Positions 1 through 64,000 of a stretch of DNA of 64,000 bases are shown one piece after another. Source of the stretch: Primulina eburnea (Eukaryota > Streptophyta > Magnoliopsida > Lamiales > Gesneriaceae). Numbering within the stretch: position 1 is the first letter of the stretch; each line of letters opens with the position of its first letter. The notes under the pieces are model-generated. The model was not told the origin of the DNA and did not search any database. It was given only the letters and a program-made list of their open reading frames with translations. The translations under genes and the position numbers were made by a program. The stretch lies in contig NC_133104.1 in NCBI RefSeq assembly GCF_022965805.1, positions 22,901,308 to 22,965,307 of the forward strand, given 5' to 3'.

Positions 1-196
1 GTTGATGGCCAATGAGTTTCACTCTTTTCTCATCACTGTATTCTAGAGACTCGAACAACATCTCGATATCCTCCAACCAGCTTTCACATTCGATTGCATT
101 TTCGGTACCCCGTAAGGTAGGTGGTCTGAAAGACTGGAATCGTTTTAACAGAGTCTCCATGGGTGTAGCAGTAACGTCCATTGGATCCTCGGATGT
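1..196 (-). pseudogene. TE-A gag, internal fragment (cut by window edge and by TE-B)
   Basis: Read on the minus strand, this is the early part of a Ty3/gypsy Gag. It contains LLKRFQSFRPPTL followed by ECESWLEDIEMLFE, and it aligns with the better preserved gags at 3220-4248, 38007-38969 and 56785-57684. Gag would form the particle shell in the cytoplasm. The frame is open from 191 to the window edge, so the rest of gag and all of pol lie outside. The first 20 or so codons are at 19815-19876, displaced by the TE-B insertion; bases 192-196 are the GATGT target duplication. The overlapping plus-strand reading frame is a shadow. Family assignment is firm; completeness is unknown. Confidence 0.75.
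192..196. repeat. Target-site duplication GATGT of TE-B, left copy
   Basis: GATGT directly precedes TGTGGGGACC at 197 and occurs again at 19815-19819 directly after the other LTR end. This fixes both ends of TE-B. Confidence 0.9.
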
Positions 197-1937
197 TGTG
201 GGGACCCGGACGCTAATCATCTTCTTAATCGTCGTTGGGATTTAATTATCAGTTCTGATAAACAGGATCTAAATTTTTTTTCTTTTTAATTTATAACTGC
301 GGAAGGTAATGGACTCTAAATACTATACATGTTTGTATATAAAAATACAAATTCAGTATTAAAATACAATAATGTACAACCTTCTAATCTAAGGTTTAAA
401 GTTCTAGTAGTAAAGTCCAATCTACTGTAAGTCCGGAATCACCACGCTAAACTCGTCTTCTCGCATCATCTTCTCGACCCTGATCCAGCCCCACCTGTTG
501 TCCTGCACACATACAAAACACGACAACAGCCGGATAACTCCGGTGAGAATAAATCCCAGTATAAAACATGGTAAGCATGTATATACACAAACTAATTCAT
601 AAAACATGAGATCATGTATAAACACAATATATTTCATAATCTATGAAATTAAGCATGCAGCTCCAATCAGATAAACATGCATATAAACAATCTAAATCAT
701 AAAACATGCTAGCACAACTGAAAGCAATAACGATGGGTCCCATGATCTAGGAGCCACATCCATATAAGTATGAAATCCTAATCAAATCATGTCTAGACTT
801 GACTCGATCTGTAACTCTAGGGATCCCGGGGTGAATAAGACGTCACTGTCTGTCACCTACCCTACCAATCGAGGTGCTGTACGTCTTATTCCTAGACTTC
901 GGCCTGATTTGTATCCGCATCTACAATAGGGGCGGTGATCTTCCCCTAAGCTGTGATATCGCCGAACGTCTAGAAGTCTGCCTGATCTCCAGACTGTCCT
1001 ATCTTAATGCATGAATACAAAATCTGTAAACAAGCATAATCATCTTAATGCAATGCAACATGATCTGTAAACAAAGCATAGCAAGATTTGCATACAAGTT
1101 CTATAAACAAATCTATAAACAAGAATATAGTATGTGATTTATTGGGCAACTCAAATGGTGATCTCAATTGAGTTGTTTCTTCCCGAATATCACATGAATT
1201 ATACCTTTGTCGTCCCCGTCCGAGGAAGACGAAGTCTTGAAGTCCAGTCTGTCCATATCCGATCTGAAATGACAAAACCAAATACACTGTATCACTGTGT
1301 AGCTCAATTCACAATCTGTGCTGATCAATACTCAATTCAGTATACAATCTGATCAATGTCTGAACAAGATACAATCTGAGTCGTATCAATAATATCCCGA
1401 TATAATCTAAATCATATCTGAATCTGATTAATCTGTTCAAGCATATGAATATCTAACAAATACATCCTCAGAGATGCTGAAATACAAAACACCGACATAC
1501 GATATTCTTTCTTTGATCTGACTTCACATATCTACTGAATAATCTATCCAGACATACAAGAATAATCATCTATTCATTCTTCAATCAAGAACAATACAAA
1601 TCTAGTGTTTGATCCCAATCAATATCTTTCGAAAATCATAACAATTACAGAAACAGTCTGTTCTTTAATCTGACTTCAATTCTATAATGTCTACGGTAGT
1701 ATAAACGTCATATCTGAATCACATGCAATTCTAGCAACATCATATTTCCAAAATACTGCAAAACGTAATGAAACTTACGTCCTTGTGTAGCTCTAGGCGA
1801 GAGGAGTTCAGAACTAACGTCGGATTCGAATTCTGCTACACGGTTTCTTCACAAATCAATTTAGAACCTCACGAAGACAAGTTTTCTCTCCAACCTTCAA
1901 TTTCTGCTTCTTTCTCCTCTGAAAGACACGAGTTCCA

Positions 1938-1950
1938 CTTATATATATAC
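1938..1950 (-). promoter_or_regulatory. TATA-like box of the TE-B LTR promoter
   Basis: GTATATATATAAG on the minus strand, about 50 bp downstream of the motif array in the direction of transcription. The same order is seen in the other gypsy LTRs of this window. Promoter function is inferred. Confidence 0.5.
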
Positions 1951-1998
1951 TACATGCATGTTCAAAATCGTGGCATAGTTCTTAGCTTTGCACGTCAC

Positions 1999-2226
1999 AC
2001 CGCGGGTGCGGTCCCTGCAGCACCGCGGGTGCGCTTCAGACTCGGCAATTCTATCTAAAATGCACAATTCATGACCGCGGGTGCGGCTCTTCCAATACCG
2101 CGGGTGCGGTCTGGCACCGCGGGTGCGGTGTATGCAAGACCGCGGGTGCGGTCTTGCTTCGCCCAAAATTCCTACCCTACTGGACTTACACCGCGGGTGC
2201 GGCGTAAACAAGGGCGCGGGTGCGGT
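1999..2226 (-). repeat. U3 array of ACCGCGGGTGCGGT motifs, four pairs
   Basis: Eight copies start near 1999, 2022, 2074, 2097, 2116, 2139, 2190 and 2213. Each copy can fold on itself (ACCGC against GCGGT). Within a pair the spacing is always 23 bp; pair-to-pair spacing is 75, 42 and 74 bp. The motif is very CpG-rich in an otherwise AT-rich LTR. Confidence 0.9.
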
Positions 2227-2356
2227 CTTGCACGTTCTAAAAATTTATATTTTGCTTCGAGCAACATCCCATAATCTTATCTGATCAATTCTACAAGTCT
2301 TGGGATATTTCAGTAATCTTGTCTGATCATTTTTACGACAATTCTGGGGCATTACA

Positions 2357-2372
2357 TTTCTCCCCCTCTTAG
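2357..2372 (-). other. Polypurine tract of TE-B
   Basis: On the minus strand AAGAGGGGGAGAAA abuts the LTR start TGTAATGCCCC, the expected place for plus-strand priming. Confidence 0.8.
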
Positions 2373-3219
2373 ATCTGAGTTCGTCCCCGAACTCATGACA
2401 ATTCCATCAAATATAATAGAAGAAATATGTAACAGATTTTAACATCCAAACTCGTTTTACTAACGTCATTCTGAGGTATTTTTCTTTGATCAAGCTCTGA
2501 TTCTGGTCTGGAATCAGAAGTCAAGAAGTATAATATCATAATCCTTCTTCAACTCGTTCTAGCCGAATCAATCCCGCATTACCAGCTATACTTGGTATTG
2601 ATTCAATTCTGAAATCTACCTTTCTGATATCAAACACATCTGAAATCTTATCTAGGCAACACCAGTCAACTATTGTACTACTAGCAACTCTGTCATTGCT
2701 AGACTCGATTTCAATGAATCTATTGAATACATAAGGATACCATCTGTTCCTTTTTGTAATAATCGAGTCATAAACAGTACAATAATTTAAGGAATTCTGG
2801 ATCTAGAATCCTTACCGGAAAATCTCCGTTTATCAGCCAGATCTGGTCTGAATCTTACCGTTTCTGGCACACATTCTACGATATTTCTGTACTTGTTTAG
2901 CATATACATGTCAAAAATGCACTCAGAATCATATAACACAAGTACATCACAATCTAGTTCAATCTCAATCTTATCTAACCGTGGTATATCATGTCACAGA
3001 AATCTCTGATATCAACATATTCCTCAACAACCAAAGAATCAATACTATAGTAAACACAGATTCAACAGATATAGCATATCTCCATGCTACTCAATCACAG
3101 ATACTCATAAATAATGCATTAATACATATCAATACCTATGCATATAATCATAAAAGGAATAGCACCTGTTGCGAATTCTGGGTCTGTTCTTTAGTCATTA
3201 CCACCAATGACTCTGTGCT
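2373..3219 (-). pseudogene. TE-B residual pol and 3' non-coding region
   Basis: No open frame of use. Short stretches resemble the decayed region between protease and reverse transcriptase of TE-H (around 56100-56400), for example the shared run near 2640-2760 and 56210-56340. Protease, most of reverse transcriptase, RNase H and integrase are absent. The segment is therefore a pol remnant reduced to under 0.9 kb. Confidence 0.55.
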
Positions 3220-4248
3220 TTAAGATCTTCGAAAATGCCTCTGAGGACAAACTTTAGCAAAGTGTCCCGTCTGCTTACAGATATTGCACTTACCAAGCAC
3301 TCCTTGGCATTGTTCTGTAGAATGTCGCCCTCCACACGTCCTGCAATACACTCCGGTATAGCTCGGACTAGGACTGCTAGAACTAGAGGAATCACTTCCT
3401 AACTTCTTGAACAGTTTCTTTTGAATCTTCAATGGTTCTTTCTTCCTATCACTGCTGCTGCCAATCTCAACTCTAGAAGGTAGTTGCTGTGGATTTGATG
3501 TTGGAAGATCATACGAGACTCCCTGTTGTCCTATCAGAACCGTTTCTGCTCTTTTGGCCCTGTTCAGGGTGTCAGCAAAACTACTCGATTGCTTCACATT
3601 CACCAATGTACGTATTTCTGGATTTAATCCCTGAATGAACTGACTAGATATAGCATAATCGTTTCTAGCCATGAGAGGGGCAAAACGTAACAAGGTGAAG
3701 AACTGTGCTAAGTATTCATCAATACTCATCTGACCCTGTTTTAGGTTTGCAAATTCTGCACTTCTGTCCTCTCTATATGACACGTGGAAGAATCTTTGGT
3801 AGAACTCAACCTTGAAAATCTTCCATGTAATCACTGAACGACTCTGCTCTAAAGCTCCTTTGGTGAGTAACCACCATTTTCCGGCCGCTTCGTGCAACTG
3901 GTTCTCAATAAGCCTAATTCTACACTCATCTGTGAAACTCAGGAATTCAAATAACATTTCTGTCTCCTCCAGCCACTTCTCACAATCTGCTGACGTCTCA
4001 TTTCCCTTCAGAACCGACGGCTGAAATGACTGGAACCTCTGTAACTGTGTTTCCATCTGAATTTCTGACACGTCTATCTGAGGTTCTGACCTACCTGTCT
4101 GATCATATGAAGTACTGCCTCTTTCTGGAATTCTTCTGGCGGTACATCTGATTACCAAACACATTAGTAATCTAGTACTACAAATCTGTACCAATCTTTC
4201 TCTGATCATGATCATCTTATTGCTGATCATGAATCTGATCTGATTCAT
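3220..4248 (-). CDS. gag: TE-B Gag polyprotein (342 aa reading frame)
   Basis: Capsid and nucleocapsid precursor of a Ty3/gypsy element. The capsid-like domain includes EKWLEETEMLFEFL, the AAGKWWLLTK tryptophan pair and QRFFHVSYREDR. Near the C-terminus are two zinc knuckles: CRTCGGRH...C, slightly atypical in spacing, and CNICKQTGH...C, a regular CX2CX4HX4C. A basic KKLFKKL segment and a serine run precede them. The frame is uninterrupted while pol has decayed. The ancestral start matching MPPRR in TE-A would lie at 4147, but a small indel there (ATGTACCGCC) puts that ATG out of frame. The upstream in-frame Met at 4248 gives about 35 extra residues unlike other gags, so the true start is uncertain. 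Confidence 0.8.
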   Translation of the reverse strand: MNQIRFMISNKMIMIRERLVQICSTRLLMCLVIRCTARRIPERGSTSYDQTGRSEPQIDVSEIQMETQLQRFQSFQPSVLKGNETSADCEKWLEETEMLFEFLSFTDECRIRLIENQLHEAAGKWWLLTKGALEQSRSVITWKIFKVEFYQRFFHVSYREDRSAEFANLKQGQMSIDEYLAQFFTLLRFAPLMARNDYAISSQFIQGLNPEIRTLVNVKQSSSFADTLNRAKRAETVLIGQQGVSYDLPTSNPQQLPSRVEIGSSSDRKKEPLKIQKKLFKKLGSDSSSSSSPSPSYTGVYCRTCGGRHSTEQCQGVLGKCNICKQTGHFAKVCPQRHFRRS

Positions 4249-4504
4249 ACTTAAGAATACATAATACCAATTCCAATCACATAATCAGGTAAACATGTAT
4301 CTTAAAGCAGTAACACATAGTCTCATGCTAGCACATAATGTCAAGCAACATGAAATCAACCTCATGCTAGCACACACATGCAAGGAAAGAAAATTCATCT
4401 ACCCCGCTCATTCTCTTCTATCTCAATCTAAAGAATCTATCAGTTCTGACTATCTCAATCTAAAGGATCTATCGCTAAAGGACCCTTCAGTTATGGAACC
4501 TAAG

Positions 4505-4516
4505 GCTCTGATACCA
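4505..4516 (-). other. Primer binding site of TE-B (tRNA-iMet)
   Basis: Minus strand TGGTATCAGAGC, complementary to the 3' end of initiator tRNA-Met, five bases inside the 5' LTR end. Confidence 0.9.
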
Positions 4517-4521
4517 CCTGT

Positions 4522-5062
4522 TGTGGGGACCCGGACGCTAATCATCTTCTTAATCGTCGTTGGGATTTAATTATCAGTTCTGATAAACAGGGTCTAAAAT
4601 TTTTTTCTTTTTAATTTATAACTGCAGAAGGTAATGGACTCTAAATACTATACATGTCTGTATATAAAAATACAAATTCAGTATTAAAATACAATAATGT
4701 ACAACCTTCTAATCTAAGGTTTAAAGTTCTAGTAGTAAAGTCCAATCTACTGTAAGTCCGGAATCACCACGCTAAACTCGTCTTCTCGCATCATCTTCTC
4801 GACCCTGATCCAGCCCCACCTGTTGTCATGCACACATACAAAACACGACAACAGCCGGATAACTCCGGTGAGAATAAATCCCAGTATAAAACATGGTAAG
4901 CATGTATATACACAAACTAATTCATAAAACATGCGATCATGTATAAACACAATATATTTCATAATCTATGAAATTAAGCATGTAGCTCAAATCAGATAAA
5001 CATGCATATAAACAATCTAAATCATAAAACATGCTAGCACAACTGAAAGCAATAACGATGGG
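4522..5062 (-). repeat. TE-B 5' LTR, first part (before Athila insertion)
   Basis: Matches 197-737 of the other LTR with few substitutions. It stops exactly at the ATGGG target site (5058-5062) of TE-C and continues at 18219. Confidence 0.92.
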
Positions 5063-6575
5063 TGACCGACGATTTCGGTTGGGAATAATTCTAGCAAGCG
5101 GACTAGGTCAAGTTATAGTAAATGGACGTACTGTCCAAGTATCGATCCCACAGAGACTATTATTTAATTACTAAGATTCGATTATTTTATTTAATCTAGG
5201 CAAACAATAACGAGCGATTGGATTGTTATTTCAACTAAGTAAATTTTCAAACTAATGTATACTAATTAAATGACTAAATCAAATTTCCGGGAGGCTTGGA
5301 ACTTGGGGATTTTCAAATTTAAATGAAATGACCGGGAACACACGATGATAACAAACTTTTGATTAATATCATGCAATGGAATTATTTAACTATAGATCAT
5401 TTGAAGTCACGATGCGATTCTCTATATTAATTATAAATCTATTTCTAGAATTTATAATCCTATTTTCATTTAACAGTCCAAATATTTCTAATTGAATTTA
5501 ATTAAACAAAAACGCATTCATCAACGATAAAATCACAGCTGTCGCCTAAAATCGCACACTGAAACCGAATACTATTTCTAGTCGGTTTAACCGCGTGTTG
5601 ATTAATATTTTTGAAGCTAAATTTAATCAATTCTCTTTCGAGTCAAGATTAAACAACAAACATGCAAATAATTGGCCAAATTAAAAGCACGAAATTTATA
5701 CAAATATTAATCAATAACATAGAACAATTTTATAAATCAAACACTTCAATGAATAACAAAAATCAATCGTTTGTTCCTATCGTGGTCCCGATCACTAAAG
5801 AAAACTACTCCATAAATTCAAAATTAAAATCAAATTTAATAATTGAATTCATGAATAAAACTAAGAAATTAAAAGAGACGAGAAAATCTCAGCGATGACG
5901 CGCAGATATGCGTGTGAAGCGCGTTGGTTTCTCCCTCGATTTTCTCCCCGAGCCGTTGCCTTCTTCAACAAGTATGAAATCTCCTTCAAAACTCTCCAAA
6001 AGTCGGCCGCCTCCAATCTCTGAACAACCCTATTCTATCTTCGATTTTCTCTTTTATTTTCCTTCAGATTACGCGCAAATCTTTTCCAAAATCTCGATCT
6101 GATATTACGCACACGGACCCCGTGCTTGCATCCGGGCAAGGGTCCGTGTAGACTCTGCCTCAAAATTCTTCCGGAATGGTGGACACGGACCCCGTTCCTG
6201 GGTCCGTCCTGGGGTCCGTGTACAAACTGTATTTTTCTTCTTCCGGATGCAAGCGACACGGACCCCGGATACAAGTCCGGCAAGGGGTCCGTGTAGACTC
6301 TGTGATTGTCTTCCTTTGGCTTCAGATGCACGGACCCTTACACGGGGTCCGTGTATGGGTCCGGATTTCCACTTTTGCTATTTTTCCGGCATTTTTGACG
6401 TGGCATTGCGGAGTTTGACTTTTCTTTCATTTCTTTGGCTTTCATCCTCTTTTGGTCAAACCTACAATTTGCCATAATATACGAATTAAGCGCAAAACTC
6501 GGAATAAAACATGCCAGATAAGCACGAAAACGACAAAATAAAGACCCTAAAACACTATATAATTCGTGCTTATCA
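5063..6575 (-). repeat. TE-C 3' LTR (1513 bp)
   Basis: Near-identical to 16700-18213. The reading frames inside it at 5662-6102 and 6176-6477 appear equally in the other LTR and follow the motif array, so I do not call them genes. Confidence 0.93.
6111..6365 (-). repeat. ACACGGACCCC array in the TE-C 3' LTR, four 72-bp units
   Basis: Units start at 6111, 6183, 6256 and 6328 (steps 72, 73, 72). In each, CACGGACC is mirrored by GGTCC(G) exactly 29 bp further on, and in the second and fourth units also 17 bp further on. The inverted arms would allow stem-loops. Confidence 0.9.
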
Positions 6576-6586
6576 ACTCCCCCACA
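6576..6586 (-). other. Polypurine tract of TE-C
   Basis: Minus strand TGTGGGGGAGT directly before the LTR start TGATAAGC. Confidence 0.85.
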
Positions 6587-7602
6587 CTTAACCTTTGTTC
6601 GTCCTCGAACAAATCAGACAAAAATAAGGATGAGAAATACTTCAGATTCAGAACTCAAGTGACACAATCAAACCTTCTCAATTTGTCAAATTCGTTCACC
6701 CCCAGTCAAAAGATCACGCTTCGCATATCACAAGATTCGTTTTCGTCGCAATTTAAGAGTCAAACATTTACCCAGTAAAGCTCAACAGAACAAAATGTGT
6801 TTAGTGTGTAGGTCAGACTCGTACTCATCTCCAGCTACTTGGTTTCATGATCACTTATTTTCATTTGTTATAGAAACGCCCCATATGCTTGACTTTCATA
6901 CCCCTCTCTACTAAATGTTGAACGACAGTGACTTGGTTAATAGGTCTTTTTAAGCTTATAACGTAAGGCCAAGGCTCACGGCTACAATAAAAGATAGGGA
7001 ATCAAAAGTGAGATACAATAAACATTATTCCTGTAGCACATTCATTCAACTTTCGACTCGTCAACAGTTATTGTCTTTTCATCAATTCCAGAGCTCTAGC
7101 GTCTCCTTTTCTTTCTCATTGTCCACCAACTTTCACCCACAGAATTTTCGGGTGTTTTCAATACTACACACTTTCTTCCCTTTTCTTTTCTTTTTGTTTC
7201 TCTTTTTTTTTTTTTTTTTTCAATCTTTTTCATGAATAAAGATTCATTGACTCCTCCACACATATTTCTTCAACTCATTGGGGTATTTCAACCATTTCAA
7301 TGTGTACAGGAAGTTTATTTCTCTCACAAGTGGGTAGGGAAAAGTGTATAGGCTAAACTTCAGGTAGTTGATGTGGGACATTGAATAAATTACGAATGGG
7401 GGCTAATCGTGTGTCATAGACACACACCATTCGATTTTTGTAGGCTCCAAATGGGTTACTAGAGACAATAAATGATGTATCGGTTAGGCTTGAAAGGCTC
7501 AAACGGTCCAAAGATCGCCTAAATCATCCCTAAGTCACCATCGTTCGTATTTTCGCTTCGAGGGCTAATCAGACAAGTTCTAGGGATCGTTGTTCGATAT
7601 AA

Positions 7603-7644
<42 letters not shown>

Positions 7645-8705
7645 TTCACCAATTCACTATCGATGAGTAAAAGTTTGACCACGTGCATTGAACAAAATGT
7701 TGATACATAACTGGTTCATGTTAGACTCTCTCCTTGAAACTACAACTCCTCTCACTCAATACTAGGCATGAAGCAATTTTCCGGGTGATCCAAAATCTAA
7801 CAAATTAATCCGATTATCAAGTGAAACACGAGTTCTTAGTCTACAAATAGTTCCATCCTACGTGAAAAGTGCTGTTAAGTGTTGTGCAACGATGTGTAAC
7901 AAAACTGACTCACCCCCACACTTTGAACTCGACACTGCCCTCAGTGTAAAACAATATAATTTGGACTAGCATGAATGTGAAAGCAAAAATACTTCCCTGG
8001 TTAGATGTCGCGCACGTGGTGGAAAGAGGTAGAGATCAGCCAATCCTGAAAGAATGACATCGAATGCACCAAGACAAACACCGTAAAATGGAAAAGATAA
8101 AACACGAAAGCACTCCAATAAAATCCAAAATAACGTACACGGACACCGTGTAGTGGTCCGTCCTGAGGCCCGTGTAGACTCTGTAAATCGGCTATTCTGA
8201 AAGTGGAGGACACGGACCCCGTGTAGGGTCCGGGGCCAGATCCGTGCAGACTCGGGAAGTTGGCAAAATTGAGAGTTAAGTACACGGACCCCGTGTATGG
8301 GTCCGGGGTAGGGTCCGACTGGTCTCGGTATTTGAAAACGAAATTTACACAAGATGTTATACCATGCATGTACAATTCTATAAATCTAGAACTCAAATTT
8401 TAAACTCAATCAAGCACACAAGATGCAAGAATTGTACAGAAACTTCCCTGATTTGTTCGAGATTTTAAAAATCGATGGTCTTGATAAATTCTCCCACACC
8501 TGATAAATTCCACCGCCAGTAGATAAATTACCTGCACCACCATTCACTGAGATTAGCTTACGAATAATGCGGGAGAAAAAAAAAGAAAGTAAATTAGAAC
8601 AAATAAAATAAACTAAAGCATGAAAGAAAAAATAAAACTAAACACTGGGTTGCCTCCCAGTAAGCGCTAAATTTAGAGTCGATAGCCTGACTGTACTCCA
8701 TTGAT
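6587..8705 (-). other. TE-C 3' non-coding region (former env position)
   Basis: In full-length Athila elements this place often holds an env-like frame. Here I find none. It contains T-runs at 7206-7220 and 7604-7640, a second ACACGGACCCC array (8137-8318) and the short inverted word TGGGTTGCCTCCCA near 8646. The minus-strand frames at 7966-8396 simply read through the array. Confidence 0.7.
8137..8318 (-). repeat. Second ACACGGACCCC array inside TE-C, three units
   Basis: Units start at 8137, 8210 and 8282 (steps 73 and 72), with the same layout and the same AGACTCTG or AGACTCGG word after the second arm as in the LTR arrays. It lies outside the LTR, 1.6-1.8 kb from the LTR edge. Confidence 0.88.
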
Positions 8706-11700
8706 TCAGTTGGGATCCTGCAGATCCACTGTGGTCGGCTCATCGGGTATGGCACCACCATTGTAGACCTTCAGCCTATGTCCATTCACCTTGAAAGCTC
8801 CAGTTGCCTCACTAGCGATCTCCACTGTCCCATATGGAAAAACTTGCGTGATGGTGTAAGGACCGGACCACCGTGAACGCAACTTACCTGGCATCAACTT
8901 CAGTCGAGAATTGTATACTAGAACATGTTGTCCCACCGCAAATTCTCGACCGACAATGTTCTGATCATGCCAGCGTTTGGTTTTCTCTTTGTAAAGCTTG
9001 GCATTCACATAAGCCTCCAACCGAAACTCATCCAATTCATTCAACTGCAGCACTCTATCATCACCTGTGGCTGTACTTGGATTCTCCAATCGCGAGAGAT
9101 GGTCTGCAACTTGGTTCTCTGTCCCCTTTCTATCGATTATCTTCAAATCAAATTCCTGCAACAGAAGGACCCAACGAATCAGTCTTGGCTTTGCGTCCTT
9201 TTTAGCCATCAAATATTTTAAGGCTGAATGATCAGTATGCACGACAACTTTGCTCCCTATCAGATACGATCTAAACTTATCAAGAGCAAAAACCACGGCA
9301 AGAAGCTCCTTTTCTGTAGTGGCATAGTTCAGTTGGGCAGCTGATAGTGTCATACTAGCATAGTAGATGACATGAATGCATTTTTCTCTCTTTTGTCCCA
9401 ACACTGCCCCTAGAGCGGTGTCGCTTGCGTCACACATCACCTCAAATGGTGACCCCCAATCAGGTGCTATCATCACTGGTGCGGTGATCAACTTCTCCTT
9501 CAGGACCTGAAATGCCTGCACACACTCATCAGAAAAATCAAATTTCACATCTTTTATCCGTAAATTGGTCAGTGGCTTAGAAATGCAGGAAAATTTTTTG
9601 ATAAAACGTCTATAAAACCCTGCATGTCCTAAAAAACTACGCACTCCTCGGATGTTTGTTGGGGCAGGGGGTTTCTCTATCACTTCAATTTTAGCCTTAT
9701 CGACCTCAATCCCCTTTTCAGAAATTTTGTGCCCCAACACTATCCCCTCTCTCAGCATAAAGTGGCATTTTTCCCAGTTCAGCACCAAATTTGACTCCTC
9801 ACATCTCTCCAAAATTTTAGACAAATTAATCAAACAAGTATCGAATGAAGAGCCAAATACAGAAAAATCGTCCATAAATATTTCAGTGAAATCCTCAATC
9901 ATATCATGGAAAATTGCCATCATGCATCGTTGGAAGGTTGCTGGTGCATTACATAGACCGAATGGCATTCGTTTATATGCAAATGTCCCATAAGGACAAG
10001 TAAAAGTGGTTTTCTCCTGATCTTCAGGGTCAATAGGAATTTGCATATAACCTGAATAACCATCCAGGAAACAGTAAAAAGGATGTCCAGCTAACCTTTC
10101 CAACATTTGATCAATAAAAGGGAGGGGGAAGTGATTTTTACGGGTGGCGTCATTAAGTTTTCTATAATCAATGCAAACACGCCACCCTGTAACAGTTCTA
10201 GTAGGGATTAATTCATTATTCTCATTTTTGACAACAGTGATCCCACCCTTTTTCGGAACTACTTCCACTGGACTAACCCACCTACTATCAGAAATCGGGT
10301 AAATAATACCTGCGTCCAGTAGTTTAATCACCTCTTTCTTTACCACCTCTTGCATAGCTGGGTTCAGTCGTCTTTGAGGTTGGGTAGAAGTCTTGTGGTC
10401 AGCCTCCATCAGAATTTTGTGCATACACATGGATGAAGTGATCCCTTTGATGTCTGCAATGCTCCAACCAATTGCTTTGATATTATCCCTCAGAACTCGC
10501 AGCAGCTTTTCTTCCTCCAAAACTGTCAAAATAGATGAAACAATTACTGGCAGTTTATCATTGTCAAGCAAAAATAAATATTTCAAATGAGAAGGAAGAG
10601 GTTTCATCTCTAAGATTGGGGCTTCTTCAATGGATGACCTTAAAGGTCTTGGGACATGCCCAAGCTCCCCAATCCTAGAGTTTACCGTTCTCGAGATCGG
10701 TCTGCCTGCTTCCAGATAAAGCATGTATTCCTTAACATCCTCATTCTCCAACTCTCCTGAACATGAATCAGTCAAACAAACCTCCAAAGGATCTTCACCG
10801 ATCAATTCCTGCAAACTGCACTCAACAAGCTCGTCAGTAGCATCAATTCTAAAACAATCAGATTTATCATTAGGATATTTGATGGACTGAAAAACATTAA
10901 ACACCACACTCTCATCATTCAGTCTCAACACCAACTCACCCTTTTGTACATCTATCAGAGCTTTCCCAGTAGCTAAAAATGGTCTTCCCAAAATAAGAGG
11001 AATCTCACGATCCTCTTCCATGTCTAACACAACAAAATCTACTGGAAAAATAAACTTGTCGACTTTCACCAACACATCCTCTACAACTCCCCTAGGAAAT
11101 TTAATTGATCTATCAGCTAACTGTAGAGAAATTGTAGTTGGTTTCACTTCACCTATTCCTAGTTTCTCAAAACATGAATAAGGCATCAAATTAATGCTTG
11201 CACCTAAATCACACAAGGCTTTAGCAAAAAATGAAGTTCCTATGGTACAGGGGATAGAGAAACTACCTGGATCCTTAAGCTTTGGAGGTAATTTATTTTG
11301 TAAAATAGCAGAACATTCCTCCGAAAGCTTAATTGTCTCAAAGTCAACCAATTTCCTCTTGTTTGATAAAATTTCTTTAAGAAATTTTGCATATGAGGGC
11401 ATTTGAGCTAAAGCTTCTGCAAATGGGATATTTATGTGCAGCTTTTTGAAAATCTCAAGAAATTTTGAAAATTGAGTATCCAATTGCAGTTGCTTAGCTC
11501 TTTGGGGAAAGGGGAGCGAATTAATATCAACATTGGAGTTCAAGTTTAGGGACTTACCTTTCTCCTTCGTGTCATTGGATCCTTGCTTTGATGACTCCTT
11601 CTCCTTCGCATAATTATCGACATCAACCAACTCTTTCTTTATGGGAGACTTCACCGTGACTGCATTGACACCTTTAGGATTCTTCTCCGTGTCACTAGGT

Positions 11701-12655
11701 AGTGAACCCGGAGCTCGTGTAGACATTTGTGTCGCTAGCTGCCCTAGTTGAGTTTCCACTCTTTGCATCATGGCATCATGGTTTTGCCATCTCATTTCAT
11801 TTCCAGCGATGTATTTGGCAAGCATGTCTTCAAGGTTCCACTTACTATCCTGTGGCTTGAAACCGGGTGGCATAGAGGGTCCAATACCTTGTGGAGGCTT
11901 AGGTGGTTGTTGAGGAGGCTTTTGCTGCATAGGATGTTGTGGAGGATTAAACTGTAATGGCACAACAGCATTTTCTGATTGTCTCCACCCGAAATTTGGA
12001 TGATTCCTCCAGCCTGGATTATACGAGAAACTGTATGGATTGTTTTGCTGACGCCCCTGGTTTCCCAAATAATTTACTGAATCCCCTCCAAAACACTGTA
12101 TTTCCTCACAAGGCATATCCGGCATGAATGGCATGTCACAAGATGGACCACCAACTATTTCAGCATTTCCTTGGATCTGATTCACTGACTTGACTGGTAT
12201 TGACTTCTGCGCTTGTAACTGTGACATCTGATGTGTCAATCCATCAAGTTTTGCTGTAATCGCTGTCAAAGCATCCATCTCAAGGAATCCTACTTTCTTC
12301 TCCCTACGGTTGTCTTGCCAACCCACATTGCTCTCGGCCATATTAGATATGATTTCGAGCGCTGCGGTTGGCGTTTTCCTGTATAGACTCCCATTTGCTG
12401 CCGCATCAAGCATAGATCTCACAGAAGGATCTACTCCATAGTAAAATGTCTCCACCTGCTGGCCTACTGAAAAACCATGTCTCGGGCACATTCTCAACAT
12501 CTTTTTAAACCTCGCCCATGCTGAATTCAGTGATTCCCCATCTCTCTGTCTAAATGAAGTGATTTCATTTCGCAGTTGTGTAATCTTAGTAGGGGGAAAA
12601 TACCTGTGCATGAAGAACTCAACTAGCCCATCCCAAGTAGTGATAGAACAAGCTG
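8706..12655 (-). CDS. gag-pol: TE-C Athila Gag-Pol, main part: Gag, protease, reverse transcriptase, RNase H, integrase tail
   Basis: Open frame for about 1300 codons, continuing the gag start at 16026-16499. From Met at 12611, approximate residues are: Gag to 330, protease with LCDLGASINL near 470, reverse transcriptase with CIDYRKLND near 810 and FMDDFSVF near 914, RNase H with VVHTDHSALKYL near 1124. After ADHLSRLENP the frame passes directly to LNELDEFRLEAY and GPYTITQVFPYGTVEI, which belong to the C-terminal integrase tail. The zinc-binding HHCC and the D,D,E core are missing although the frame is kept, so the copy cannot integrate by itself. Excising TE-D and one AGCTG gives an uninterrupted frame of about 1470 codons. 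The DLGAS protease is normal for Athila. Confidence 0.93.
12651..12655. repeat. Target-site duplication AGCTG of TE-D, left copy
   Basis: Repeated at 16026-16030 immediately after the other end of TE-D, within Athila gag. Confidence 0.92.
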
Positions 12656-13776
12656 TGTAGTGACCCGTTCCAGAATCACCTACTAATCAAAAACTAAGCA
12701 TGCAATTAACCTAATTAACAATAATCAGAGATAACAGCGGAAATAGTCAACAAAAATAATGGTTATACAACCCAATCGAAGTCTAGAATAACTCAAAATA
12801 AAAAATACCCAATACAACCATATCGAATCAAAACAATACCGATAAACTAAACCAACCAGCTACTCAACGTCCTCCTCCTGCTCCTCCTGAGCTGTCCAAC
12901 CTGAGGCCTGCCCCGTGGGAATGGGGTGTCCAAGAATAAACAAAACCGAGGACGTGAGCGATAAGAACGCCCAGTACAAAAGTATGAGTATACAGACCTA
13001 TATGAAATGCACATGCTATGATCATGATACCGGGGTAGTCAAGAAACAGGAGTCACAAAAGGATCTCAACAATGCTCAGTCTAGAGGCGCCAAGTGGATA
13101 GTGCCGCGCGGTACACCTCTGGGTCACTGCATCCACTACAAGACAGACGTGGACCTAAAATGTCCCGGACCACCGAAGCCCTCCCGACCCGTCGGCCACT
13201 GTGTACTCTCGGTGTCCATGCGTCCACAAGACAGGGCTGAGCGGCCCCAAGATATAGCTTATCTCGAAAGAGATACAGCTCAACAGTAAAGGCTATCTCG
13301 AAGAAGATACGGCTCAACATGATATGCAATATGCATCATAACTCGTGACATAATAGCATGCATCATATGACATATAACAATGCAGCAAATACTCATGCAA
13401 CACATATATGAATGTATACTCAACCAGGATATCTCGGATAGTACTTTCGTACCTCTATCACAGCAAGCCTAGCCTTACGCAACACCGCTAATCAGGTCTA
13501 GAACAAGCCTACGCATCAAAAGCATACTCAATCAATACTACCATGCTCGACTAGCAAAACCAGTACTCCCTAGTACTACCAAAGGTTTAGGGTTTACCTT
13601 CGTCCGTCGACAGCCCTTTGATGTCGATTGCCTCGTAACTCAGGCGCCGCTACGCTACTACTCCTGGCAGCTCTTGGCTATCGCTCGACCAACAACTAAC
13701 CCTAGAAACCTTCCAAACTCTCCAAAATGAGAGAAAACTCAAGAAATTGGCAAGTCAAAAATGAGAAATCCGAGCA

Positions 13777-13786
13777 CTATTTATAG
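13777..13786 (-). promoter_or_regulatory. TATA box of the TE-D LTR
   Basis: Minus strand CTATAAATAG, a textbook plant TATA box, under 10 bp downstream of the motif array in the direction of transcription. The same sequence is at 15642-15651 in the other LTR. Confidence 0.7.
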
Positions 13787-13792
13787 GCCATG

Positions 13793-14076
13793 TTCGGATC
13801 CTCCGAACAACACTTCGGAACGTCCGAACGCTACGTGTCCATTGGCTCTTGACAGCTCATGATCGGATCCTCCGATCATACACTTCGGACCGTCCGAACA
13901 TGCACGTGTCCAGCTGCTCTTGACACCTCATGATCGGATCCACCGAACCTACACTTCGGAACGTCCGAACTCCCACGTGTCGATCAACTCTTGACACCTA
14001 ATGATCGGATCCACCGAACTCACTTCGGACCTTCCGACCTCTTCGGTGCTTCCGAACCATCTTCGGTCCGTCCGAT
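13793..14076 (-). repeat. U3 array of TCGGA...TCCGA palindromes, TE-D 3' LTR
   Basis: Pairs of motifs such as CGGATCCTCCG and TCGGACCGTCCGA start at 13795/13816, 13864/13886, 13935/13957 and 14006/14026, followed by 14044/14064. In-pair spacing is 20-22 bp and the period is 69-71 bp. Spacers share ACGTGTCC and CTCTTGACA. Confidence 0.92.
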
Positions 14077-14160
14077 CATGACTCGGTCAAAATTACACAT
14101 TAAACCTTCTTAATCACCATTACTCCGTTAATTACCCAATTTGGAATTCGGGCTACTACA

Positions 14161-14173
14161 TTCTCCCCCCCTT
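14161..14173 (-). other. Polypurine tract of TE-D
   Basis: Minus strand AAGGGGGGGAGAA abuts the LTR start TGTAGTAGCCC. Confidence 0.8.
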
Positions 14174-14504
14174 AAAAGATTTCGTCCTCGAAATCAAGTT
14201 TAGAGAATGAACAAAACGAAATAACAACATCATTACCCTCAAAATCTAAGGGACAACCCATCACTAGACGCTTGGCTAAAACCGAATGACCCATCGGAGT
14301 AGAAACGGAAAGAATGACATCTAGAGAAACATGCGGTAACTTATGACGCTTAACAAATCGTCCTGGTCACCCCAACGACCTACACTCCCCTGACTACTCT
14401 CGTCACCAAAGTGGTCAGCCATTGCTACAACATAGAATGGGGAAACTAGTAAATTGGTCAACGGAAATCCCAAAACAGAATCTATATCCCAAAATCGTAT
14501 GCAT

Positions 14505-14516
14505 GCTCTGATACCA
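14505..14516 (-). other. Primer binding site of TE-D (tRNA-iMet)
   Basis: Minus strand TGGTATCAGAGC, four bases inside the LTR end. Confidence 0.9.
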
Positions 14517-14520
14517 TAAA

Positions 14521-16025
14521 TGTAGTGACCCGTTCCAGAATCACCTACTAATCAAAAACTAAGCATGCATTTAACCTAATTAACAATAATCAGAGATAAC
14601 AGCGGAAATAGTCAACAAAATTAATGGTTATACAACCCAATCGAAGTCTAGAATAACTCAAAATAAAAAATACCCAATACAACCATATCGAATCAAAACA
14701 ATACCGATAAACTAAACCAACCAGCTACTCAACGTCCTCCTCCTGCTCCTCCTGAGCTGTCCAACCTGAGGCCTGCCCCGTGGGAATGGGGTGTCCAAGA
14801 ATAAACAAAACCGAGGACGTGAGCGATAAGAACGCCCAGTACAAAAGTATGAGTATACAGACCTATATGAAATGCACATGCTATGATCATGATACCGGGG
14901 TAGTCAAGAAACAGGAGTCACAAAAGGATCTCAACAATGCTCAGTCTAGAGGCGCCAAGTGGATAGTGCCGCGCGGTACACCTCTGGGTCACTGCATCCA
15001 CTACAAGACAGACGTGGACCTAAAATGTCCCGGACCACCGAAGCCCTCCCGACCCGTCGGCCACTGTGTACTCTCGGTGTCCATGCGTCCACAAGACAGG
15101 GCTGAGCGGCCCCAAGATATAGCTTATCTCGAAAGAGATACAGCTCAACAGTAAAGGCTATCTCGAAGAAGATACGGCTCAACATGATATGCAATATGCA
15201 TCATAACTCGTGACATAATAGCATGCATCATATGACATATAACAATGCAGCAAATACTCATACAACACATATATGAATGTATACTCAACCAGGATATCTC
15301 GGATAGTACTTTCGTACCTCTATCACAGCAAGCCTAGCCTTACGCAACACCGCTAATCAGGTCTAGAACAAGCCTACGCATCAAAAGCATACTCAATCAA
15401 TACTACCATGCTCGACTAGCAAAACCAGTACTCCCTAGTACTACCAAAGGTTTAGGGTTTACCTTCGTCCGTCGACAGCCCTTTGATGGCGATTGCCTCG
15501 TAACTCAGGCGCCGCTACGCTACTACTCCTGGCAGCTCTTGGCTATCGCTCGACCAACAACTAACCCTAGAAACCTTCCAAACTCTCCAAAATGAGAGAA
15601 AACTCAAGAAATTGGCAAGTCAAAAATGAGAAATCCGAGCACTATTTATAGGCCATGTTCGGATCCTCCGAACAACACTTCGGAACGTCCGAACGCTACG
15701 TGTCCATTGGCTCTTGACAGCTCATGATCGGATCCTCCGATCATACACTTCGGACCGTCCGAACATGCACGTGTCCAGCTGCTCTTGACACCTCATGATC
15801 GGATCCACCGAACCTACACTTCGGAACGTCCGAACTCCCACGTGTCGATCAACTCTTGACACCTAATGATCGGATCCACCGAACTCACTTCGGACCTTCC
15901 GACCTCTTCGGTGCTTCCGAACCATCTTCGGTCCGTCCGATCATGACTCGGTCAAAATTACACATTAAACCTTCTTAATCACCATTACTCCGTTAATTAC
16001 CCAATTTGGAATTCGGGCTACTACA
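14521..16025 (-). repeat. TE-D 5' LTR (1505 bp)
   Basis: Same length as 12656-14160 with four substitutions noted by eye. It ends at the AGCTG duplication. Its copy of the palindrome array is at 15658-15941. Confidence 0.95.
15658..15941 (-). repeat. U3 palindrome array, TE-D 5' LTR
   Basis: Identical in layout to 13793-14076 (offset 1865 bp). Confidence 0.92.
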
Positions 16026-16499
16026 AGCTGGAAGGTCGCGAAGCCACTCCATAGCTTCTCCTTGCAAGGAGAATGGAAATAGTCTGAGTCGAATGGCATC
16101 AGTACTCACCCCATTGCACTTGATCGTATCACAGATTGACAGAAAATTCTCCAGATGTGCATTGGGGTCTTCAGATGGTGCTCCACCGAACTTTACTTGC
16201 ATTTGGATCATCTGGATGATGCCTGGCTTCAGCTCGAATGTATTTGCCTGAATCGTAGGGCGGATTATACTAGACCCATAACCTTCGAATGCTGGTCGAT
16301 GAAGCTCCATCAATGTACGGTTATCCTCTTCTCCGGCCATTTCCTCAACTTCTGGTTTACGGTCTATTTCGGATTCTGCTTCAGATTCGAATTCCAGAGT
16401 CAAGTTGTTGTCCCTTCGGGCTCTGCGGATACTGCGGAGAGTGCTTTCAATCTCAAGATCAAGTGGCACTAGATTCCTGACGTCTTGAGCACGGCTCAT
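16026..16499 (-). CDS. gag: TE-C Athila Gag N-terminal part
   Basis: Starts at Met 16499 (MSRAQDVRNLVPLDLEIEST), then an arginine-rich helix, an acidic segment, and the Athila Gag core with LMELHRPAFEGYGSSI and FSLQGEAMEWLRDLP. The frame is cut by TE-D at 16026 and resumes at 12655. I chose 16499 rather than the upstream Met at 16577 because the sequence from there matches the usual Athila start and the longer version adds unrelated hydrophobic residues. Together with 8706-12655 it forms one interrupted polyprotein. Confidence 0.88.
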
Positions 16500-16675
16500 A
16501 TAACACGAGCTAACCCCTGAAATCAAAAATTTAAGTGCACGATTTAAGCTCCAAGAGAGAATAAGTAGAATAACCAAAGGTAATTAAAATGCGAAAGAAA
16601 GAATAAAAACAATTTTAAACTAAGAGTAAAAGCCTAGTCTCAAACAAATAATTTATCCTAATATCAAATAAATAG
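16500..16675 (-). other. TE-C 5' leader
   Basis: A-rich non-coding leader between primer site and gag ATG. No other feature seen. Confidence 0.7.
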
Positions 16676-16693
16676 TCCCCGGCAACGGCGCCA
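16676..16693 (-). other. Primer binding site of TE-C (tRNA-Asp)
   Basis: Minus strand TGGCGCCGTTGCCGGGGA, complementary over 18 bases to the 3' end of plant tRNA-Asp, the usual Athila primer. This is not a tRNA gene. Confidence 0.92.
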
Positions 16694-16699
16694 AAAACT

Positions 16700-18213
16700 T
16701 GACCGACGATTTCGGTTGGGAATAATTCTAGCAAGCGGACTAGGTCAAGTTATAGTAAATGGACGTACTGTCCAAGTATCGATCCCACAGAGACTATTAT
16801 TTAATTACTAAGATTCGATTATTTTATTTAATCTAGGCAAACAATAACGAGCGATTGGATTGTTATTTCAACTAAGTAAATTTTCAAACTAATGTATACT
16901 AACTAAATGACTAAATCAAATTTCCGAGAGGCTTTGAACTTGGGGATTTTCAAATTTAAATGAAATGACCGGGAACACAGGATGATAACAAACTTTTGAT
17001 TAATATCATGCAATGGAATTATTTAACTATAGATCATTTGATGTCACGATGCGATTCTCTATATTAATTATAAATCTATTTCTAGAATTTATAATCCTAT
17101 TTTCATTTAACAGTCCAAATATTTTTAATTGAATTTAATTAAACAAAAACGCATTCATCAACGATAAAATCACAGCTGTCGCCTAAAATCGCACACTGAA
17201 ACCGAATACTATTTCTAGTCGGTTTAACCGCGTGTTGATTAATATTTTTGAAGCTAAATTTAATCAATTCTCTTTCGAGTCAAGATTAAACAACAAACAT
17301 GCAAATAATTGGCCAAATTAAAAGCACGAAATTTATACAAATATTAATCAATAACATAGAACAATTTTATAAATCAAACACTTCAATGAATAACAAAAAT
17401 CAATCGTTTGTTCCTATCGTGGTCCCGATCACTAAAGAAAACTACTCCATAAATTCAAAATTAAAATCAAATTTAATAATTGAATTCATGAATAAAACTA
17501 AGAAATTAAAAGAGACGAGAAAATCTCAGCGATGGCGCGCAGATATGCGTGTGAAGCGCGTTGGTTTCTCCCTCGATTTTCTCCCCGAGCCGTTGCCTTC
17601 TTCAACAAGTATGAAATCTCCTTCAAAACTCTCCAAAAGTCGGCCGCCTCCAATCTCTGAACAACCCTATTCTATCTTCGATTTTCTCTTTTATTTTCCT
17701 TCAGATTACGCGCAAATCTTTTCCAAAATCTCGATCTGATATTACGCACACGGACCCTGTGCTTGCATCCGGGCAAGGGTCCGTGTAGACTCTGCCTCAA
17801 AATTCTTCCGGAATGGTGGACACGGACCCCGTTCCTGGGTCCGTCCTGGGGTCCGTGTACATACTGTATTTTTCTTCTTCCGGATGCAAGCGACACGGAC
17901 CCCGGATACAGGTCCGGCAAGGGGTCCGTGTAGACTCTGTGATTGTCTTCCTTTGGCTTCAGATGCACGGACCCTTACACGGGGTCCGTGTATGGGTCCG
18001 GATTTCCACTTTTGCTATTTTTCCGGCATTTTTGACGTGGCATTGCGGAGTTTGACTTTTCTTTCATTTCTTTGGCTTTCATCCTCTTTTGGTCAAACCT
18101 ACAATTTGCCATAATAGTACGAATTAAGCGCAAAACTCGGAATAAAACATGGCAGATAAGCACGAAAACGTCAAAATAAAGACCCTAAAACACTATATAA
18201 TTCGTGCTTATCA
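16700..18213 (-). repeat. TE-C 5' LTR (1514 bp)
   Basis: Partner of 5063-6575. It ends TTATCA at 18213 before the ATGGG duplication. Its ACACGGACCCC array is at 17748-18002. Confidence 0.93.
17748..18002 (-). repeat. ACACGGACCCC array in the TE-C 5' LTR
   Basis: Four units in the same register as 6111-6365 (offset 11637), with three point differences noted. Confidence 0.9.
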
Positions 18214-18218
18214 ATGGG
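18214..18218. repeat. Target-site duplication ATGGG of TE-C, right copy
   Basis: Matches 5058-5062; the undivided LTR at 732-736 has the site once. Confidence 0.93.
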
Positions 18219-19814
18219 TCCCATGATCTAGGAGCCACATCCATATAAGTATGAAATCCTAATCAAATCATGTCTAGACTTGACTCGATCTGTAACTCCA
18301 GGGATCCCGGGGTGAATAAGACGTCACTGTCTGTCACCTACCCTACCAATCGAGGTGCTGTACGTCTTATTCCTAGACTTCGGCCTGATCTATATCCGCA
18401 TCTACAATAGGGGCGGTGATCTTCCCCTAAGCTGTGATATCGCCGAACGTCTAGAAGTCTGCCTGATCTCCAGACTGTCCTATCTTAATGCATGAATACA
18501 AAATCTGTAAACAAGCATAATCATCTTAATGCAATGCAACATGATCTGTAAACAAAGCATAGCAAGATTTGCATACAAGTTCTATAAACAAATCTATAAA
18601 CAAGAATATAGTATGTGATTTATTGGGCAACTCAAATGGTGATCTCAATTGAGTTGTTTCTTCCCGAATATCACATGAATTATACCTTTGTCGTCCCCGT
18701 CCAAGGAAGACGAAGTCTTGAAGTCCAGTCTGTCCATATCCGATCTAAAATGTCAAAATCAAATACACTGTATCACTGTGTAGCTCAATTCACAATCTGT
18801 GCTGATCAATACTCAATTCAGTATACAATCTGATCAATGTCTGAACAATATACAATCTGAGTCGTATCAATAATATCCCGATATAATCTAAATCATATCT
18901 GAATCTGATTAATCTGTTCCAGCATATGAATATCTAACAAATACATCCTCAGAGATGCTGAAATGCAAAACACCGACATACGATATTCTTTCTTTGATCT
19001 GACTTCACATATTTACTGAATAATCTATCCAGACATACAAGAATAATCATCTATTCATTCTTCAATCAAGAACAATACAAATCTAGTGTTTGATCCCAAT
19101 CAATATCTTTCGAAAATCATAACAATTACAGAAACAGTCTGTTCTTTAATCTGAATTCAATTCTATAATGTCTACGGTAGTATAAACGTCATATCTGAAT
19201 CACATGCAATTCTAGCAACATCATATTTCCAAAATACTGCAAAACGTAATGAAACTTACGTCCTTGTGTAGCTCTAGGCGAGAGGAGTTCAGAACTAACG
19301 TCGGATTCGAATTCTGCTACACGGTTTCTTCACAAATCAATTTAGAACCTCACGAAGACAAGTTTTCTCTCCAACCTTCAATTTCTGCTTCTTTCTCCTC
19401 TGAAAGACACGAGTTCCACTTATATATATACTACATGCATGTTCAAAATCGTGGCATAGTTCTTAGCTTTGCACGTCACACCGCGGGTGCGGTCCCTGCA
19501 GCACCGCGGGTGCGCTTCAGACTCGGCAATTGTATATAAAATGCACAATTCATGACCGCGGGTGCGGTCTGGCACCACGGGTGCGGTGTATGCAAGACCG
19601 TGGGTGCGGTCTTGCATAGCCCAAAATTCCTACCCTACTGGACTTACACCGCGGGTGCGGTGTAAACAAGGGCGCGGGTGCGGTCTTGCACGTTCTGAAA
19701 ATTTATATTTTGCTCCGAGCAACATCCCATAATCTTAACTGATCAATTCTACAAGTCTTGGGATATTTCAGTAATCTTGTCTGATCATTTCTACGACAAT
19801 TCTGGGGCATTACA
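18219..19814 (-). repeat. TE-B 5' LTR, second part
   Basis: Continuation of 4522-5062. The two parts total 2137 bp, exactly 23 bp less than the other LTR because one motif unit is missing from the array at 19480-19684. Confidence 0.92.
19480..19684 (-). repeat. ACCGCGGGTGCGGT array, TE-B 5' LTR (one unit fewer)
   Basis: Motifs near 19480, 19503, 19555, 19574, 19597 and onward. Compared with 1999-2226, the 23-bp unit corresponding to 2074-2096 is gone, and some motifs have C-to-T or G-to-A changes at CpG (CCACGGG, CCGTGGG). Confidence 0.88.
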
Positions 19815-19876
19815 GATGTGCTACCCTGTTCTGGTGCTGTGGGTCGTAGAGGCACTGTTGCTCTTCTAGGAGGCAT
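19815..19876 (-). pseudogene. gag: TE-A gag start
   Basis: Met at 19876 begins MPPRRATVPLRPTAPEQGST, then the frame is cut by TE-B. The same MPPRR opening, damaged, is recognisable in TE-B, TE-E and TE-H. It resumes at 191 on the far side of the insertion. Confidence 0.8.
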
Positions 19877-20137
19877 GTATCTGATATTCACAAATTAGTA
19901 TACCAGCTATACAAACTGTCTCAGCCCTCCTCTAATCATTTACCTCTGATCCAGAATCGGTTCTGATTCAGTCTTTACTAACACATGCTGTAATACAAGT
20001 CAGATAATCATACAACATGCAATAATGAAAGCAATAAATCATGCTAGCACATTATAAAGGAAGGAAGAAGACTCGATCTACCCCGCTCATTCTATCTTAT
20101 CTCAATCTAAAGGATCTATCGCTCTGATACCACCTGT
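19877..20137 (-). other. TE-A leader with primer binding site (20121-20132)
   Basis: Minus strand TGGTATCAGAGC at 20132-20121 matches tRNA-iMet, five bases inside the LTR end at 20138. The rest is non-coding leader. Confidence 0.85.
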
Positions 20138-21591
20138 TGTGGGGACCCGGGCTCTAATTCTTTTCTTGGGATTAAGTGGATCTATGAGAAAATGTGGGTC
20201 AAATTTTTGCTTTTAACATTACATCAAATGTTAATAAAACTAAGTACATCATGTATTTCTACTTTATTTCATCAAATGCAAATACAAGTCTTGTATTTAT
20301 ACATTCATACAAACTAGTGTTTAAAACAACTACCATCTACAAAGAGTACAAAGCTAGTAAACCACTAGTCCTCTGCTGCGCCCGAAGTCACCACGCTATC
20401 ACGATCTCATCTCTGTCTCGACCCAGATCCTGCCCCACCTGTTGTTATGCACACATACAGACATAACAACAGCCGGAAACTCCGGTGAGATCAAATCCCA
20501 GTATAAACATGTATACATGTATATAATCAATCTAAAACATGAAACATGCTATTATGAATGACATCCATATAAACATGCAATGCGAATCAAACCATGTCTG
20601 GACTCGACTCGACTAGAACTCTAGGGATCCCGGTGTGAATAAGACGATCTATCACCTAACATCCCAATCGGGGTGACGGTACGTCTTATTCCTAGACTTC
20701 GGCCTGATCTGTATCCACATCTACAATAGGAGAATAATCTTCCCCTAAGCTGTGATATCACCGAACATCTAGAAGTTTGACTGTTTCTGTCAAGACTCCC
20801 TATCTTAAATGCAATGTATAACAATCTGTGAACAATGCATAATTATCTCAAAAGATTCGAATACAATTCTATAACAAATCACAATCATATTACAATATAA
20901 ACAACAAATCTAGTATGTGATTTTGGTTGGGAAACTCAAATGGGATCTCATTTGAGTTGTATCTCCCCACACAAACATGCATTATACCTTTCTCATCGTT
21001 AAACCTTTATCGATGTCGAGGTCTCGATGTCAAAGTCGTCGACACCAATCTGAAATGGCAATGTGATATATATTTTATCAATCTCTAATCCTACCAATAT
21101 ATATATACAATCTGTAACTAGTCTTGATACAATTTGACAACATAACAACGGATTCTCGATATACCGATTAGCTCAATAACCATACTCAATAATACACATA
21201 ATTCTCAATTCATAATCAATCTTATCACCATGTTCCATTCTGGAATTCTGCATATTCAATCATATACATACTGAAATTCTAAAACAATCGCATATCAAAT
21301 CCTTCTCTCAATCTGTTTGCGAATATAAGTTCACAATAATCACTAGAACACATATTCATAACCATATCAGAATTTCTCCAACACCTAAACTTCAAACCAT
21401 GCTGGAACTTAAAGAAACTTACATCTTCTTGTAGCCAATGATGCCAGGAACAAGAATCTCTATTCGGTATAAAAATCGGATGGCTAAATCTTACGAAATC
21501 TTACCTCAAACTTTGAAGAAACTTGAGGAATTCTAAGGAGCTCTCGGTCGGTCTGTTGCTGGAATGAAAAAAATGAAGATTCAGCTCAAAT

Positions 21592-21604
21592 CTATATATA
21601 TATG
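21592..21604 (-). promoter_or_regulatory. TATA-like box of the TE-A LTR
   Basis: Minus strand CATATATATATAG, about 50 bp downstream of the motif array in the direction of transcription. Confidence 0.5.
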
Positions 21605-21651
21605 TGCCATGTGTCAGCTTGAAAAACAAAGGTGGACTTCTCGCATGCAGC

Positions 21652-21934
21652 ACCGCGGGTGCGGTCACGTTAACACCGCGGGTGCGCTATGCTCTCGGCA
21701 ACCCTATCATTTTTCCCAAAATAGCGACCGCGGGTGCGGTCTCTGCAAGACCGTGGGTGCGGTCTTGTCACCGCGGGTGCGGTGATGCTACGAATAAAAT
21801 CTGCCAACTTACTGTCCATGCACCGCGGGTGCGGTCTAGGTTGCACCGCGGGTGCGGACTGGCTTTGGTTTTTCTTGCTAAATTCTATCATTGCATGACC
21901 GCGGGTGCACTCCTGTTGTGGGCTCGGGTGCGGT
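21652..21934 (-). repeat. U3 array of ACCGCGGGTGCGGT motifs in TE-A LTR
   Basis: Pairs at 21652/21675, 21727/21750, 21822/21845 and 21897/21920, all 23 bp apart, plus a single copy at 21770. Pair steps are 75, 95 and 75 bp. Same motif and layout as TE-B. Confidence 0.9.
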
Positions 21935-22041
21935 CTTGAAAAATCTTAATTCTCATGTCTTTTCTCCTCTCCTCGCACGTCATGCATTCCCATATCTTCC
22001 AAGTATCATTTTAATGAAAACTAATAATCTCGAGCCTTACA

Positions 22042-22736
22042 TAGAGCCTACTACAACTGTGTCAAAAGTGCGAAGTAACCGAAGATCACGGCTTGAAACA
22101 ATCGACTTTGACACTTCATGCAGTCTGACTACTTCTTGAACATAGATCTCTGCTATCTGGTCATATCTGTACGTCATCTTGTACCAAATAAGACATGCGG
22201 ATTTGGTCAATTTGTCAATTACGACCCAAATCGCATCACAACCTCGGGAGGATCTCGGTAACTTTGTTACAAAATCCATGTAAATGTGATACCATTTCCA
22301 TTCAGGAATAGACAGACTCTGTAATAATCCTCCTGGTTTCTGTCTTTCTGCCTTTACCTGTTGCCAATTCAAACACTTCGAAACAAACTCTGTAATATCT
22401 GATTTCATCTTTTTTTCTCAAAAACTGTCTTCTCAGATCATGGTACATTTTCTGCCATCAGGATGAATACTGAATCGACTGCTATGTGCTTCGGACAACA
22501 TCTGTCGTTTCAAATCTGAAATATTCGGCACAAAAAACGATTATTCACGTATAACACACGGTTATAAACCTGCTATTCTGATCGATGCCCTGCTCTGACT
22601 ATCGATATCGAGTTTTGAACATTCTGATCAACTTTCTGAACTGCTTTAATTTTCAAAATCAGTTCTGATTCGTCCTGCGCAATATACATTCTTCACGGTC
22701 TACTATATGTTTTAAACACGAATTCAGAACAACAGC
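22042..22736 (-). pseudogene. Decayed gypsy integrase into which TE-A inserted
   Basis: On the minus strand, 22408-22060 reads as integrase: a zinc-finger tail CLNWQQVKAERQKPGG, then IPEWKWYHIYMDFVTKLP with the first catalytic Asp, and DAIWVVIDKLTKSA. The second catalytic position reads IVSSRD instead of the usual VSDRD. Further upstream, with frameshifts, are SEAHSSRFSIHPDG (the HH part of the finger) and a linker rich in KAVQKVDQNVQ. The piece ends at 22736, where a copia LTR fragment begins. It is non-functional. Confidence 0.75.
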
Positions 22737-23166
22737 CATATTTCGACAAAACACCCAATCTTGCAACCTGATGACCCCATGAGAGTCGGTAAAGCGCAAT
22801 GCTAGCATATGGACTCTCAATGTTGTCCCGGGTCGTAAGGACTAATGGTGTACAACCATAAAACAGGACGTTTTCACTCGATAAGTGAGAACTACTTTGA
22901 AAATCTTTTATGGAGGGTTGTTCAGTGCACTATACAAGGAGATCCTATTTGCATGCTCGTACATCACAATGTCTCATACCAATTAAACATAGTACTCACA
23001 TCGTAGATACTAGTCTCAAACTCGAGTGACCTATATCCCTCTTAGTGGCGGCTGAATCGACTAGGAACTGTTTAGAATATACAGTATTCCAAATATAATT
23101 TTCATGATACTCATCATATGAGCATTTCATATTCTTTCTACTATTTGTATATTCAAGGACTTTATC
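22737..23166 (-). repeat. Inverted copia LTR fragment
   Basis: Reverse complement of the middle of the COP-1 LTR (about 27345-27790) and parallel to 29620-30050. It carries neither LTR terminus. Confidence 0.8.
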
Positions 23167-23291
23167 TGTAAGGCCTGATATTTTTTCATTGTAATCTGAA
23201 ATTAATTAATTGACAAATTGACGTGATTATGGAAGGAAAAGCCCGAGGGAGACATGAGAAAGCATGGATTACGTGTGAGACCATAAGACCT

Positions 23292-23779
23292 TGCGCATAT
23301 GCACGGTGATGAGGCACGCATATGCGCGAGCTGCCAAATGTGGAGGCAAAATACCTCGCGCATATGCGCGAGCAGATGGAAGTTATTCCAGAAGACCTCA
23401 CTCATATGCACGGAGATGAGGCGCTACAACTTGTCTATATCCTTAGGCATGTTTTGCTGGATTTTCCTCACCCGTTGTGTTGAATCTAGCCGGCCTTCTT
23501 AGAGTGAGTTCTGGATCATTCGTATTCATTGTAAACCCTTGAGCTACCACCAAATTCCTCTTCTTAGCAACTCGTGTAATGTCGCGGTTATCTACCAACT
23601 CTGATTCCAAGGTTTACTAGTGTTTCTTTTTTGGTGACGAAAGGTATTCAATCTAAAGGGAAGGGATCTACTCAAGAGAAAGATATTAGTTACTAATATG
23701 CACAAGCTGGTGCATTTGAAAGTGCCGAGACAGAGAGTCTCGTGCATATGCACCAGTGTTGGATGCGCATATGCGCGAG
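23292..23779 (+). repeat. CGCGCATATGCGCG motif array, LTR copy 1 (interrupted)
   Basis: CATATG centres at 23296/23319 (23 apart), 23361, 23403, then 23745/23768 (23 apart). The full motif is a perfect palindrome. Positions 23430-23690 do not belong to the array. Confidence 0.8.
23427..23617 (-). pseudogene. Unrecognised short coding-like fragment inside the LTR
   Basis: An open minus-strand stretch of about 59 codons without an early Met. It includes ELVDNRDITRVAKKRNLVV and LTLRRPARFNTTGEENP. Composition looks protein-like and the fragment is absent from the related LTR at 25155. I do not recognise the family; it may be a captured gag or host piece, or chance. Confidence 0.3.
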
Positions 23780-25285
23780 ACGCGTTGAATGAAAAATGAG
23801 CCACATGTCTTGCCATGCAATTGAACATGTAAATACCTTACATCCACTTCATAAATGAGAATAGGAAGAACAGAGAAAGCCATGGAAAACCTTCAAGTTT
23901 TTTTTCTTAGATATTAGAATTCTGATTGTTCAAGATCCGACCGTCCGATTTTCAATCCGGGTTTAGTTTCGTGCTTCTCTCGTCAAGAGATTCTAAGGGA
24001 TGTAAGTTTTATTACTTTTCTGCATAGTTAAAAAATTTGGTGTTGGAAGAATCATAATTTGATTTATATTATGTGTTCTTGAGATTGTGGTAATCATATA
24101 ATCGAAATCGGATCGAAGAACGAACAACGTATGCAATTGTTATCATTTTCCAGCCTATGTTTGAATGTACTTGTGCAGATTATGGAATTGTGGGATTGTA
24201 ATTGTTATTGATTATGAGTTGTGGTTTGTATCTATTGATGTTTGAGTTGCCGGATATCTCGAGATTGTGTCGTTATGCCGTCGAAACGTAACTAGATTGA
24301 ATATTTATCAAATAAAGTCTTGCTTTGAGTTGTATGTGATATTGTACTTCTCGAATGTTATTCCAGATTGGTATTGAAGGGTTCGAACTCGATAAGTCAA
24401 CTTTGAAATCAGTAAAAGAACAAGCAACTCAAGATTGAAATTGATTGCGTCAAACCAGAAACCGAGAAAAAAAAAGTATAAATCAATGTTAAACCGGGAT
24501 AGATAACTCGAGTAAGACATGACTTGAGTTCCCAAAACCACATACTTTATTGTTATTGTTTTGATATATTTGAACTCCTTGAATGTATGTGCTTGTTATA
24601 TTGATCTATAGAAAAGCATAGAATAGAAGATGGATATCGTGAAACAGTGTTTGGTGGAGGTGCCAAGTCACTTGACGTTTGGTTTATATCGATGCGCTTA
24701 GTAGAAGATCGACTCCTATTGTAGATACTCGATATAGTGTGCCAAGGTCCGGGAATAAGAACGTACCACCATATAGAAGGGAAGAGTAGGTGGGATACTT
24801 GTTACGTTTTTACTCAAACCGGGATCCATAGATAAGAGTCGAGTCACAGATTAAGAGTTAAAGAGTTTGAGTTAAAGATTTGTATCGATTTATGTTTTCT
24901 TATATTACGGTACATTTTGATTGACAATCGTTTTATGCTTTTGTATATGATTGTATGAAATGTATGTGTACGTTGTTTATACTGGTAATTATATTTCTCA
25001 CCGGAGTTATCCGACTGTTGTTGTGTTTGTATGTGTACATGACAATAGGTGGGACATGATCAAGGTCGAGAAGAGGATGAAAGATCGAGATTAGAGTGGT
25101 AATCCGGGCTTAGACATAGACCTGGTTGTTCAACATGTAAAATGTGGTTGATAAATGTAATGCCCAAGATTTTGATTATAATAATGCAGAATGAATTGTT
25201 GATAAATTGATGTGATCATAGACGGAAAGGATCGGACGGGGAAAGACGATAAAATGCATAAAAATGTGCGAGGAACAATAGCCCT

Positions 25286-25482
25286 CGTGCATATGCGCGA
25301 CCAGTAGGCGCGCATATGCGCGAGATGGTCAGAGAACCTCGTGCATATGTGTGGAGGGTGTACGCGCATATGCGGGGAGCCTGTGCGAGTGAAGTCCAGA
25401 TATGCGCGGAAATGAGGCGTGCATATGCGCGAGCTGCCGGGAAGACACACGCTGAGACATAATGTCTCGCGCATATGCGCGA
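25286..25482 (+). repeat. CGCGCATATGCGCG motif array, LTR copy 2
   Basis: Centres at 25290/25313, 25344/25367, 25399/25422 and 25472. In-pair spacing is 23 bp and the pair step 54-55 bp. Confidence 0.9.
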
Positions 25483-25531
25483 GACGTGTTGCATAAAGGA
25501 TGTGCCATTTGCCTTGTTGCATGTACGTGTA

Positions 25532-25545
25532 TGTATATATATATA

Positions 25546-25579
<34 letters not shown>
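25532..25579 (+). promoter_or_regulatory. TA microsatellite overlapping a TATA-like zone
   Basis: About 48 bp of alternating TA with one TTT interruption, 50 bp downstream of the array. It probably contains the LTR TATA box. Confidence 0.5.
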
Positions 25580-25583
<4 letters not shown>

Positions 25584-26304
25584 TTGCAATTCTTCAAAAA
25601 CAAGGAAACCAAGGACGAGAGAAGTTCCGGGAGATACTTTCAAGATTTGTGATTTACGAGAAATCCGTCCGTCTGATTTTGAATCTGACTTCGGTACTGT
25701 GTTCCTATCAACACAAGCTACAACTGGACGTAAGTTTTGCTACGTTTTAATATGATTTGAAATTATGGTATTGTCAGAATCTGATATGACTCATATATGA
25801 TGTTCTTGACTTGTTAAACATCGTACAATCGAAACTGGATTGAAGAATATATACCATATGGAATTTTTATGATTTTTGGAGTTGAGTTGATTGAGATTTG
25901 ATTTCAGAATTGACTTGTTATCGAATATGAGATGTTAGAATTAATATCTGACTGATATTGTAATGCTGGTAATATTTAGACTATGACGTTATACTGTTGA
26001 AACGGAATTTGATTGGGTTCTGATTATATCCAATATTGATTGAGTGGTGTATTGATACCGTACCCTCGATATTGTTATTGTCAGATTGAGAATTGACACG
26101 CTTTGAGTTCGAGACTTCAACAGAGTCAGAGTAACAGAACGAAAGATATAAATTAAAGTTGAGTTGGGATTTCGCAACTCGAGTGAGGTTTGACTCGAGT
26201 TTCCCTAAATCACATACTATAGTTTATCACCTTGATTTGCATTGATATTTGCAATTGATGAGATTGATGTGTGTGGTCTATTGATTCATAGGCAATGTAT
26301 GTGC

Positions 26305-26435
26305 TGAGTCATCGGCTGATTCGCCTAGTTATTGGCTGATTCGCCTAGTCACCGGCTGATTCGTCTGGTTATTGGCTGATTCGCGAAGTCCATAACTGAT
26401 TCGTCAATTCTGCGGCCGATTCACCCAGACACTGG
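26305..26435 (+). repeat. 20-bp minisatellite, six to seven units
   Basis: Variants of CGGCTGATTCGCCTAGTTAT with the GGCTGAT core at 26313, 26333, 26353 and 26373, and decayed copies at 26393 and 26413. The period is exactly 20 bp. Confidence 0.88.
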
Positions 26436-26672
26436 ATATATGAGTTATATCGATTCCGTTTAGGGTTGATTCATTTCTATCGACTTAGATTCGATATAAT
26501 TGTCAATATCCAGACACCGGGATCCATAGATTAGAATTGAGTCGAGTCTGAGACGATGCGTCGGTTGAGTCGAGTCTGATACGACATGTTGATTTACAGT
26601 GTTTATATCATTCATTTTTGTTGAGTTGCTACATGTTAATGATATCTTATTTATGCTTTTATATATGTAAGG

Positions 26673-27199
26673 ACCAATAAATTGTTCTTGGTCTTTTGGG
26701 GTGGAGAACTGAAATTGGAAGGCTATACCGACTCTAGCTTCCAAAGCGATATCGATGACTCAAAGTCAACCTCTGGATTCATATTCATGCTAAATGGTAC
26801 TGCTGTCTCTTGGAAGAGTTCCAAGCAAGACAGTATAACGGATTCCAACACTGAGGCAGAATATATTGCTGCATCAGCTGCAACAAAGGAGGCTGTTTGG
26901 ATAAGGAATTTCGTCCAAGAGTTTGGCGTCATTCCTATGGATTTGCTCCTATCCCGGTGTTTTGTGACAACACGGGAGCCATTGCTCAAGCAAAGGAGCC
27001 GAGGTCTCATCAGAAGTCCAAACACGTATTGAGAAAGTACCACATCCTCCGAGAGATCATGGAAAGAGGAGATGTCACGATTGACAAAGTCGGCTCCACA
27101 GATAATGTTGCTGATCCGATAACTAAGTCTTTACCTGGACCATTGTTCGAGAAGCATCGCGAATCGATGGATTTGAAGCATATGGGTAGGTTGCTCTAG
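26673..27199 (+). pseudogene. COP-1: copia RNase H, 3' fragment
   Basis: End of a Ty1/copia polyprotein. The first frame reads [27 protein letters not shown] and [20 protein letters not shown]. Near 26940 a frameshift moves the reading to [28 protein letters not shown] and the closing DNVADPITKSLPGP. RNase H would remove the RNA strand during reverse transcription. Everything upstream (gag, protease, integrase, reverse transcriptase) is missing, since the match begins abruptly at a truncated gypsy LTR. It is followed by a polypurine tract and LTR. Confidence 0.88.
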
Positions 27200-27202
27200 T
27201 GC

Positions 27203-27213
27203 AAGTGGGAGAT
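27203..27213 (+). other. Polypurine tract of COP-1
   Basis: AAGTGGGAGAT directly before TGTTAAAG, the LTR start. Confidence 0.8.
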
Positions 27214-29275
27214 TGTTAAAGTAGGTGCCCGTCGAGCCAAGTGTTGGCCGCGGGTTCATGTTTAAACTCTATGTATGAACAGTCTTTATTTTATTAATAT
27301 TTGAATTTATTGTTTTGGCACTTCTTTATCTGTATACACATGCTAGTTGCATAGTTATAGTCCTTGAATATACAAATAGTAGAAAGAATATGAGATGCTC
27401 ATATGATGAGTATCATGAAACTCATATTTGGAATACTGTATATTCTAAACAGTTCCTAGTCGATTCAGCCGCCGCTAAGAAGGATATAGGCCGCTCGAGT
27501 TCGAGACTAGTATCTGCGATGTGAGGACCATGTTTCATTGGTAGGGGACATTGTGATTTCCGAGCATGCAGATAGGTGCTCCTTTTACAGTGCACTGAAC
27601 AACCCTCCATAAAGGACTTTCCAAGTGGTTCTCACTTATCGAGTGGAAAAGTCCTAGTTTATGGTTGTACACCATTAGTCCTTATGACCCGGGACAACAT
27701 TGAGACTCTATGTGCTAGAATTACACTTTGACTTGTTTACCGACTCTCATGGGGTCGTCAGGTGGCAAGGTTGGGTGTTCTGTCGAAACATATAGGAGTT
27801 GATGCATTGTAGTCTGGGATTCACAGCTTACCTTCGGGTATGGATATCCTATGTGTTCACATGTATGTGTAGTATGAAATCTCTTATCAGAGTATGGTGT
27901 TAATTATGAAAGGGGTTTCATAGATTACACCATCGATGCAACTACGACATGACACATAGTATCGATTCATTGAAAACTCTCCATATTCCAATGGTTGTCG
28001 AATCGGTCGGGATATATGAGTTGAATGGACCGTGCTGTACGCTAACGATAATTAAATGGTTCTTGCGAGCATTATCATTTGATACCTAGGGAATCATGTA
28101 AGCAATGCTGCTAGGCGTTTAAGATGATTGGTTGGGTACTATCAGACTTGAGTTATGACATTCTTGTTATCAAGGAGTTGATAATTAAGATTGGAGCAAT
28201 TGTGGTATTCTCGTATAAGGACATGTTTAGTCCGAATCACTTGGAGATGTGAACCCACGGCTAGTTGTATCAATGAACCATTAAGGGCCACACAAGTACT
28301 AGCTTTCTAGATCCTGTTGAGAAGTTAAAATAGTTCAATGTGTTGAACGGCTTATAAATGATTTTATAAGCTTAAGGAAAAATAGAAGTATGACTTCTAT
28401 GAGGGAAATGTAACTTTTAATTTATGGAAGTGTTCTTAAATTAAAAGTTGGCCAAATAAATAATGTATTTGAAAATTGTGATTTTCATAAACATTATTAT
28501 GGACTAAATTAAATTAATTCAAGTGTTGGATTAATTTAATACTAGTGGGCCTAATAGAGTTTAAATAATTGAATTAATTCAAGTGTTGAATTAATTAAAT
28601 AACATTGGGCCTTTTAGAGCTCAATTGGAAATAATTATTTAATTAGTGGACATGAGTAAAATCAAGTAAAGTTTAATTGGGCTCAAATATGTTTGAGACA
28701 ATTAAATTAAAGTCCATGGGCCTTGTCATTGTTACAAGCCCACTCAAATTGCATGCTTGGGAGGTGAAGAGTTGGGGATTAATTTTGATTAAAAAATTGC
28801 ATGGCATGCAAAAGGTGGTCTCTACTTTTTCAAACGCCAAGACAACTCATTCACTATCCCATTCATCTCACTTTGGCCGAAATTTGCATCTCATTTTTCT
28901 CCCAATTTTGTTCTTCAATTGTTGAAGAATTCATACACTTCTCCTTGAAAAATACCCTCATTTTTCTAGTGCAAAATTATGGTGGTTCTAGCTATTTGGT
29001 GGTGGGCTTGATATTGAGCAAGGTGTGCTCAAAGGAAGCTTGAAGATTGTCTTGCCATCAAGAGCTAAGGTGTTTACACCTTAGTTGGAGCCAACATCAA
29101 TCTTTTATGATTTATAGGTAACGATTTCTCAACATCCTATGAATGTCATAGTTGTGTTTTTGTATTTGCTACACACTAGTATTGAGGTGCTCGAAATTTT
29201 ATGCTAGAAAATATGATTTTCGAAAATTTTTTTGCTTCCGTTGCGCATTCGGGCACCTAAAATCGATCCCTTTCA
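27214..29275 (+). repeat. COP-1 3' LTR (about 2.06 kb)
   Basis: Starts TGTTAAAGTAGG and ends CCCTTTCA at 29275. The first 0.9 kb matches the inverted COP-3 piece. The end is set by the TG...CA rule and by the start of the inverted repeat at 29276. AT-rich reading frames near 28677-29043 are within the LTR and not called. Confidence 0.75.
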
Positions 29276-30178
29276 GTTAAACGCCTAGCAGCATCGCTTA
29301 CATGATTCTCTAGGTATCAAATTATAGTGCCTGCAAGAACCATTCAATTATGGTCAGTGTACAGTACGGTCCCTTCAACTCATATATCCCGACCGATTCG
29401 ACAACCATTGTTATATCTAGATTTGTCAATGAATCAATACTATGTGTCATGTCATAGTTGCATCAATGGTGTAATCCAAGAAACTCCTTTCTTAATTACC
29501 ACCATACTCTGATCAGAGATTTCAAACTACATACACATGAGATCACATAGGATATCTATACCCGAAGGTAAGCGGTGAATCCCCGATTACAATGCATCGA
29601 CTTCTATATGTTTCGACAAAACACCCAACCTTGCCACCTGATGACCCCATGAGAGTCGGTAAACAAGTCAAAGTGCAATGCTAGAATATAGAGTCTCAAA
29701 GTTGTTCCGGGTCATAAGGACTAATGGTGTACAACCATAAACTAGGACGTTTCCACTCGATAAGTGAGAACAACTTGGAAAGTTCTTTATGGAGGGTTGT
29801 TCAGTGCATTCTACAAAGAGCACCTATCTGCGGACATCACAATGTCCCCTATCAATGAAACATGGTATTCACATCGCAGATACTAGTCTCGAACTCGAGA
29901 GGCCTATATCCTTCTTAGCGGCGGCTGAATCGACTAGGAACCATTTAGAATATACAGTATTCCAAATATAAGTTTCATGATACTCATCATATGAGCATCT
30001 CATATTCTTTCTACTATTTGTATATTCAAGGACTTTATCTATGCAACATGCATGGGTATACAGATAAAGAAGTGCCAAAATAATAATTTCAAATATTATA
30101 AAATAAAGACTGTTTATACATAGTGTTTCATTGTGAACACTCGGCCAACACTTGGTTCGACGTGCACCTACTCTAACA
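29276..30178 (-). repeat. COP-3: inverted, truncated copia LTR
   Basis: Reverse complement of about 27214-28123. The true LTR terminus TGTTAGAG lies at 30178 (plus strand CTCTAACA), next to COP-2 coding sequence. The other end is truncated against the COP-1 LTR end. Together with 27214-28123 it makes a 0.9-kb inverted repeat around a loop of about 1.15 kb. Confidence 0.82.
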
Positions 30179-33000
30179 TAAACAATGTCCAAGCGCTTAC
30201 AAAAACAACAACAAACAAAATAAAAGTAGAAGATCCAAATCCCGCACAAATATGGCACGCTAGACTAGGTCATATTTCCCAAAGAAGGATGCACAAGCTA
30301 GTGCGAGAAGACATGTTTGACTTGTCAGACGTAAATTCTCTACCAACTTGTGAGTCATGTCTAAAAGGAAAAATGACTAAAACTCCATTTGATGGAAATG
30401 TGGAACGTGTGCATGGTCTACTGGATTTGATCCACACGGACGTTTGAGGCTCGCTAGGTGTTAGCACAAAATTTGTGTATTCCTACTTCATTACCTTTAC
30501 TGATAACCATTCGAGGTATGAGTACGTTTATTTGATGAAACACAAATTTGAAGCATTTGAAAAGTTCAAATAATTCAGATCTGAAGTAGAAAATCAGTTG
30601 GAAAGAAGTATTAAGGCACTTCGATCTGATCGAGGTGGAGAATACTTAAGATCTGAATTTTTGGTTTATTTAAAAGAGAATGGGAATTTCTCACAGTAGA
30701 CTCCACCAGCAACACCACAATTGAATGGTGTTTCTGAACGTCGAAATGGAACCTTGATGGACATGGTTCGATCTATGATGGGATTCACTGAATTGCCTAT
30801 ATCGTTTTGGGGCTTTGTGCTTGAAACTACGGCAATGTTGTTGAATAATGTCCATACAAAAGAAGTGGATAAAACACCATATGAGATATGGATGGGAAAA
30901 ACTCCCAAATATTCTTACATGAGAATATGGGGATGTCTTGCTTACATGAAGCAGACATTGGGAGACAAATTGGATAGTAGATCTATTTTTTTCTACTTTG
31001 TAGGATATCCAAAGAATTTTGTTTGATATATTTCTATCATCCCAATGAAACAAAATTGTTTGTTTCAAGAAATTCCACCTTTTTGGAAAAGGAATTTCTA
31101 TTAGATAGAAAATGCAAGATGATAGAATACTCTCTCAACTATAGAAGTTGAACCCATTTCCCAAGAACCAGTAGTTGAAGTACAAGTTTCTAGAAGGTCA
31201 GATAGGGTTATTAGACCACCTGCAAGATTTACGCTTCTTCATGAACAAGGCCATGATGTGTCTTGTGTTGGATGTGATCCAATGAATTTCAAAGAAGCAA
31301 TATATGATACTGATTCAACCAAATGGCTTGAAGCCATGAAGTCAGAAATGGACTCTATGTATTCAAACCAAGTCTGGACATTAGTGGATCTACTTGAGGG
31401 AATCGTTACCATATGACGCAAATGGAACTAAAAAAGAAAGCTTGGGGTGGATTGGAAGGTAGTGACCTTTAAAGCAAGACTGGTTGCAAACGGTTATACT
31501 CAAAAGCTAGGAATTGACTATGAGGAAACTTTTTCACCAGTTGCTATGTTTAAGTCCATTAGAATAGTACTAGCCATAGCAGCATGGTATGACTATGAGA
31601 TATGGAAAATGGATGTAAAGACTGCATTCCTCAATGGAGACATCAAAGAAGAAATTTATATGTCTCAACCTGAGGAATACACATCAGTAGGAAGTGACCA
31701 TAAGGTATGCAAACTTCAGAGATCAATATATGGTCTCAAGCAGGCATGAAGGAGTTGGAACCTCGGATTTGATAGCACTATCAAAGAGTTTGGTTTTACT
31801 AAGAATCCTGAGGAACCGTGTGTGTACAAGAAAGTTAGTGGGAGTGCAGTGACATTCCTAGTACTTTATGTTGATGATATCCTGCTCATTGGGAATGATG
31901 TAGGATTATTGCAATTAACTAAAGTATGGTTTGCCAGTAAATTCTCCATGAAAGACATGGGTGAAGCATGCTACATATTGAGAATACAAATCTGTAAAGA
32001 TAGATCAAAGAGGATGCTCGGACTCACCTAAGCCACCTATATGGGTACCATTATAAATCATTCACTATTGAAGAGTCCAAGAGAGGATACTTACCAATGT
32101 GTCATGTTATTACTCTATCTAAAGCTATATGTCCCAAAACTGATGAAGAGTTAGAGATGATGACACGTATTCCATATGCGTCAGCTATTGGTAGTATCAT
32201 GTATGGTATGATATCGACACATCCTGACGTTGTTATGCTTTCAATGTTACAAGCAGATATCAGACGAATCCTGGTCCAGTGCATTGGAAGGCCGTGAAAG
32301 ACATTCTTAAGTACTTGAGAAGAACTAAGAACTTGTTCATGGTCTATGGGGGTGGAGAATTAAAATTGGAAGGATACACTGATTCTAGCTTCCAATGTGA
32401 TGTAGATGATTCGAAGTCGACCTCTGGTTTTGTATTCATGCTTAATGGTGCGGCTATCTATTGGAACTGAGTACATTGCTGTGTTTGCTGCAGCTAAAGA
32501 GGCAGTTTGGATGAGAAATTTTGTCCAAGAGTTAGGCATTATTCCTAATGGTGTTGATCTAGTCCCCGTTTACTGTGACAACACTGGTGTCGTTGCCCAA
32601 GCAAAGGAACCAAGGTCACATCAGCGATTCAAACATGTACTGAGGAAATTCCACCACTGAAACTGAGTACATTGCTGTGTTTGCTGTAGCTAAAGAGGCA
32701 GTTTGGATGAGAAATTTTGTCCAAGAGTTAGGAATTATTCCTAATGGTGTTGATCTAGTCCCGGTGTACTGTGACAACACTGGTGTCGTTGCCCAAGCAA
32801 AGGAACCAAGGTCACATCAGCGATTCAAACATGTACTGAGGAAATTCCACATCATCCGGGAGATTGTGGGAAGAGCAGATATATCAGTCGAAAGAGTCCC
32901 CTCTGCAGATAACGTTGCTGATCCACTTACGAAGCCCATGACATGACCATTGTTTGAGAAGCATTGCGAAGCAATGGGATTAAAGTTTATGGGTAGTTGG
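30179..33000 (+). pseudogene. COP-2: copia integrase, reverse transcriptase and RNase H, decayed
   Basis: Order is integrase, reverse transcriptase, RNase H, the Ty1/copia order. Visible pieces are IWHARLGHISQRRMHKLV (pre-integrase, 30248 on), CESCLKGKMTKTPF, LRSDRGGEYLRSEF, QLNGVSERRNGTLMD, VKTAFLNGDIKEEIYM, LYVDDILLIGND (near 31867) and [12 protein letters not shown]. At least ten stops and several frameshifts break it. Gag and protease are absent on the left, where the inverted LTR joins. RNase H contains a 190-bp direct duplication (32465-32850) and a small deletion. The copy is old and non-functional. Confidence 0.9.
32465..32850 (+). repeat. Tandem duplication within COP-2 RNase H
   Basis: 32465-32654 recurs at 32661-32850 (offset 196 bp) with few differences; both read TEYIAVFA...KEAVWMRNF. 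This duplicates about 63 codons. Confidence 0.9.
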
Positions 33001-33020
33001 CTCTAGGGCATGTGGGAGAT

Positions 33021-33354
33021 TGTTAGAGTATATGCCATATAAGCCAACTGTTGGCTAGGGATTTTATTGACTCAGTTGTAGTTAACAATCTTTATTTTAA
33101 TATAATTCATTATTTCATGGTTTGTTATTTCTTTATCTGTATACCCATGTGAACAACATAGATAAAGACCTTGATTATACTTTAATACAAATGAATGATA
33201 ATTCGATGTTTAAACTCGTTTGTAAACACTATATGATCTAAATACATTCCTAGTCGATTCAACCGCCTAAAACATGGATAAAGGTCGCTTGAGCTCGAGA
33301 CTAGCATCTGTAATGTTATGTACTGCGTTTCTTGGTAAGGGCATAGAGATGTCC
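33021..33354 (+). repeat. COP-2 3' LTR, first part
   Basis: TGTTAGAGTATATGCC directly after the purine tract GGCATGTGGGAGAT. It is cut by TE-E at the TGTCC site (33350-33354) and continues at 41634. Confidence 0.88.
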
Positions 33355-35205
33355 TGTGGGGACCCGGACGCTAATTCAATCCTTAATCGTCTTTAGGAAT
33401 AATTCAAACAATTATAATAAACAGGGTCTAAATTTTTTATTTTTTAAAATACAAAGCGGAAACGTAATGTAATTCAATTCAAATTACATATTAACCATAA
33501 ACATATAAATCTTGTATTATCTACAATAATCTAACTAGGTTCAACTACATGTCAGTGCTGAATCCTAAGTTACTTCTGAGCCCAGATCTCCACGCTATCT
33601 AGTCCAGCCTCGTTCTCGTCCTGACCTCGCTTCTAACCCACCTGTTGCCACGCACACATACAAACAAGACAACAGCCGGATAACTCCGGTGAGAATTATA
33701 TTCTCAGTATAAACCATGTATGCATGCAGTCATATAAATCATATAAAAGCATATAACAAACATTTCTAACATGTAACAGAATCAGAAACATGAGTTACTA
33801 TCAAGAATAATTCCTATTCTAAACATGTACCAAAATCAGGAACATAAATCTACATGTACCATATTCAGGAACGTAAATCAACATCAATAAATATAAATCA
33901 ATATAACTGTCACTCAGACTCGTGACTCTACATTTTAGACTAGACTCAATCCTAGCCTAGGGATCCCGGTTTCCAGATGTGGTGTTCCTATATCGAATTC
34001 CGTAATAGAAGGAACAGTGATTCTATTTACTCGATATAACCATATATGGTGTTCCTATATCGAATTCCGTAATAGAAAAAATTCCAATTCTATTTACTCG
34101 ATATAACCAAACATCCGGTGTCCTGGCCTAACCGTCATAGACTGTAGTTTTATCGCTAATATCCTATCTTCAGACATCGTGCAATGTGCCCGTGGTGATC
34201 CCGCCACTATCAGGCACTTCCGTCCCAAGATTTCTATACTATCTTGTGACATCGTGCAATGTGCCCGTGGCGATCCCACCACTATCAGGCACTTCTGTCA
34301 CAAGATCATTCGACTAATACCTGCTTTCTATATATCCAGAGAACAAGCATATCAAGTCCGAATCAATGAAACTATCAATGCAACAAAGTAAAGTATGTGA
34401 TTTAGGGAAACTCGAGCCAAACCTCACTCGAGTTGTGCAATCCCAACTCAACATTAATTTATACCTTTATCTTCTCGCTCAGAAGAAGAAGAAGAAGAAG
34501 TCCCGACTCTATCTCGATCCATTCCCAATCTGGTAATAACAATACCGAACAGATATAATATCAATAAACAACTCAATTCAAAACCTGTTCTGATCAATAC
34601 TCACATCAAAACCCATAATCTGTTCTGATCAATACTCACATCAAAACCCATAATCTGATCAATGTCAATTGAGATACAATCTAATCCATATCGACGATAT
34701 CAAGATATAATCGAAATCACTACTGAATCTGATCAATATCAAATAACTGATGTTTCGACAGTATAACAATACAGTCTCAATAACCCCGTCAGTCCAAACA
34801 TCATAGATATAATACCAGAACTCATAATCAATATCGATACCAGTCATAATCTCAATAACGATACATATCTGATATGAATTCTCAGTCAAATCGATTCCAA
34901 AAATCATAACAATTACATAAACAGTTCGTTCCTTACTCTGTCTTCAATTATACGATGTCTACTATGTCGAGATCATCATATATGATTCTTATTCAATTCT
35001 GACAATATCATAATTTCAAATCATATCTAAACGTAACAAAACTTACGTCATGTTGTAGCCTGCGTTGATAGGAACACAATACTGAAGTCGGATTCAAAAT
35101 CTAACGGTTGGATTTTGCACAATCGCAAATCTACGAATCACGGATGGAGAATTCTTCCAGCGTCTCCTTTGGATTCCCTTTTCTTGTTGTATTATTCTGA
35201 ATCGT

Positions 35206-35219
35206 AATATATATATATT
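35206..35219 (-). promoter_or_regulatory. TATA-like zone of the TE-E LTR
   Basis: ATATATATATAT about 50 bp downstream of the array in the direction of transcription. In the other LTR the same place has expanded to about 40 bp (41191-41229). Confidence 0.5.
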
Positions 35220-35265
35220 GCTTGAAAATCACACGTGGCGTCTCCAACTTTTGCCACAAAACTAC

Positions 35266-35409
35266 TCGCACATATGCGTGCATCTACCCGCGCATATGCG
35301 CCGAAGGTTCTGGGCATGTCGCGCATATGCGTGTCTTTACTCGCGCATATGCGCCAAAGCTTCTCTAATTTTCGCGCATATGCGCCGCTACCTATCGCGC
35401 ATGTGCGCC
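35266..35409 (-). repeat. CGCGCATATGCGCG motif array, TE-E 3' LTR
   Basis: CATATG (last one CATGTG) at 35271/35293, 35324/35346 and 35377/35400. In-pair spacing is 22-23 bp, pair step 53 bp. Spacers include GCGCCGAAGGTTCTG. Confidence 0.92.
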
Positions 35410-35595
35410 AAGCCTTTTTGAGATGTTCGGCCGAACATCTTGGCTTATAATGTAACGATGCCCGGCTTCTTAATTCAAGTTTGTATAACCTCAATCATGT
35501 CAATTAAACAATAAATCATTCCAGATTAATCTTAAATTACGGTAATTATACCCAAATCATTTCAGATTATGGTAATTAAATTCTTGGGCCTTACA

Positions 35596-38006
35596 TTTCT
35601 CTCCCTCTAAGATATGATTTCGTCCCCGAAATCACAAGCAATCACAACTCATATATCATGGTCATCATATCAGATACCAAATCGGATACAAGAAGGAGAT
35701 ATACATAACTACAATAACTTCGTATCAACGAAGTCACTCGTGATAAAATCAATCTCAGAACAATGGCTATACAACATCCGTATATGCCAATCACCAGTTC
35801 ATAACAAATCAGTATTGTCATCTGCTACCAAATTTGTTAATCCTAGTCAAAGATATATTCAATCTTCGGCTTCAAAAACCAACAGTCATCGTCCGACGTT
35901 AGCATAGTTCATATCAATTTCCGAGCTATCTTCATTTGCTTCGGAATCAGTTTCCTTTCCTTTATCAGATTTCTAATCCAATCAAATTCAATCTCAGGCA
36001 TCACCGCAATATCATTCCAATACAAAGGAAATCCGCAGTTTTCACTGTACAATACCTCGACTGAAGCTATTTCGATACTCATCTAATAGTCGTTATTGTA
36101 CAATAATTCATAAAGTAATAAGACATCAGGTCATTAGTGCTAAAATCCAGCACTACAGTTCCGGTATATCCTCCAGTATCTAGATAGTTCACTCCGACTA
36201 TCGGTCAATCTATAAATCATAGATGAAATATCACCCTATACACTCAGCCAAAAGTATAAAATCAAACGAAAATCACAGTCTGACATAATTAACTTTTGCA
36301 TTCAATACAGTCTGACTCCCGTTTCTGACATATCTCTCAGTCTTCTGGTTATATTTGTACGTCATCCTGTACAATATAACCTAGGCAGATTTGAACAATC
36401 GTTCAATCATAACCACATACTGGTACAATCTTGGCAAGATTTCGGTGATTCCATCACCAGATCCATAGAAATGTACTCCCATTTCTATTTAGGAATCAAT
36501 AATTGTATAACCAATCCCCTGGTTTTTATCTTTCTGCCTTCATCTGTCAGCGATTTAGACATTGCAATACAAATTCTGACATAAATGATTTCATCTGTTT
36601 ACTTCAAAACTGTTTATTCGAATTATCACACATTTCCTGTTACCAGAATAGTACTGAATCCACTACTGTGTGCATTTGACAATACCTGTCATTTCAAATT
36701 CGAATATCTGACACAACAAATCAGCTAATAATATAAATTAAAGAAAAATACCTACATGGTATTCGGTTCTGACTATCAAAATCAAGTTCTGGACATTCTG
36801 ATCAAACTTCTGAACTGCTTTAATTTTCAAAATCAGTTCTGACTCGACTGAACTGTATATAAGCTCAACGGTTCATAACAATCGGTATCAAACACGGACT
36901 CAGAATGATAATAATAACGGATCAGATTCAAAATATCAATACGCATTACTGATCTAATAACTGCATATAACGCAATTTCTGACATTTTGAAAATTCTGCC
37001 ATATTCAATGTCGTTCTCAGCCACTGATCACGGTCTCACTGTGCTACAATCAATCAGTATACTATCTTCAGATATCACAGCTCTGAATACAATCTGTTAC
37101 AATCTCGGTTCATATCCGAACAATTCTGTATACAATAATATCAGTTCCCAGAACACTCAATACCATTTCAACTGTTCAATTCAATCAATCATATGCTGCG
37201 AATATATCAAAATGTCATAGATAAAACGAGCATAAAATCATCAGAACACTTCCGAGCGTAGGATTTATCAACCCATAAACGGAACTGAAGTACTTTACAG
37301 AGAAACGTATAATCAGATGTAACTCTAACTCTTCAGGCAATAAATCTTTCAACTGATATCTCAATTCTCTCAATTCAATCAGTATCAGTCTATAAGAAAT
37401 TCTAAAATGAAACCAATACCTGGAATCAAATCAAGGCTGAAATCACTCTCCCTGATACAGGACAAACCTGAAATCTCATCTGCAAGCCTATAGCAAACTT
37501 CCTGCTACTAGTAAATCAATCCTTGATAGGCTCCACTTCAGTCATCAACGAACATAAAGGAATAACTCCATTCCTTTCGATAATCATCGAATCGGACCCA
37601 ATACGGATATCAAGGAATTTAAAATCTAAATCCCTTACCGTATATCATTCATTCCTTAGCCATTTCAGGTTCGAATCTTACCATCTCCTGGCAAGAATCT
37701 AAAATAGCTCCGTACTTGTTCGATATATCAATATCCATCATGCAGTCATCATGAGACGATACAAGTACAATATAGTCTAATTCAATCTCATTCTCAACTT
37801 ACTGCATTATACCATATATCACAGAATATCACTGATATCAAATTCTTTCCCCAAAAGGTAAGGAATCAATACTACAGTAAATGCCGACCCAACAAGTAAA
37901 GCATATATCAATGCAACTTAATCAAGGATAATCATAGAAATTGCATTAGTCACTATCAATACATATGCAATATATTCATAAAAGAGTAGTACCTGTCGTT
38001 ATATCA
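35596..38006 (-). pseudogene. TE-E polypurine tract and decayed pol
   Basis: The polypurine tract is at 35611-35596. Beyond it, the strand opposite to 36300-36620 has recognisable but broken integrase words parallel to those at 22042-22736 (a KAERKPG-like finger tail, IPEWKW region, MDF region), full of stops. The remainder to 38006 shows no usable frame. Protease and reverse transcriptase are not recognisable. Confidence 0.6.
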
Positions 38007-38969
38007 TCAACTGTGTCCTGGGTCTGTTTCTCGATCACCACACCCAGATGATCCTGCTCCCTGATATCTTCGGGAACCTCTCTGTGGACAAACTCTAGCA
38101 AAGTGTCCAGACTGTCGGCAGATGTTGCAACTACCAGTCACTCCCTGGCATTGCTCTGTAGGATGTCTACCTCCGCAAGTCCTGCAATAAACACCAGTAT
38201 AACTCTGGCTAGAACCACTGGAGCTAGATGAACCCCTCGGTACACTTCCTACTTTCTTAAACCGTTTCTTTCGAGCTTTCAGCAACTCCTGCTTCCCACT
38301 CGTACTGCCACTATCAAATTTGTGAGGGGATTGCTGTGTCTGGGGTTGCATCGCACACAACCTTCCTAGTTGTCTAATCAGACTCGCCTCCGCTCTCTTC
38401 GCTCTACTCAAGGCATCAGCAAACTGGTACGGTCGCTGCATATTCATCAATTCAACTATCTCCGAGTTCAATACTCTGATGAACTGATTCGTTACAGCTT
38501 CATCATTCCCAGCTACATGAGGAGCAAAACGCAGTAAAATATTGAATTTATTAACATACTCTTCAATATTCAGTTGACCTTGCCTTAAATTCTCAAATTC
38601 TGCTTTCTTGTCCTCTCGGTACGAAACTGAGAAAAATCTTCGATAAAATTCAGTTCTGAATATTTCCCACGAAATCACGGTACCTCTCTGTTCTAACATT
38701 CTTTTACTTGTAATCCACCAACTCCTGGCGGCTTCTCGTAACTGGTTAGGCACCATTTTAACTCTCTGTTCATCTGTACAATCAAGTAAATCTAACAGTA
38801 TTTCTATGTCATCAAACCATTTCTCACAATCTTCAGACGTCTCGATACCATTCAGAATCGGCGGCTGCAATAACTGAAACTCTTTCAACTTTATTTCCAT
38901 ATGAGTTTCTGATATATCTATCTGATCAGACGAATTACTACCCTTTTCTGAAATTCTTCTAGGAGGAAT
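38007..38969 (-). CDS. gag: TE-E Gag (start codon mutated)
   Basis: Gag of the same family as TE-B. It has EKWFDDIEILLDLLD, REAARSWWITSKRML, YRRFFSVSYREDKK and zinc knuckles CRTCGGRHPTEQC and CNICRQSGHFARVC. The frame is open for over 300 codons, but the codon at the family start (…PPRR) is ATT at 38969-38967 instead of ATG. The first in-frame ATG is at 38900, giving 297 residues. Without the first 23 residues the capsid core is still whole. Another short reading-frame change after the knuckles ends the protein before the usual pol junction. Whether it is translated is unknown. Confidence 0.8.
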   Translation of the reverse strand: MPPRRISEKGSNSSDQIDISETHMEIKLKEFQLLQPPILNGIETSEDCEKWFDDIEILLDLLDCTDEQRVKMVPNQLREAARSWWITSKRMLEQRGTVISWEIFRTEFYRRFFSVSYREDKKAEFENLRQGQLNIEEYVNKFNILLRFAPHVAGNDEAVTNQFIRVLNSEIVELMNMQRPYQFADALSRAKRAEASLIRQLGRLCAMQPQTQQSPHKFDSGSTSGKQELLKARKKRFKKVGSVPRGSSSSSGSSQSYTGVYCRTCGGRHPTEQCQGVTGSCNICRQSGHFARVCPQRGSRRYQGAGSSGCGDRETDPGHS

Positions 38970-39360
38970 ATCTGATAATCACAGATGTTATTAGTAACAG
39001 GAGACAAATCCGTCTCAATCCCAATCCTGATCAGCTTACCTCTGATCAAGAATTGGTTCTGATCCAGTTTCAAATAATACATATTACCAAATCAACTCAG
39101 ATATTCAGGGAACATGTAGCTTAATATACAGTAAAAACATACTGAAATCTTAGGATATACAATGTAATTTCAACATTATATTCAATCATATGCCATATAA
39201 ATCCAGGCAGTAAAACATTATATCATGCTAGCATACACAATGTAATTCCACATTATAATCAATCACATGCTAGCAATCAAACGCAGGTAAGAAAACTCAA
39301 TCTACCCCGCTCACTCTCCTCTATCTCAGTGCTAAGGAACCTACAGTTCAAGGACCTACA

Positions 39361-39372
39361 GCTCTGATACCA
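39361..39372 (-). other. Primer binding site of TE-E (tRNA-iMet)
   Basis: Minus strand TGGTATCAGAGC, five bases inside the LTR end at 39378. Confidence 0.9.
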
Positions 39373-39377
39373 CCTGT

Positions 39378-41189
39378 TGTGGGGACCCGGACACTAATTC
39401 AATCCTTAATCGTCTTTAGGAATAATTCAAACAATTATAATAACAGGGTCTAAATTTTTTTTTAAAAAAATACAAAGCGAAAACGTAATTTAATTCAATT
39501 CAAATTCATATTAACCATAAACATATAAATCATGTATTATCTACAATAATCTAACTAGGTTCAACTACATGTCAGTGCTGAATCATAAGTTACTTCTAAG
39601 CCCGGATCTCCACGCTATCTAGTCCAGCCTCGTTCTCGTCCTGACCCCGCTTCTACCCCACCTGTTGCCATGCACACATACAAACAAGACAACAGCCGGA
39701 TAACTCCGGTGAGAATTATATTCTTAGTATAAACCATGTATGCATGCAGTCATATAAATCATATAAAAGCATATAACAAACATTTCTAACATGTAACAGA
39801 ATCAGAAACATGAGTTACTATCAAAAATAATTCCTATTCTAAACATGTACAAAAATCAGGAACATAAATCGACATGTACCATATTCAAGAACGTAAATCA
39901 ACATCAATAAATATAAATCAATATAACTGTCACTCAGACTCGTGACTCTACATTTTAGACTAGACTCAATCCTAGCCTAGGGATCCCGGTTTCCAGATGT
40001 GGTGTTCCTATATCGAATTCCGTAATAGAAGGAACAGTGATTCTATTTACTCGATGTAACCATTTATGGTGTTCCTATATCGAATTCCGTAATAGAAGAA
40101 ATTCCAATTCTATTTACTCGATATAACCAAACATCCGATGTCCTGACCTAACCGTCATAGACTGTAGTTTTATCGCTAATATCCTATCTTGAGACATCGT
40201 GCAATGTGCCCGTGGCGATCCCGCCACTATCAGGCACTTCCGTCCCAAGATTTCTATACTATCTTGTGACATCATGCAATGTGCCCGTGGCGATCCCGCC
40301 ACTATCAGGCACTTCTGTCACAAGATCATTCTACTAATACCTGCTTTCTATATATCCAGAGAACAAGCATATCAAGTCCAAATCAATGCAACTATCAATG
40401 CAACAAAGTAAAGTATGTGATTTAGGGAAACTCGAGACGAACCTCACTCGAGTTGTGCAATCCCAACTCAACATTAATTTATACCTTTATCTTCTCGCTC
40501 AAAAGAAGAAGAAGAAGAAGTCCCGACTCTATCTCGGTCCATTCCCAATCTGGTAATAACAATACCGAACAGATATAATATCAATAAACAACTCAATTCA
40601 GAACCTGTTCTGATCAATACTCAAATCAAAACCCATAATCTGATCAATGTCAATTGAGATACAATCTAATCCATATCGTTGATATCACGATATAATCGAA
40701 ATCACTACTGAATTTGATCAATATCAATTAACTGATGTTTCGACGGTATAACAATATAGTCTCGATAACCCCGTCAGTCCAAACATCAAAGATATAATAC
40801 CAGAACTCATAATCAATATCGATAACAGTCATAATCTCAATAACAATACATATCTGATATGAATTCTCAGTCAAATCGATTCCAAAAATCATAACAATTA
40901 TATAAACAGTTCGTGTCTTACTCTGGCTTTAATTATACGATGTCTACTATGTCGAGAACATCATATATGATTCTTATTCAATTCTGACAATATCATAATT
41001 TCAAATCATATCTAAACGTAACAAAACTTACGTCATGTTATAGCCTGCGTTGATAGGAACACAATACTGAAGTCGGATTCAAAATCTAACGGTTGGATTT
41101 TGCACAATCGCAAATCTACGATTCACGGATGGAGAATTCTTCCAGCGTCTCCTTTCGATTCCATTTTCTTGCTGTATTATTCTGAATCG

Positions 41190-41231
<42 letters not shown>

Positions 41232-41628
41232 CATGAAAATCACACGTGGCGTCTCCAACTTTTGCCACAAAACTACTCGTGCATATGCGCGCATCTACCC
41301 GCGCATATGCGCCGAAGGTTCTGGGCATGTCGCGCATATGCGTGTCTTTACTCGCGCATATGCGCCAAAGCTTCTGTAATTTTCGCGCATATGCGCCGCT
41401 ACCTATCGCACATGTGCGCCAAGCCTTTCTGAGATGTTCGGCCGAACATCTTGAGATGTTCGGTTGAACAGCTTGGCTTATAATGTAACGATGCCCGGCT
41501 TCTTAATTCAAGTTTGTATAACCTCAATCATGTCAATTGATCAATAAATCATTCCAGATTAATCTTAAATTACGGTAATTATACCCAAATCATTTCAGAT
41601 TATGGTAATTAAATTCTTAGGCCTTACA
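39378..41628 (-). repeat. TE-E 5' LTR (2251 bp)
   Basis: Partner of 33355-35595. Differences include a long TA run at 41191-41229, absence of the 32-bp duplication, and an extra 22-bp copy of the GAGATGTTCGG word near 41450. It ends GGCCTTACA. Confidence 0.9.
41277..41420 (-). repeat. CGCGCATATGCGCG motif array, TE-E 5' LTR
   Basis: Centres at 41282/41304, 41335/41357 and 41388/41411: same spacing as in the partner LTR. Confidence 0.92.
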
Positions 41629-41633
41629 TGTCC

Positions 41634-41774
41634 AAACATGCAGATGTAAGTCATATTATAACGAATAACCCTCCCTCGAACTTTCCAAGTGGTTATCATT
41701 AATCGAGAGGATAAGTCTGTGGTTATGATTGTACACCATTAGTCCTTATGACTCGGGACAACACTGAGGCTCTA
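41634..41774 (+). repeat. COP-2 3' LTR, second part
   Basis: Continues the LTR after TE-E and matches 27640-27710 of the COP-1 LTR. It is cut again at 41775 by the LTR of TE-F. Confidence 0.8.
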
Positions 41775-42363
41775 TGTAAAGCCCAAAAATCAGTATACGT
41801 AAAATCCATGCATTTATTTAAATTTTATTATCTTAATTATTTATGGTTAATCGATCTATGATAATAATATTTTCTCGAGTTTTATGTTTCAGGCGATTAT
41901 TCGAGGCGAGATCGAGGAAAGGAGACTGGGACGATTTTTAGTAAATTTTAATGTGGTATTTTATTTTAAGTTAGGTATGAGGCATTTTAAATGATTTATG
42001 AAGTTTTAATATTTTTAAAGCCTAATTTAAATATTAATTTATTTCAGAATTTTTAAACTTTTAAAGTTTATCAATTAGGGGATTTTAGTAAATTTATTAT
42101 GGTTTTAGAATTTTATTAATTTGTTGATTTGTTAACATTTTTATTAGCATGATTTATTTATTTAAAGACACTTTATAATTACTAATTAGGTGGTTTATTA
42201 CACATCACACACACATATTAAAATATTCAATTATTCCAACATTTTTTTTTCACACACACTCATACACGTAAAGCACATACACACCCACACATGTTTTTCA
42301 ATGTTTTTGACTTAAGGGGAAAGGAAGTTTTCTTTAACTTCTCTTCTTTCCATCTCCACATCA
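41775..42363 (+). repeat. TE-F 5' LTR, first part
   Basis: TGTAAAGCCC start, the same as 53440-54030. It is interrupted by TE-G at CCACATCA. Confidence 0.9.
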
Positions 42364-42750
42364 ATGATGCGATTCTTCAAACACGAAAAGTAAACGCGCC
42401 CAAAATCCGAGTCACGCCCTCGATTCGATGGAATAAAGAAACGGTTGTGTTTTCCCGATCTTTGAAACAAGTAATTGATAGGTGTGATAATCGCCTCTAG
42501 ATCACGCGGTCTAGCAACAATTAATCAACGAAAGAACAATCTCATTCAAGAGAACCTCCAAAGAACCCGTCCTTGGCAACCCTCGTGATATTCGATTGAC
42601 AAACGCCACAGAAGATAAATCTTTTGATAAGTTTGATTTGATACAAGGCAAAAGTTATAACGAAACTTAAGCTTGTGTTGAGAGAATTCTCAAAGGAATT
42701 TTCATAAACTCAATAATGAACAAAATTTAAAAGTTTACATGGTATTCTAA

Positions 42751-42763
42751 CTTTTATATAGTT
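42751..42763 (-). promoter_or_regulatory. TATA box of the TE-G LTR
   Basis: AACTATATAAAAG on the minus strand fits the plant TATA consensus. Confidence 0.6.
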
Positions 42764-42869
42764 AACAAAACCCTAAATATAAAAATTGCATATTTAAAGA
42801 TATCAAATCTACTTGACAAAATAATTAAAACTCTAAAATAGGAAAATAAATCTCCGCCAAAACTAAAAG

Positions 42870-43051
42870 GCACGGACCCCGTGTATGCCTCCGAGTGAGG
42901 GTCCGTGTAGGCTCTGTAAAATTACTCTCCGGAAAACAATGGACACGGACCCCGTGCACAGGTCCGCGCTCGGGTCCGTGTAGACTCGGGTTTCTCCTTC
43001 TCGACTGTACTGGGCACGGACCCCGTGTGCAGGTCCGTGCTCGGGTCCGTG
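42870..43051 (-). repeat. ACACGGACCCC array in TE-G 3' LTR, three units
   Basis: Units at 42870, 42943 and 43014 (steps 73 and 71). Mirror arm GGTCCGTG at +29 in all three, with an extra GGTCCG at +17 in two. The layout is the same as in the unrelated Athila element TE-C. Confidence 0.92.
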
Positions 43052-43213
43052 CAGCCTCGGGTCTTTTGAACAATGCTTGAATAATGTCCTTTGGCTTTTC
43101 CCACGCACTCCCATGCATCACGAGACCTACTTCCTTGCTCATCAATCCTTGTAGGGCCTCTTTGAACTTCCTTAGCCGTCCTTTGAACGCCATGCCTGGC
43201 CAGATTCACATCA

Positions 43214-43623
43214 TACTCCCCTTCTTCAAAAAGATTTGTCCTCAAATCTTGCCCCCCTGCACAAAAACGAAGCAAGTTAGTAATAAAAAGAATTAAATTA
43301 TCAACATGCTTATCTTTCAGCACTAGGTTGTAGATGCCACCGCCCACACGCGCCATCAACGCCTTGATCCCTAACTCCATGGCGACATTCACTATCAACT
43401 CATCAACATCAATATATACCAAATAATAAGTGACATGAAATGATAAAATACCATTAAGTATCACAAAAATTAAATTCCTCCCCTTCTTAGACCTAGTCAA
43501 CACAAAAATGAAATCCATACAAGTGTACGACCATAGCTCACTAGGAATAAGACATAGTTCATGCATGGCATAAGAGTCTATCCCAAATGTCAATATCTTA
43601 TATGCAATGCATGTTTCACAATC
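43214..43623 (-). pseudogene. TE-G integrase remnant and pol end
   Basis: From 43620 on the minus strand: CETCIAYK (end of the zinc finger), IPSELWSYTCMDFIFVL with the first catalytic Asp, SKKGRNLIFVILN, then decayed sequence, and finally LRTNLFEEGEYDVNLA, the usual pol end of this gypsy group, overlapping the polypurine tract and LTR start. The second Asp and the Glu of the D,D,E core are absent. Integration by this copy is impossible. Confidence 0.7.
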
Positions 43624-44435
43624 TCACTCAACATACCTCTTCATATGCAACCAACACATATAATCATGCATTTTATCAATGATGAAATCATAACAATATG
43701 CATCACTAGCGGTTAACTCATAAAATGAGCATAACATGAACAACTTAATCTCCTTAAAATTATATTCATCATGAACATAAAAATTCTTATATTCAATCAT
43801 CATCTTTCCAAATACATCATCAATCAAGTATGAATCATGCAAATAGGACACATTAAATGTACTATCCATGTATTCATTTAACTCACCACATGAATTTAAT
43901 TCTAATGCACATAGGTCATTGCCATGACAAAGTGTCAACTGGACAATCTTTGAACACTCAAAAGCAGTAACATTTGAATCTAATTCATGCAATGCATCTC
44001 CATCCTCAATTCTATGACACTTAGGCAACAAGATTAACTCACATTCACATCTCCTAAACATCACATTTTCAAGTTGTCCCCATAATTCTTGAAAACAAAA
44101 CAAAATGAATTAAGGTAAAGAAGAAAATCATACCTCATAGTTGTTGTAGTGGCAACTAACCTTACCTCATCGCTATGGCTCTTGAATCCATATGGTTCAT
44201 CCCATTGTATCCTCACACCATCAACACTTGCTAGCCTCCCCATCATGGCATTACCGTAATCCTGCAAAGAAGAAGTAACAATGCTCGGGGTCGAACCGTC
44301 TATATCATCATAATGAGAATAAACCACTTTGTACAAAGGTACATGTAATGGTTTATGCAATAATAAACAACTCTCAACCTCACTCTTTTCACTCCTTTGG
44401 GCCTTTAATTCATTTTTATTTTCTTTTTCTTTGGC
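43624..44435 (-). CDS. TE-G unrecognised frames between gag and integrase remnant
   Basis: Two overlapping minus-strand frames, about 160 codons (44103-43624) and 99 codons (44360-44061), where protease, reverse transcriptase and RNase H should be. The first contains LTLCHGNDLCALELNSCGEL, VSYLHDSYLIDDVFGKMM and CSFYELTASDAYCYDFI; composition is acidic and cysteine-rich. No protease or polymerase motif is visible. I do not recognise the family. It may be filler domesticated by a non-autonomous element, or decayed sequence that is open by chance. Confidence 0.35.
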
Positions 44436-45504
44436 CTATTTTGCATTTTCATCTTTTCTTTCTATGGCCATCTCACTCTTTTGATCACTCATTTTTTCGG
44501 CCATTTTAAATTCTTTTTCACTCACACAATTAAATTGCAGTTGATCGTCAGTAATTACAATTGAAATAGACGGATCGAGAAAGGTACATGATGAATCATA
44601 ACATGCGTGCAACAAATTATTACAACTTTCTTCTTTCTCCTCCATAGCACACACATTAGAAACAAATCCACTATCTAAGAATTCACCCTCCACAGCACAA
44701 CACTCTATGCTCAAGTCAGAAATCAGTGGAGTACCAACCTTCTCAATTCCCTCAACCTCCACTTTAAGCTCAACTGGCGATTTTACTACAGTCACCTCCT
44801 CACGTGGACATTGGGTGATATCATGCCCAACCTCTAAACACCAACAACAGATAATATCACAAGTACTAGAATTTGAGTTTTTAAATGTACCTTGATATTC
44901 ATGTTTGCTAGCTTGACGCCTCGACTCCTTCTTTGGCCTAACAATGATTTCCTCTTCACTCGACCTCCGTGCGGATGCCAAAAACTCCTTCCACCACCTC
45001 TCCTATTATTGTGATTTGGAACAAACTGCTTCCTCATCGCCCTTTTCATTTCATCCCACGTAACTATAGGGTCATCCCCACATCGTCTCCTACGCAATAC
45101 TAACTTATCCCACCAAGTCGTAGCATAGTCGGTAAACTCACTGCAAGCTCGTCTTACCTTCATTGCTTCAGTATAATCATCCGGCTCTCAAATACACACT
45201 CCATTCTCTCTTCCCACTCAAGGTACGCCTTCGGATCGGCTTCCCCACTGAAAGATGGAATGATCATCTTTGTGCCACTCAGTCTATACCCTTCTCGGCT
45301 TCTATACCCCTTATCCTCATCAAATCTCCTATCATCATAACGATCCAAATGCAATACTCTATCCCCACCAAATCTACTACCTCGTCTCTTCTCATTAGCA
45401 CTACACTCAAGCCTATCCAACCTTTCATGTAAAGGCTTAAACTCCTTCTCCCACATTTCACCCAACCCCCTTAATAAGCTTTGAAATTGATGATCGTCAA
45501 CCAT
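44436..45504 (-). pseudogene. gag: TE-G gag, frameshifted
   Basis: Starts MVDDHQFQSLLRGLGEMWEK at 45504. A coiled-coil-like N-terminus is followed by IPSFSGEADPKAYLEWEERM. A frameshift near 45183 shifts to YTEAMKVRRACSEFTDY, TTWWDKLVLRRRRCGDDP and MRKQFVPNHNN, the capsid core. After a deletion, a further frame gives CCWCLEVGHDITQCP, a CX2CX4HX4C zinc knuckle, and a long acidic tail. Gag of a dicot Ty3/gypsy family distinct from the TE-B and Athila groups. Lineage is not assigned. Confidence 0.75.
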
Positions 45505-46335
45505 TATACCTGCAAGAAAAGGTTAGTATAAAACAATAAAAAAAAAATAAAGTTTCCTCACCGCAAAACCTCACAAATCACTCAAATGAGAATTCACTCG
45601 CACTCACCACAAAACCTCACAAATCACTCCAATGAAAATTCACTCGCACTCATCTTTTTTCCTCACCACAAAACCTCATAATTCACTCCAATGAAAATTC
45701 ACTTCACTCAAATATTTTCACTCAAGTGAGAATTCTCAAGGGCGATTAAGTCTCGTGGCTTCCACGTATCAAACTTATGAGATTAATGTAGTGACGCTTG
45801 AAATTCGACTCACTTAGACCACACAAGAACAAGCAACTTTGAAAATTGACTAGAATGCGACTAAATGACAAGAACAAACTTAACGCTGAAGTATATAAGC
45901 GCTAAAATTCCAACAAACACCCGATTCAATTTTAATTTTTTTTTTCTTTTTTTTTCGGGTGAACAGTACGCTACAGAACCGTGAATAGTAAATCCGGATT
46001 GAACAGTACACCGGAATTGAACAGTACTCCGGCATGAACAGTGATTTCCGAAATTATGAACAGTAATTTCCGAAATGAACAGTAATCGCGATGAACAGTA
46101 ACTTCGGACTGAACAGTTATCCGCCGAGATGAACAGTAATTCCGCCGATTTGAATAGTAATTCCGGAGATGAACAGTATCGGCGTTGAACAGTAACCTCG
46201 AATATTTTTTTTTTTTTTTTGTAGATTCAACAAATCCGTAGAAATCGCTACACGAAAATCGATATTGAAAATCCTACGAATAATTGAACGGATACTCTTA
46301 CTTGAATCAAAAAAACCTTGAGCTCTGATACCAAA
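45505..46335 (-). other. TE-G leader with repeats and primer site
   Basis: The leader has a tandem repeat of CTCACCACAAAACCTCA-type units (45556-45715), the TGAACAGTA array (45960-46195), T-runs and the iMet primer site (46333-46322). Unusually long for a leader, over 0.8 kb. Confidence 0.75.
45960..46195 (-). repeat. TGAACAGTA array, about 13 copies
   Basis: TGAACAGTA or TGAATAGTA recurs every 15-24 bp, separated by short CG-containing spacers such as TTCCG, CCGGA and CGCCG. On the coding strand this is TACTGTTCA. Confidence 0.9.
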
Positions 46336-47184
46336 TGATGCGATTCTTCAATCACGAAAAGCAAACGCGCCCAAAATCCGAGTCACGCCCTCGATTCGAT
46401 GGAATAAAGAAACGTTTGTGTTTTCCCGATCTTTGAAACAAGTAATTGATAGGTGTGATAATCGCCTCTAGATCACGCAGTCTAGCAACAATTAATCAAC
46501 GAAAGAACAATCTCATTCAAGAGAACCTCCAAAGAACCCGTCCTTGGAAACCCTCGTGATATTCGATTGACAAACGCCACAAAAGATAAATCTTTTGATA
46601 AGTTTGATTTGATACAACGCAAAAGTTATAACGAAACTTAAGGTTGTGTTGAGAGAATTCTCAAAGGAATTTTCATAAACTCAATAATGAACAAAAGTTA
46701 AAAGTTTACATGGTATTCTAACTTATATATAGTTAACAAAACCCTAAATATAAAAATTGCATATTTAGAGATAACAAATCTACTTGACAAAATAATTAAA
46801 ACTCTAAAATAGGAAAATAAATCTCCGCCAAAACTAAAGGGCACGGACCCCGTGTATGCCTCCGGGTGAGGGTCCGTATAGGCTCTGTAAAATTACTCTC
46901 CGGAAAACAATGGACACGGACCCCGTGTACAGGTCCGTGCTCGGGTCCGTGTAGACTCGGGTTTCTCCTTCTCGACTGTACTGGGCAAGGACCCCGTGTG
47001 CAGGTCCGTGCTCGGGTCCGTGCAGCCTCGGGTCTTTTGAACAATGCTTGAATAATGTCCTTTGGCTTTTCCCACGCACTCCCATGCATCACGAGACCTA
47101 CTTCCTTGCTCATCAATCCTTGTAGGGCCTCTTTGAACTTCCTTAACCGTCCTTTGAACGCCATGCCTGGCCAGATTCACATCA
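46336..47184 (-). repeat. TE-G 5' LTR (849 bp)
   Basis: Partner of 42365-43213, same length. Its ACACGGACCCC array is at 46841-47022. Confidence 0.92.
46841..47022 (-). repeat. ACACGGACCCC array in TE-G 5' LTR
   Basis: Units at 46841, 46914 and 46985 (73, 71 bp), as in the partner LTR. Confidence 0.92.
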
Positions 47185-47347
47185 GCAGGCTAGCGCCGCA
47201 GTGTCGCACTGCGGGCGCTGCCGCGCTGCCAGTACGTGCCAGGCAGCGCCTAGGCGCTGCAGAGCAGCACCGCAGCGCTGCTGGCACGCACCAGGCAGCG
47301 CCGCAGCACTGCAGGGCAGCGCCTAGGCGCCAGTCTGGCGCTGCCTA
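47185..47347 (+). repeat. GCGCCTAGGCGC / GCAGCGC array, TE-F 5' LTR
   Basis: GC-rich palindromes, with GCGCCTAGGCGC at 47246 and 47319 (73 bp apart), embedded in CAGCGC and GCTGC repeats. A TATA-like TTTAAAAATAG follows just downstream (about 47364). Confidence 0.8.
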
Positions 47348-48564
47348 GTTCAGATTTTTGGCTTTAAAAATAGTTTTCTTGCTTCTTTTTGGTACTATTA
47401 AATCTTTATATCCTAGTAAACTAAAAATTAATTTAGATGACATGAAGTTTCATTTGGGATCATTGAACCGTGTTTTAAGCAAGGTCCGTGTCCTTCATGT
47501 TTTGGGAAAAATTTATAGTATGCTTTGAGTTTGATGTCATGGTTTAGTACTATGATTTACAAGGTCGAGTCATGGGAATTTTAGAATGTCCTAAGAGGCG
47601 ATTGAGCTAGAGAGTATGCATGCTAAGTATGTCTAAGATATGCAAGTTAAGCTTTTGAATTCATGTTAGTATGTGCAGCAACGGCCCCAATCGAGATCCA
47701 ATGAATCCCTCAACACCAAGTAAGTATGTAGGACGTGCAAAGAAAATATTTTAAGTTTTTGGAGGTATGCTAAATGTCTTGTGACCAAATTATGTTAGGA
47801 TTGGAAAGCGTTAAATTATGAACGGGGACCAATCCGCCCGTTAAATTATGAACGGGTAAGATCGAGGTTGGAAAGCGTTAAATTATGAACGGGGACCAAC
47901 CAGCCCGTTAAATTATGAACGGGGATCTTATGTATGTGGCAGTGGATACGTCCCTGTCAGCCCAGTACTGTGGTATGTCTGATCAGGCATTTATTATGTT
48001 ATGGGTCACTTGCTTTGAAACATCTTCTACAAAATGATGAAGTTACGTATGTTCAAGTATGTTCAAGTATGCAAGTATGTTAAAGAAAAGTTTATGATGA
48101 TGGCACGTCAAAGTATGTATGTACGCATGTTCAAGTTTAATATGCAAGTTCAAGTTTCAAGATATGTATGTCATATTCTAAAGTTGCATGTGATTTTATT
48201 ATGTAGTACTCGTTATTCCCAGTTTATACGTGTTGAGTCTTTAGACTCTCTAGACTTGATCGATGCAGGTAAGTATGTTGAGGAGGAGACAGGAGGTGGC
48301 GACCAAGGGGCAGGCTTGGACTGAGCGGAAGGCTAAACCCGAGGACCACTAAGTTTATGTTTTTATGAAAAGTTTAAAATACTCTTCTTTTATGTTGGAT
48401 GTGAGACATTTGAAACAAGTATGTTGTTGGAAAATTTATTTGGTGATGTTGATTTCAAATATTAATATGATGAATGATGAGTGACGACCTTATAGATTTT
48501 ATGTTTAAGAAAATTTTAAATTTTTCCGCAAATTTTTAAGTAGTAAAAAGTACGGTACGTTATA
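47185..48564 (+). repeat. TE-F 5' LTR, second part
   Basis: Corresponds to 54622 onward in the 3' LTR. It starts within the GCGCCTAGGCGC array (47185-47347) and is followed by TTTAAAAATAG. It contains four CGTTAAATTATGAACGGG units (47809-47925). It ends TTATA at 48564, where TE-I has TTACA. Confidence 0.88.
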
Positions 48565-48566
48565 GT

Positions 48567-48578
48567 TGGTATCAGAGC
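48567..48578 (+). other. Primer binding site of TE-F (tRNA-iMet)
   Basis: TGGTATCAGAGC two bases after the LTR end. Confidence 0.92.
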
Positions 48579-48785
48579 CAGGTTCTTGAAAAGGGTTATG
48601 CCTACTGCCAGTCACAAGAAACTCACGAAGTCCTATCTCCAGTCTGTAAGTTTTAAAGTTTTGAAATTATGTTATGTAGTAAGTATTTAGTCATGATTCC
48701 AGCATGGGCATATTTAAAATTTAAGTTATGTGCATCTTATGTAATTTATATTATGTTCAGGCATGTTGGGTAAATATAGAACGGT

Positions 48786-49863
48786 ATGCCTCCTAGACGT
48801 TTGATTGCCCGTGGAGCAAGGGATGAGGACAGAGAGACTTATGATGGAGAGAGGGCCCCTCCTCCTCCACCACCAGATATGCAGGCACAGATGCTTGCAG
48901 GCATGACTCAATTCTTCGCACAGTTTTCGGGGAACCACGCTGCAGCAATGGGTGCAGAGGAGAGACCCAGGCGAGAAGCAGTGTATGAAAGGTTCAGGAG
49001 GATGAGTCCAAAGGAGTTCTCGGGTACCACTGACCCGATGATAGCCGAAGGATGGATCAAGTCCATCGAGGTAATCTTCGATTTTATGGAGCTGACCGAT
49101 GCTGATAAGGTCAGGTGTGCCACGTTCCTTCTGTCAGGGGACGCTAGGCTATGGTGGGAGAGAGCATCAGTGGCAGTGAATTTGCATACTTTGACTTGGA
49201 CGGGATTCAAGGAATTGTTCTTCGCCAAGTACATCACTGAAGAGGTAAGATCCCGATTGACCAGAGAATTTATGACGTTGCGTCAAGGAGACAGCAGCGT
49301 GACAGATTTCGTCAGGAAGTTTGAGAGGGGGTGTTACTTTGTACCCCTGATTTCTAATGATGTCTAGGCAAAGCTGAGAAATTTTATGGATGGTTTGCGG
49401 CCTATCTTGCGCCGTGATGTGAAGGTAGCTGGCCCTACTACATATGCAGTTGCCGTTTCTACAGCTTTGGCGGCAGAACAAGATCTGAGGGATATGGAGG
49501 CGGACAGGCAGGGCAAGAGGCCCTATCAGGCACCACCGCAACACCACCAGCAGCAGCATCAGCGACCTCAGCATAAGAGGCCTTACCGAGGGCCGTCGGG
49601 AAAGAAGCCGTATTAGGGACCGCCGATGGGCAAAGGTCCAGTTCAACAGCAGGGGGCAACTCAGAAGCCCGTTATTTTCCCAGTGTGTCCTAAGTGCAAC
49701 CGCCAGCATCCAGGGCCATGTTTGTATGGATCAGGCAAATGCTTTAAGTGTGGAGCCAGTGACCACATGATGAAAGAGCGCCCGCAGTGGAAACAGCCAA
49801 CTCAGGGCAGAGTGCTCGCCATGCATGCACAGGAGGCGAATCCAGACACTACCTTACTGACCG
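48786..49863 (+). pseudogene. gag: TE-F gag, with two nonsense changes
   Basis: Starts MPPRRLIARGARDEDRE at 48786. A proline run and DMQAQMLAGMTQFFAQFSG are followed by the capsid core: RRMSPKEFSGTTDP, EGWIKSIEVIFDFM, DARLWWERASV, EFMTLRQGDSSV. TAG stops at 49365-49367 and 49614-49616 replace CAG, which TE-I keeps at the first site and as CAG in CATCAGGGA at the second. The C-terminal zinc knuckle CFKCGASDHMMKER has lost its last Cys (TE-I has it). The frame ends at the proposed intron donor after LLTG. Unspliced reading stops at 49884-49886. Confidence 0.88.
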
Positions 49864-50039
49864 GTAAACTTTCTTACCTAAACTAAGTATTATGTTTCGT
49901 GAGTGTTGGAATTTTATTGAGATTATTAGTGTGCTAGTAATATTTTTGAGTGACTTAGAATATATCGATCTCTTCTATGCTCAAGGATAATGTTAGTAAT
50001 TTTGGGATATAAGTTTCGTGTTGTGCTAACGTCTCTCAG
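49864..50039 (+). other. Putative intron between gag and protease (TE-F, 176 bp)
   Basis: ACCG|GTAAAC donor and TCTCTCAG|GAAG acceptor. Joining the flanks links the gag frame to the protease frame in phase 1 and restores the continuous junction TLLTG-SIFIK before [11 protein letters not shown]. The segment itself is AT-rich with stops in all useful frames. TE-I has the same arrangement at 62038-62201 with a largely different interior. Splicing is inferred, not shown. Confidence 0.7.
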
Positions 50040-51873
50040 GAAGTATTTTCATTAAGAGAATAGATACTCGGGCCTTGATAGACTCAGGAGCCACCCATTC
50101 ATTCATCTCAGAGACGTTCGCTAGTCACTTGGATATCAAGACCATCGGCCTCGACGTGAATTATTCAGTGACAGTCCCATCAGGGGAAGAGTTGTTAGCT
50201 ACTAGAGTGGTCAGAGACATCGATCTGGAAATGCATGGTCACCTGGTATATGCAGATTTGATCTTATTGCCGATGCCAGAATTCGACATTATATTGGGAA
50301 TGGATTGGTTGACTAAGAACAGAGTTCTGATTGATTTCCAGAAAAGATCAGTGTTGGTTAGACCACTGGGCAGGGAGCAATTCCTATTCGAGCCAGCTAG
50401 ATGGAGGAATTTTTCTCGCATGATTTCCTGTATGCAGGCGAGGAGACTGATTTCTAAAGGATGTCAGGCTTTCTTGGCCAGTGTTGTTTCAGCACCTGAT
50501 GTGGCCACTCCATCTATATCAGATGTTCCAGTAGTCCAAGATTTCCCAGATGTCTTTCCAGATGACATTGCAGGCCTTCCACCGGATAGAGAGGTGGAGT
50601 TTGCCATTGATCTCATGCCAGGTACAGTGCCAATCTCTAAGGCACCATACAAATTAGCTCCAGCTGAGATGTTAGAGCTCAAACAGCAGATACAGGAGCT
50701 TCTAGACAAGGAATTTATTCGCCCAAGTTTCTCTCCTTGGGGCGCACCAGTGCTATTTGTGAAAAAGAAAGATGGGAGCATGAGGCTTTGCATCGATTAC
50801 CGTGAGTTGAACAAGGTGACAATTAAGAATAAGTACCCACAGCCTAGAATCGAAGACTTGTTTGATCAATTGCAGGGAGCTACCGTGTTCTCTAAGATAG
50901 ATCTTCGATCAGGGTATCATCAATTGAAAGTAAAGGATGCAGATGTCCACAAGACAGCTTTGCATTACGAGTTCTTACTGATGCCGTTTGGAGTGACGAA
51001 TGCTCCAGCTATTTTTATGGATCTCATGAACCGAGTATTCCAACCGTATCTTGATCAGTTCGTCATAGTATTTATTGACGACATCCTCATATACTCGAAG
51101 AGCCATGAGGAGCATAACCAGCATTTGAGGACAGTTTTACAGATCCTCCAGAGTCGCAAGTTATTTGCGAAATTCAGTAAGTGAGAATTTTGGTTGGAAA
51201 AGGTAGCGTTTTTGGGTCATATAGTATCTAGTAGTGGTATCGAGGTGGATGCAGCGAAAGTAGCAACTGTCAAGGATTGGGTTTAGCCAAAGAATGCATC
51301 TGAGATCCACAGTTTTCTGGGTTTAGCTGGTTACTACCGAAAGTTTATTCAGGGATTCTCGTCGATAGCAGTGCCGCTCACTTCACTTACTAAAAAGAAT
51401 GCAAAATTTATGTAGAGTGAAGAATGTCAGAAGAGCTTAGATAGTTTGAAGCAAGCTCTTATTTCAGCACCGGTGTTAGCCATGCCATCAGGGCAAGGAG
51501 ATTTTGTGTTATACACCGATGCATCTAAGCTCGGTTTAGGAGCAGTATTGATGCAGCAGGGTCGGGTCATAGCTTATGCTTCCAGACAGTTGAAGGTGCA
51601 TGAGAAGAACTACCCGACACATGATATTGAGTTAGCAGCCGTTGTTTTTGCATTGAAGATTTGGAGACATTATTTAACGGTGAGAAATGTCAGATTTTCA
51701 CCGATCACAAGAGTCTCAAATATTTTTTCACGCAGAAAGAGTTAAATATGAGACAGATACGTTGGTTAGAACTGGTGAAGGATTACGACTGTGAAATTAG
51801 TTACCATCCAGGAAAAGCTAATGTTGTCGCAGACGCATTGAGCAGAAAAGTTGCAGTCATAGCTCATTTATAA
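50040..51873 (+). pseudogene. pol: TE-F protease, reverse transcriptase and RNase H, broken
   Basis: Protease: [17 protein letters not shown] at the start and [17 protein letters not shown]. Reverse transcriptase: [32 protein letters not shown] and [15 protein letters not shown]. RNase [17 protein letters not shown] and [15 protein letters not shown]. Defects are TGA at 51182 (TGC in TE-I), TAG at 51284 and 51413, a frameshift near 51680, TAA at 51871, and a 15-bp in-frame loss before [10 protein letters not shown] that removes five residues present in TE-I. Polymerase activity from this copy is not expected. Confidence 0.9.
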
Positions 51874-51957
51874 GCTCAGAGATCTCTTCAATATGAGATT
51901 CAAAAGTTTGGCTTAGAAGTTTATCACAAGGGCAGAGCTCCTAAGCTGTCTAATCTG

Positions 51958-53403
51958 ATGGTCCAATCTTCCTTGTTAGACCGTATCCGAGCAGGTCAGC
52001 CTCCAGATGAGCAATTATTAAAATGGAGGCTCAAAGATGAAGCCAAGGGCAGTGTACTTTATTCAGTGTCCGATGGTATTGTGAGATACAGAGATAGGAT
52101 GTGGGTGCCTAGTGTTGATTCGATCAGACAGGATATTATGACAGAGGCACACGCATCTCCGTATTCTATTCACCCAGGAGGTACCAAGATGTACAAAGAC
52201 TTGCAGATTTTGTATTGGTGGCCGGGAATGAAGCGAGACATCCGCAGATTTGTGTCTGAATGCCTCACTTGTCAGCAAGTGAAGGCAGAACATCAGAGGC
52301 CGGCTGGATTGCTTAAGCCTCTCCCTATCCCTGAATGGAAATGGGAGAATATCACTATGGACTTCGTCGTTGGACTACCTAGATCAGTTAGAGGATCTAA
52401 TGCCATCTGGGTTATAGTGGATCGACTAACTAAGTCAGCACATTTCTTACCGGTGAAGACGACTTTCTCTATGACTCAGTATGAAGAACTCTATATCCGG
52501 GAGATAGTTCGTTTGCACGGAATCCCAGTTTCTATTGTGTCCGATAGAGATTCGAGATTCACATCATCTTTCTGGAAAAGTTTACATGCAGCCATGGGGA
52601 AGAAATTGTTATTCAATACTGCGTTTCACCCTCAGACAGATGGCCAGTCTGAGCGAGTGATTCAGATATTAGAGGATTTGTTGAGAGCTTGTATGATTGA
52701 TTTTCAGGCGACTTGGGAGTCTAAATTACCGCTCGTGGAGTTTACCTACAATAACAGTTTCCAATCATCAATAGGTATGGCTCCTTATGAAGCGTTGTAT
52801 GGAAGGAAGTGCAGATCGCCAGTTCACTGGGATGAAGTTGGTGAGAGAACAGAACTTGGTCCAGATATAGTTCCGCAGACTGCAGATGTGGTGGTCAAGA
52901 TTCGTGATAGAATGAAGACCGCCCAGAGCCGTCAAAAGAGTTATGCTGACAAGAGAAGAAGGGATCTTGAGTTTGCCGTAGGTGATCATGTATTCGTTAA
53001 GATAGCACATATGAAGGGTGTTATGAGATTTGGGAAAAGAGGTAAGCTGAGTCTGAGATTTATTGGACCGTTTGAAATTCTTGACAGAGTTGGGACACTA
53101 GCTTATCGTGTAGCCCTACCGCCGAATCTGGCCGGAGTGCACAATGTGTTCCACGTTTCAATGTTGAGGAAGTATCTAGCTAATCCTTCGCATGTTCTGA
53201 GCCATGAGCCATTGCATTTGACTCCAGACCTGTCTTATGAGGAAAAACCGGTTAAAATTTTAGACAGACAAGAACGTAGGCTTCGGAACAAGACGTCTAA
53301 GTTAGTAAAAGTCCAATGGTTGAATCAATCAGTGGAGGAGGCCACTTGGGAAGTTGAAGCAGACACGAGACTTCGCTACCCGGAGTTGTTCGGTAAGACT
53401 TAA
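51958..53403 (+). CDS. int: TE-F integrase with chromodomain (intact frame, 481 aa)
   Basis: HHCC finger: EAHASPYSIHPGG then CLTCQQVK. Core: ITMDFVVGLP (first Asp), SIVSDRDSRF (second Asp) and TDGQSERVIQ (Glu), with 35 residues between the Asp of SDRD and the Glu, as in active D,D-35-E integrases. A GPF/Y-like segment RFIGPFEILDRVG and a chromodomain follow: EKPVKILDRQERRLRNK, VKVQWLNQSVEEATWEVE. Chromodomains of the Tekay/Del group are thought to guide insertion to modified histones. The frame is still open although the upstream pol is broken. The true N-terminus is produced by processing, so Met 51958 is only the first Met after a stop. Confidence 0.92.
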   Translation: MVQSSLLDRIRAGQPPDEQLLKWRLKDEAKGSVLYSVSDGIVRYRDRMWVPSVDSIRQDIMTEAHASPYSIHPGGTKMYKDLQILYWWPGMKRDIRRFVSECLTCQQVKAEHQRPAGLLKPLPIPEWKWENITMDFVVGLPRSVRGSNAIWVIVDRLTKSAHFLPVKTTFSMTQYEELYIREIVRLHGIPVSIVSDRDSRFTSSFWKSLHAAMGKKLLFNTAFHPQTDGQSERVIQILEDLLRACMIDFQATWESKLPLVEFTYNNSFQSSIGMAPYEALYGRKCRSPVHWDEVGERTELGPDIVPQTADVVVKIRDRMKTAQSRQKSYADKRRRDLEFAVGDHVFVKIAHMKGVMRFGKRGKLSLRFIGPFEILDRVGTLAYRVALPPNLAGVHNVFHVSMLRKYLANPSHVLSHEPLHLTPDLSYEEKPVKILDRQERRLRNKTSKLVKVQWLNQSVEEATWEVEADTRLRYPELFGKT

Positions 53404-53424
53404 TTTCGAGGACTAAATTTTTAT

Positions 53425-53439
53425 AAGTGGGGGAGATAC
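53425..53439 (+). other. Polypurine tract of TE-F
   Basis: AAGTGGGGGAGATAC directly before TGTAAAGCCC. Confidence 0.85.
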
Positions 53440-55301
53440 TGTAAAGCCCAAAAATCAGTATACGTAAAATCCATGCATTTATTTAAATTTTATTATCTTA
53501 ATTATTTATGGTTAATCGATCTACGTTAATAATATTTTCTCGAGTTTTATGTTTCAGGCGATTATTCAAGGCGAGATCGAGGAAAGGAGACCGGGACGAT
53601 TTTTAGTAAATTTTAATGTGGTATTTTATTTTAAGTTAGGTATGAGGCATTTTAAATGATTTATGAAGTTTTAATATTTTTAAAGCCTAATTTAAATATT
53701 AATTTATTTTAGAATTTTTAAACTTTTAAAGTTTATCAATCAGGGGATTTTAGTAAATTTATTATGGGATTAGAATTTTATTAATTTGTTGATTTGTTAA
53801 CATTTTTATTAGCATGATTTATTTATTTAAAGACACTTTATAATTACTAATTAGGTGGTTTATTACACACCACACACACATATTAAAATATTCAATTATT
53901 CCAACATTTTTTTTTCACACACACTCATACACGTAAAGCACATACACACACACACACACACATGTTTTTCAATGTTTTTGACTTAAGGGGAATGGAAGTT
54001 TTCTTTAACTTCTCTTCTTTCCATCTCCACATCACTACTCCCCTCTCCAAGTTCTCCTTTCCAAGAGCACGTCCACTCTCTGCAATATTCCAGTAATTTT
54101 AGTTCACTTTTATTTCAAGAAAATCGAGCCACGTTCATCCGGATCAATCCTAGCACTCGTTCCGCTTCGGTATCGCCGGTTCGGTAACGTTTGAGCAGAA
54201 ATGTGTTGAATCAATTTTGAAACGTTTTTGGATCTAAAAATTTGAATTTTTCTGTCTTTTCGTGTGCTGCGAATTTTCGGTCACTTATCTCGAAAACTTT
54301 CAACTAGAAAAACGTAGATCTTTTTGATACCTTCGATTTGACAGTAAATTCAAAATATTTGGATAAACATTGAGTGAGTTATGGTTGTTTTCGTGAGACT
54401 GCTCAAATGTGTTTTCTAAAAAAAAATGTGTTATTGTCATGTTCTTGAGAATTTCTTGTTGCAGGCTTCGTTGGGAATCGTCGGAGGTTCATTGCTGTGT
54501 TTAAGAGTGTCCATTGGGTTGATCATGTGAATTTTGAGGTGTTGTCTCGAGTGGTTTAAGTTGTGCATGCATTAGAAGTCATAGGGAATTCATGTGCAGG
54601 AATTTTGGGGGTGAACAAGCGCAGGCGCTGCCTGGCACGTACTGGCAGCGCCGCGCCTAGGCGCCAGTCTGGCACTGCAGCGCTACACTGTAGCGCCTAG
54701 GCGCTGCCTACTGCAGATTTTTGGCTTTAAAAATAGTTTTCTTGCTTCTTTTGGGTACTATTAAATCTTTATATCCTAGTAAACTAAAAATTAATTTGGA
54801 TGACATGAAGTTTCATTTGGGATCATTGAACCGTGTTTTAAGCAAGGTCCGTGTCCTTCATGTTTTGGGAAAAATTTATAGTATGCATGCTTTGAGTTTG
54901 ATGTCATGGTTTAGTACTATGATTTACAAGGTCGAGTCATGGGAATTTTAGAATGTCCTAAGAGGCGATTGAGCTGGAGAGTAAGCATGCTAAGTATGTC
55001 TAAGATATGCAAGTTAAGCTTTTGAATTCATGTTAGTATGTGCAGCAACGGCCCCAATCGAGATCCAATGAATCCCTCAACACCAAGTAAGTATGTAGGA
55101 CGTGCAAAGAAAATATTTTAAGTTTTTGGAGGTATCCTAAATGTCTTGTGACCAAATTATGTTAGGATTGGAAAGCGTTAAATTATGAACGGGGACCAAT
55201 CCGCCCGTTAAATTATGAACGGGTTAGATCGAGGTTGGAAAGCGTTAAATTATGAACGGGGACCAACCAGCCCGTTAAATTATGAACGGGGATCTTATGT
55301 A
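53440..55301 (+). repeat. TE-F 3' LTR, truncated at the right
   Basis: Matches both parts of the 5' LTR and in addition carries 54032-54621, missing there. Its GC palindrome array is at 54621-54710, followed by TTTAAAAATAG at 54726. Four CGTTAAATTATGAACGGG units lie near 55177-55290. It stops at TTATGTA, where TE-H begins. Confidence 0.88.
54621..54710 (+). repeat. GCGCCTAGGCGC array, TE-F 3' LTR
   Basis: GCGCCTAGGCGC at 54653 and again at 54693 (40 bp apart). It is shorter than the 5' copy, which has 163 bp, so the array length has changed since insertion. Confidence 0.8.
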
Positions 55302-56784
55302 TTCAATTTCGAAATATTCGGCATAACAATCAGTTAATAATAAAAATTAAAGAAGAAATACCTACCTGGTATTCGGCTCTGACTATCAATATCAATTCTG
55401 TTATACTATACTGAAACATTCTGATATCATGACACAATCAGTCTAGTACAAAACACAAAATCACATATCTGTTTCTCTGACCGATACTCTGCTCTGATTA
55501 TCGAAATACTGTTCTGACCACTCTGATCACGTTTCTGAACTGCTGAAATTCTCGAATTCATTTCTGATACAAGCTGAACTGTATATACTCTCAACGGTTC
55601 ATAAAATCTGTATCAATACTGGTTCAGAATAACAATAATCTATGCTAATCTAGTAAATATATAGGATTGTAAGTTCTAACAATACTATCGATTCTGACAA
55701 ATCAATCAGATCTTCATGTCATTCTGATCAACTGCTATATATCATCTGCAAATATAATATGCTCCCCAAACAATACAATCTGTATAAGATACTGATATAG
55801 AAGCAATAATTCTCAAACAGTTCAAAACACAATCATATCAGATAATCTGTCAACTCATATAATATCAATCTCTGACAATTCTGACATTTCTGACTTTCTG
55901 ATCTTTCTGATATCGGTATCTGATCAGTCACTGATCACAATATCAACTGTCTCAAAATCAATCAGTATACTAACATCAGATATCATCTATTCTGAATACA
56001 ATCTGTTTCAACAAAATACATATCTGAACAATTTCTGTATACCAGAATCATAATTCTCAGAATATTTAATATGATCTTTCAAATATTCTTTCAATTCATT
56101 TTGTATCATTCTGTATAGACAATACCATTCTGTACTAAATCTACTATACAAACAATACCTGATCTCAATTCAATTCTGAAATTTATCTTTCTGATATAAC
56201 ACAATTCTGAAATCTTATCTAGGCAAACATCAGCCAACTTGTATAATACTGACCAATCTGTCAATACTAAACTCGATTTCAGTGGATCTACTGAATACAT
56301 AAGGATGCAATCTGCTCCTTTCTGTACTAATCGAGACATATACAATACAGATATCAAAGGAATTCAAAATCTAGAATCCTTATCGTGGTATCTCCACTAA
56401 TCAGTTATCTCTGGTCTGAATCTTACCATTTCTGGAAAAATTCTATAATATGTCTGTACTCGTTCAGCATATATATATATATATATATCATAATGCGTTC
56501 AAATCAGAAAACACAAGTCATCATAATCTAACTCGATTTCATTCTTATCTTACAGCAGTATATAAGATGTCACAGAAATCTCTGATATCAACATTTTCCT
56601 CAACAAGCTAGGAAATCAATACTACAGTACAACTAGACCCAACAGATACAACATATCTCCATGCAACTCAGTCAAAAATATCCTTATGAAATGCATTAGC
56701 ATATATCAATACATATGCATCATAATCATAAAGAATAGTACCTGTTATGGATTCTGGGTCTATTTCTCAATTGAACGTTGTTCC
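55302..56784 (-). pseudogene. TE-H decayed pol
   Basis: From gag onward, the minus strand near 56750-56700 still reads ITGTIL then DAYVLI in the gag-to-protease frame. Further on, with stops, come VRFRPEI and SRLVQKGADCILMYSVD, the region between protease and reverse transcriptase of Tekay-like elements. No catalytic DSGA or YIDD is left. The left end near 55320 resembles the RNase H-integrase linker in TE-E around 36700. Confidence 0.65.
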
Positions 56785-57684
56785 CTAAGATCTTCGGGAC
56801 CGTCTCTGGGGACAAACTTTAGCAAAGTGTCCCGGCTGTCTGCAGATACGACAACTACCAGTCACTCCCTGGCATTGCTCGGTGGGATGTCTCCCTCCGC
56901 AACTCCTGCAATACACTTCAGTATGGCTTGGGCCAGAAACGCTAGAGCTATATGAACCACCTCCCATCTTCTTGAATGGCTTCTTCCGAGCTTTCAGCAA
57001 ATCTTGCTTTTCACTCGTACTGCCTCGATCAAATCGAAGAGGGGATTGCTGTGTCTGGGGTTGCTTCACACACAACCTCCCTAGCTGTCTAATCAGACTC
57101 GCCTCAGCTCTCTTTGCTCTACTCAGGATGTCAGCAAAATGGTAAGGTCGCTGCAAATTCATCAATGCAACTACTTCTGAATTCACTCCCCTGATGAACT
57201 GATTCACTACAGCTTCATCATTCCCAGCTAACTGAGGAACAAAACGCAATAAAGTAGAGAATTTCGCAGAATATTCATCAATATTCAATTGGTCTTGTCT
57301 CAAATTCTCAAATTCTGCTCTTTTGTCCTCCCGGTATGAAACTGGGAAAAATCTTTGATAGAATTCAGCTTTGAAGACTTCCCACGTGATCACAATACCA
57401 CGTTGTGCTAATACTCCGTTAATTGTAATCCACCAACTTCTGGCGACCTCTCGTAACTGGTGGAATACCAGTTTAACTTTCTGTTCATCTGTATAATCAA
57501 GGAAATCGAACAATATTTATATGTCATCCAACCAGTTCTGACAGTCTTCAGATGTCTCGATACCACTCAAAATCGGCGGCTGGAATAACTGTAATTCTAC
57601 CAACTTTATTTCTATCTGAGTTTCTGATGCATCTATCTGTTCAGACGAAGTACTATCCTTTTCTAGAATTCTCCGAGGCGGTAT
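56785..57684 (-). pseudogene. gag: TE-H gag, start codon and one codon lost
   Basis: Family gag: LREVARSWWITINGVL, QRFFPVSYREDKRAEFE, NQFIRGVNSEVVALM, knuckles CRSCGGRHPTEQC and CRICRQPGHFAKVC. The family start reads ATA at 57684-57682. A TAA near 57519-57517 follows DDI in the first third. Past that the frame is open for 242 codons from Met 57513. Only an N-terminally shortened protein could be made. Confidence 0.82.
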
Positions 57685-57998
57685 ATTTGAATATCAAACA
57701 AATTAGTACACAATCTATACAATCTGTCTCAGCCCTCCTCTGATCATATACCTCTAATCCAGACTCGGTTCTGATTCAGGCTTAACAATTACATGCTGCA
57801 ATCAATTCTGATAACAAACAACATGTAATAGGGAAATCATTAAATCATGCTAGCACACATCATGCAAGTCAACATTGACATAAATCTCATGCTAGCAATC
57901 ACATGCAAGGAGGACAATTCAATCTACCCCGCTCATTCTCTACTATCTCATTCTATAAGATCTATCAGTTCTGACTATCTCAATCTAAAGGATCTATC

Positions 57999-58010
57999 GC
58001 TCTGATACCA
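57999..58010 (-). other. Primer binding site of TE-H (tRNA-iMet)
   Basis: Minus strand TGGTATCAGAGC. Confidence 0.9.
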
Positions 58011-59537
58011 CCTGTTGTGGGGACCCGGACGCTAATCAATTTCTTAATCATTGTTGGGATTTAATTATCAGTTCTGATAAACAGGGTCTAAAAATTTTCT
58101 TTTAAAATATAAGTGTGGAAGGTAATGGCATCTAAATAATATATATATCTGTATAAAAGTACAATAATGTACAACAGTCTTTCAATTAATCTAAGGTTCA
58201 ACTACTAAAGTTCTAGTAATAAAACATGGTAAACATGCATATACATAAAGTAAATCACGAAATAATTCTATCATGAATAAACTTAAAAACAATAGATTTC
58301 ATAATCTATGAAATAAACTCAACATAAGCATGCAACACAAATCAGTTAACATGCTACTCAAATCAAATCATAAAAACATGATATCATAACTGAAAGCAAT
58401 AACAATGGGTTTCATAGTCTATGAAACCACATCCATAAACGCATGCAGTTCTAGTCAAATCATGTCTAGACTCGACTCAACTATAACTCTAGGGATCCCG
58501 TGATGAATAAGACGTCAATGGCTGTTACCTACTCAACCGATCGTGGTAACTGTACGTCTTATTCCTAGACTTCGGCCATGGCTGTATCGTGGTGCTACAA
58601 TCGGAGGGTGTCTGCTTCTATGTACGATACACCGAACGTCTAAAAGTCTGACTGAGCTGTCAAGACTTTCCTATCTTAGATGCAATGTATTACAATCTGT
58701 AAACAAAGCATAAATATCTTAAATTGCAATGTATAACAATCTGTAAACAAAGCATAATATAAACAATAAAGCTAGTATGTGATTTTTGCTGGGAAACTCA
58801 AATAGTATCTTATTTGAGTTGTGTCTTCCCGAATATCACATGAATTATACCTTGGTCTTCACTGTCTGATGAAGACGATGACCTGTATTCAAATCTGTCC
58901 ATATCCAATATGAAAAGACAATATCGAATACATAGTATCAATGAATAACTCAATTCACAATCTGTTCTGATCAATACTCAACTCAGTACCAAATCTGATC
59001 AATATCTGAACAATATACAATCTGATTCATATCAATGATATCACGATATAATCGAAATCATTACTGAATCTGATCAATCTAATCAACTGATGTTTCGACG
59101 GCATAACAATACAATCTGAATAACCCCTTCAATCTGAACATCCCAGATATAATACCAGAACTCATAATCTCAATATCGATATATTCAAAATCAATAATAT
59201 ACAATTCTGATATTAAAATCTCAGTCAATATCTTTCAAAAACAATAACAATTACAGAAACAGTCTGTTCTTTAATCTGACTTCAATTATACAATTTCTAC
59301 TGTAGCAGAAACATCATATACGATTTATATTCAATTCTGACAATATCATAAATTCAAATCTTGTCTAAACGTAACAAAACTTATGTCCAGAGTAAGCCTG
59401 CGTTGATAGGAACACACTACCGAAGTCAGATTCAAAATCTGACGGACGGATTTATCGTACTTAATTTCCAAAACTCAAGAACGAAGCCTTTCCCCAACTT
59501 CTCGATTTCCTTCTGATTATTCTGAAGGATTTGCATG

Positions 59538-59559
59538 TGTATATATATATATATATACA
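59538..59559 (-). promoter_or_regulatory. TATA-like zone of the TE-H LTR
   Basis: TA alternation of about 20 bp, some 50 bp downstream of the array in the direction of transcription. Confidence 0.5.
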
Positions 59560-59606
59560 TCCATGACATGCATGAAAGCAAGTGGCGCACTTCCTGATTT
59601 CCAGGT

Positions 59607-59785
59607 GGCGCTCGGGCGGTCAAAAATTACCGCCCGGGCGCCGAACCTTCTGCCCGGTTACTTATCTTACAATTCCCTGGCGCTCGAGCAGTCAATTTCT
59701 ACCGCTCGGGCGCCACACGTTCTCTCCAAAGATCAATTTGCGATGCATTGGCGCTCGGGCGGTCCTTTTCAACCGCTCGAGCGCC
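59607..59785 (-). repeat. U3 array of GGCGCTCGGGCGGT / ACCGCCCGGGCGCC pairs
   Basis: Inverted pairs at 59607/59629, 59679/59701 and 59750/59772. In-pair spacing is exactly 22 bp and the period 72 and 71 bp. Spacers include CGAACCTTCTG and CGAAGGTTCTG. Confidence 0.93.
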
Positions 59786-59911
59786 GAAGGTTCTGTCCAA
59801 AATTCTTGGCTAACCATGCCACGACGCCCGGCCTCGTCATTTGAGTTCTTATAACCTCAATCATGTCAATAACCAACGTCTGATTATAATGATTAAATTT
59901 CGGGCATTACA

Positions 59912-60714
59912 CTAAATGTCTTGTGACCAAATTATGAATGGGTTTGGAAGTCGGTGAACGTGGCCGAGGACCTCTCCACCCCGTTAAATTATGAACGGGT
60001 TAGATCGTGGTTGGAAAGCGTTAAATCATGAACGGGACCAACCAGCCCGTTAAATCATGAACGAGGATCTCATGTATGTGGCAGTGGATACGTCCCTGTC
60101 AGCCCAGTACTGTGGTTTGTCTGATCAGGCGTTTATTATGTAATGGTCACTTTCTTTGAAACATGCCTCTATGCAAAATGAAGTGGTGCATGTTTAAGTA
60201 TGATCAAGTATGTTAGCATGTTTATGAAAGCTTTCAAGATAAGGCACATCTATGTATCTATGCAAGTTCAAGTTCATTTCAAAGCCAAGCTTCAAGTATG
60301 TATGTCCTATTTTAAAGTTGCATGTGGTTTTATTATGTAGTACTCGTTACATCCAGTTTATACGTGTTGAGTCTTTAGACTCACTAGACTTGATCGATGC
60401 AGGTGAGGATGTCTATGAGGATACTGGAGGTGGCGACCAAGGAGCAGGCTTGGACTGTGCAGAAGGCTAGACCCGAGGACCGCCGATGTTATTTTAAGAT
60501 TTTAAGCATGAAAATATTAATACTCTGATTTTATGTTTTGATGCGAGATGTTTTGAGCAAGCTTTTCTTTTAGCAAAAATTTTATTGGTGATGTTTGATT
60601 TCAAATATTCTTTTTATGAACGATGAGTGACGACCGTATGGATTTTTATTTTCGTATTCAAGAAATTTTTAATTTTTCCGCAAATTTTAAGTATGGAAAG
60701 TACGATACGTTACA
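59912..60714 (+). repeat. TE-I 5' LTR, 3' portion
   Basis: Begins at CTAAATGTCTTGTGACC, equivalent to 55138 in the TE-F LTR, and ends TTACA. It has diverged copies of the CGTTAAATTATGAACGGG repeat at 59983-60065. Confidence 0.85.
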
Positions 60715-60716
60715 AC

Positions 60717-60728
60717 TGGTATCAGAGC
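60717..60728 (+). other. Primer binding site of TE-I (tRNA-iMet)
   Basis: TGGTATCAGAGC two bases after the LTR end. Confidence 0.92.
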
Positions 60729-60950
60729 GGTGTTCTTGTAAAGGGTTACGCCTACTGCCAGTCGCAAGAAGCTCACGAAGTCACCCCTCAAGTCTGTAAG
60801 TTTTAAAGTTTCAAATTTATGTTATGTAGTAAGCATTAAGTTTTGATTTCAGCATGTGCATATTTTCAAGTTGTAGTATGTGCATCTTATGTCATTTATA
60901 TCATGTCCATGCATATTGGATTTACGTGTTGGATAAATTATTGGAACAGT

Positions 60951-62037
60951 ATGCTTCCTAGACGTGTGGTTGACCGTGCAGCAAGGGACGAGGATAGAGA
61001 AGCTCGAGAGGAGAGGAGAGACGCTCCTCCACCTCCACCTCCACCTCCACCTCCAGACATGCAGGCACAGATGCTTGCAGGTATGACACAGTTCTTCGCG
61101 CAATTTACGGGGAACCAGGCTGCAGCAGTGGGTGTAGGGGCGAGGCCCCAACCGGAAGCAGTGTATGAGAGGGTTAGGAGGATGAGTCCAAAGGAGTTCT
61201 CGGGTACCACTGACCCGATGATAGCTGAAGGATGGATCAAATCCATTGAGGTAATATTCGACTTTATGGAACTGACTGATGCAAATAGGGTTAGATGTGC
61301 CACCTTCCTGTTGACTGGGGACGCTAGACAATGGTGGGAGAGCGCATCAGTGGCAGTGAACGTGCAGACTTTGTCTTGGACTGGATTCAAGGAAGTGTTC
61401 TTCGGCAAGTACTTCACTGAAGAAGTACGCTCCCGCCTGACCAGGGAATTTATGACACTGAGGCAGGGGGACAGCAGCGTGGCAGACTTTGTCAGAAAGT
61501 TTGAGAGGAGGTGTTACTTCGTACCCCTCATTTCGAATGATGTCCAGGCAAAGCTGAGACATTTCATGGATGGATTGCGGCCAATCTTGCGCCGTGATGT
61601 GAGGGTAGCTGGCCCCACTTCTTATGCAGTCGCCGTATCTAGGGCTTTGGCGGCAGAACAAGACCAGCGGGAAATTGAGGCAGACAGGCAGGTCAAGAGG
61701 CCCTATCAGGCTCCACCGCAACAACAACAGTATCAGAGGCCTCAGTTCAATAAACCTTACCAGGGGCAACCGGGAAAGAAACCCCATCAGGGACCGCCGA
61801 AAGGCAAGGGTCCTATCCAGCAGCAGTGGGCGCTTCAGAGGCCCGGTAATTTCCTAATGTGTCAGAAATGCAATCGCTAGCATCCCAGTCAGTGCTTATG
61901 GGGATCCGGGAAATGTTTTAAATGTGGAGCTACGGACCACATGTTGAAAGAGTGCCCACACTGGAAGTAGCCAACCCAAGGGAGAGTATTCGCCATGCAT
62001 GCCCAAGAGGCGAATCCAGAAACTACCCTTTTGACTG
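60951..62037 (+). pseudogene. gag: TE-I gag
   Basis: ATG at 60951 starts MLPRRVVDRAARDEDREA, matching TE-F; earlier in-frame codons are leader. A proline run, then DMQAQMLAGMTQFFAQFTG, the capsid core (RQWWESASVAVNVQTL, EFMTLRQGDSSVADFV) and zinc knuckle CFKCGATDHMLKEC with all four metal ligands. Two TAG codons stand where CAG is expected: 61878-61880, just after a CQKCNR word, and 61968-61970. The gag frame reaches the donor at 62037 after LLTG. Unspliced reading ends at TGA 62064-62066. Confidence 0.88.
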
Positions 62038-62201
62038 GTAATTTATTTAATTCAGTACAGTATTGATTTCTTTGCCTTGCATGTCCAATTTTAATTGGGA
62101 ATACTAGTGTTTTAGTTGGAATTGTGGGTGTCTTTTGTTGCATGAGGTTTATGGTAGAATTTTTGGGATATAGGTTAGTTTGTTGTGCTACTTCATCTCA
62201 G
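62038..62201 (+). other. Putative intron between gag and protease (TE-I, 164 bp)
   Basis: ACTG|GTAATT donor and CATCTCAG|GGAA acceptor, phase 1, giving LLTG-NIFIKK before [11 protein letters not shown]. Same position and phase as in TE-F. Interior sequence is largely unlike TE-F except near the acceptor (GGGATATA, TTGTGCTA). Confidence 0.7.
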
Positions 62202-64000
62202 GGAATATTTTCATTAAGAAATTAGCCACAACGGCACTGATAGATTCAGGAGCTACTCACTCCTTTATCTCAAAGACTTTCGCTAATCATCTGGACATCA
62301 AGTCCATTGGCCTAGATATAAATTTTTCGGTGACAGTCCCATCCGGGGAAGAACTGTTAGCGACTAGCGTGATCAGAGACATTGATCTTGAATTGTAGGG
62401 CCATCTAGTATATGCAGATTTGATTCTACTGCCGATACAAGATTTCGACATTATTTTAGGAATGGACTGGCTGACGAGGAACAGAGTTCTGATTGATTTT
62501 CAGAAGAGGTCAGTATTGGTTAGACCGTCGGGCATGGAGCAGTTCATATTTGAGCCAGCCAGATGGAGAAGTTTCCCTCGCATGATCTCTTGTATGAAGG
62601 TTAGGAGACTTATTTCTGAAGGTTGTCAGGCCTTCTTGGCCAGCATTATTTCTGCACCTGACATACCCACTCCGTCTTTATCAGAGGTGTCAGTAGTCAG
62701 AGAATTCCCAGACGTCTTTCCTGATGACGTCACAGGCCTTCCACCAGAGAGAGAGGTGGAGTTTGCAATCGATCTTATGCCAGGCACTGTGCCAATCTCT
62801 AAGGCACCGTATCGATTAGCTCCAGCTGAAATGTTAGAACTCAAGCAGCAGATTCAGGAGCTTCTCGACAAGGAGTTTATCCGCCTTAGTTTCTCACCGT
62901 GTGGCGCGCCAGTGCTCTTGGTGAAAAAGAAGGATGGAAGCATGAGACTCTACATCGATTACCGTGAGTTGAACAAGGTAACGATCAAGAGTAAGTACCC
63001 ACTTCCTAGGATCGAAGACTTGTTTGATCAGTTGCAGGGAGCTACAGTGTTCTCTAAGATAGATCTTCGGTCAGGGTATCACCAGCTGAAGGTGAAAGAT
63101 GCAGATGTGCACAAAACAGCCTTCAGGACCAGATATGGGCATTACAAGTTCTTAGTAATGCCATTTGGATTGACGAACGCCCCAGCTATTTTCATGGACC
63201 TTATGAACCGAGTATTCCAGCCTTACTTAGAACAATTCGTCATAGTTTTCATTGACGATATTCTCATATACTCGAAGAGCCATGAGGAGCATAGCCAGCA
63301 TTTGAGGACAGTGTTGCAGGTTTTGCAGAGTCACAAGTTATTTGCGAAGTTCATTAAGTGCGAGTTTTGGTTGCAGAAAGTAGCGTTTTTGGGTCATATA
63401 GTGTCTAGCAGTGGTATTGAAGTGGATCCAGCGAACGTAGCAGCCGTTAAGGAATGGGTTGAGCCAAAGAATGCATCGGAGATCCGCAGTTTTCTGGGTC
63501 TAGCCGGTTACTACCGTAAGTTCATTCAGTGACTTTCATCCATAGCAGTGCCACTCACTTCACTCACCAAGAAAAATGCTAAATTCATGTGGAGTGAAGA
63601 ATGCCAGAAGAGTTTCGACACTTTGAAGCAAGCTGTTATTTCAGCGCCAGTGCTAGCCATGCCATCTGGGCAAGGAGATTTTGTGTTGTATACCGATGCA
63701 TCTAAGCTCGGGTTAGGCGAAATGTTGATCTAGTAGGGTCGGGTTATAGCTTATGCTTCCAGGCAGTTGAAAGTGCATGAGAAGAATTATCCGATGCATG
63801 ATCTTGAATTAGCCGCAGTCGTCTTTGCGTTGAAGATTTGGAGACACTACTTGTATGGCGAGAAGTGTCAGATTTTCACTGACCACAAAAGTCTGAAATA
63901 TTTCTTCACTCAGAAGGATCCGAACATGAGGCAGAGACGGTGGTTGGAATTGTTGAAAATTCTGATTGCAAGATTAGCTACCATCCGGGAAAAGCTAATG
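62202..64000 (+). pseudogene. pol: TE-I protease, reverse transcriptase, RNase H (partial)
   Basis: Protease [17 protein letters not shown] and [17 protein letters not shown]; reverse transcriptase [49 protein letters not shown] and [15 protein letters not shown]; RNase [14 protein letters not shown]. Breaks are TAG at 62396-62398 inside protease, TGA at 63530-63532, and two consecutive TAG at 63731-63736 where TE-F has CAGCAG. It also has a frame change near 63950. The five residues missing in TE-F are present here. Integrase lies past the window end. Confidence 0.9.

Follow-up and report, generated by a model that had tools for sequence, protein, structure and literature searches.

Dyad arrays upstream of the TATA box in Ty3/gypsy LTRs of Primulina eburnea as candidate exchangeable promoter cassettes

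Palindromic boxes in plant retrotransposon LTRs are best described in the Sireviruses of the Ty1/copia group, whose RM boxes occur in many copies per LTR, form CpG islands and lie shortly upstream of the TATA box (Bousios et al. 2010, PMC2829016). In the excerpted text of that study, box sequence differs per element, further copies lie upstream of the envelope gene, in the linker, and the motif is called Sirevirus-specific among the Copia elements compared. Gypsy LTRs of the Del group have plastic 5′ CpG islands which were proposed to present silencing with a moving target; in the excerpts of the study, the island was found in grass elements and in none of the eudicot group (Cruz et al. 2014, PMC4029996). 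In Arabidopsis VANDAL elements, the VANC targets are described, in the parts of the two papers cited here, as short tandem motifs in non-coding DNA which diverge between related elements (PMC5735166, PMC10398659). Bursts of ONSEN gave mosaic LTRs by recombination, with one event inside U3 in the excerpted account (PMC5668417).

Here, we report rows of paired palindromes just upstream of the retrotransposon TATA box, of a few distinct sequence types, in a 64,000-nucleotide stretch of Primulina eburnea (NC_133104.1, positions 22,901,308 to 22,965,307), hereafter the window. All 10 of the 10 LTR families delimited with their U3 carry a CpG-rich dyad array there. The initial annotation had placed such arrays in nearly every gypsy LTR. 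This is not proven: families A, C, E, F and H have Ty3-type proteins (gag, RT-RNaseH or integrase families). B, P1 and P2 were assigned by LTR likeness alone, and D and G are without a recognised coding region. TE-F has gag, protease-RT, integrase and a weak chromodomain, which is below the curated cut-off and seen in TE-F only; among the ORFs scanned, its other products gave no Pfam match.

Arrays of the window and their dyad grammar

The arrays are as follows (window coordinates).

1999..2226, minus strand: TE-A 3′ LTR array, 8 dyads CGC-ACCC-GCG at distances 23, 51, 23, 19, 23, 52, 23
1938..1949, minus strand: TATA-like sequence of the TE-A 3′ LTR, ~51 bp downstream of the last dyad
19480..19684, minus strand: TE-A 5′ LTR array, 7 dyads, one fewer than in the 3′ LTR
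21652..21934, minus strand: TE-B LTR array, centre ACCC, 9 dyads; TATA ~21602
35268..35409, minus strand: TE-E 3′ LTR array, centre ATAT, 6 dyads at 23, 31, 22, 31, 22; TATA ~35217
41279..41420, minus strand: TE-E 5′ LTR array, layout as in the TE-E 3′ LTR
59605..59785, minus strand: TE-H LTR array, centre YCGR, three inverted pairs at 22, 49, 22, 50, 22; TATA ~59557
25286..25481, plus strand: P2 LTR array, centre ATAT, partly decayed; TATA ~25534, LTR start 25156
23290..23430, plus strand: P1 LTR array, centre ATAT, interrupted; another pair at ~23739-23777
47190..47335, plus strand: TE-F 5′ LTR array in GC-rich sequence, with CGC-CTAG-GCG twice (47247, 47320) and looser dyads spaced by 22, 31, 21, 31, 21; weak evidence, because the stretch is 73% G+C and shuffles give equally many dyads
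54615..54710, plus strand: TE-F 3′ LTR array, CGC-CTAG-GCG at 54654 and 54694; unalignable with the 5′ LTR array
13794..14080, minus strand: TE-D 3′ LTR array, ten CGG-N5-CCG, mostly TCGGA-N3-TCCGA; TATA ~13785
15659..15945, minus strand: TE-D 5′ LTR array, 0 differences from the TE-D 3′ array
6112..6365, minus strand: TE-C 3′ LTR array, CACGGACC...GGTCCGTG units, step 72-73 bp; no TATA word found
17749..18002, minus strand: TE-C 5′ LTR array
8138..8319, minus strand: TE-C extra array in the linker that separates the pol stop (8706) from the 3′ LTR
42871..43051, minus strand: TE-G LTR array, motif as in TE-C; no TATA word found
46842..47022, minus strand: TE-G other LTR array

Within pairs, the distance is 23 bp in A and B, 22 bp in H, 22-23 bp in E and 21-22 bp in most pairs of TE-D (18-20 at the far end of its array), and the units repeat at steps of 74-76 bp (A/B), 71-72 bp (H), 53-54 bp (E) and 69-71 bp (TE-D). 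In the C and G arrays, 29 bp separate CACGGACC from its mirror and the step is 71-73 bp; the motif distances in F are 73 and 40 bp. The named motifs sit where the initial annotation had placed them, and most of its distances and steps were recovered. Distances of 21-23 bp separate adjacent dyads in 22/53 cases against a mean of 4.4 under random placement (0/5000 as high), in a test whose units within one array are duplicates and not independent. They make up 4/7 in A3, 4/8 in B, 3/5 each in H, E3 and F5, and 3/9 in D3, but only 1/11 in P2 (looser threshold) and 1/3 in F3.

The CGC-N4-GCG dyad (CGCNNNNGCG) has 44 matches in the window against 2.07 expected (0/100 shuffles as high), CGGNNNNNCCG has 24 against 2.70, 20 of them in TE-D, and CACGGACC-N21-GGTCCGTG with at most 3 mismatches has 16 against 0.05. 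The result is weaker when perfect dyads are simply counted array by array: 10-87 of 200 shuffles were as high for C1, P2, G1, P1, C2, H, G2 and F1. The CpG o/e of the arrays is 0.82-1.55 vs 0.81 for the whole window.

The dyad CGC-N4-GCG is common to A, B, E, P and H, and loosely to F, and this contradicts the annotation's view that motif sequence is unrelated between groups; for the CGC-N4-GCG groups, the shared half-sites and the excess of matches rule that view out. The 4-bp centre is fixed inside each family and differs between families, while the half-sites are constant: over 40 units (A3, B, H, E3, P1, P2), with those of P1 and P2 partly picked by eye and one P1 unit out of register, the mean majority fraction is 0.92-0.93 in the half-sites, 0.57 in the centre and 0.39-0.42 in the spacers. 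Among A3 and B units, it is 1.00 in the centre and 0.48-0.59 in the spacers. Beside their different centres, E and H have the flank CAGAACCTTCGG in common (12/14 bases), the sole one among 30 flank comparisons with 0/300 random draws. TE-F fits this dyad grammar only loosely. TE-D carries a second dyad class, CGG-N5-CCG, and the C/G arrays hold CACGG-N3-CCGTG. The arrays of TE-C and TE-G are 72% identical over 192 bp in register, with GAGTCTACACGGACCC in both, and the match is gone after masking of the cores; their likeness may come from descent or from convergence.

A TATA-like word lies 11-75 bp downstream of the array in seven window families (A, B, D, E, F, H, P2); the interrupted P1 was left out of this scoring. 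From the last exact dyad to the first such word, the distance is 51-52 bp in A, 54 in B, 53 in H, 75 in E, 56 in P2, 24-35 in F and 11 in D, and TE-E has an extra one-mismatch dyad 22 bp closer to the TATA than its last exact one. No TATA-like word was found in the scanned stretch (~90-110 bp) of TE-C and TE-G.

The likeness to Sireviruses lies in the palindromic motif with many copies per LTR, in its short distance upstream of the TATA, seen in the same seven families and in the genome sample described below, and in one HOPIE box (CGGACCGTCCG in the excerpted source) that is letter-identical to the TE-D unit at 13886. The Sirevirus CGG-CCG core occurs in TE-D and C/G, but not in the CGC-N4-GCG majority, and unlike the Copia Sireviruses, the carriers are Ty3/gypsy where coding sequence tells. 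Sireviruses have boxes in the linker; TE-C has an array downstream of its pol stop, in a 3′ linker where an envelope ORF was not recognised by eye. Like the gypsy LTRs of Del (also called Tekay), these LTRs have in their 5′ half a CpG-rich stretch that varies in length and sequence; unlike Del, the carriers belong to a eudicot and the array has a defined dyad grammar, whereas the excerpts on Del mention neither palindromes nor tandem repeats. Del is a chromovirus lineage, and integrase together with the sub-cut-off chromodomain was seen here in TE-F only. The 21-23 bp pairing, the centre classes and the exchange between LTR backbones described below are features of the present arrays that do not appear in the excerpted Sirevirus account (PMC2829016).

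Recurrence in the genome and mosaic LTRs

In the 812 Mb Primulina eburnea genome, spaced dyad pairs number 142,957 vs 10,676 for the reversed control, and ACCGCGGGTGCGGT has 52,056 exact copies (25,597 + 26,459) vs 0. With spacings of 15-44 allowed, 38 of the first 52 listed pair sites, all within the first 3 Mb of one contig, are spaced by 22 or 23. A systematic sample of 27 x 10 kb (270 kb) holds 87 CGC-N4-GCG matches (reversed control, 10), with adjacent dyads 22-23 apart in 28/62. When 256 half-sites x 11 gaps were scanned in this sample and ranked if they had at least 2 G/C and at least 8 matches, GCGC-N4-GCGC came first, CCGC-N4-GCGG second and CGGA-N3-TCCG fifth; gaps 6 and 8 are also raised (52 vs 32 and 26 vs 16). 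Neighbouring dyads mixing two of the three main centre classes were found in 0/104 cases (0/52 sampled and 0/52 listed pairs). A TATA-like word lies within 150 bp of 11/15 sampled CGC arrays, against ~5 expected from a one-side background of 0.19, and is absent from that range in 4/15. Eight sampled arrays have an LTR-start-like word; the TATA is on the far side in seven and was not found in one. Of 43 loci from pattern scans of IMG/VR, 0 resembled the window by BLAST. A translated ORF of the TE-E array gave 0 relatives.

In two sampled LTRs the array and the enclosing LTR have come apart, which is new here. Concordance of array and core is the rule (10/12 sampled arrays with both matches); the two that disagree, an H-type array in an F-like and in a P2-like LTR, lie in one 10-kb stretch. 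L056:400-1560 has F-like flanks on both sides (79% over 210 bp, 80% over 416 bp), and the array between them aligns with H (85% over 48 bp, 73% over 107 bp) and not with F. In L056:3366-4400, the core resembles P2 (86% over 572 bp), and the array is identical to H at 134/185 positions vs 69/186 for P2 (spacers alone, 58/103 vs 32/104). On the left side of this LTR, the BLAST match to P2 covers only the first 27 bp (96%), and the whole 5′ part, equally like H (73/121) and P2 (77/126), is not decisive. The stretch from array to TATA is nearer H (61/99) than P2 (49/100), and therefore the exchanged segment extends beyond the array there. A further locus found by motif, L044, has a core closest to P2 and E and an ACCC array. 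On a tree of the R region, array type needs 3 changes (minimum 2), and 85/200 shuffles reach 3.

The flank shared by E and H suggests a change of the centre in place, but as the only route this is rejected, since the mosaics show larger pieces moving too. Unlike the excerpted ONSEN case, where recombination is within one family, here an H-type array has F-like flanks. LTR swapping in soybean is reportedly another case of LTR recombination in plants.

Candidate roles of the arrays

On sequence grounds, the arrays are probably exchangeable upstream enhancer cassettes of Ty3/gypsy LTR promoters, serving a dimeric host factor. Each array is a row of dyads, many in 21-23 bp pairs, which ends ~50 bp before the TATA, and each dyad has constant half-sites CGC...GCG around a 4-bp centre, with one centre class per array; CGG-N5-CCG is the second dyad class. 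A dimeric host factor would bind each dyad, so that a pair holds two dimers, and the centre classes may represent different specificities or affinities. Tandem duplication would keep the copies in an array alike; cassettes may pass between families by template switching in reverse transcription or by DNA recombination, and such a transfer would give an element family new promoter input at once. The dimeric or multimeric factor proposed by the annotation is what we infer from the constant half-sites, the 4-bp gap, the pairs, their distance to the TATA and the recurrence in the genome. Its argument that two helical turns place proteins on one face of the DNA carries little weight: 22-23 bp comes close to two turns, but the other distances (19-20, 31, 48-53) and steps (53-54, 69-76) share no common phase. 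Helical phasing, judged by hand on too few independent values, is not significant and was dropped.

A wider version is possible but tentative, i.e., gypsy LTRs would share a pool of interchangeable cassettes whose grammar is read by related host factors, the centre picking the factor; lineages would switch specificity by swapping whole cassettes, and promoter input and lineage would evolve independently.

CpG decay between LTR pairs bears on several alternatives. CpG transitions are equally frequent inside (7/111) and outside (15/256) the arrays when TE-F is left out because its two arrays do not align (with it, 16/136 and 18/284, p 0.08); therefore, no lasting protection from methylation is seen, and a protected CpG island is unsupported. 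An anti-silencing system like VANC/VANDAL, in which each family's own protein binds its own motif, removes methylation and changes together with the motif, is very unlikely. It would explain tandem non-coding motif arrays which differ between related elements, as VANC targets do, and centres conserved within families and different between them; yet the half-sites are common to all centre classes, CpG decay gives no sign of protection, and array type is uncoupled from the LTR in the two sampled mosaics. VANDAL elements are DNA transposons that encode the binding protein, whereas among the 20/45 window ORFs of at least 120 aa scanned with Pfam, most elements being truncated, the only families were gag/capsid, zinc knuckle, protease, RT-RNaseH, integrase, SH3 and chromodomain. 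The VANC motif YAGTATTAY, as given in the excerpts, is not palindromic. Escape from small RNAs may still play a part, but CGC arrays of different centre class share words of <11 nt at most while their cores share up to 44 nt, and therefore a change of array alone would not hide the element.

CpG sites decay ~3x as fast as other C/G sites (arrays 7/111 vs 7/422; outside 15/256 vs 45/2148), and therefore half-sites rich in CpG would be lost without renewal or selection. This counts against neutral tandem-repeat turnover, in which a slippage-prone GC-rich stretch keeps rebuilding the arrays, with palindromes and spacing left over from ancestral duplications; such turnover fits the differing copy number of the TE-A LTRs, the unalignable TE-F arrays and the units that are clearly duplicates, but would hardly keep the half-sites, the gap of four and the pair spacing while the spacers diverge almost to background and the centre differs as a whole, and it seems quite unlikely. 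The palindromes may also act as RNA hairpins in packaging, export, 3′ processing or small-RNA production, which we regard as quite unlikely. The array would fold in the genomic RNA because U3 is near its 3′ end, all 5/5 folded arrays are more stable than shuffles (z -4.8 for E, -5.4 for A, -7.5 for H, -4.4 for D and -6.1 for C), and Sirevirus palindromes are reported in excerpted work as small-RNA hotspots. Folding is, however, expected of any palindromic DNA, it is the TATA box that serves as the fixed landmark, and by inspection single-arm changes occur without a match in the other arm, e.g., TGC-ATAT-GCG in P2; in the excerpted maize work, Ty3 elements are generally without a peak of such structures.

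The enhancer-cassette reading would carry the palindrome boxes of Copia Sireviruses over to eudicot gypsy elements, here of one species, with a rule testable base by base. The uncoupling of array and LTR makes change in retrotransposon control regions countable, as array class against the phylogeny of the flanking LTR. With so many spaced pairs in one genome, the arrays may be a large sink for any host factor that binds the dyads.

Shared dyad and family-specific centres

Self-comparison indicated that the window is made up of nested LTR retrotransposons; TE-B, TE-H and the plus-strand LTRs P1 and P2 have one LTR only, and the paired LTRs are as follows.

Paired LTRs in the window (self-comparison)
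TE-A: 194-2356 with 4519-5063 plus 18214-19814
TE-C: 5063-6576 and 16700-18214
TE-D: 12656-14160 and 14521-16025
TE-E: 33355-35599 and 39378-41632
TE-F: 41775-42363 plus 47185-47935, and 53440-55302
TE-G: 42363-43213 and 46334-47184

Five-base target duplications are legible by eye in the flanks of A, C, D and E. A Pfam scan of 20 of the 45 window ORFs of at least 120 aa found Ty3-type gag in A, E, F, H and a further internal region (59912-64000), an RT-RNaseH match in C, and, in F, protease-RT and an integrase, the latter with a weak chromodomain; the TE-C RT shares 97% identity with a protein of Primulina eburnea. TE-D (12656-16025) has 1.5-kb LTRs that are 99.7% identical and an internal sequence of merely 360 bp, and is therefore young and non-autonomous. 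The TE-F LTRs (41775-47935, 53440-55302) are unlike through one replaced stretch adjoining the TE-G insertion: where the 3' LTR has ~665 bp, the 5' LTR has ~152 bp of GC-rich sequence that is different. A 196-bp tandem duplication (32465-32850, 97% matches) lies in a region resembling Copia RNase H by eye, near a large inverted repeat (27214-30178, 90%).

A palindrome array is present in all 10 LTR families delimited in the window. The initial annotation took the motif to be unrelated between groups, which does not hold for most of them: CGC-N4-GCG is the single dyad of A, B, E, H, P1 and P2, and F fits it more loosely. There are 44 such dyads in the window vs 2.07 expected, every one within the LTR arrays of these seven, and they fall into classes by their 4-bp centre.

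Dyad centre by family
ACCC: A, B
ATAT: E, P1, P2
YCGR: H
CTAG: F

Over 40 units (the 3' LTR arrays A3 and E3, and B, H, P1 and P2, those of P1 and P2 partly picked by eye), the mean majority fraction is 0.92-0.93 in the half-sites, 0.57 in the centre, 0.46-0.47 in the two outer bases and 0.39-0.42 in the spacers; for A3 and B alone, it is 1.00 in the centre and 0.48-0.59 in the spacers. Half-sites and gap are thus common to the families, and the centre is family-specific. The TE-D dyad is CGG-N5-CCG (10 per LTR), and that of C and G is CACGG-N3-CCGTG, within longer inverted units. Perfect-dyad counts in the single arrays C1, P2, G1, P1, C2, H, G2 and F1 were matched by 10 to 87 of 200 shuffles; the case stands on the shared dyad instead.

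Spacing, position and genome-wide abundance

Of 53 distances between adjacent dyads in the window, 22 are 21-23 bp, vs 4.4 under random placement, which reached this count in 0 of 5000 runs; such adjacency is weak in P2 (1/11, at a looser threshold) and in the 3' array of F (1/3). Pairs are separated by 31 bp (E, F) or 48-53 bp (A, B, D, H). The proposed placement just upstream of a TATA box was borne out in part: in seven window families the first TATA-like word follows the array at a distance of 11-75 bp, but the window scan, in which P1 was not scored, found none downstream of the C and G arrays. G-box words (CACGTG) occur between the TE-D dyad pairs (13903, 13974, 15768, 15839) and directly ahead of the TE-E TATA box (35232, 41243).

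The observation is real and reaches far past the window. In 812,487,562 genome bases, two CGC-N4-GCG dyads at an allowed spacing (15 to 44) occur 142,957 times vs 10,676 in the reversed control; ACCGCGGGTGCGGT has 52,056 copies (reversed control, 0). Spacing was 22 or 23 in 38 of the first 52 spaced pairs listed, all from the first 3 Mb of one contig (C1) and some plainly duplicates. In a sample of 27 10-kb stretches taken at fixed positions, CGC-N4-GCG occurred 87 times vs 10 reversed, in 15 stretches, gaps of 6 and 8 being less elevated (52 vs 32 and 26 vs 16). Its centres were ACCC (33), ATAT or ACAT (25), YCGR (12) and others (17), and 28 of 62 neighbour distances were 22-23 bp. Neighbours mixing two named centre classes numbered 0/52 in this sample and 0/52 among the first spaced pairs listed; those with a centre outside the named classes numbered 9/52 and 7/52, respectively.

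A palindrome scan of the sample (256 four-base half-sites by 11 gaps, listed if at least two G/C and at least eight matches) ranked GCGC-N4-GCGC (26 vs 0.25) and CCGC-N4-GCGG (28 vs 0.33) as its top two, in five stretches each, with CGGA-N3-TCCG fifth (29 vs 0.86, three stretches) and ACGG-N3-CCGT twelfth (9 vs 0.61, two stretches); the unrelated dyad GGCA-N0-TGCC was also high, but in two stretches only. Of 15 sampled CGC arrays, 11 had a TATA-like word no more than 150 bp away on one or both sides, with ~5 expected from a one-side background of 0.19. Eight sampled arrays had an LTR-start-like word; the TATA was on the far side in seven, 41-82 bp away and mostly near 50, and absent in one.

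Methylation traces, RNA folding and known relatives

LTR pairs were compared at CpG sites with TE-F excluded, its arrays being not alignable. CpG transitions amounted to 7/111 in arrays and 15/256 outside, and changes at other C/G sites to 7/422 and 45/2148; CpG decay is about threefold faster than that of other sites, inside arrays as elsewhere. Including TE-F, CpG transitions were 16/136 in arrays and 18/284 outside (p 0.08). These LTR-pair transitions give no sign of CpG protection in arrays since insertion, so the CpG-rich half-sites need renewal or selection during element activity. Folding beats shuffles in arrays E, A, H, D and C (z -4.8, -5.4, -7.5, -4.4 and -6.1), as would be expected of any palindrome array; in maize, according to one study, Ty3 elements are generally without a peak of such structures and Copia LTRs have one (PMC10760457).

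Bousios et al. (2010, PMC2829016) describe, in Copia Sireviruses, repeat boxes that are palindromic and form CpG islands; their core is CGG-CCG, and they lie upstream of the TATA box, with additional ones before the envelope gene. By that description, TE-D belongs to the Sirevirus motif class, and an extra CACGGACC array in the TE-C linker (8138-8319, minus strand) is a parallel to the boxes before ENV; the pol stop lies on one side of this array and a second polypurine-like stretch, near 7905, on the other. Grass Del gypsy LTRs are reported to have plastic 5' CpG islands, with none in the eudicot group (Cruz et al. 2014, PMC4029996); the word "palindrom" is absent from the text searched. Among the matches listed from the open-licence literature, there was no description of gypsy-LTR paired palindrome arrays, centre classes or array exchange.

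Proposed exchange of arrays between LTRs

Twenty sampled arrays were compared with the window families; core (the LTR part beyond the array) and array were both matched in 12, and their classes disagree in two, both in one genome stretch, L056. At L056:400-1560, an H-like array (85% over 48 bp and 73% over 107 bp) lies between two flanks that both resemble F (79% over 210 bp and 80% over 416 bp). At L056:3366-4400, the core is 86% like P2 over 572 bp and the array is H-like, with 134/185 positions identical to H vs 69/186 to P2 (spacers alone, 58/103 vs 32/104). Its left side is ambiguous, the first 27 bp being 96% like P2 and the whole 5' part scoring 77/126 to P2 and 73/121 to H, so that the mosaic evidence is decisive on one side only in one of the two cases. 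The array-to-TATA stretch is closer to H (61/99) than to P2 (49/100), and the exchanged piece is therefore bigger than the array. Another stretch, L044, was chosen for its ACCC motif; its core resembles P2 (72% over 608 bp) and E (82% over 215 bp) most closely. The flank CAGAACCTTCGG is common to E and H of the window, where it adjoins different centres. In a tree of the R region, B groups with P1 and H with A, so that array type needs three changes; shuffled labels equal this fit in 85 of 200, so the tree alone proves nothing. The LTR bodies are mosaic too (58400-59453, 33355-35599, 194-2356): the H LTR is nearer E just past the TATA (82% over 507 bp) and nearer A further along (77% over 905 bp with A5, the 5' LTR of A).

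Few sampled cases stand behind array exchange, which is part of the reading that we consider best supported. In this best-supported reading, a dimeric host factor would bind the dyads, and the arrays would act as enhancer cassettes exchangeable between LTRs.
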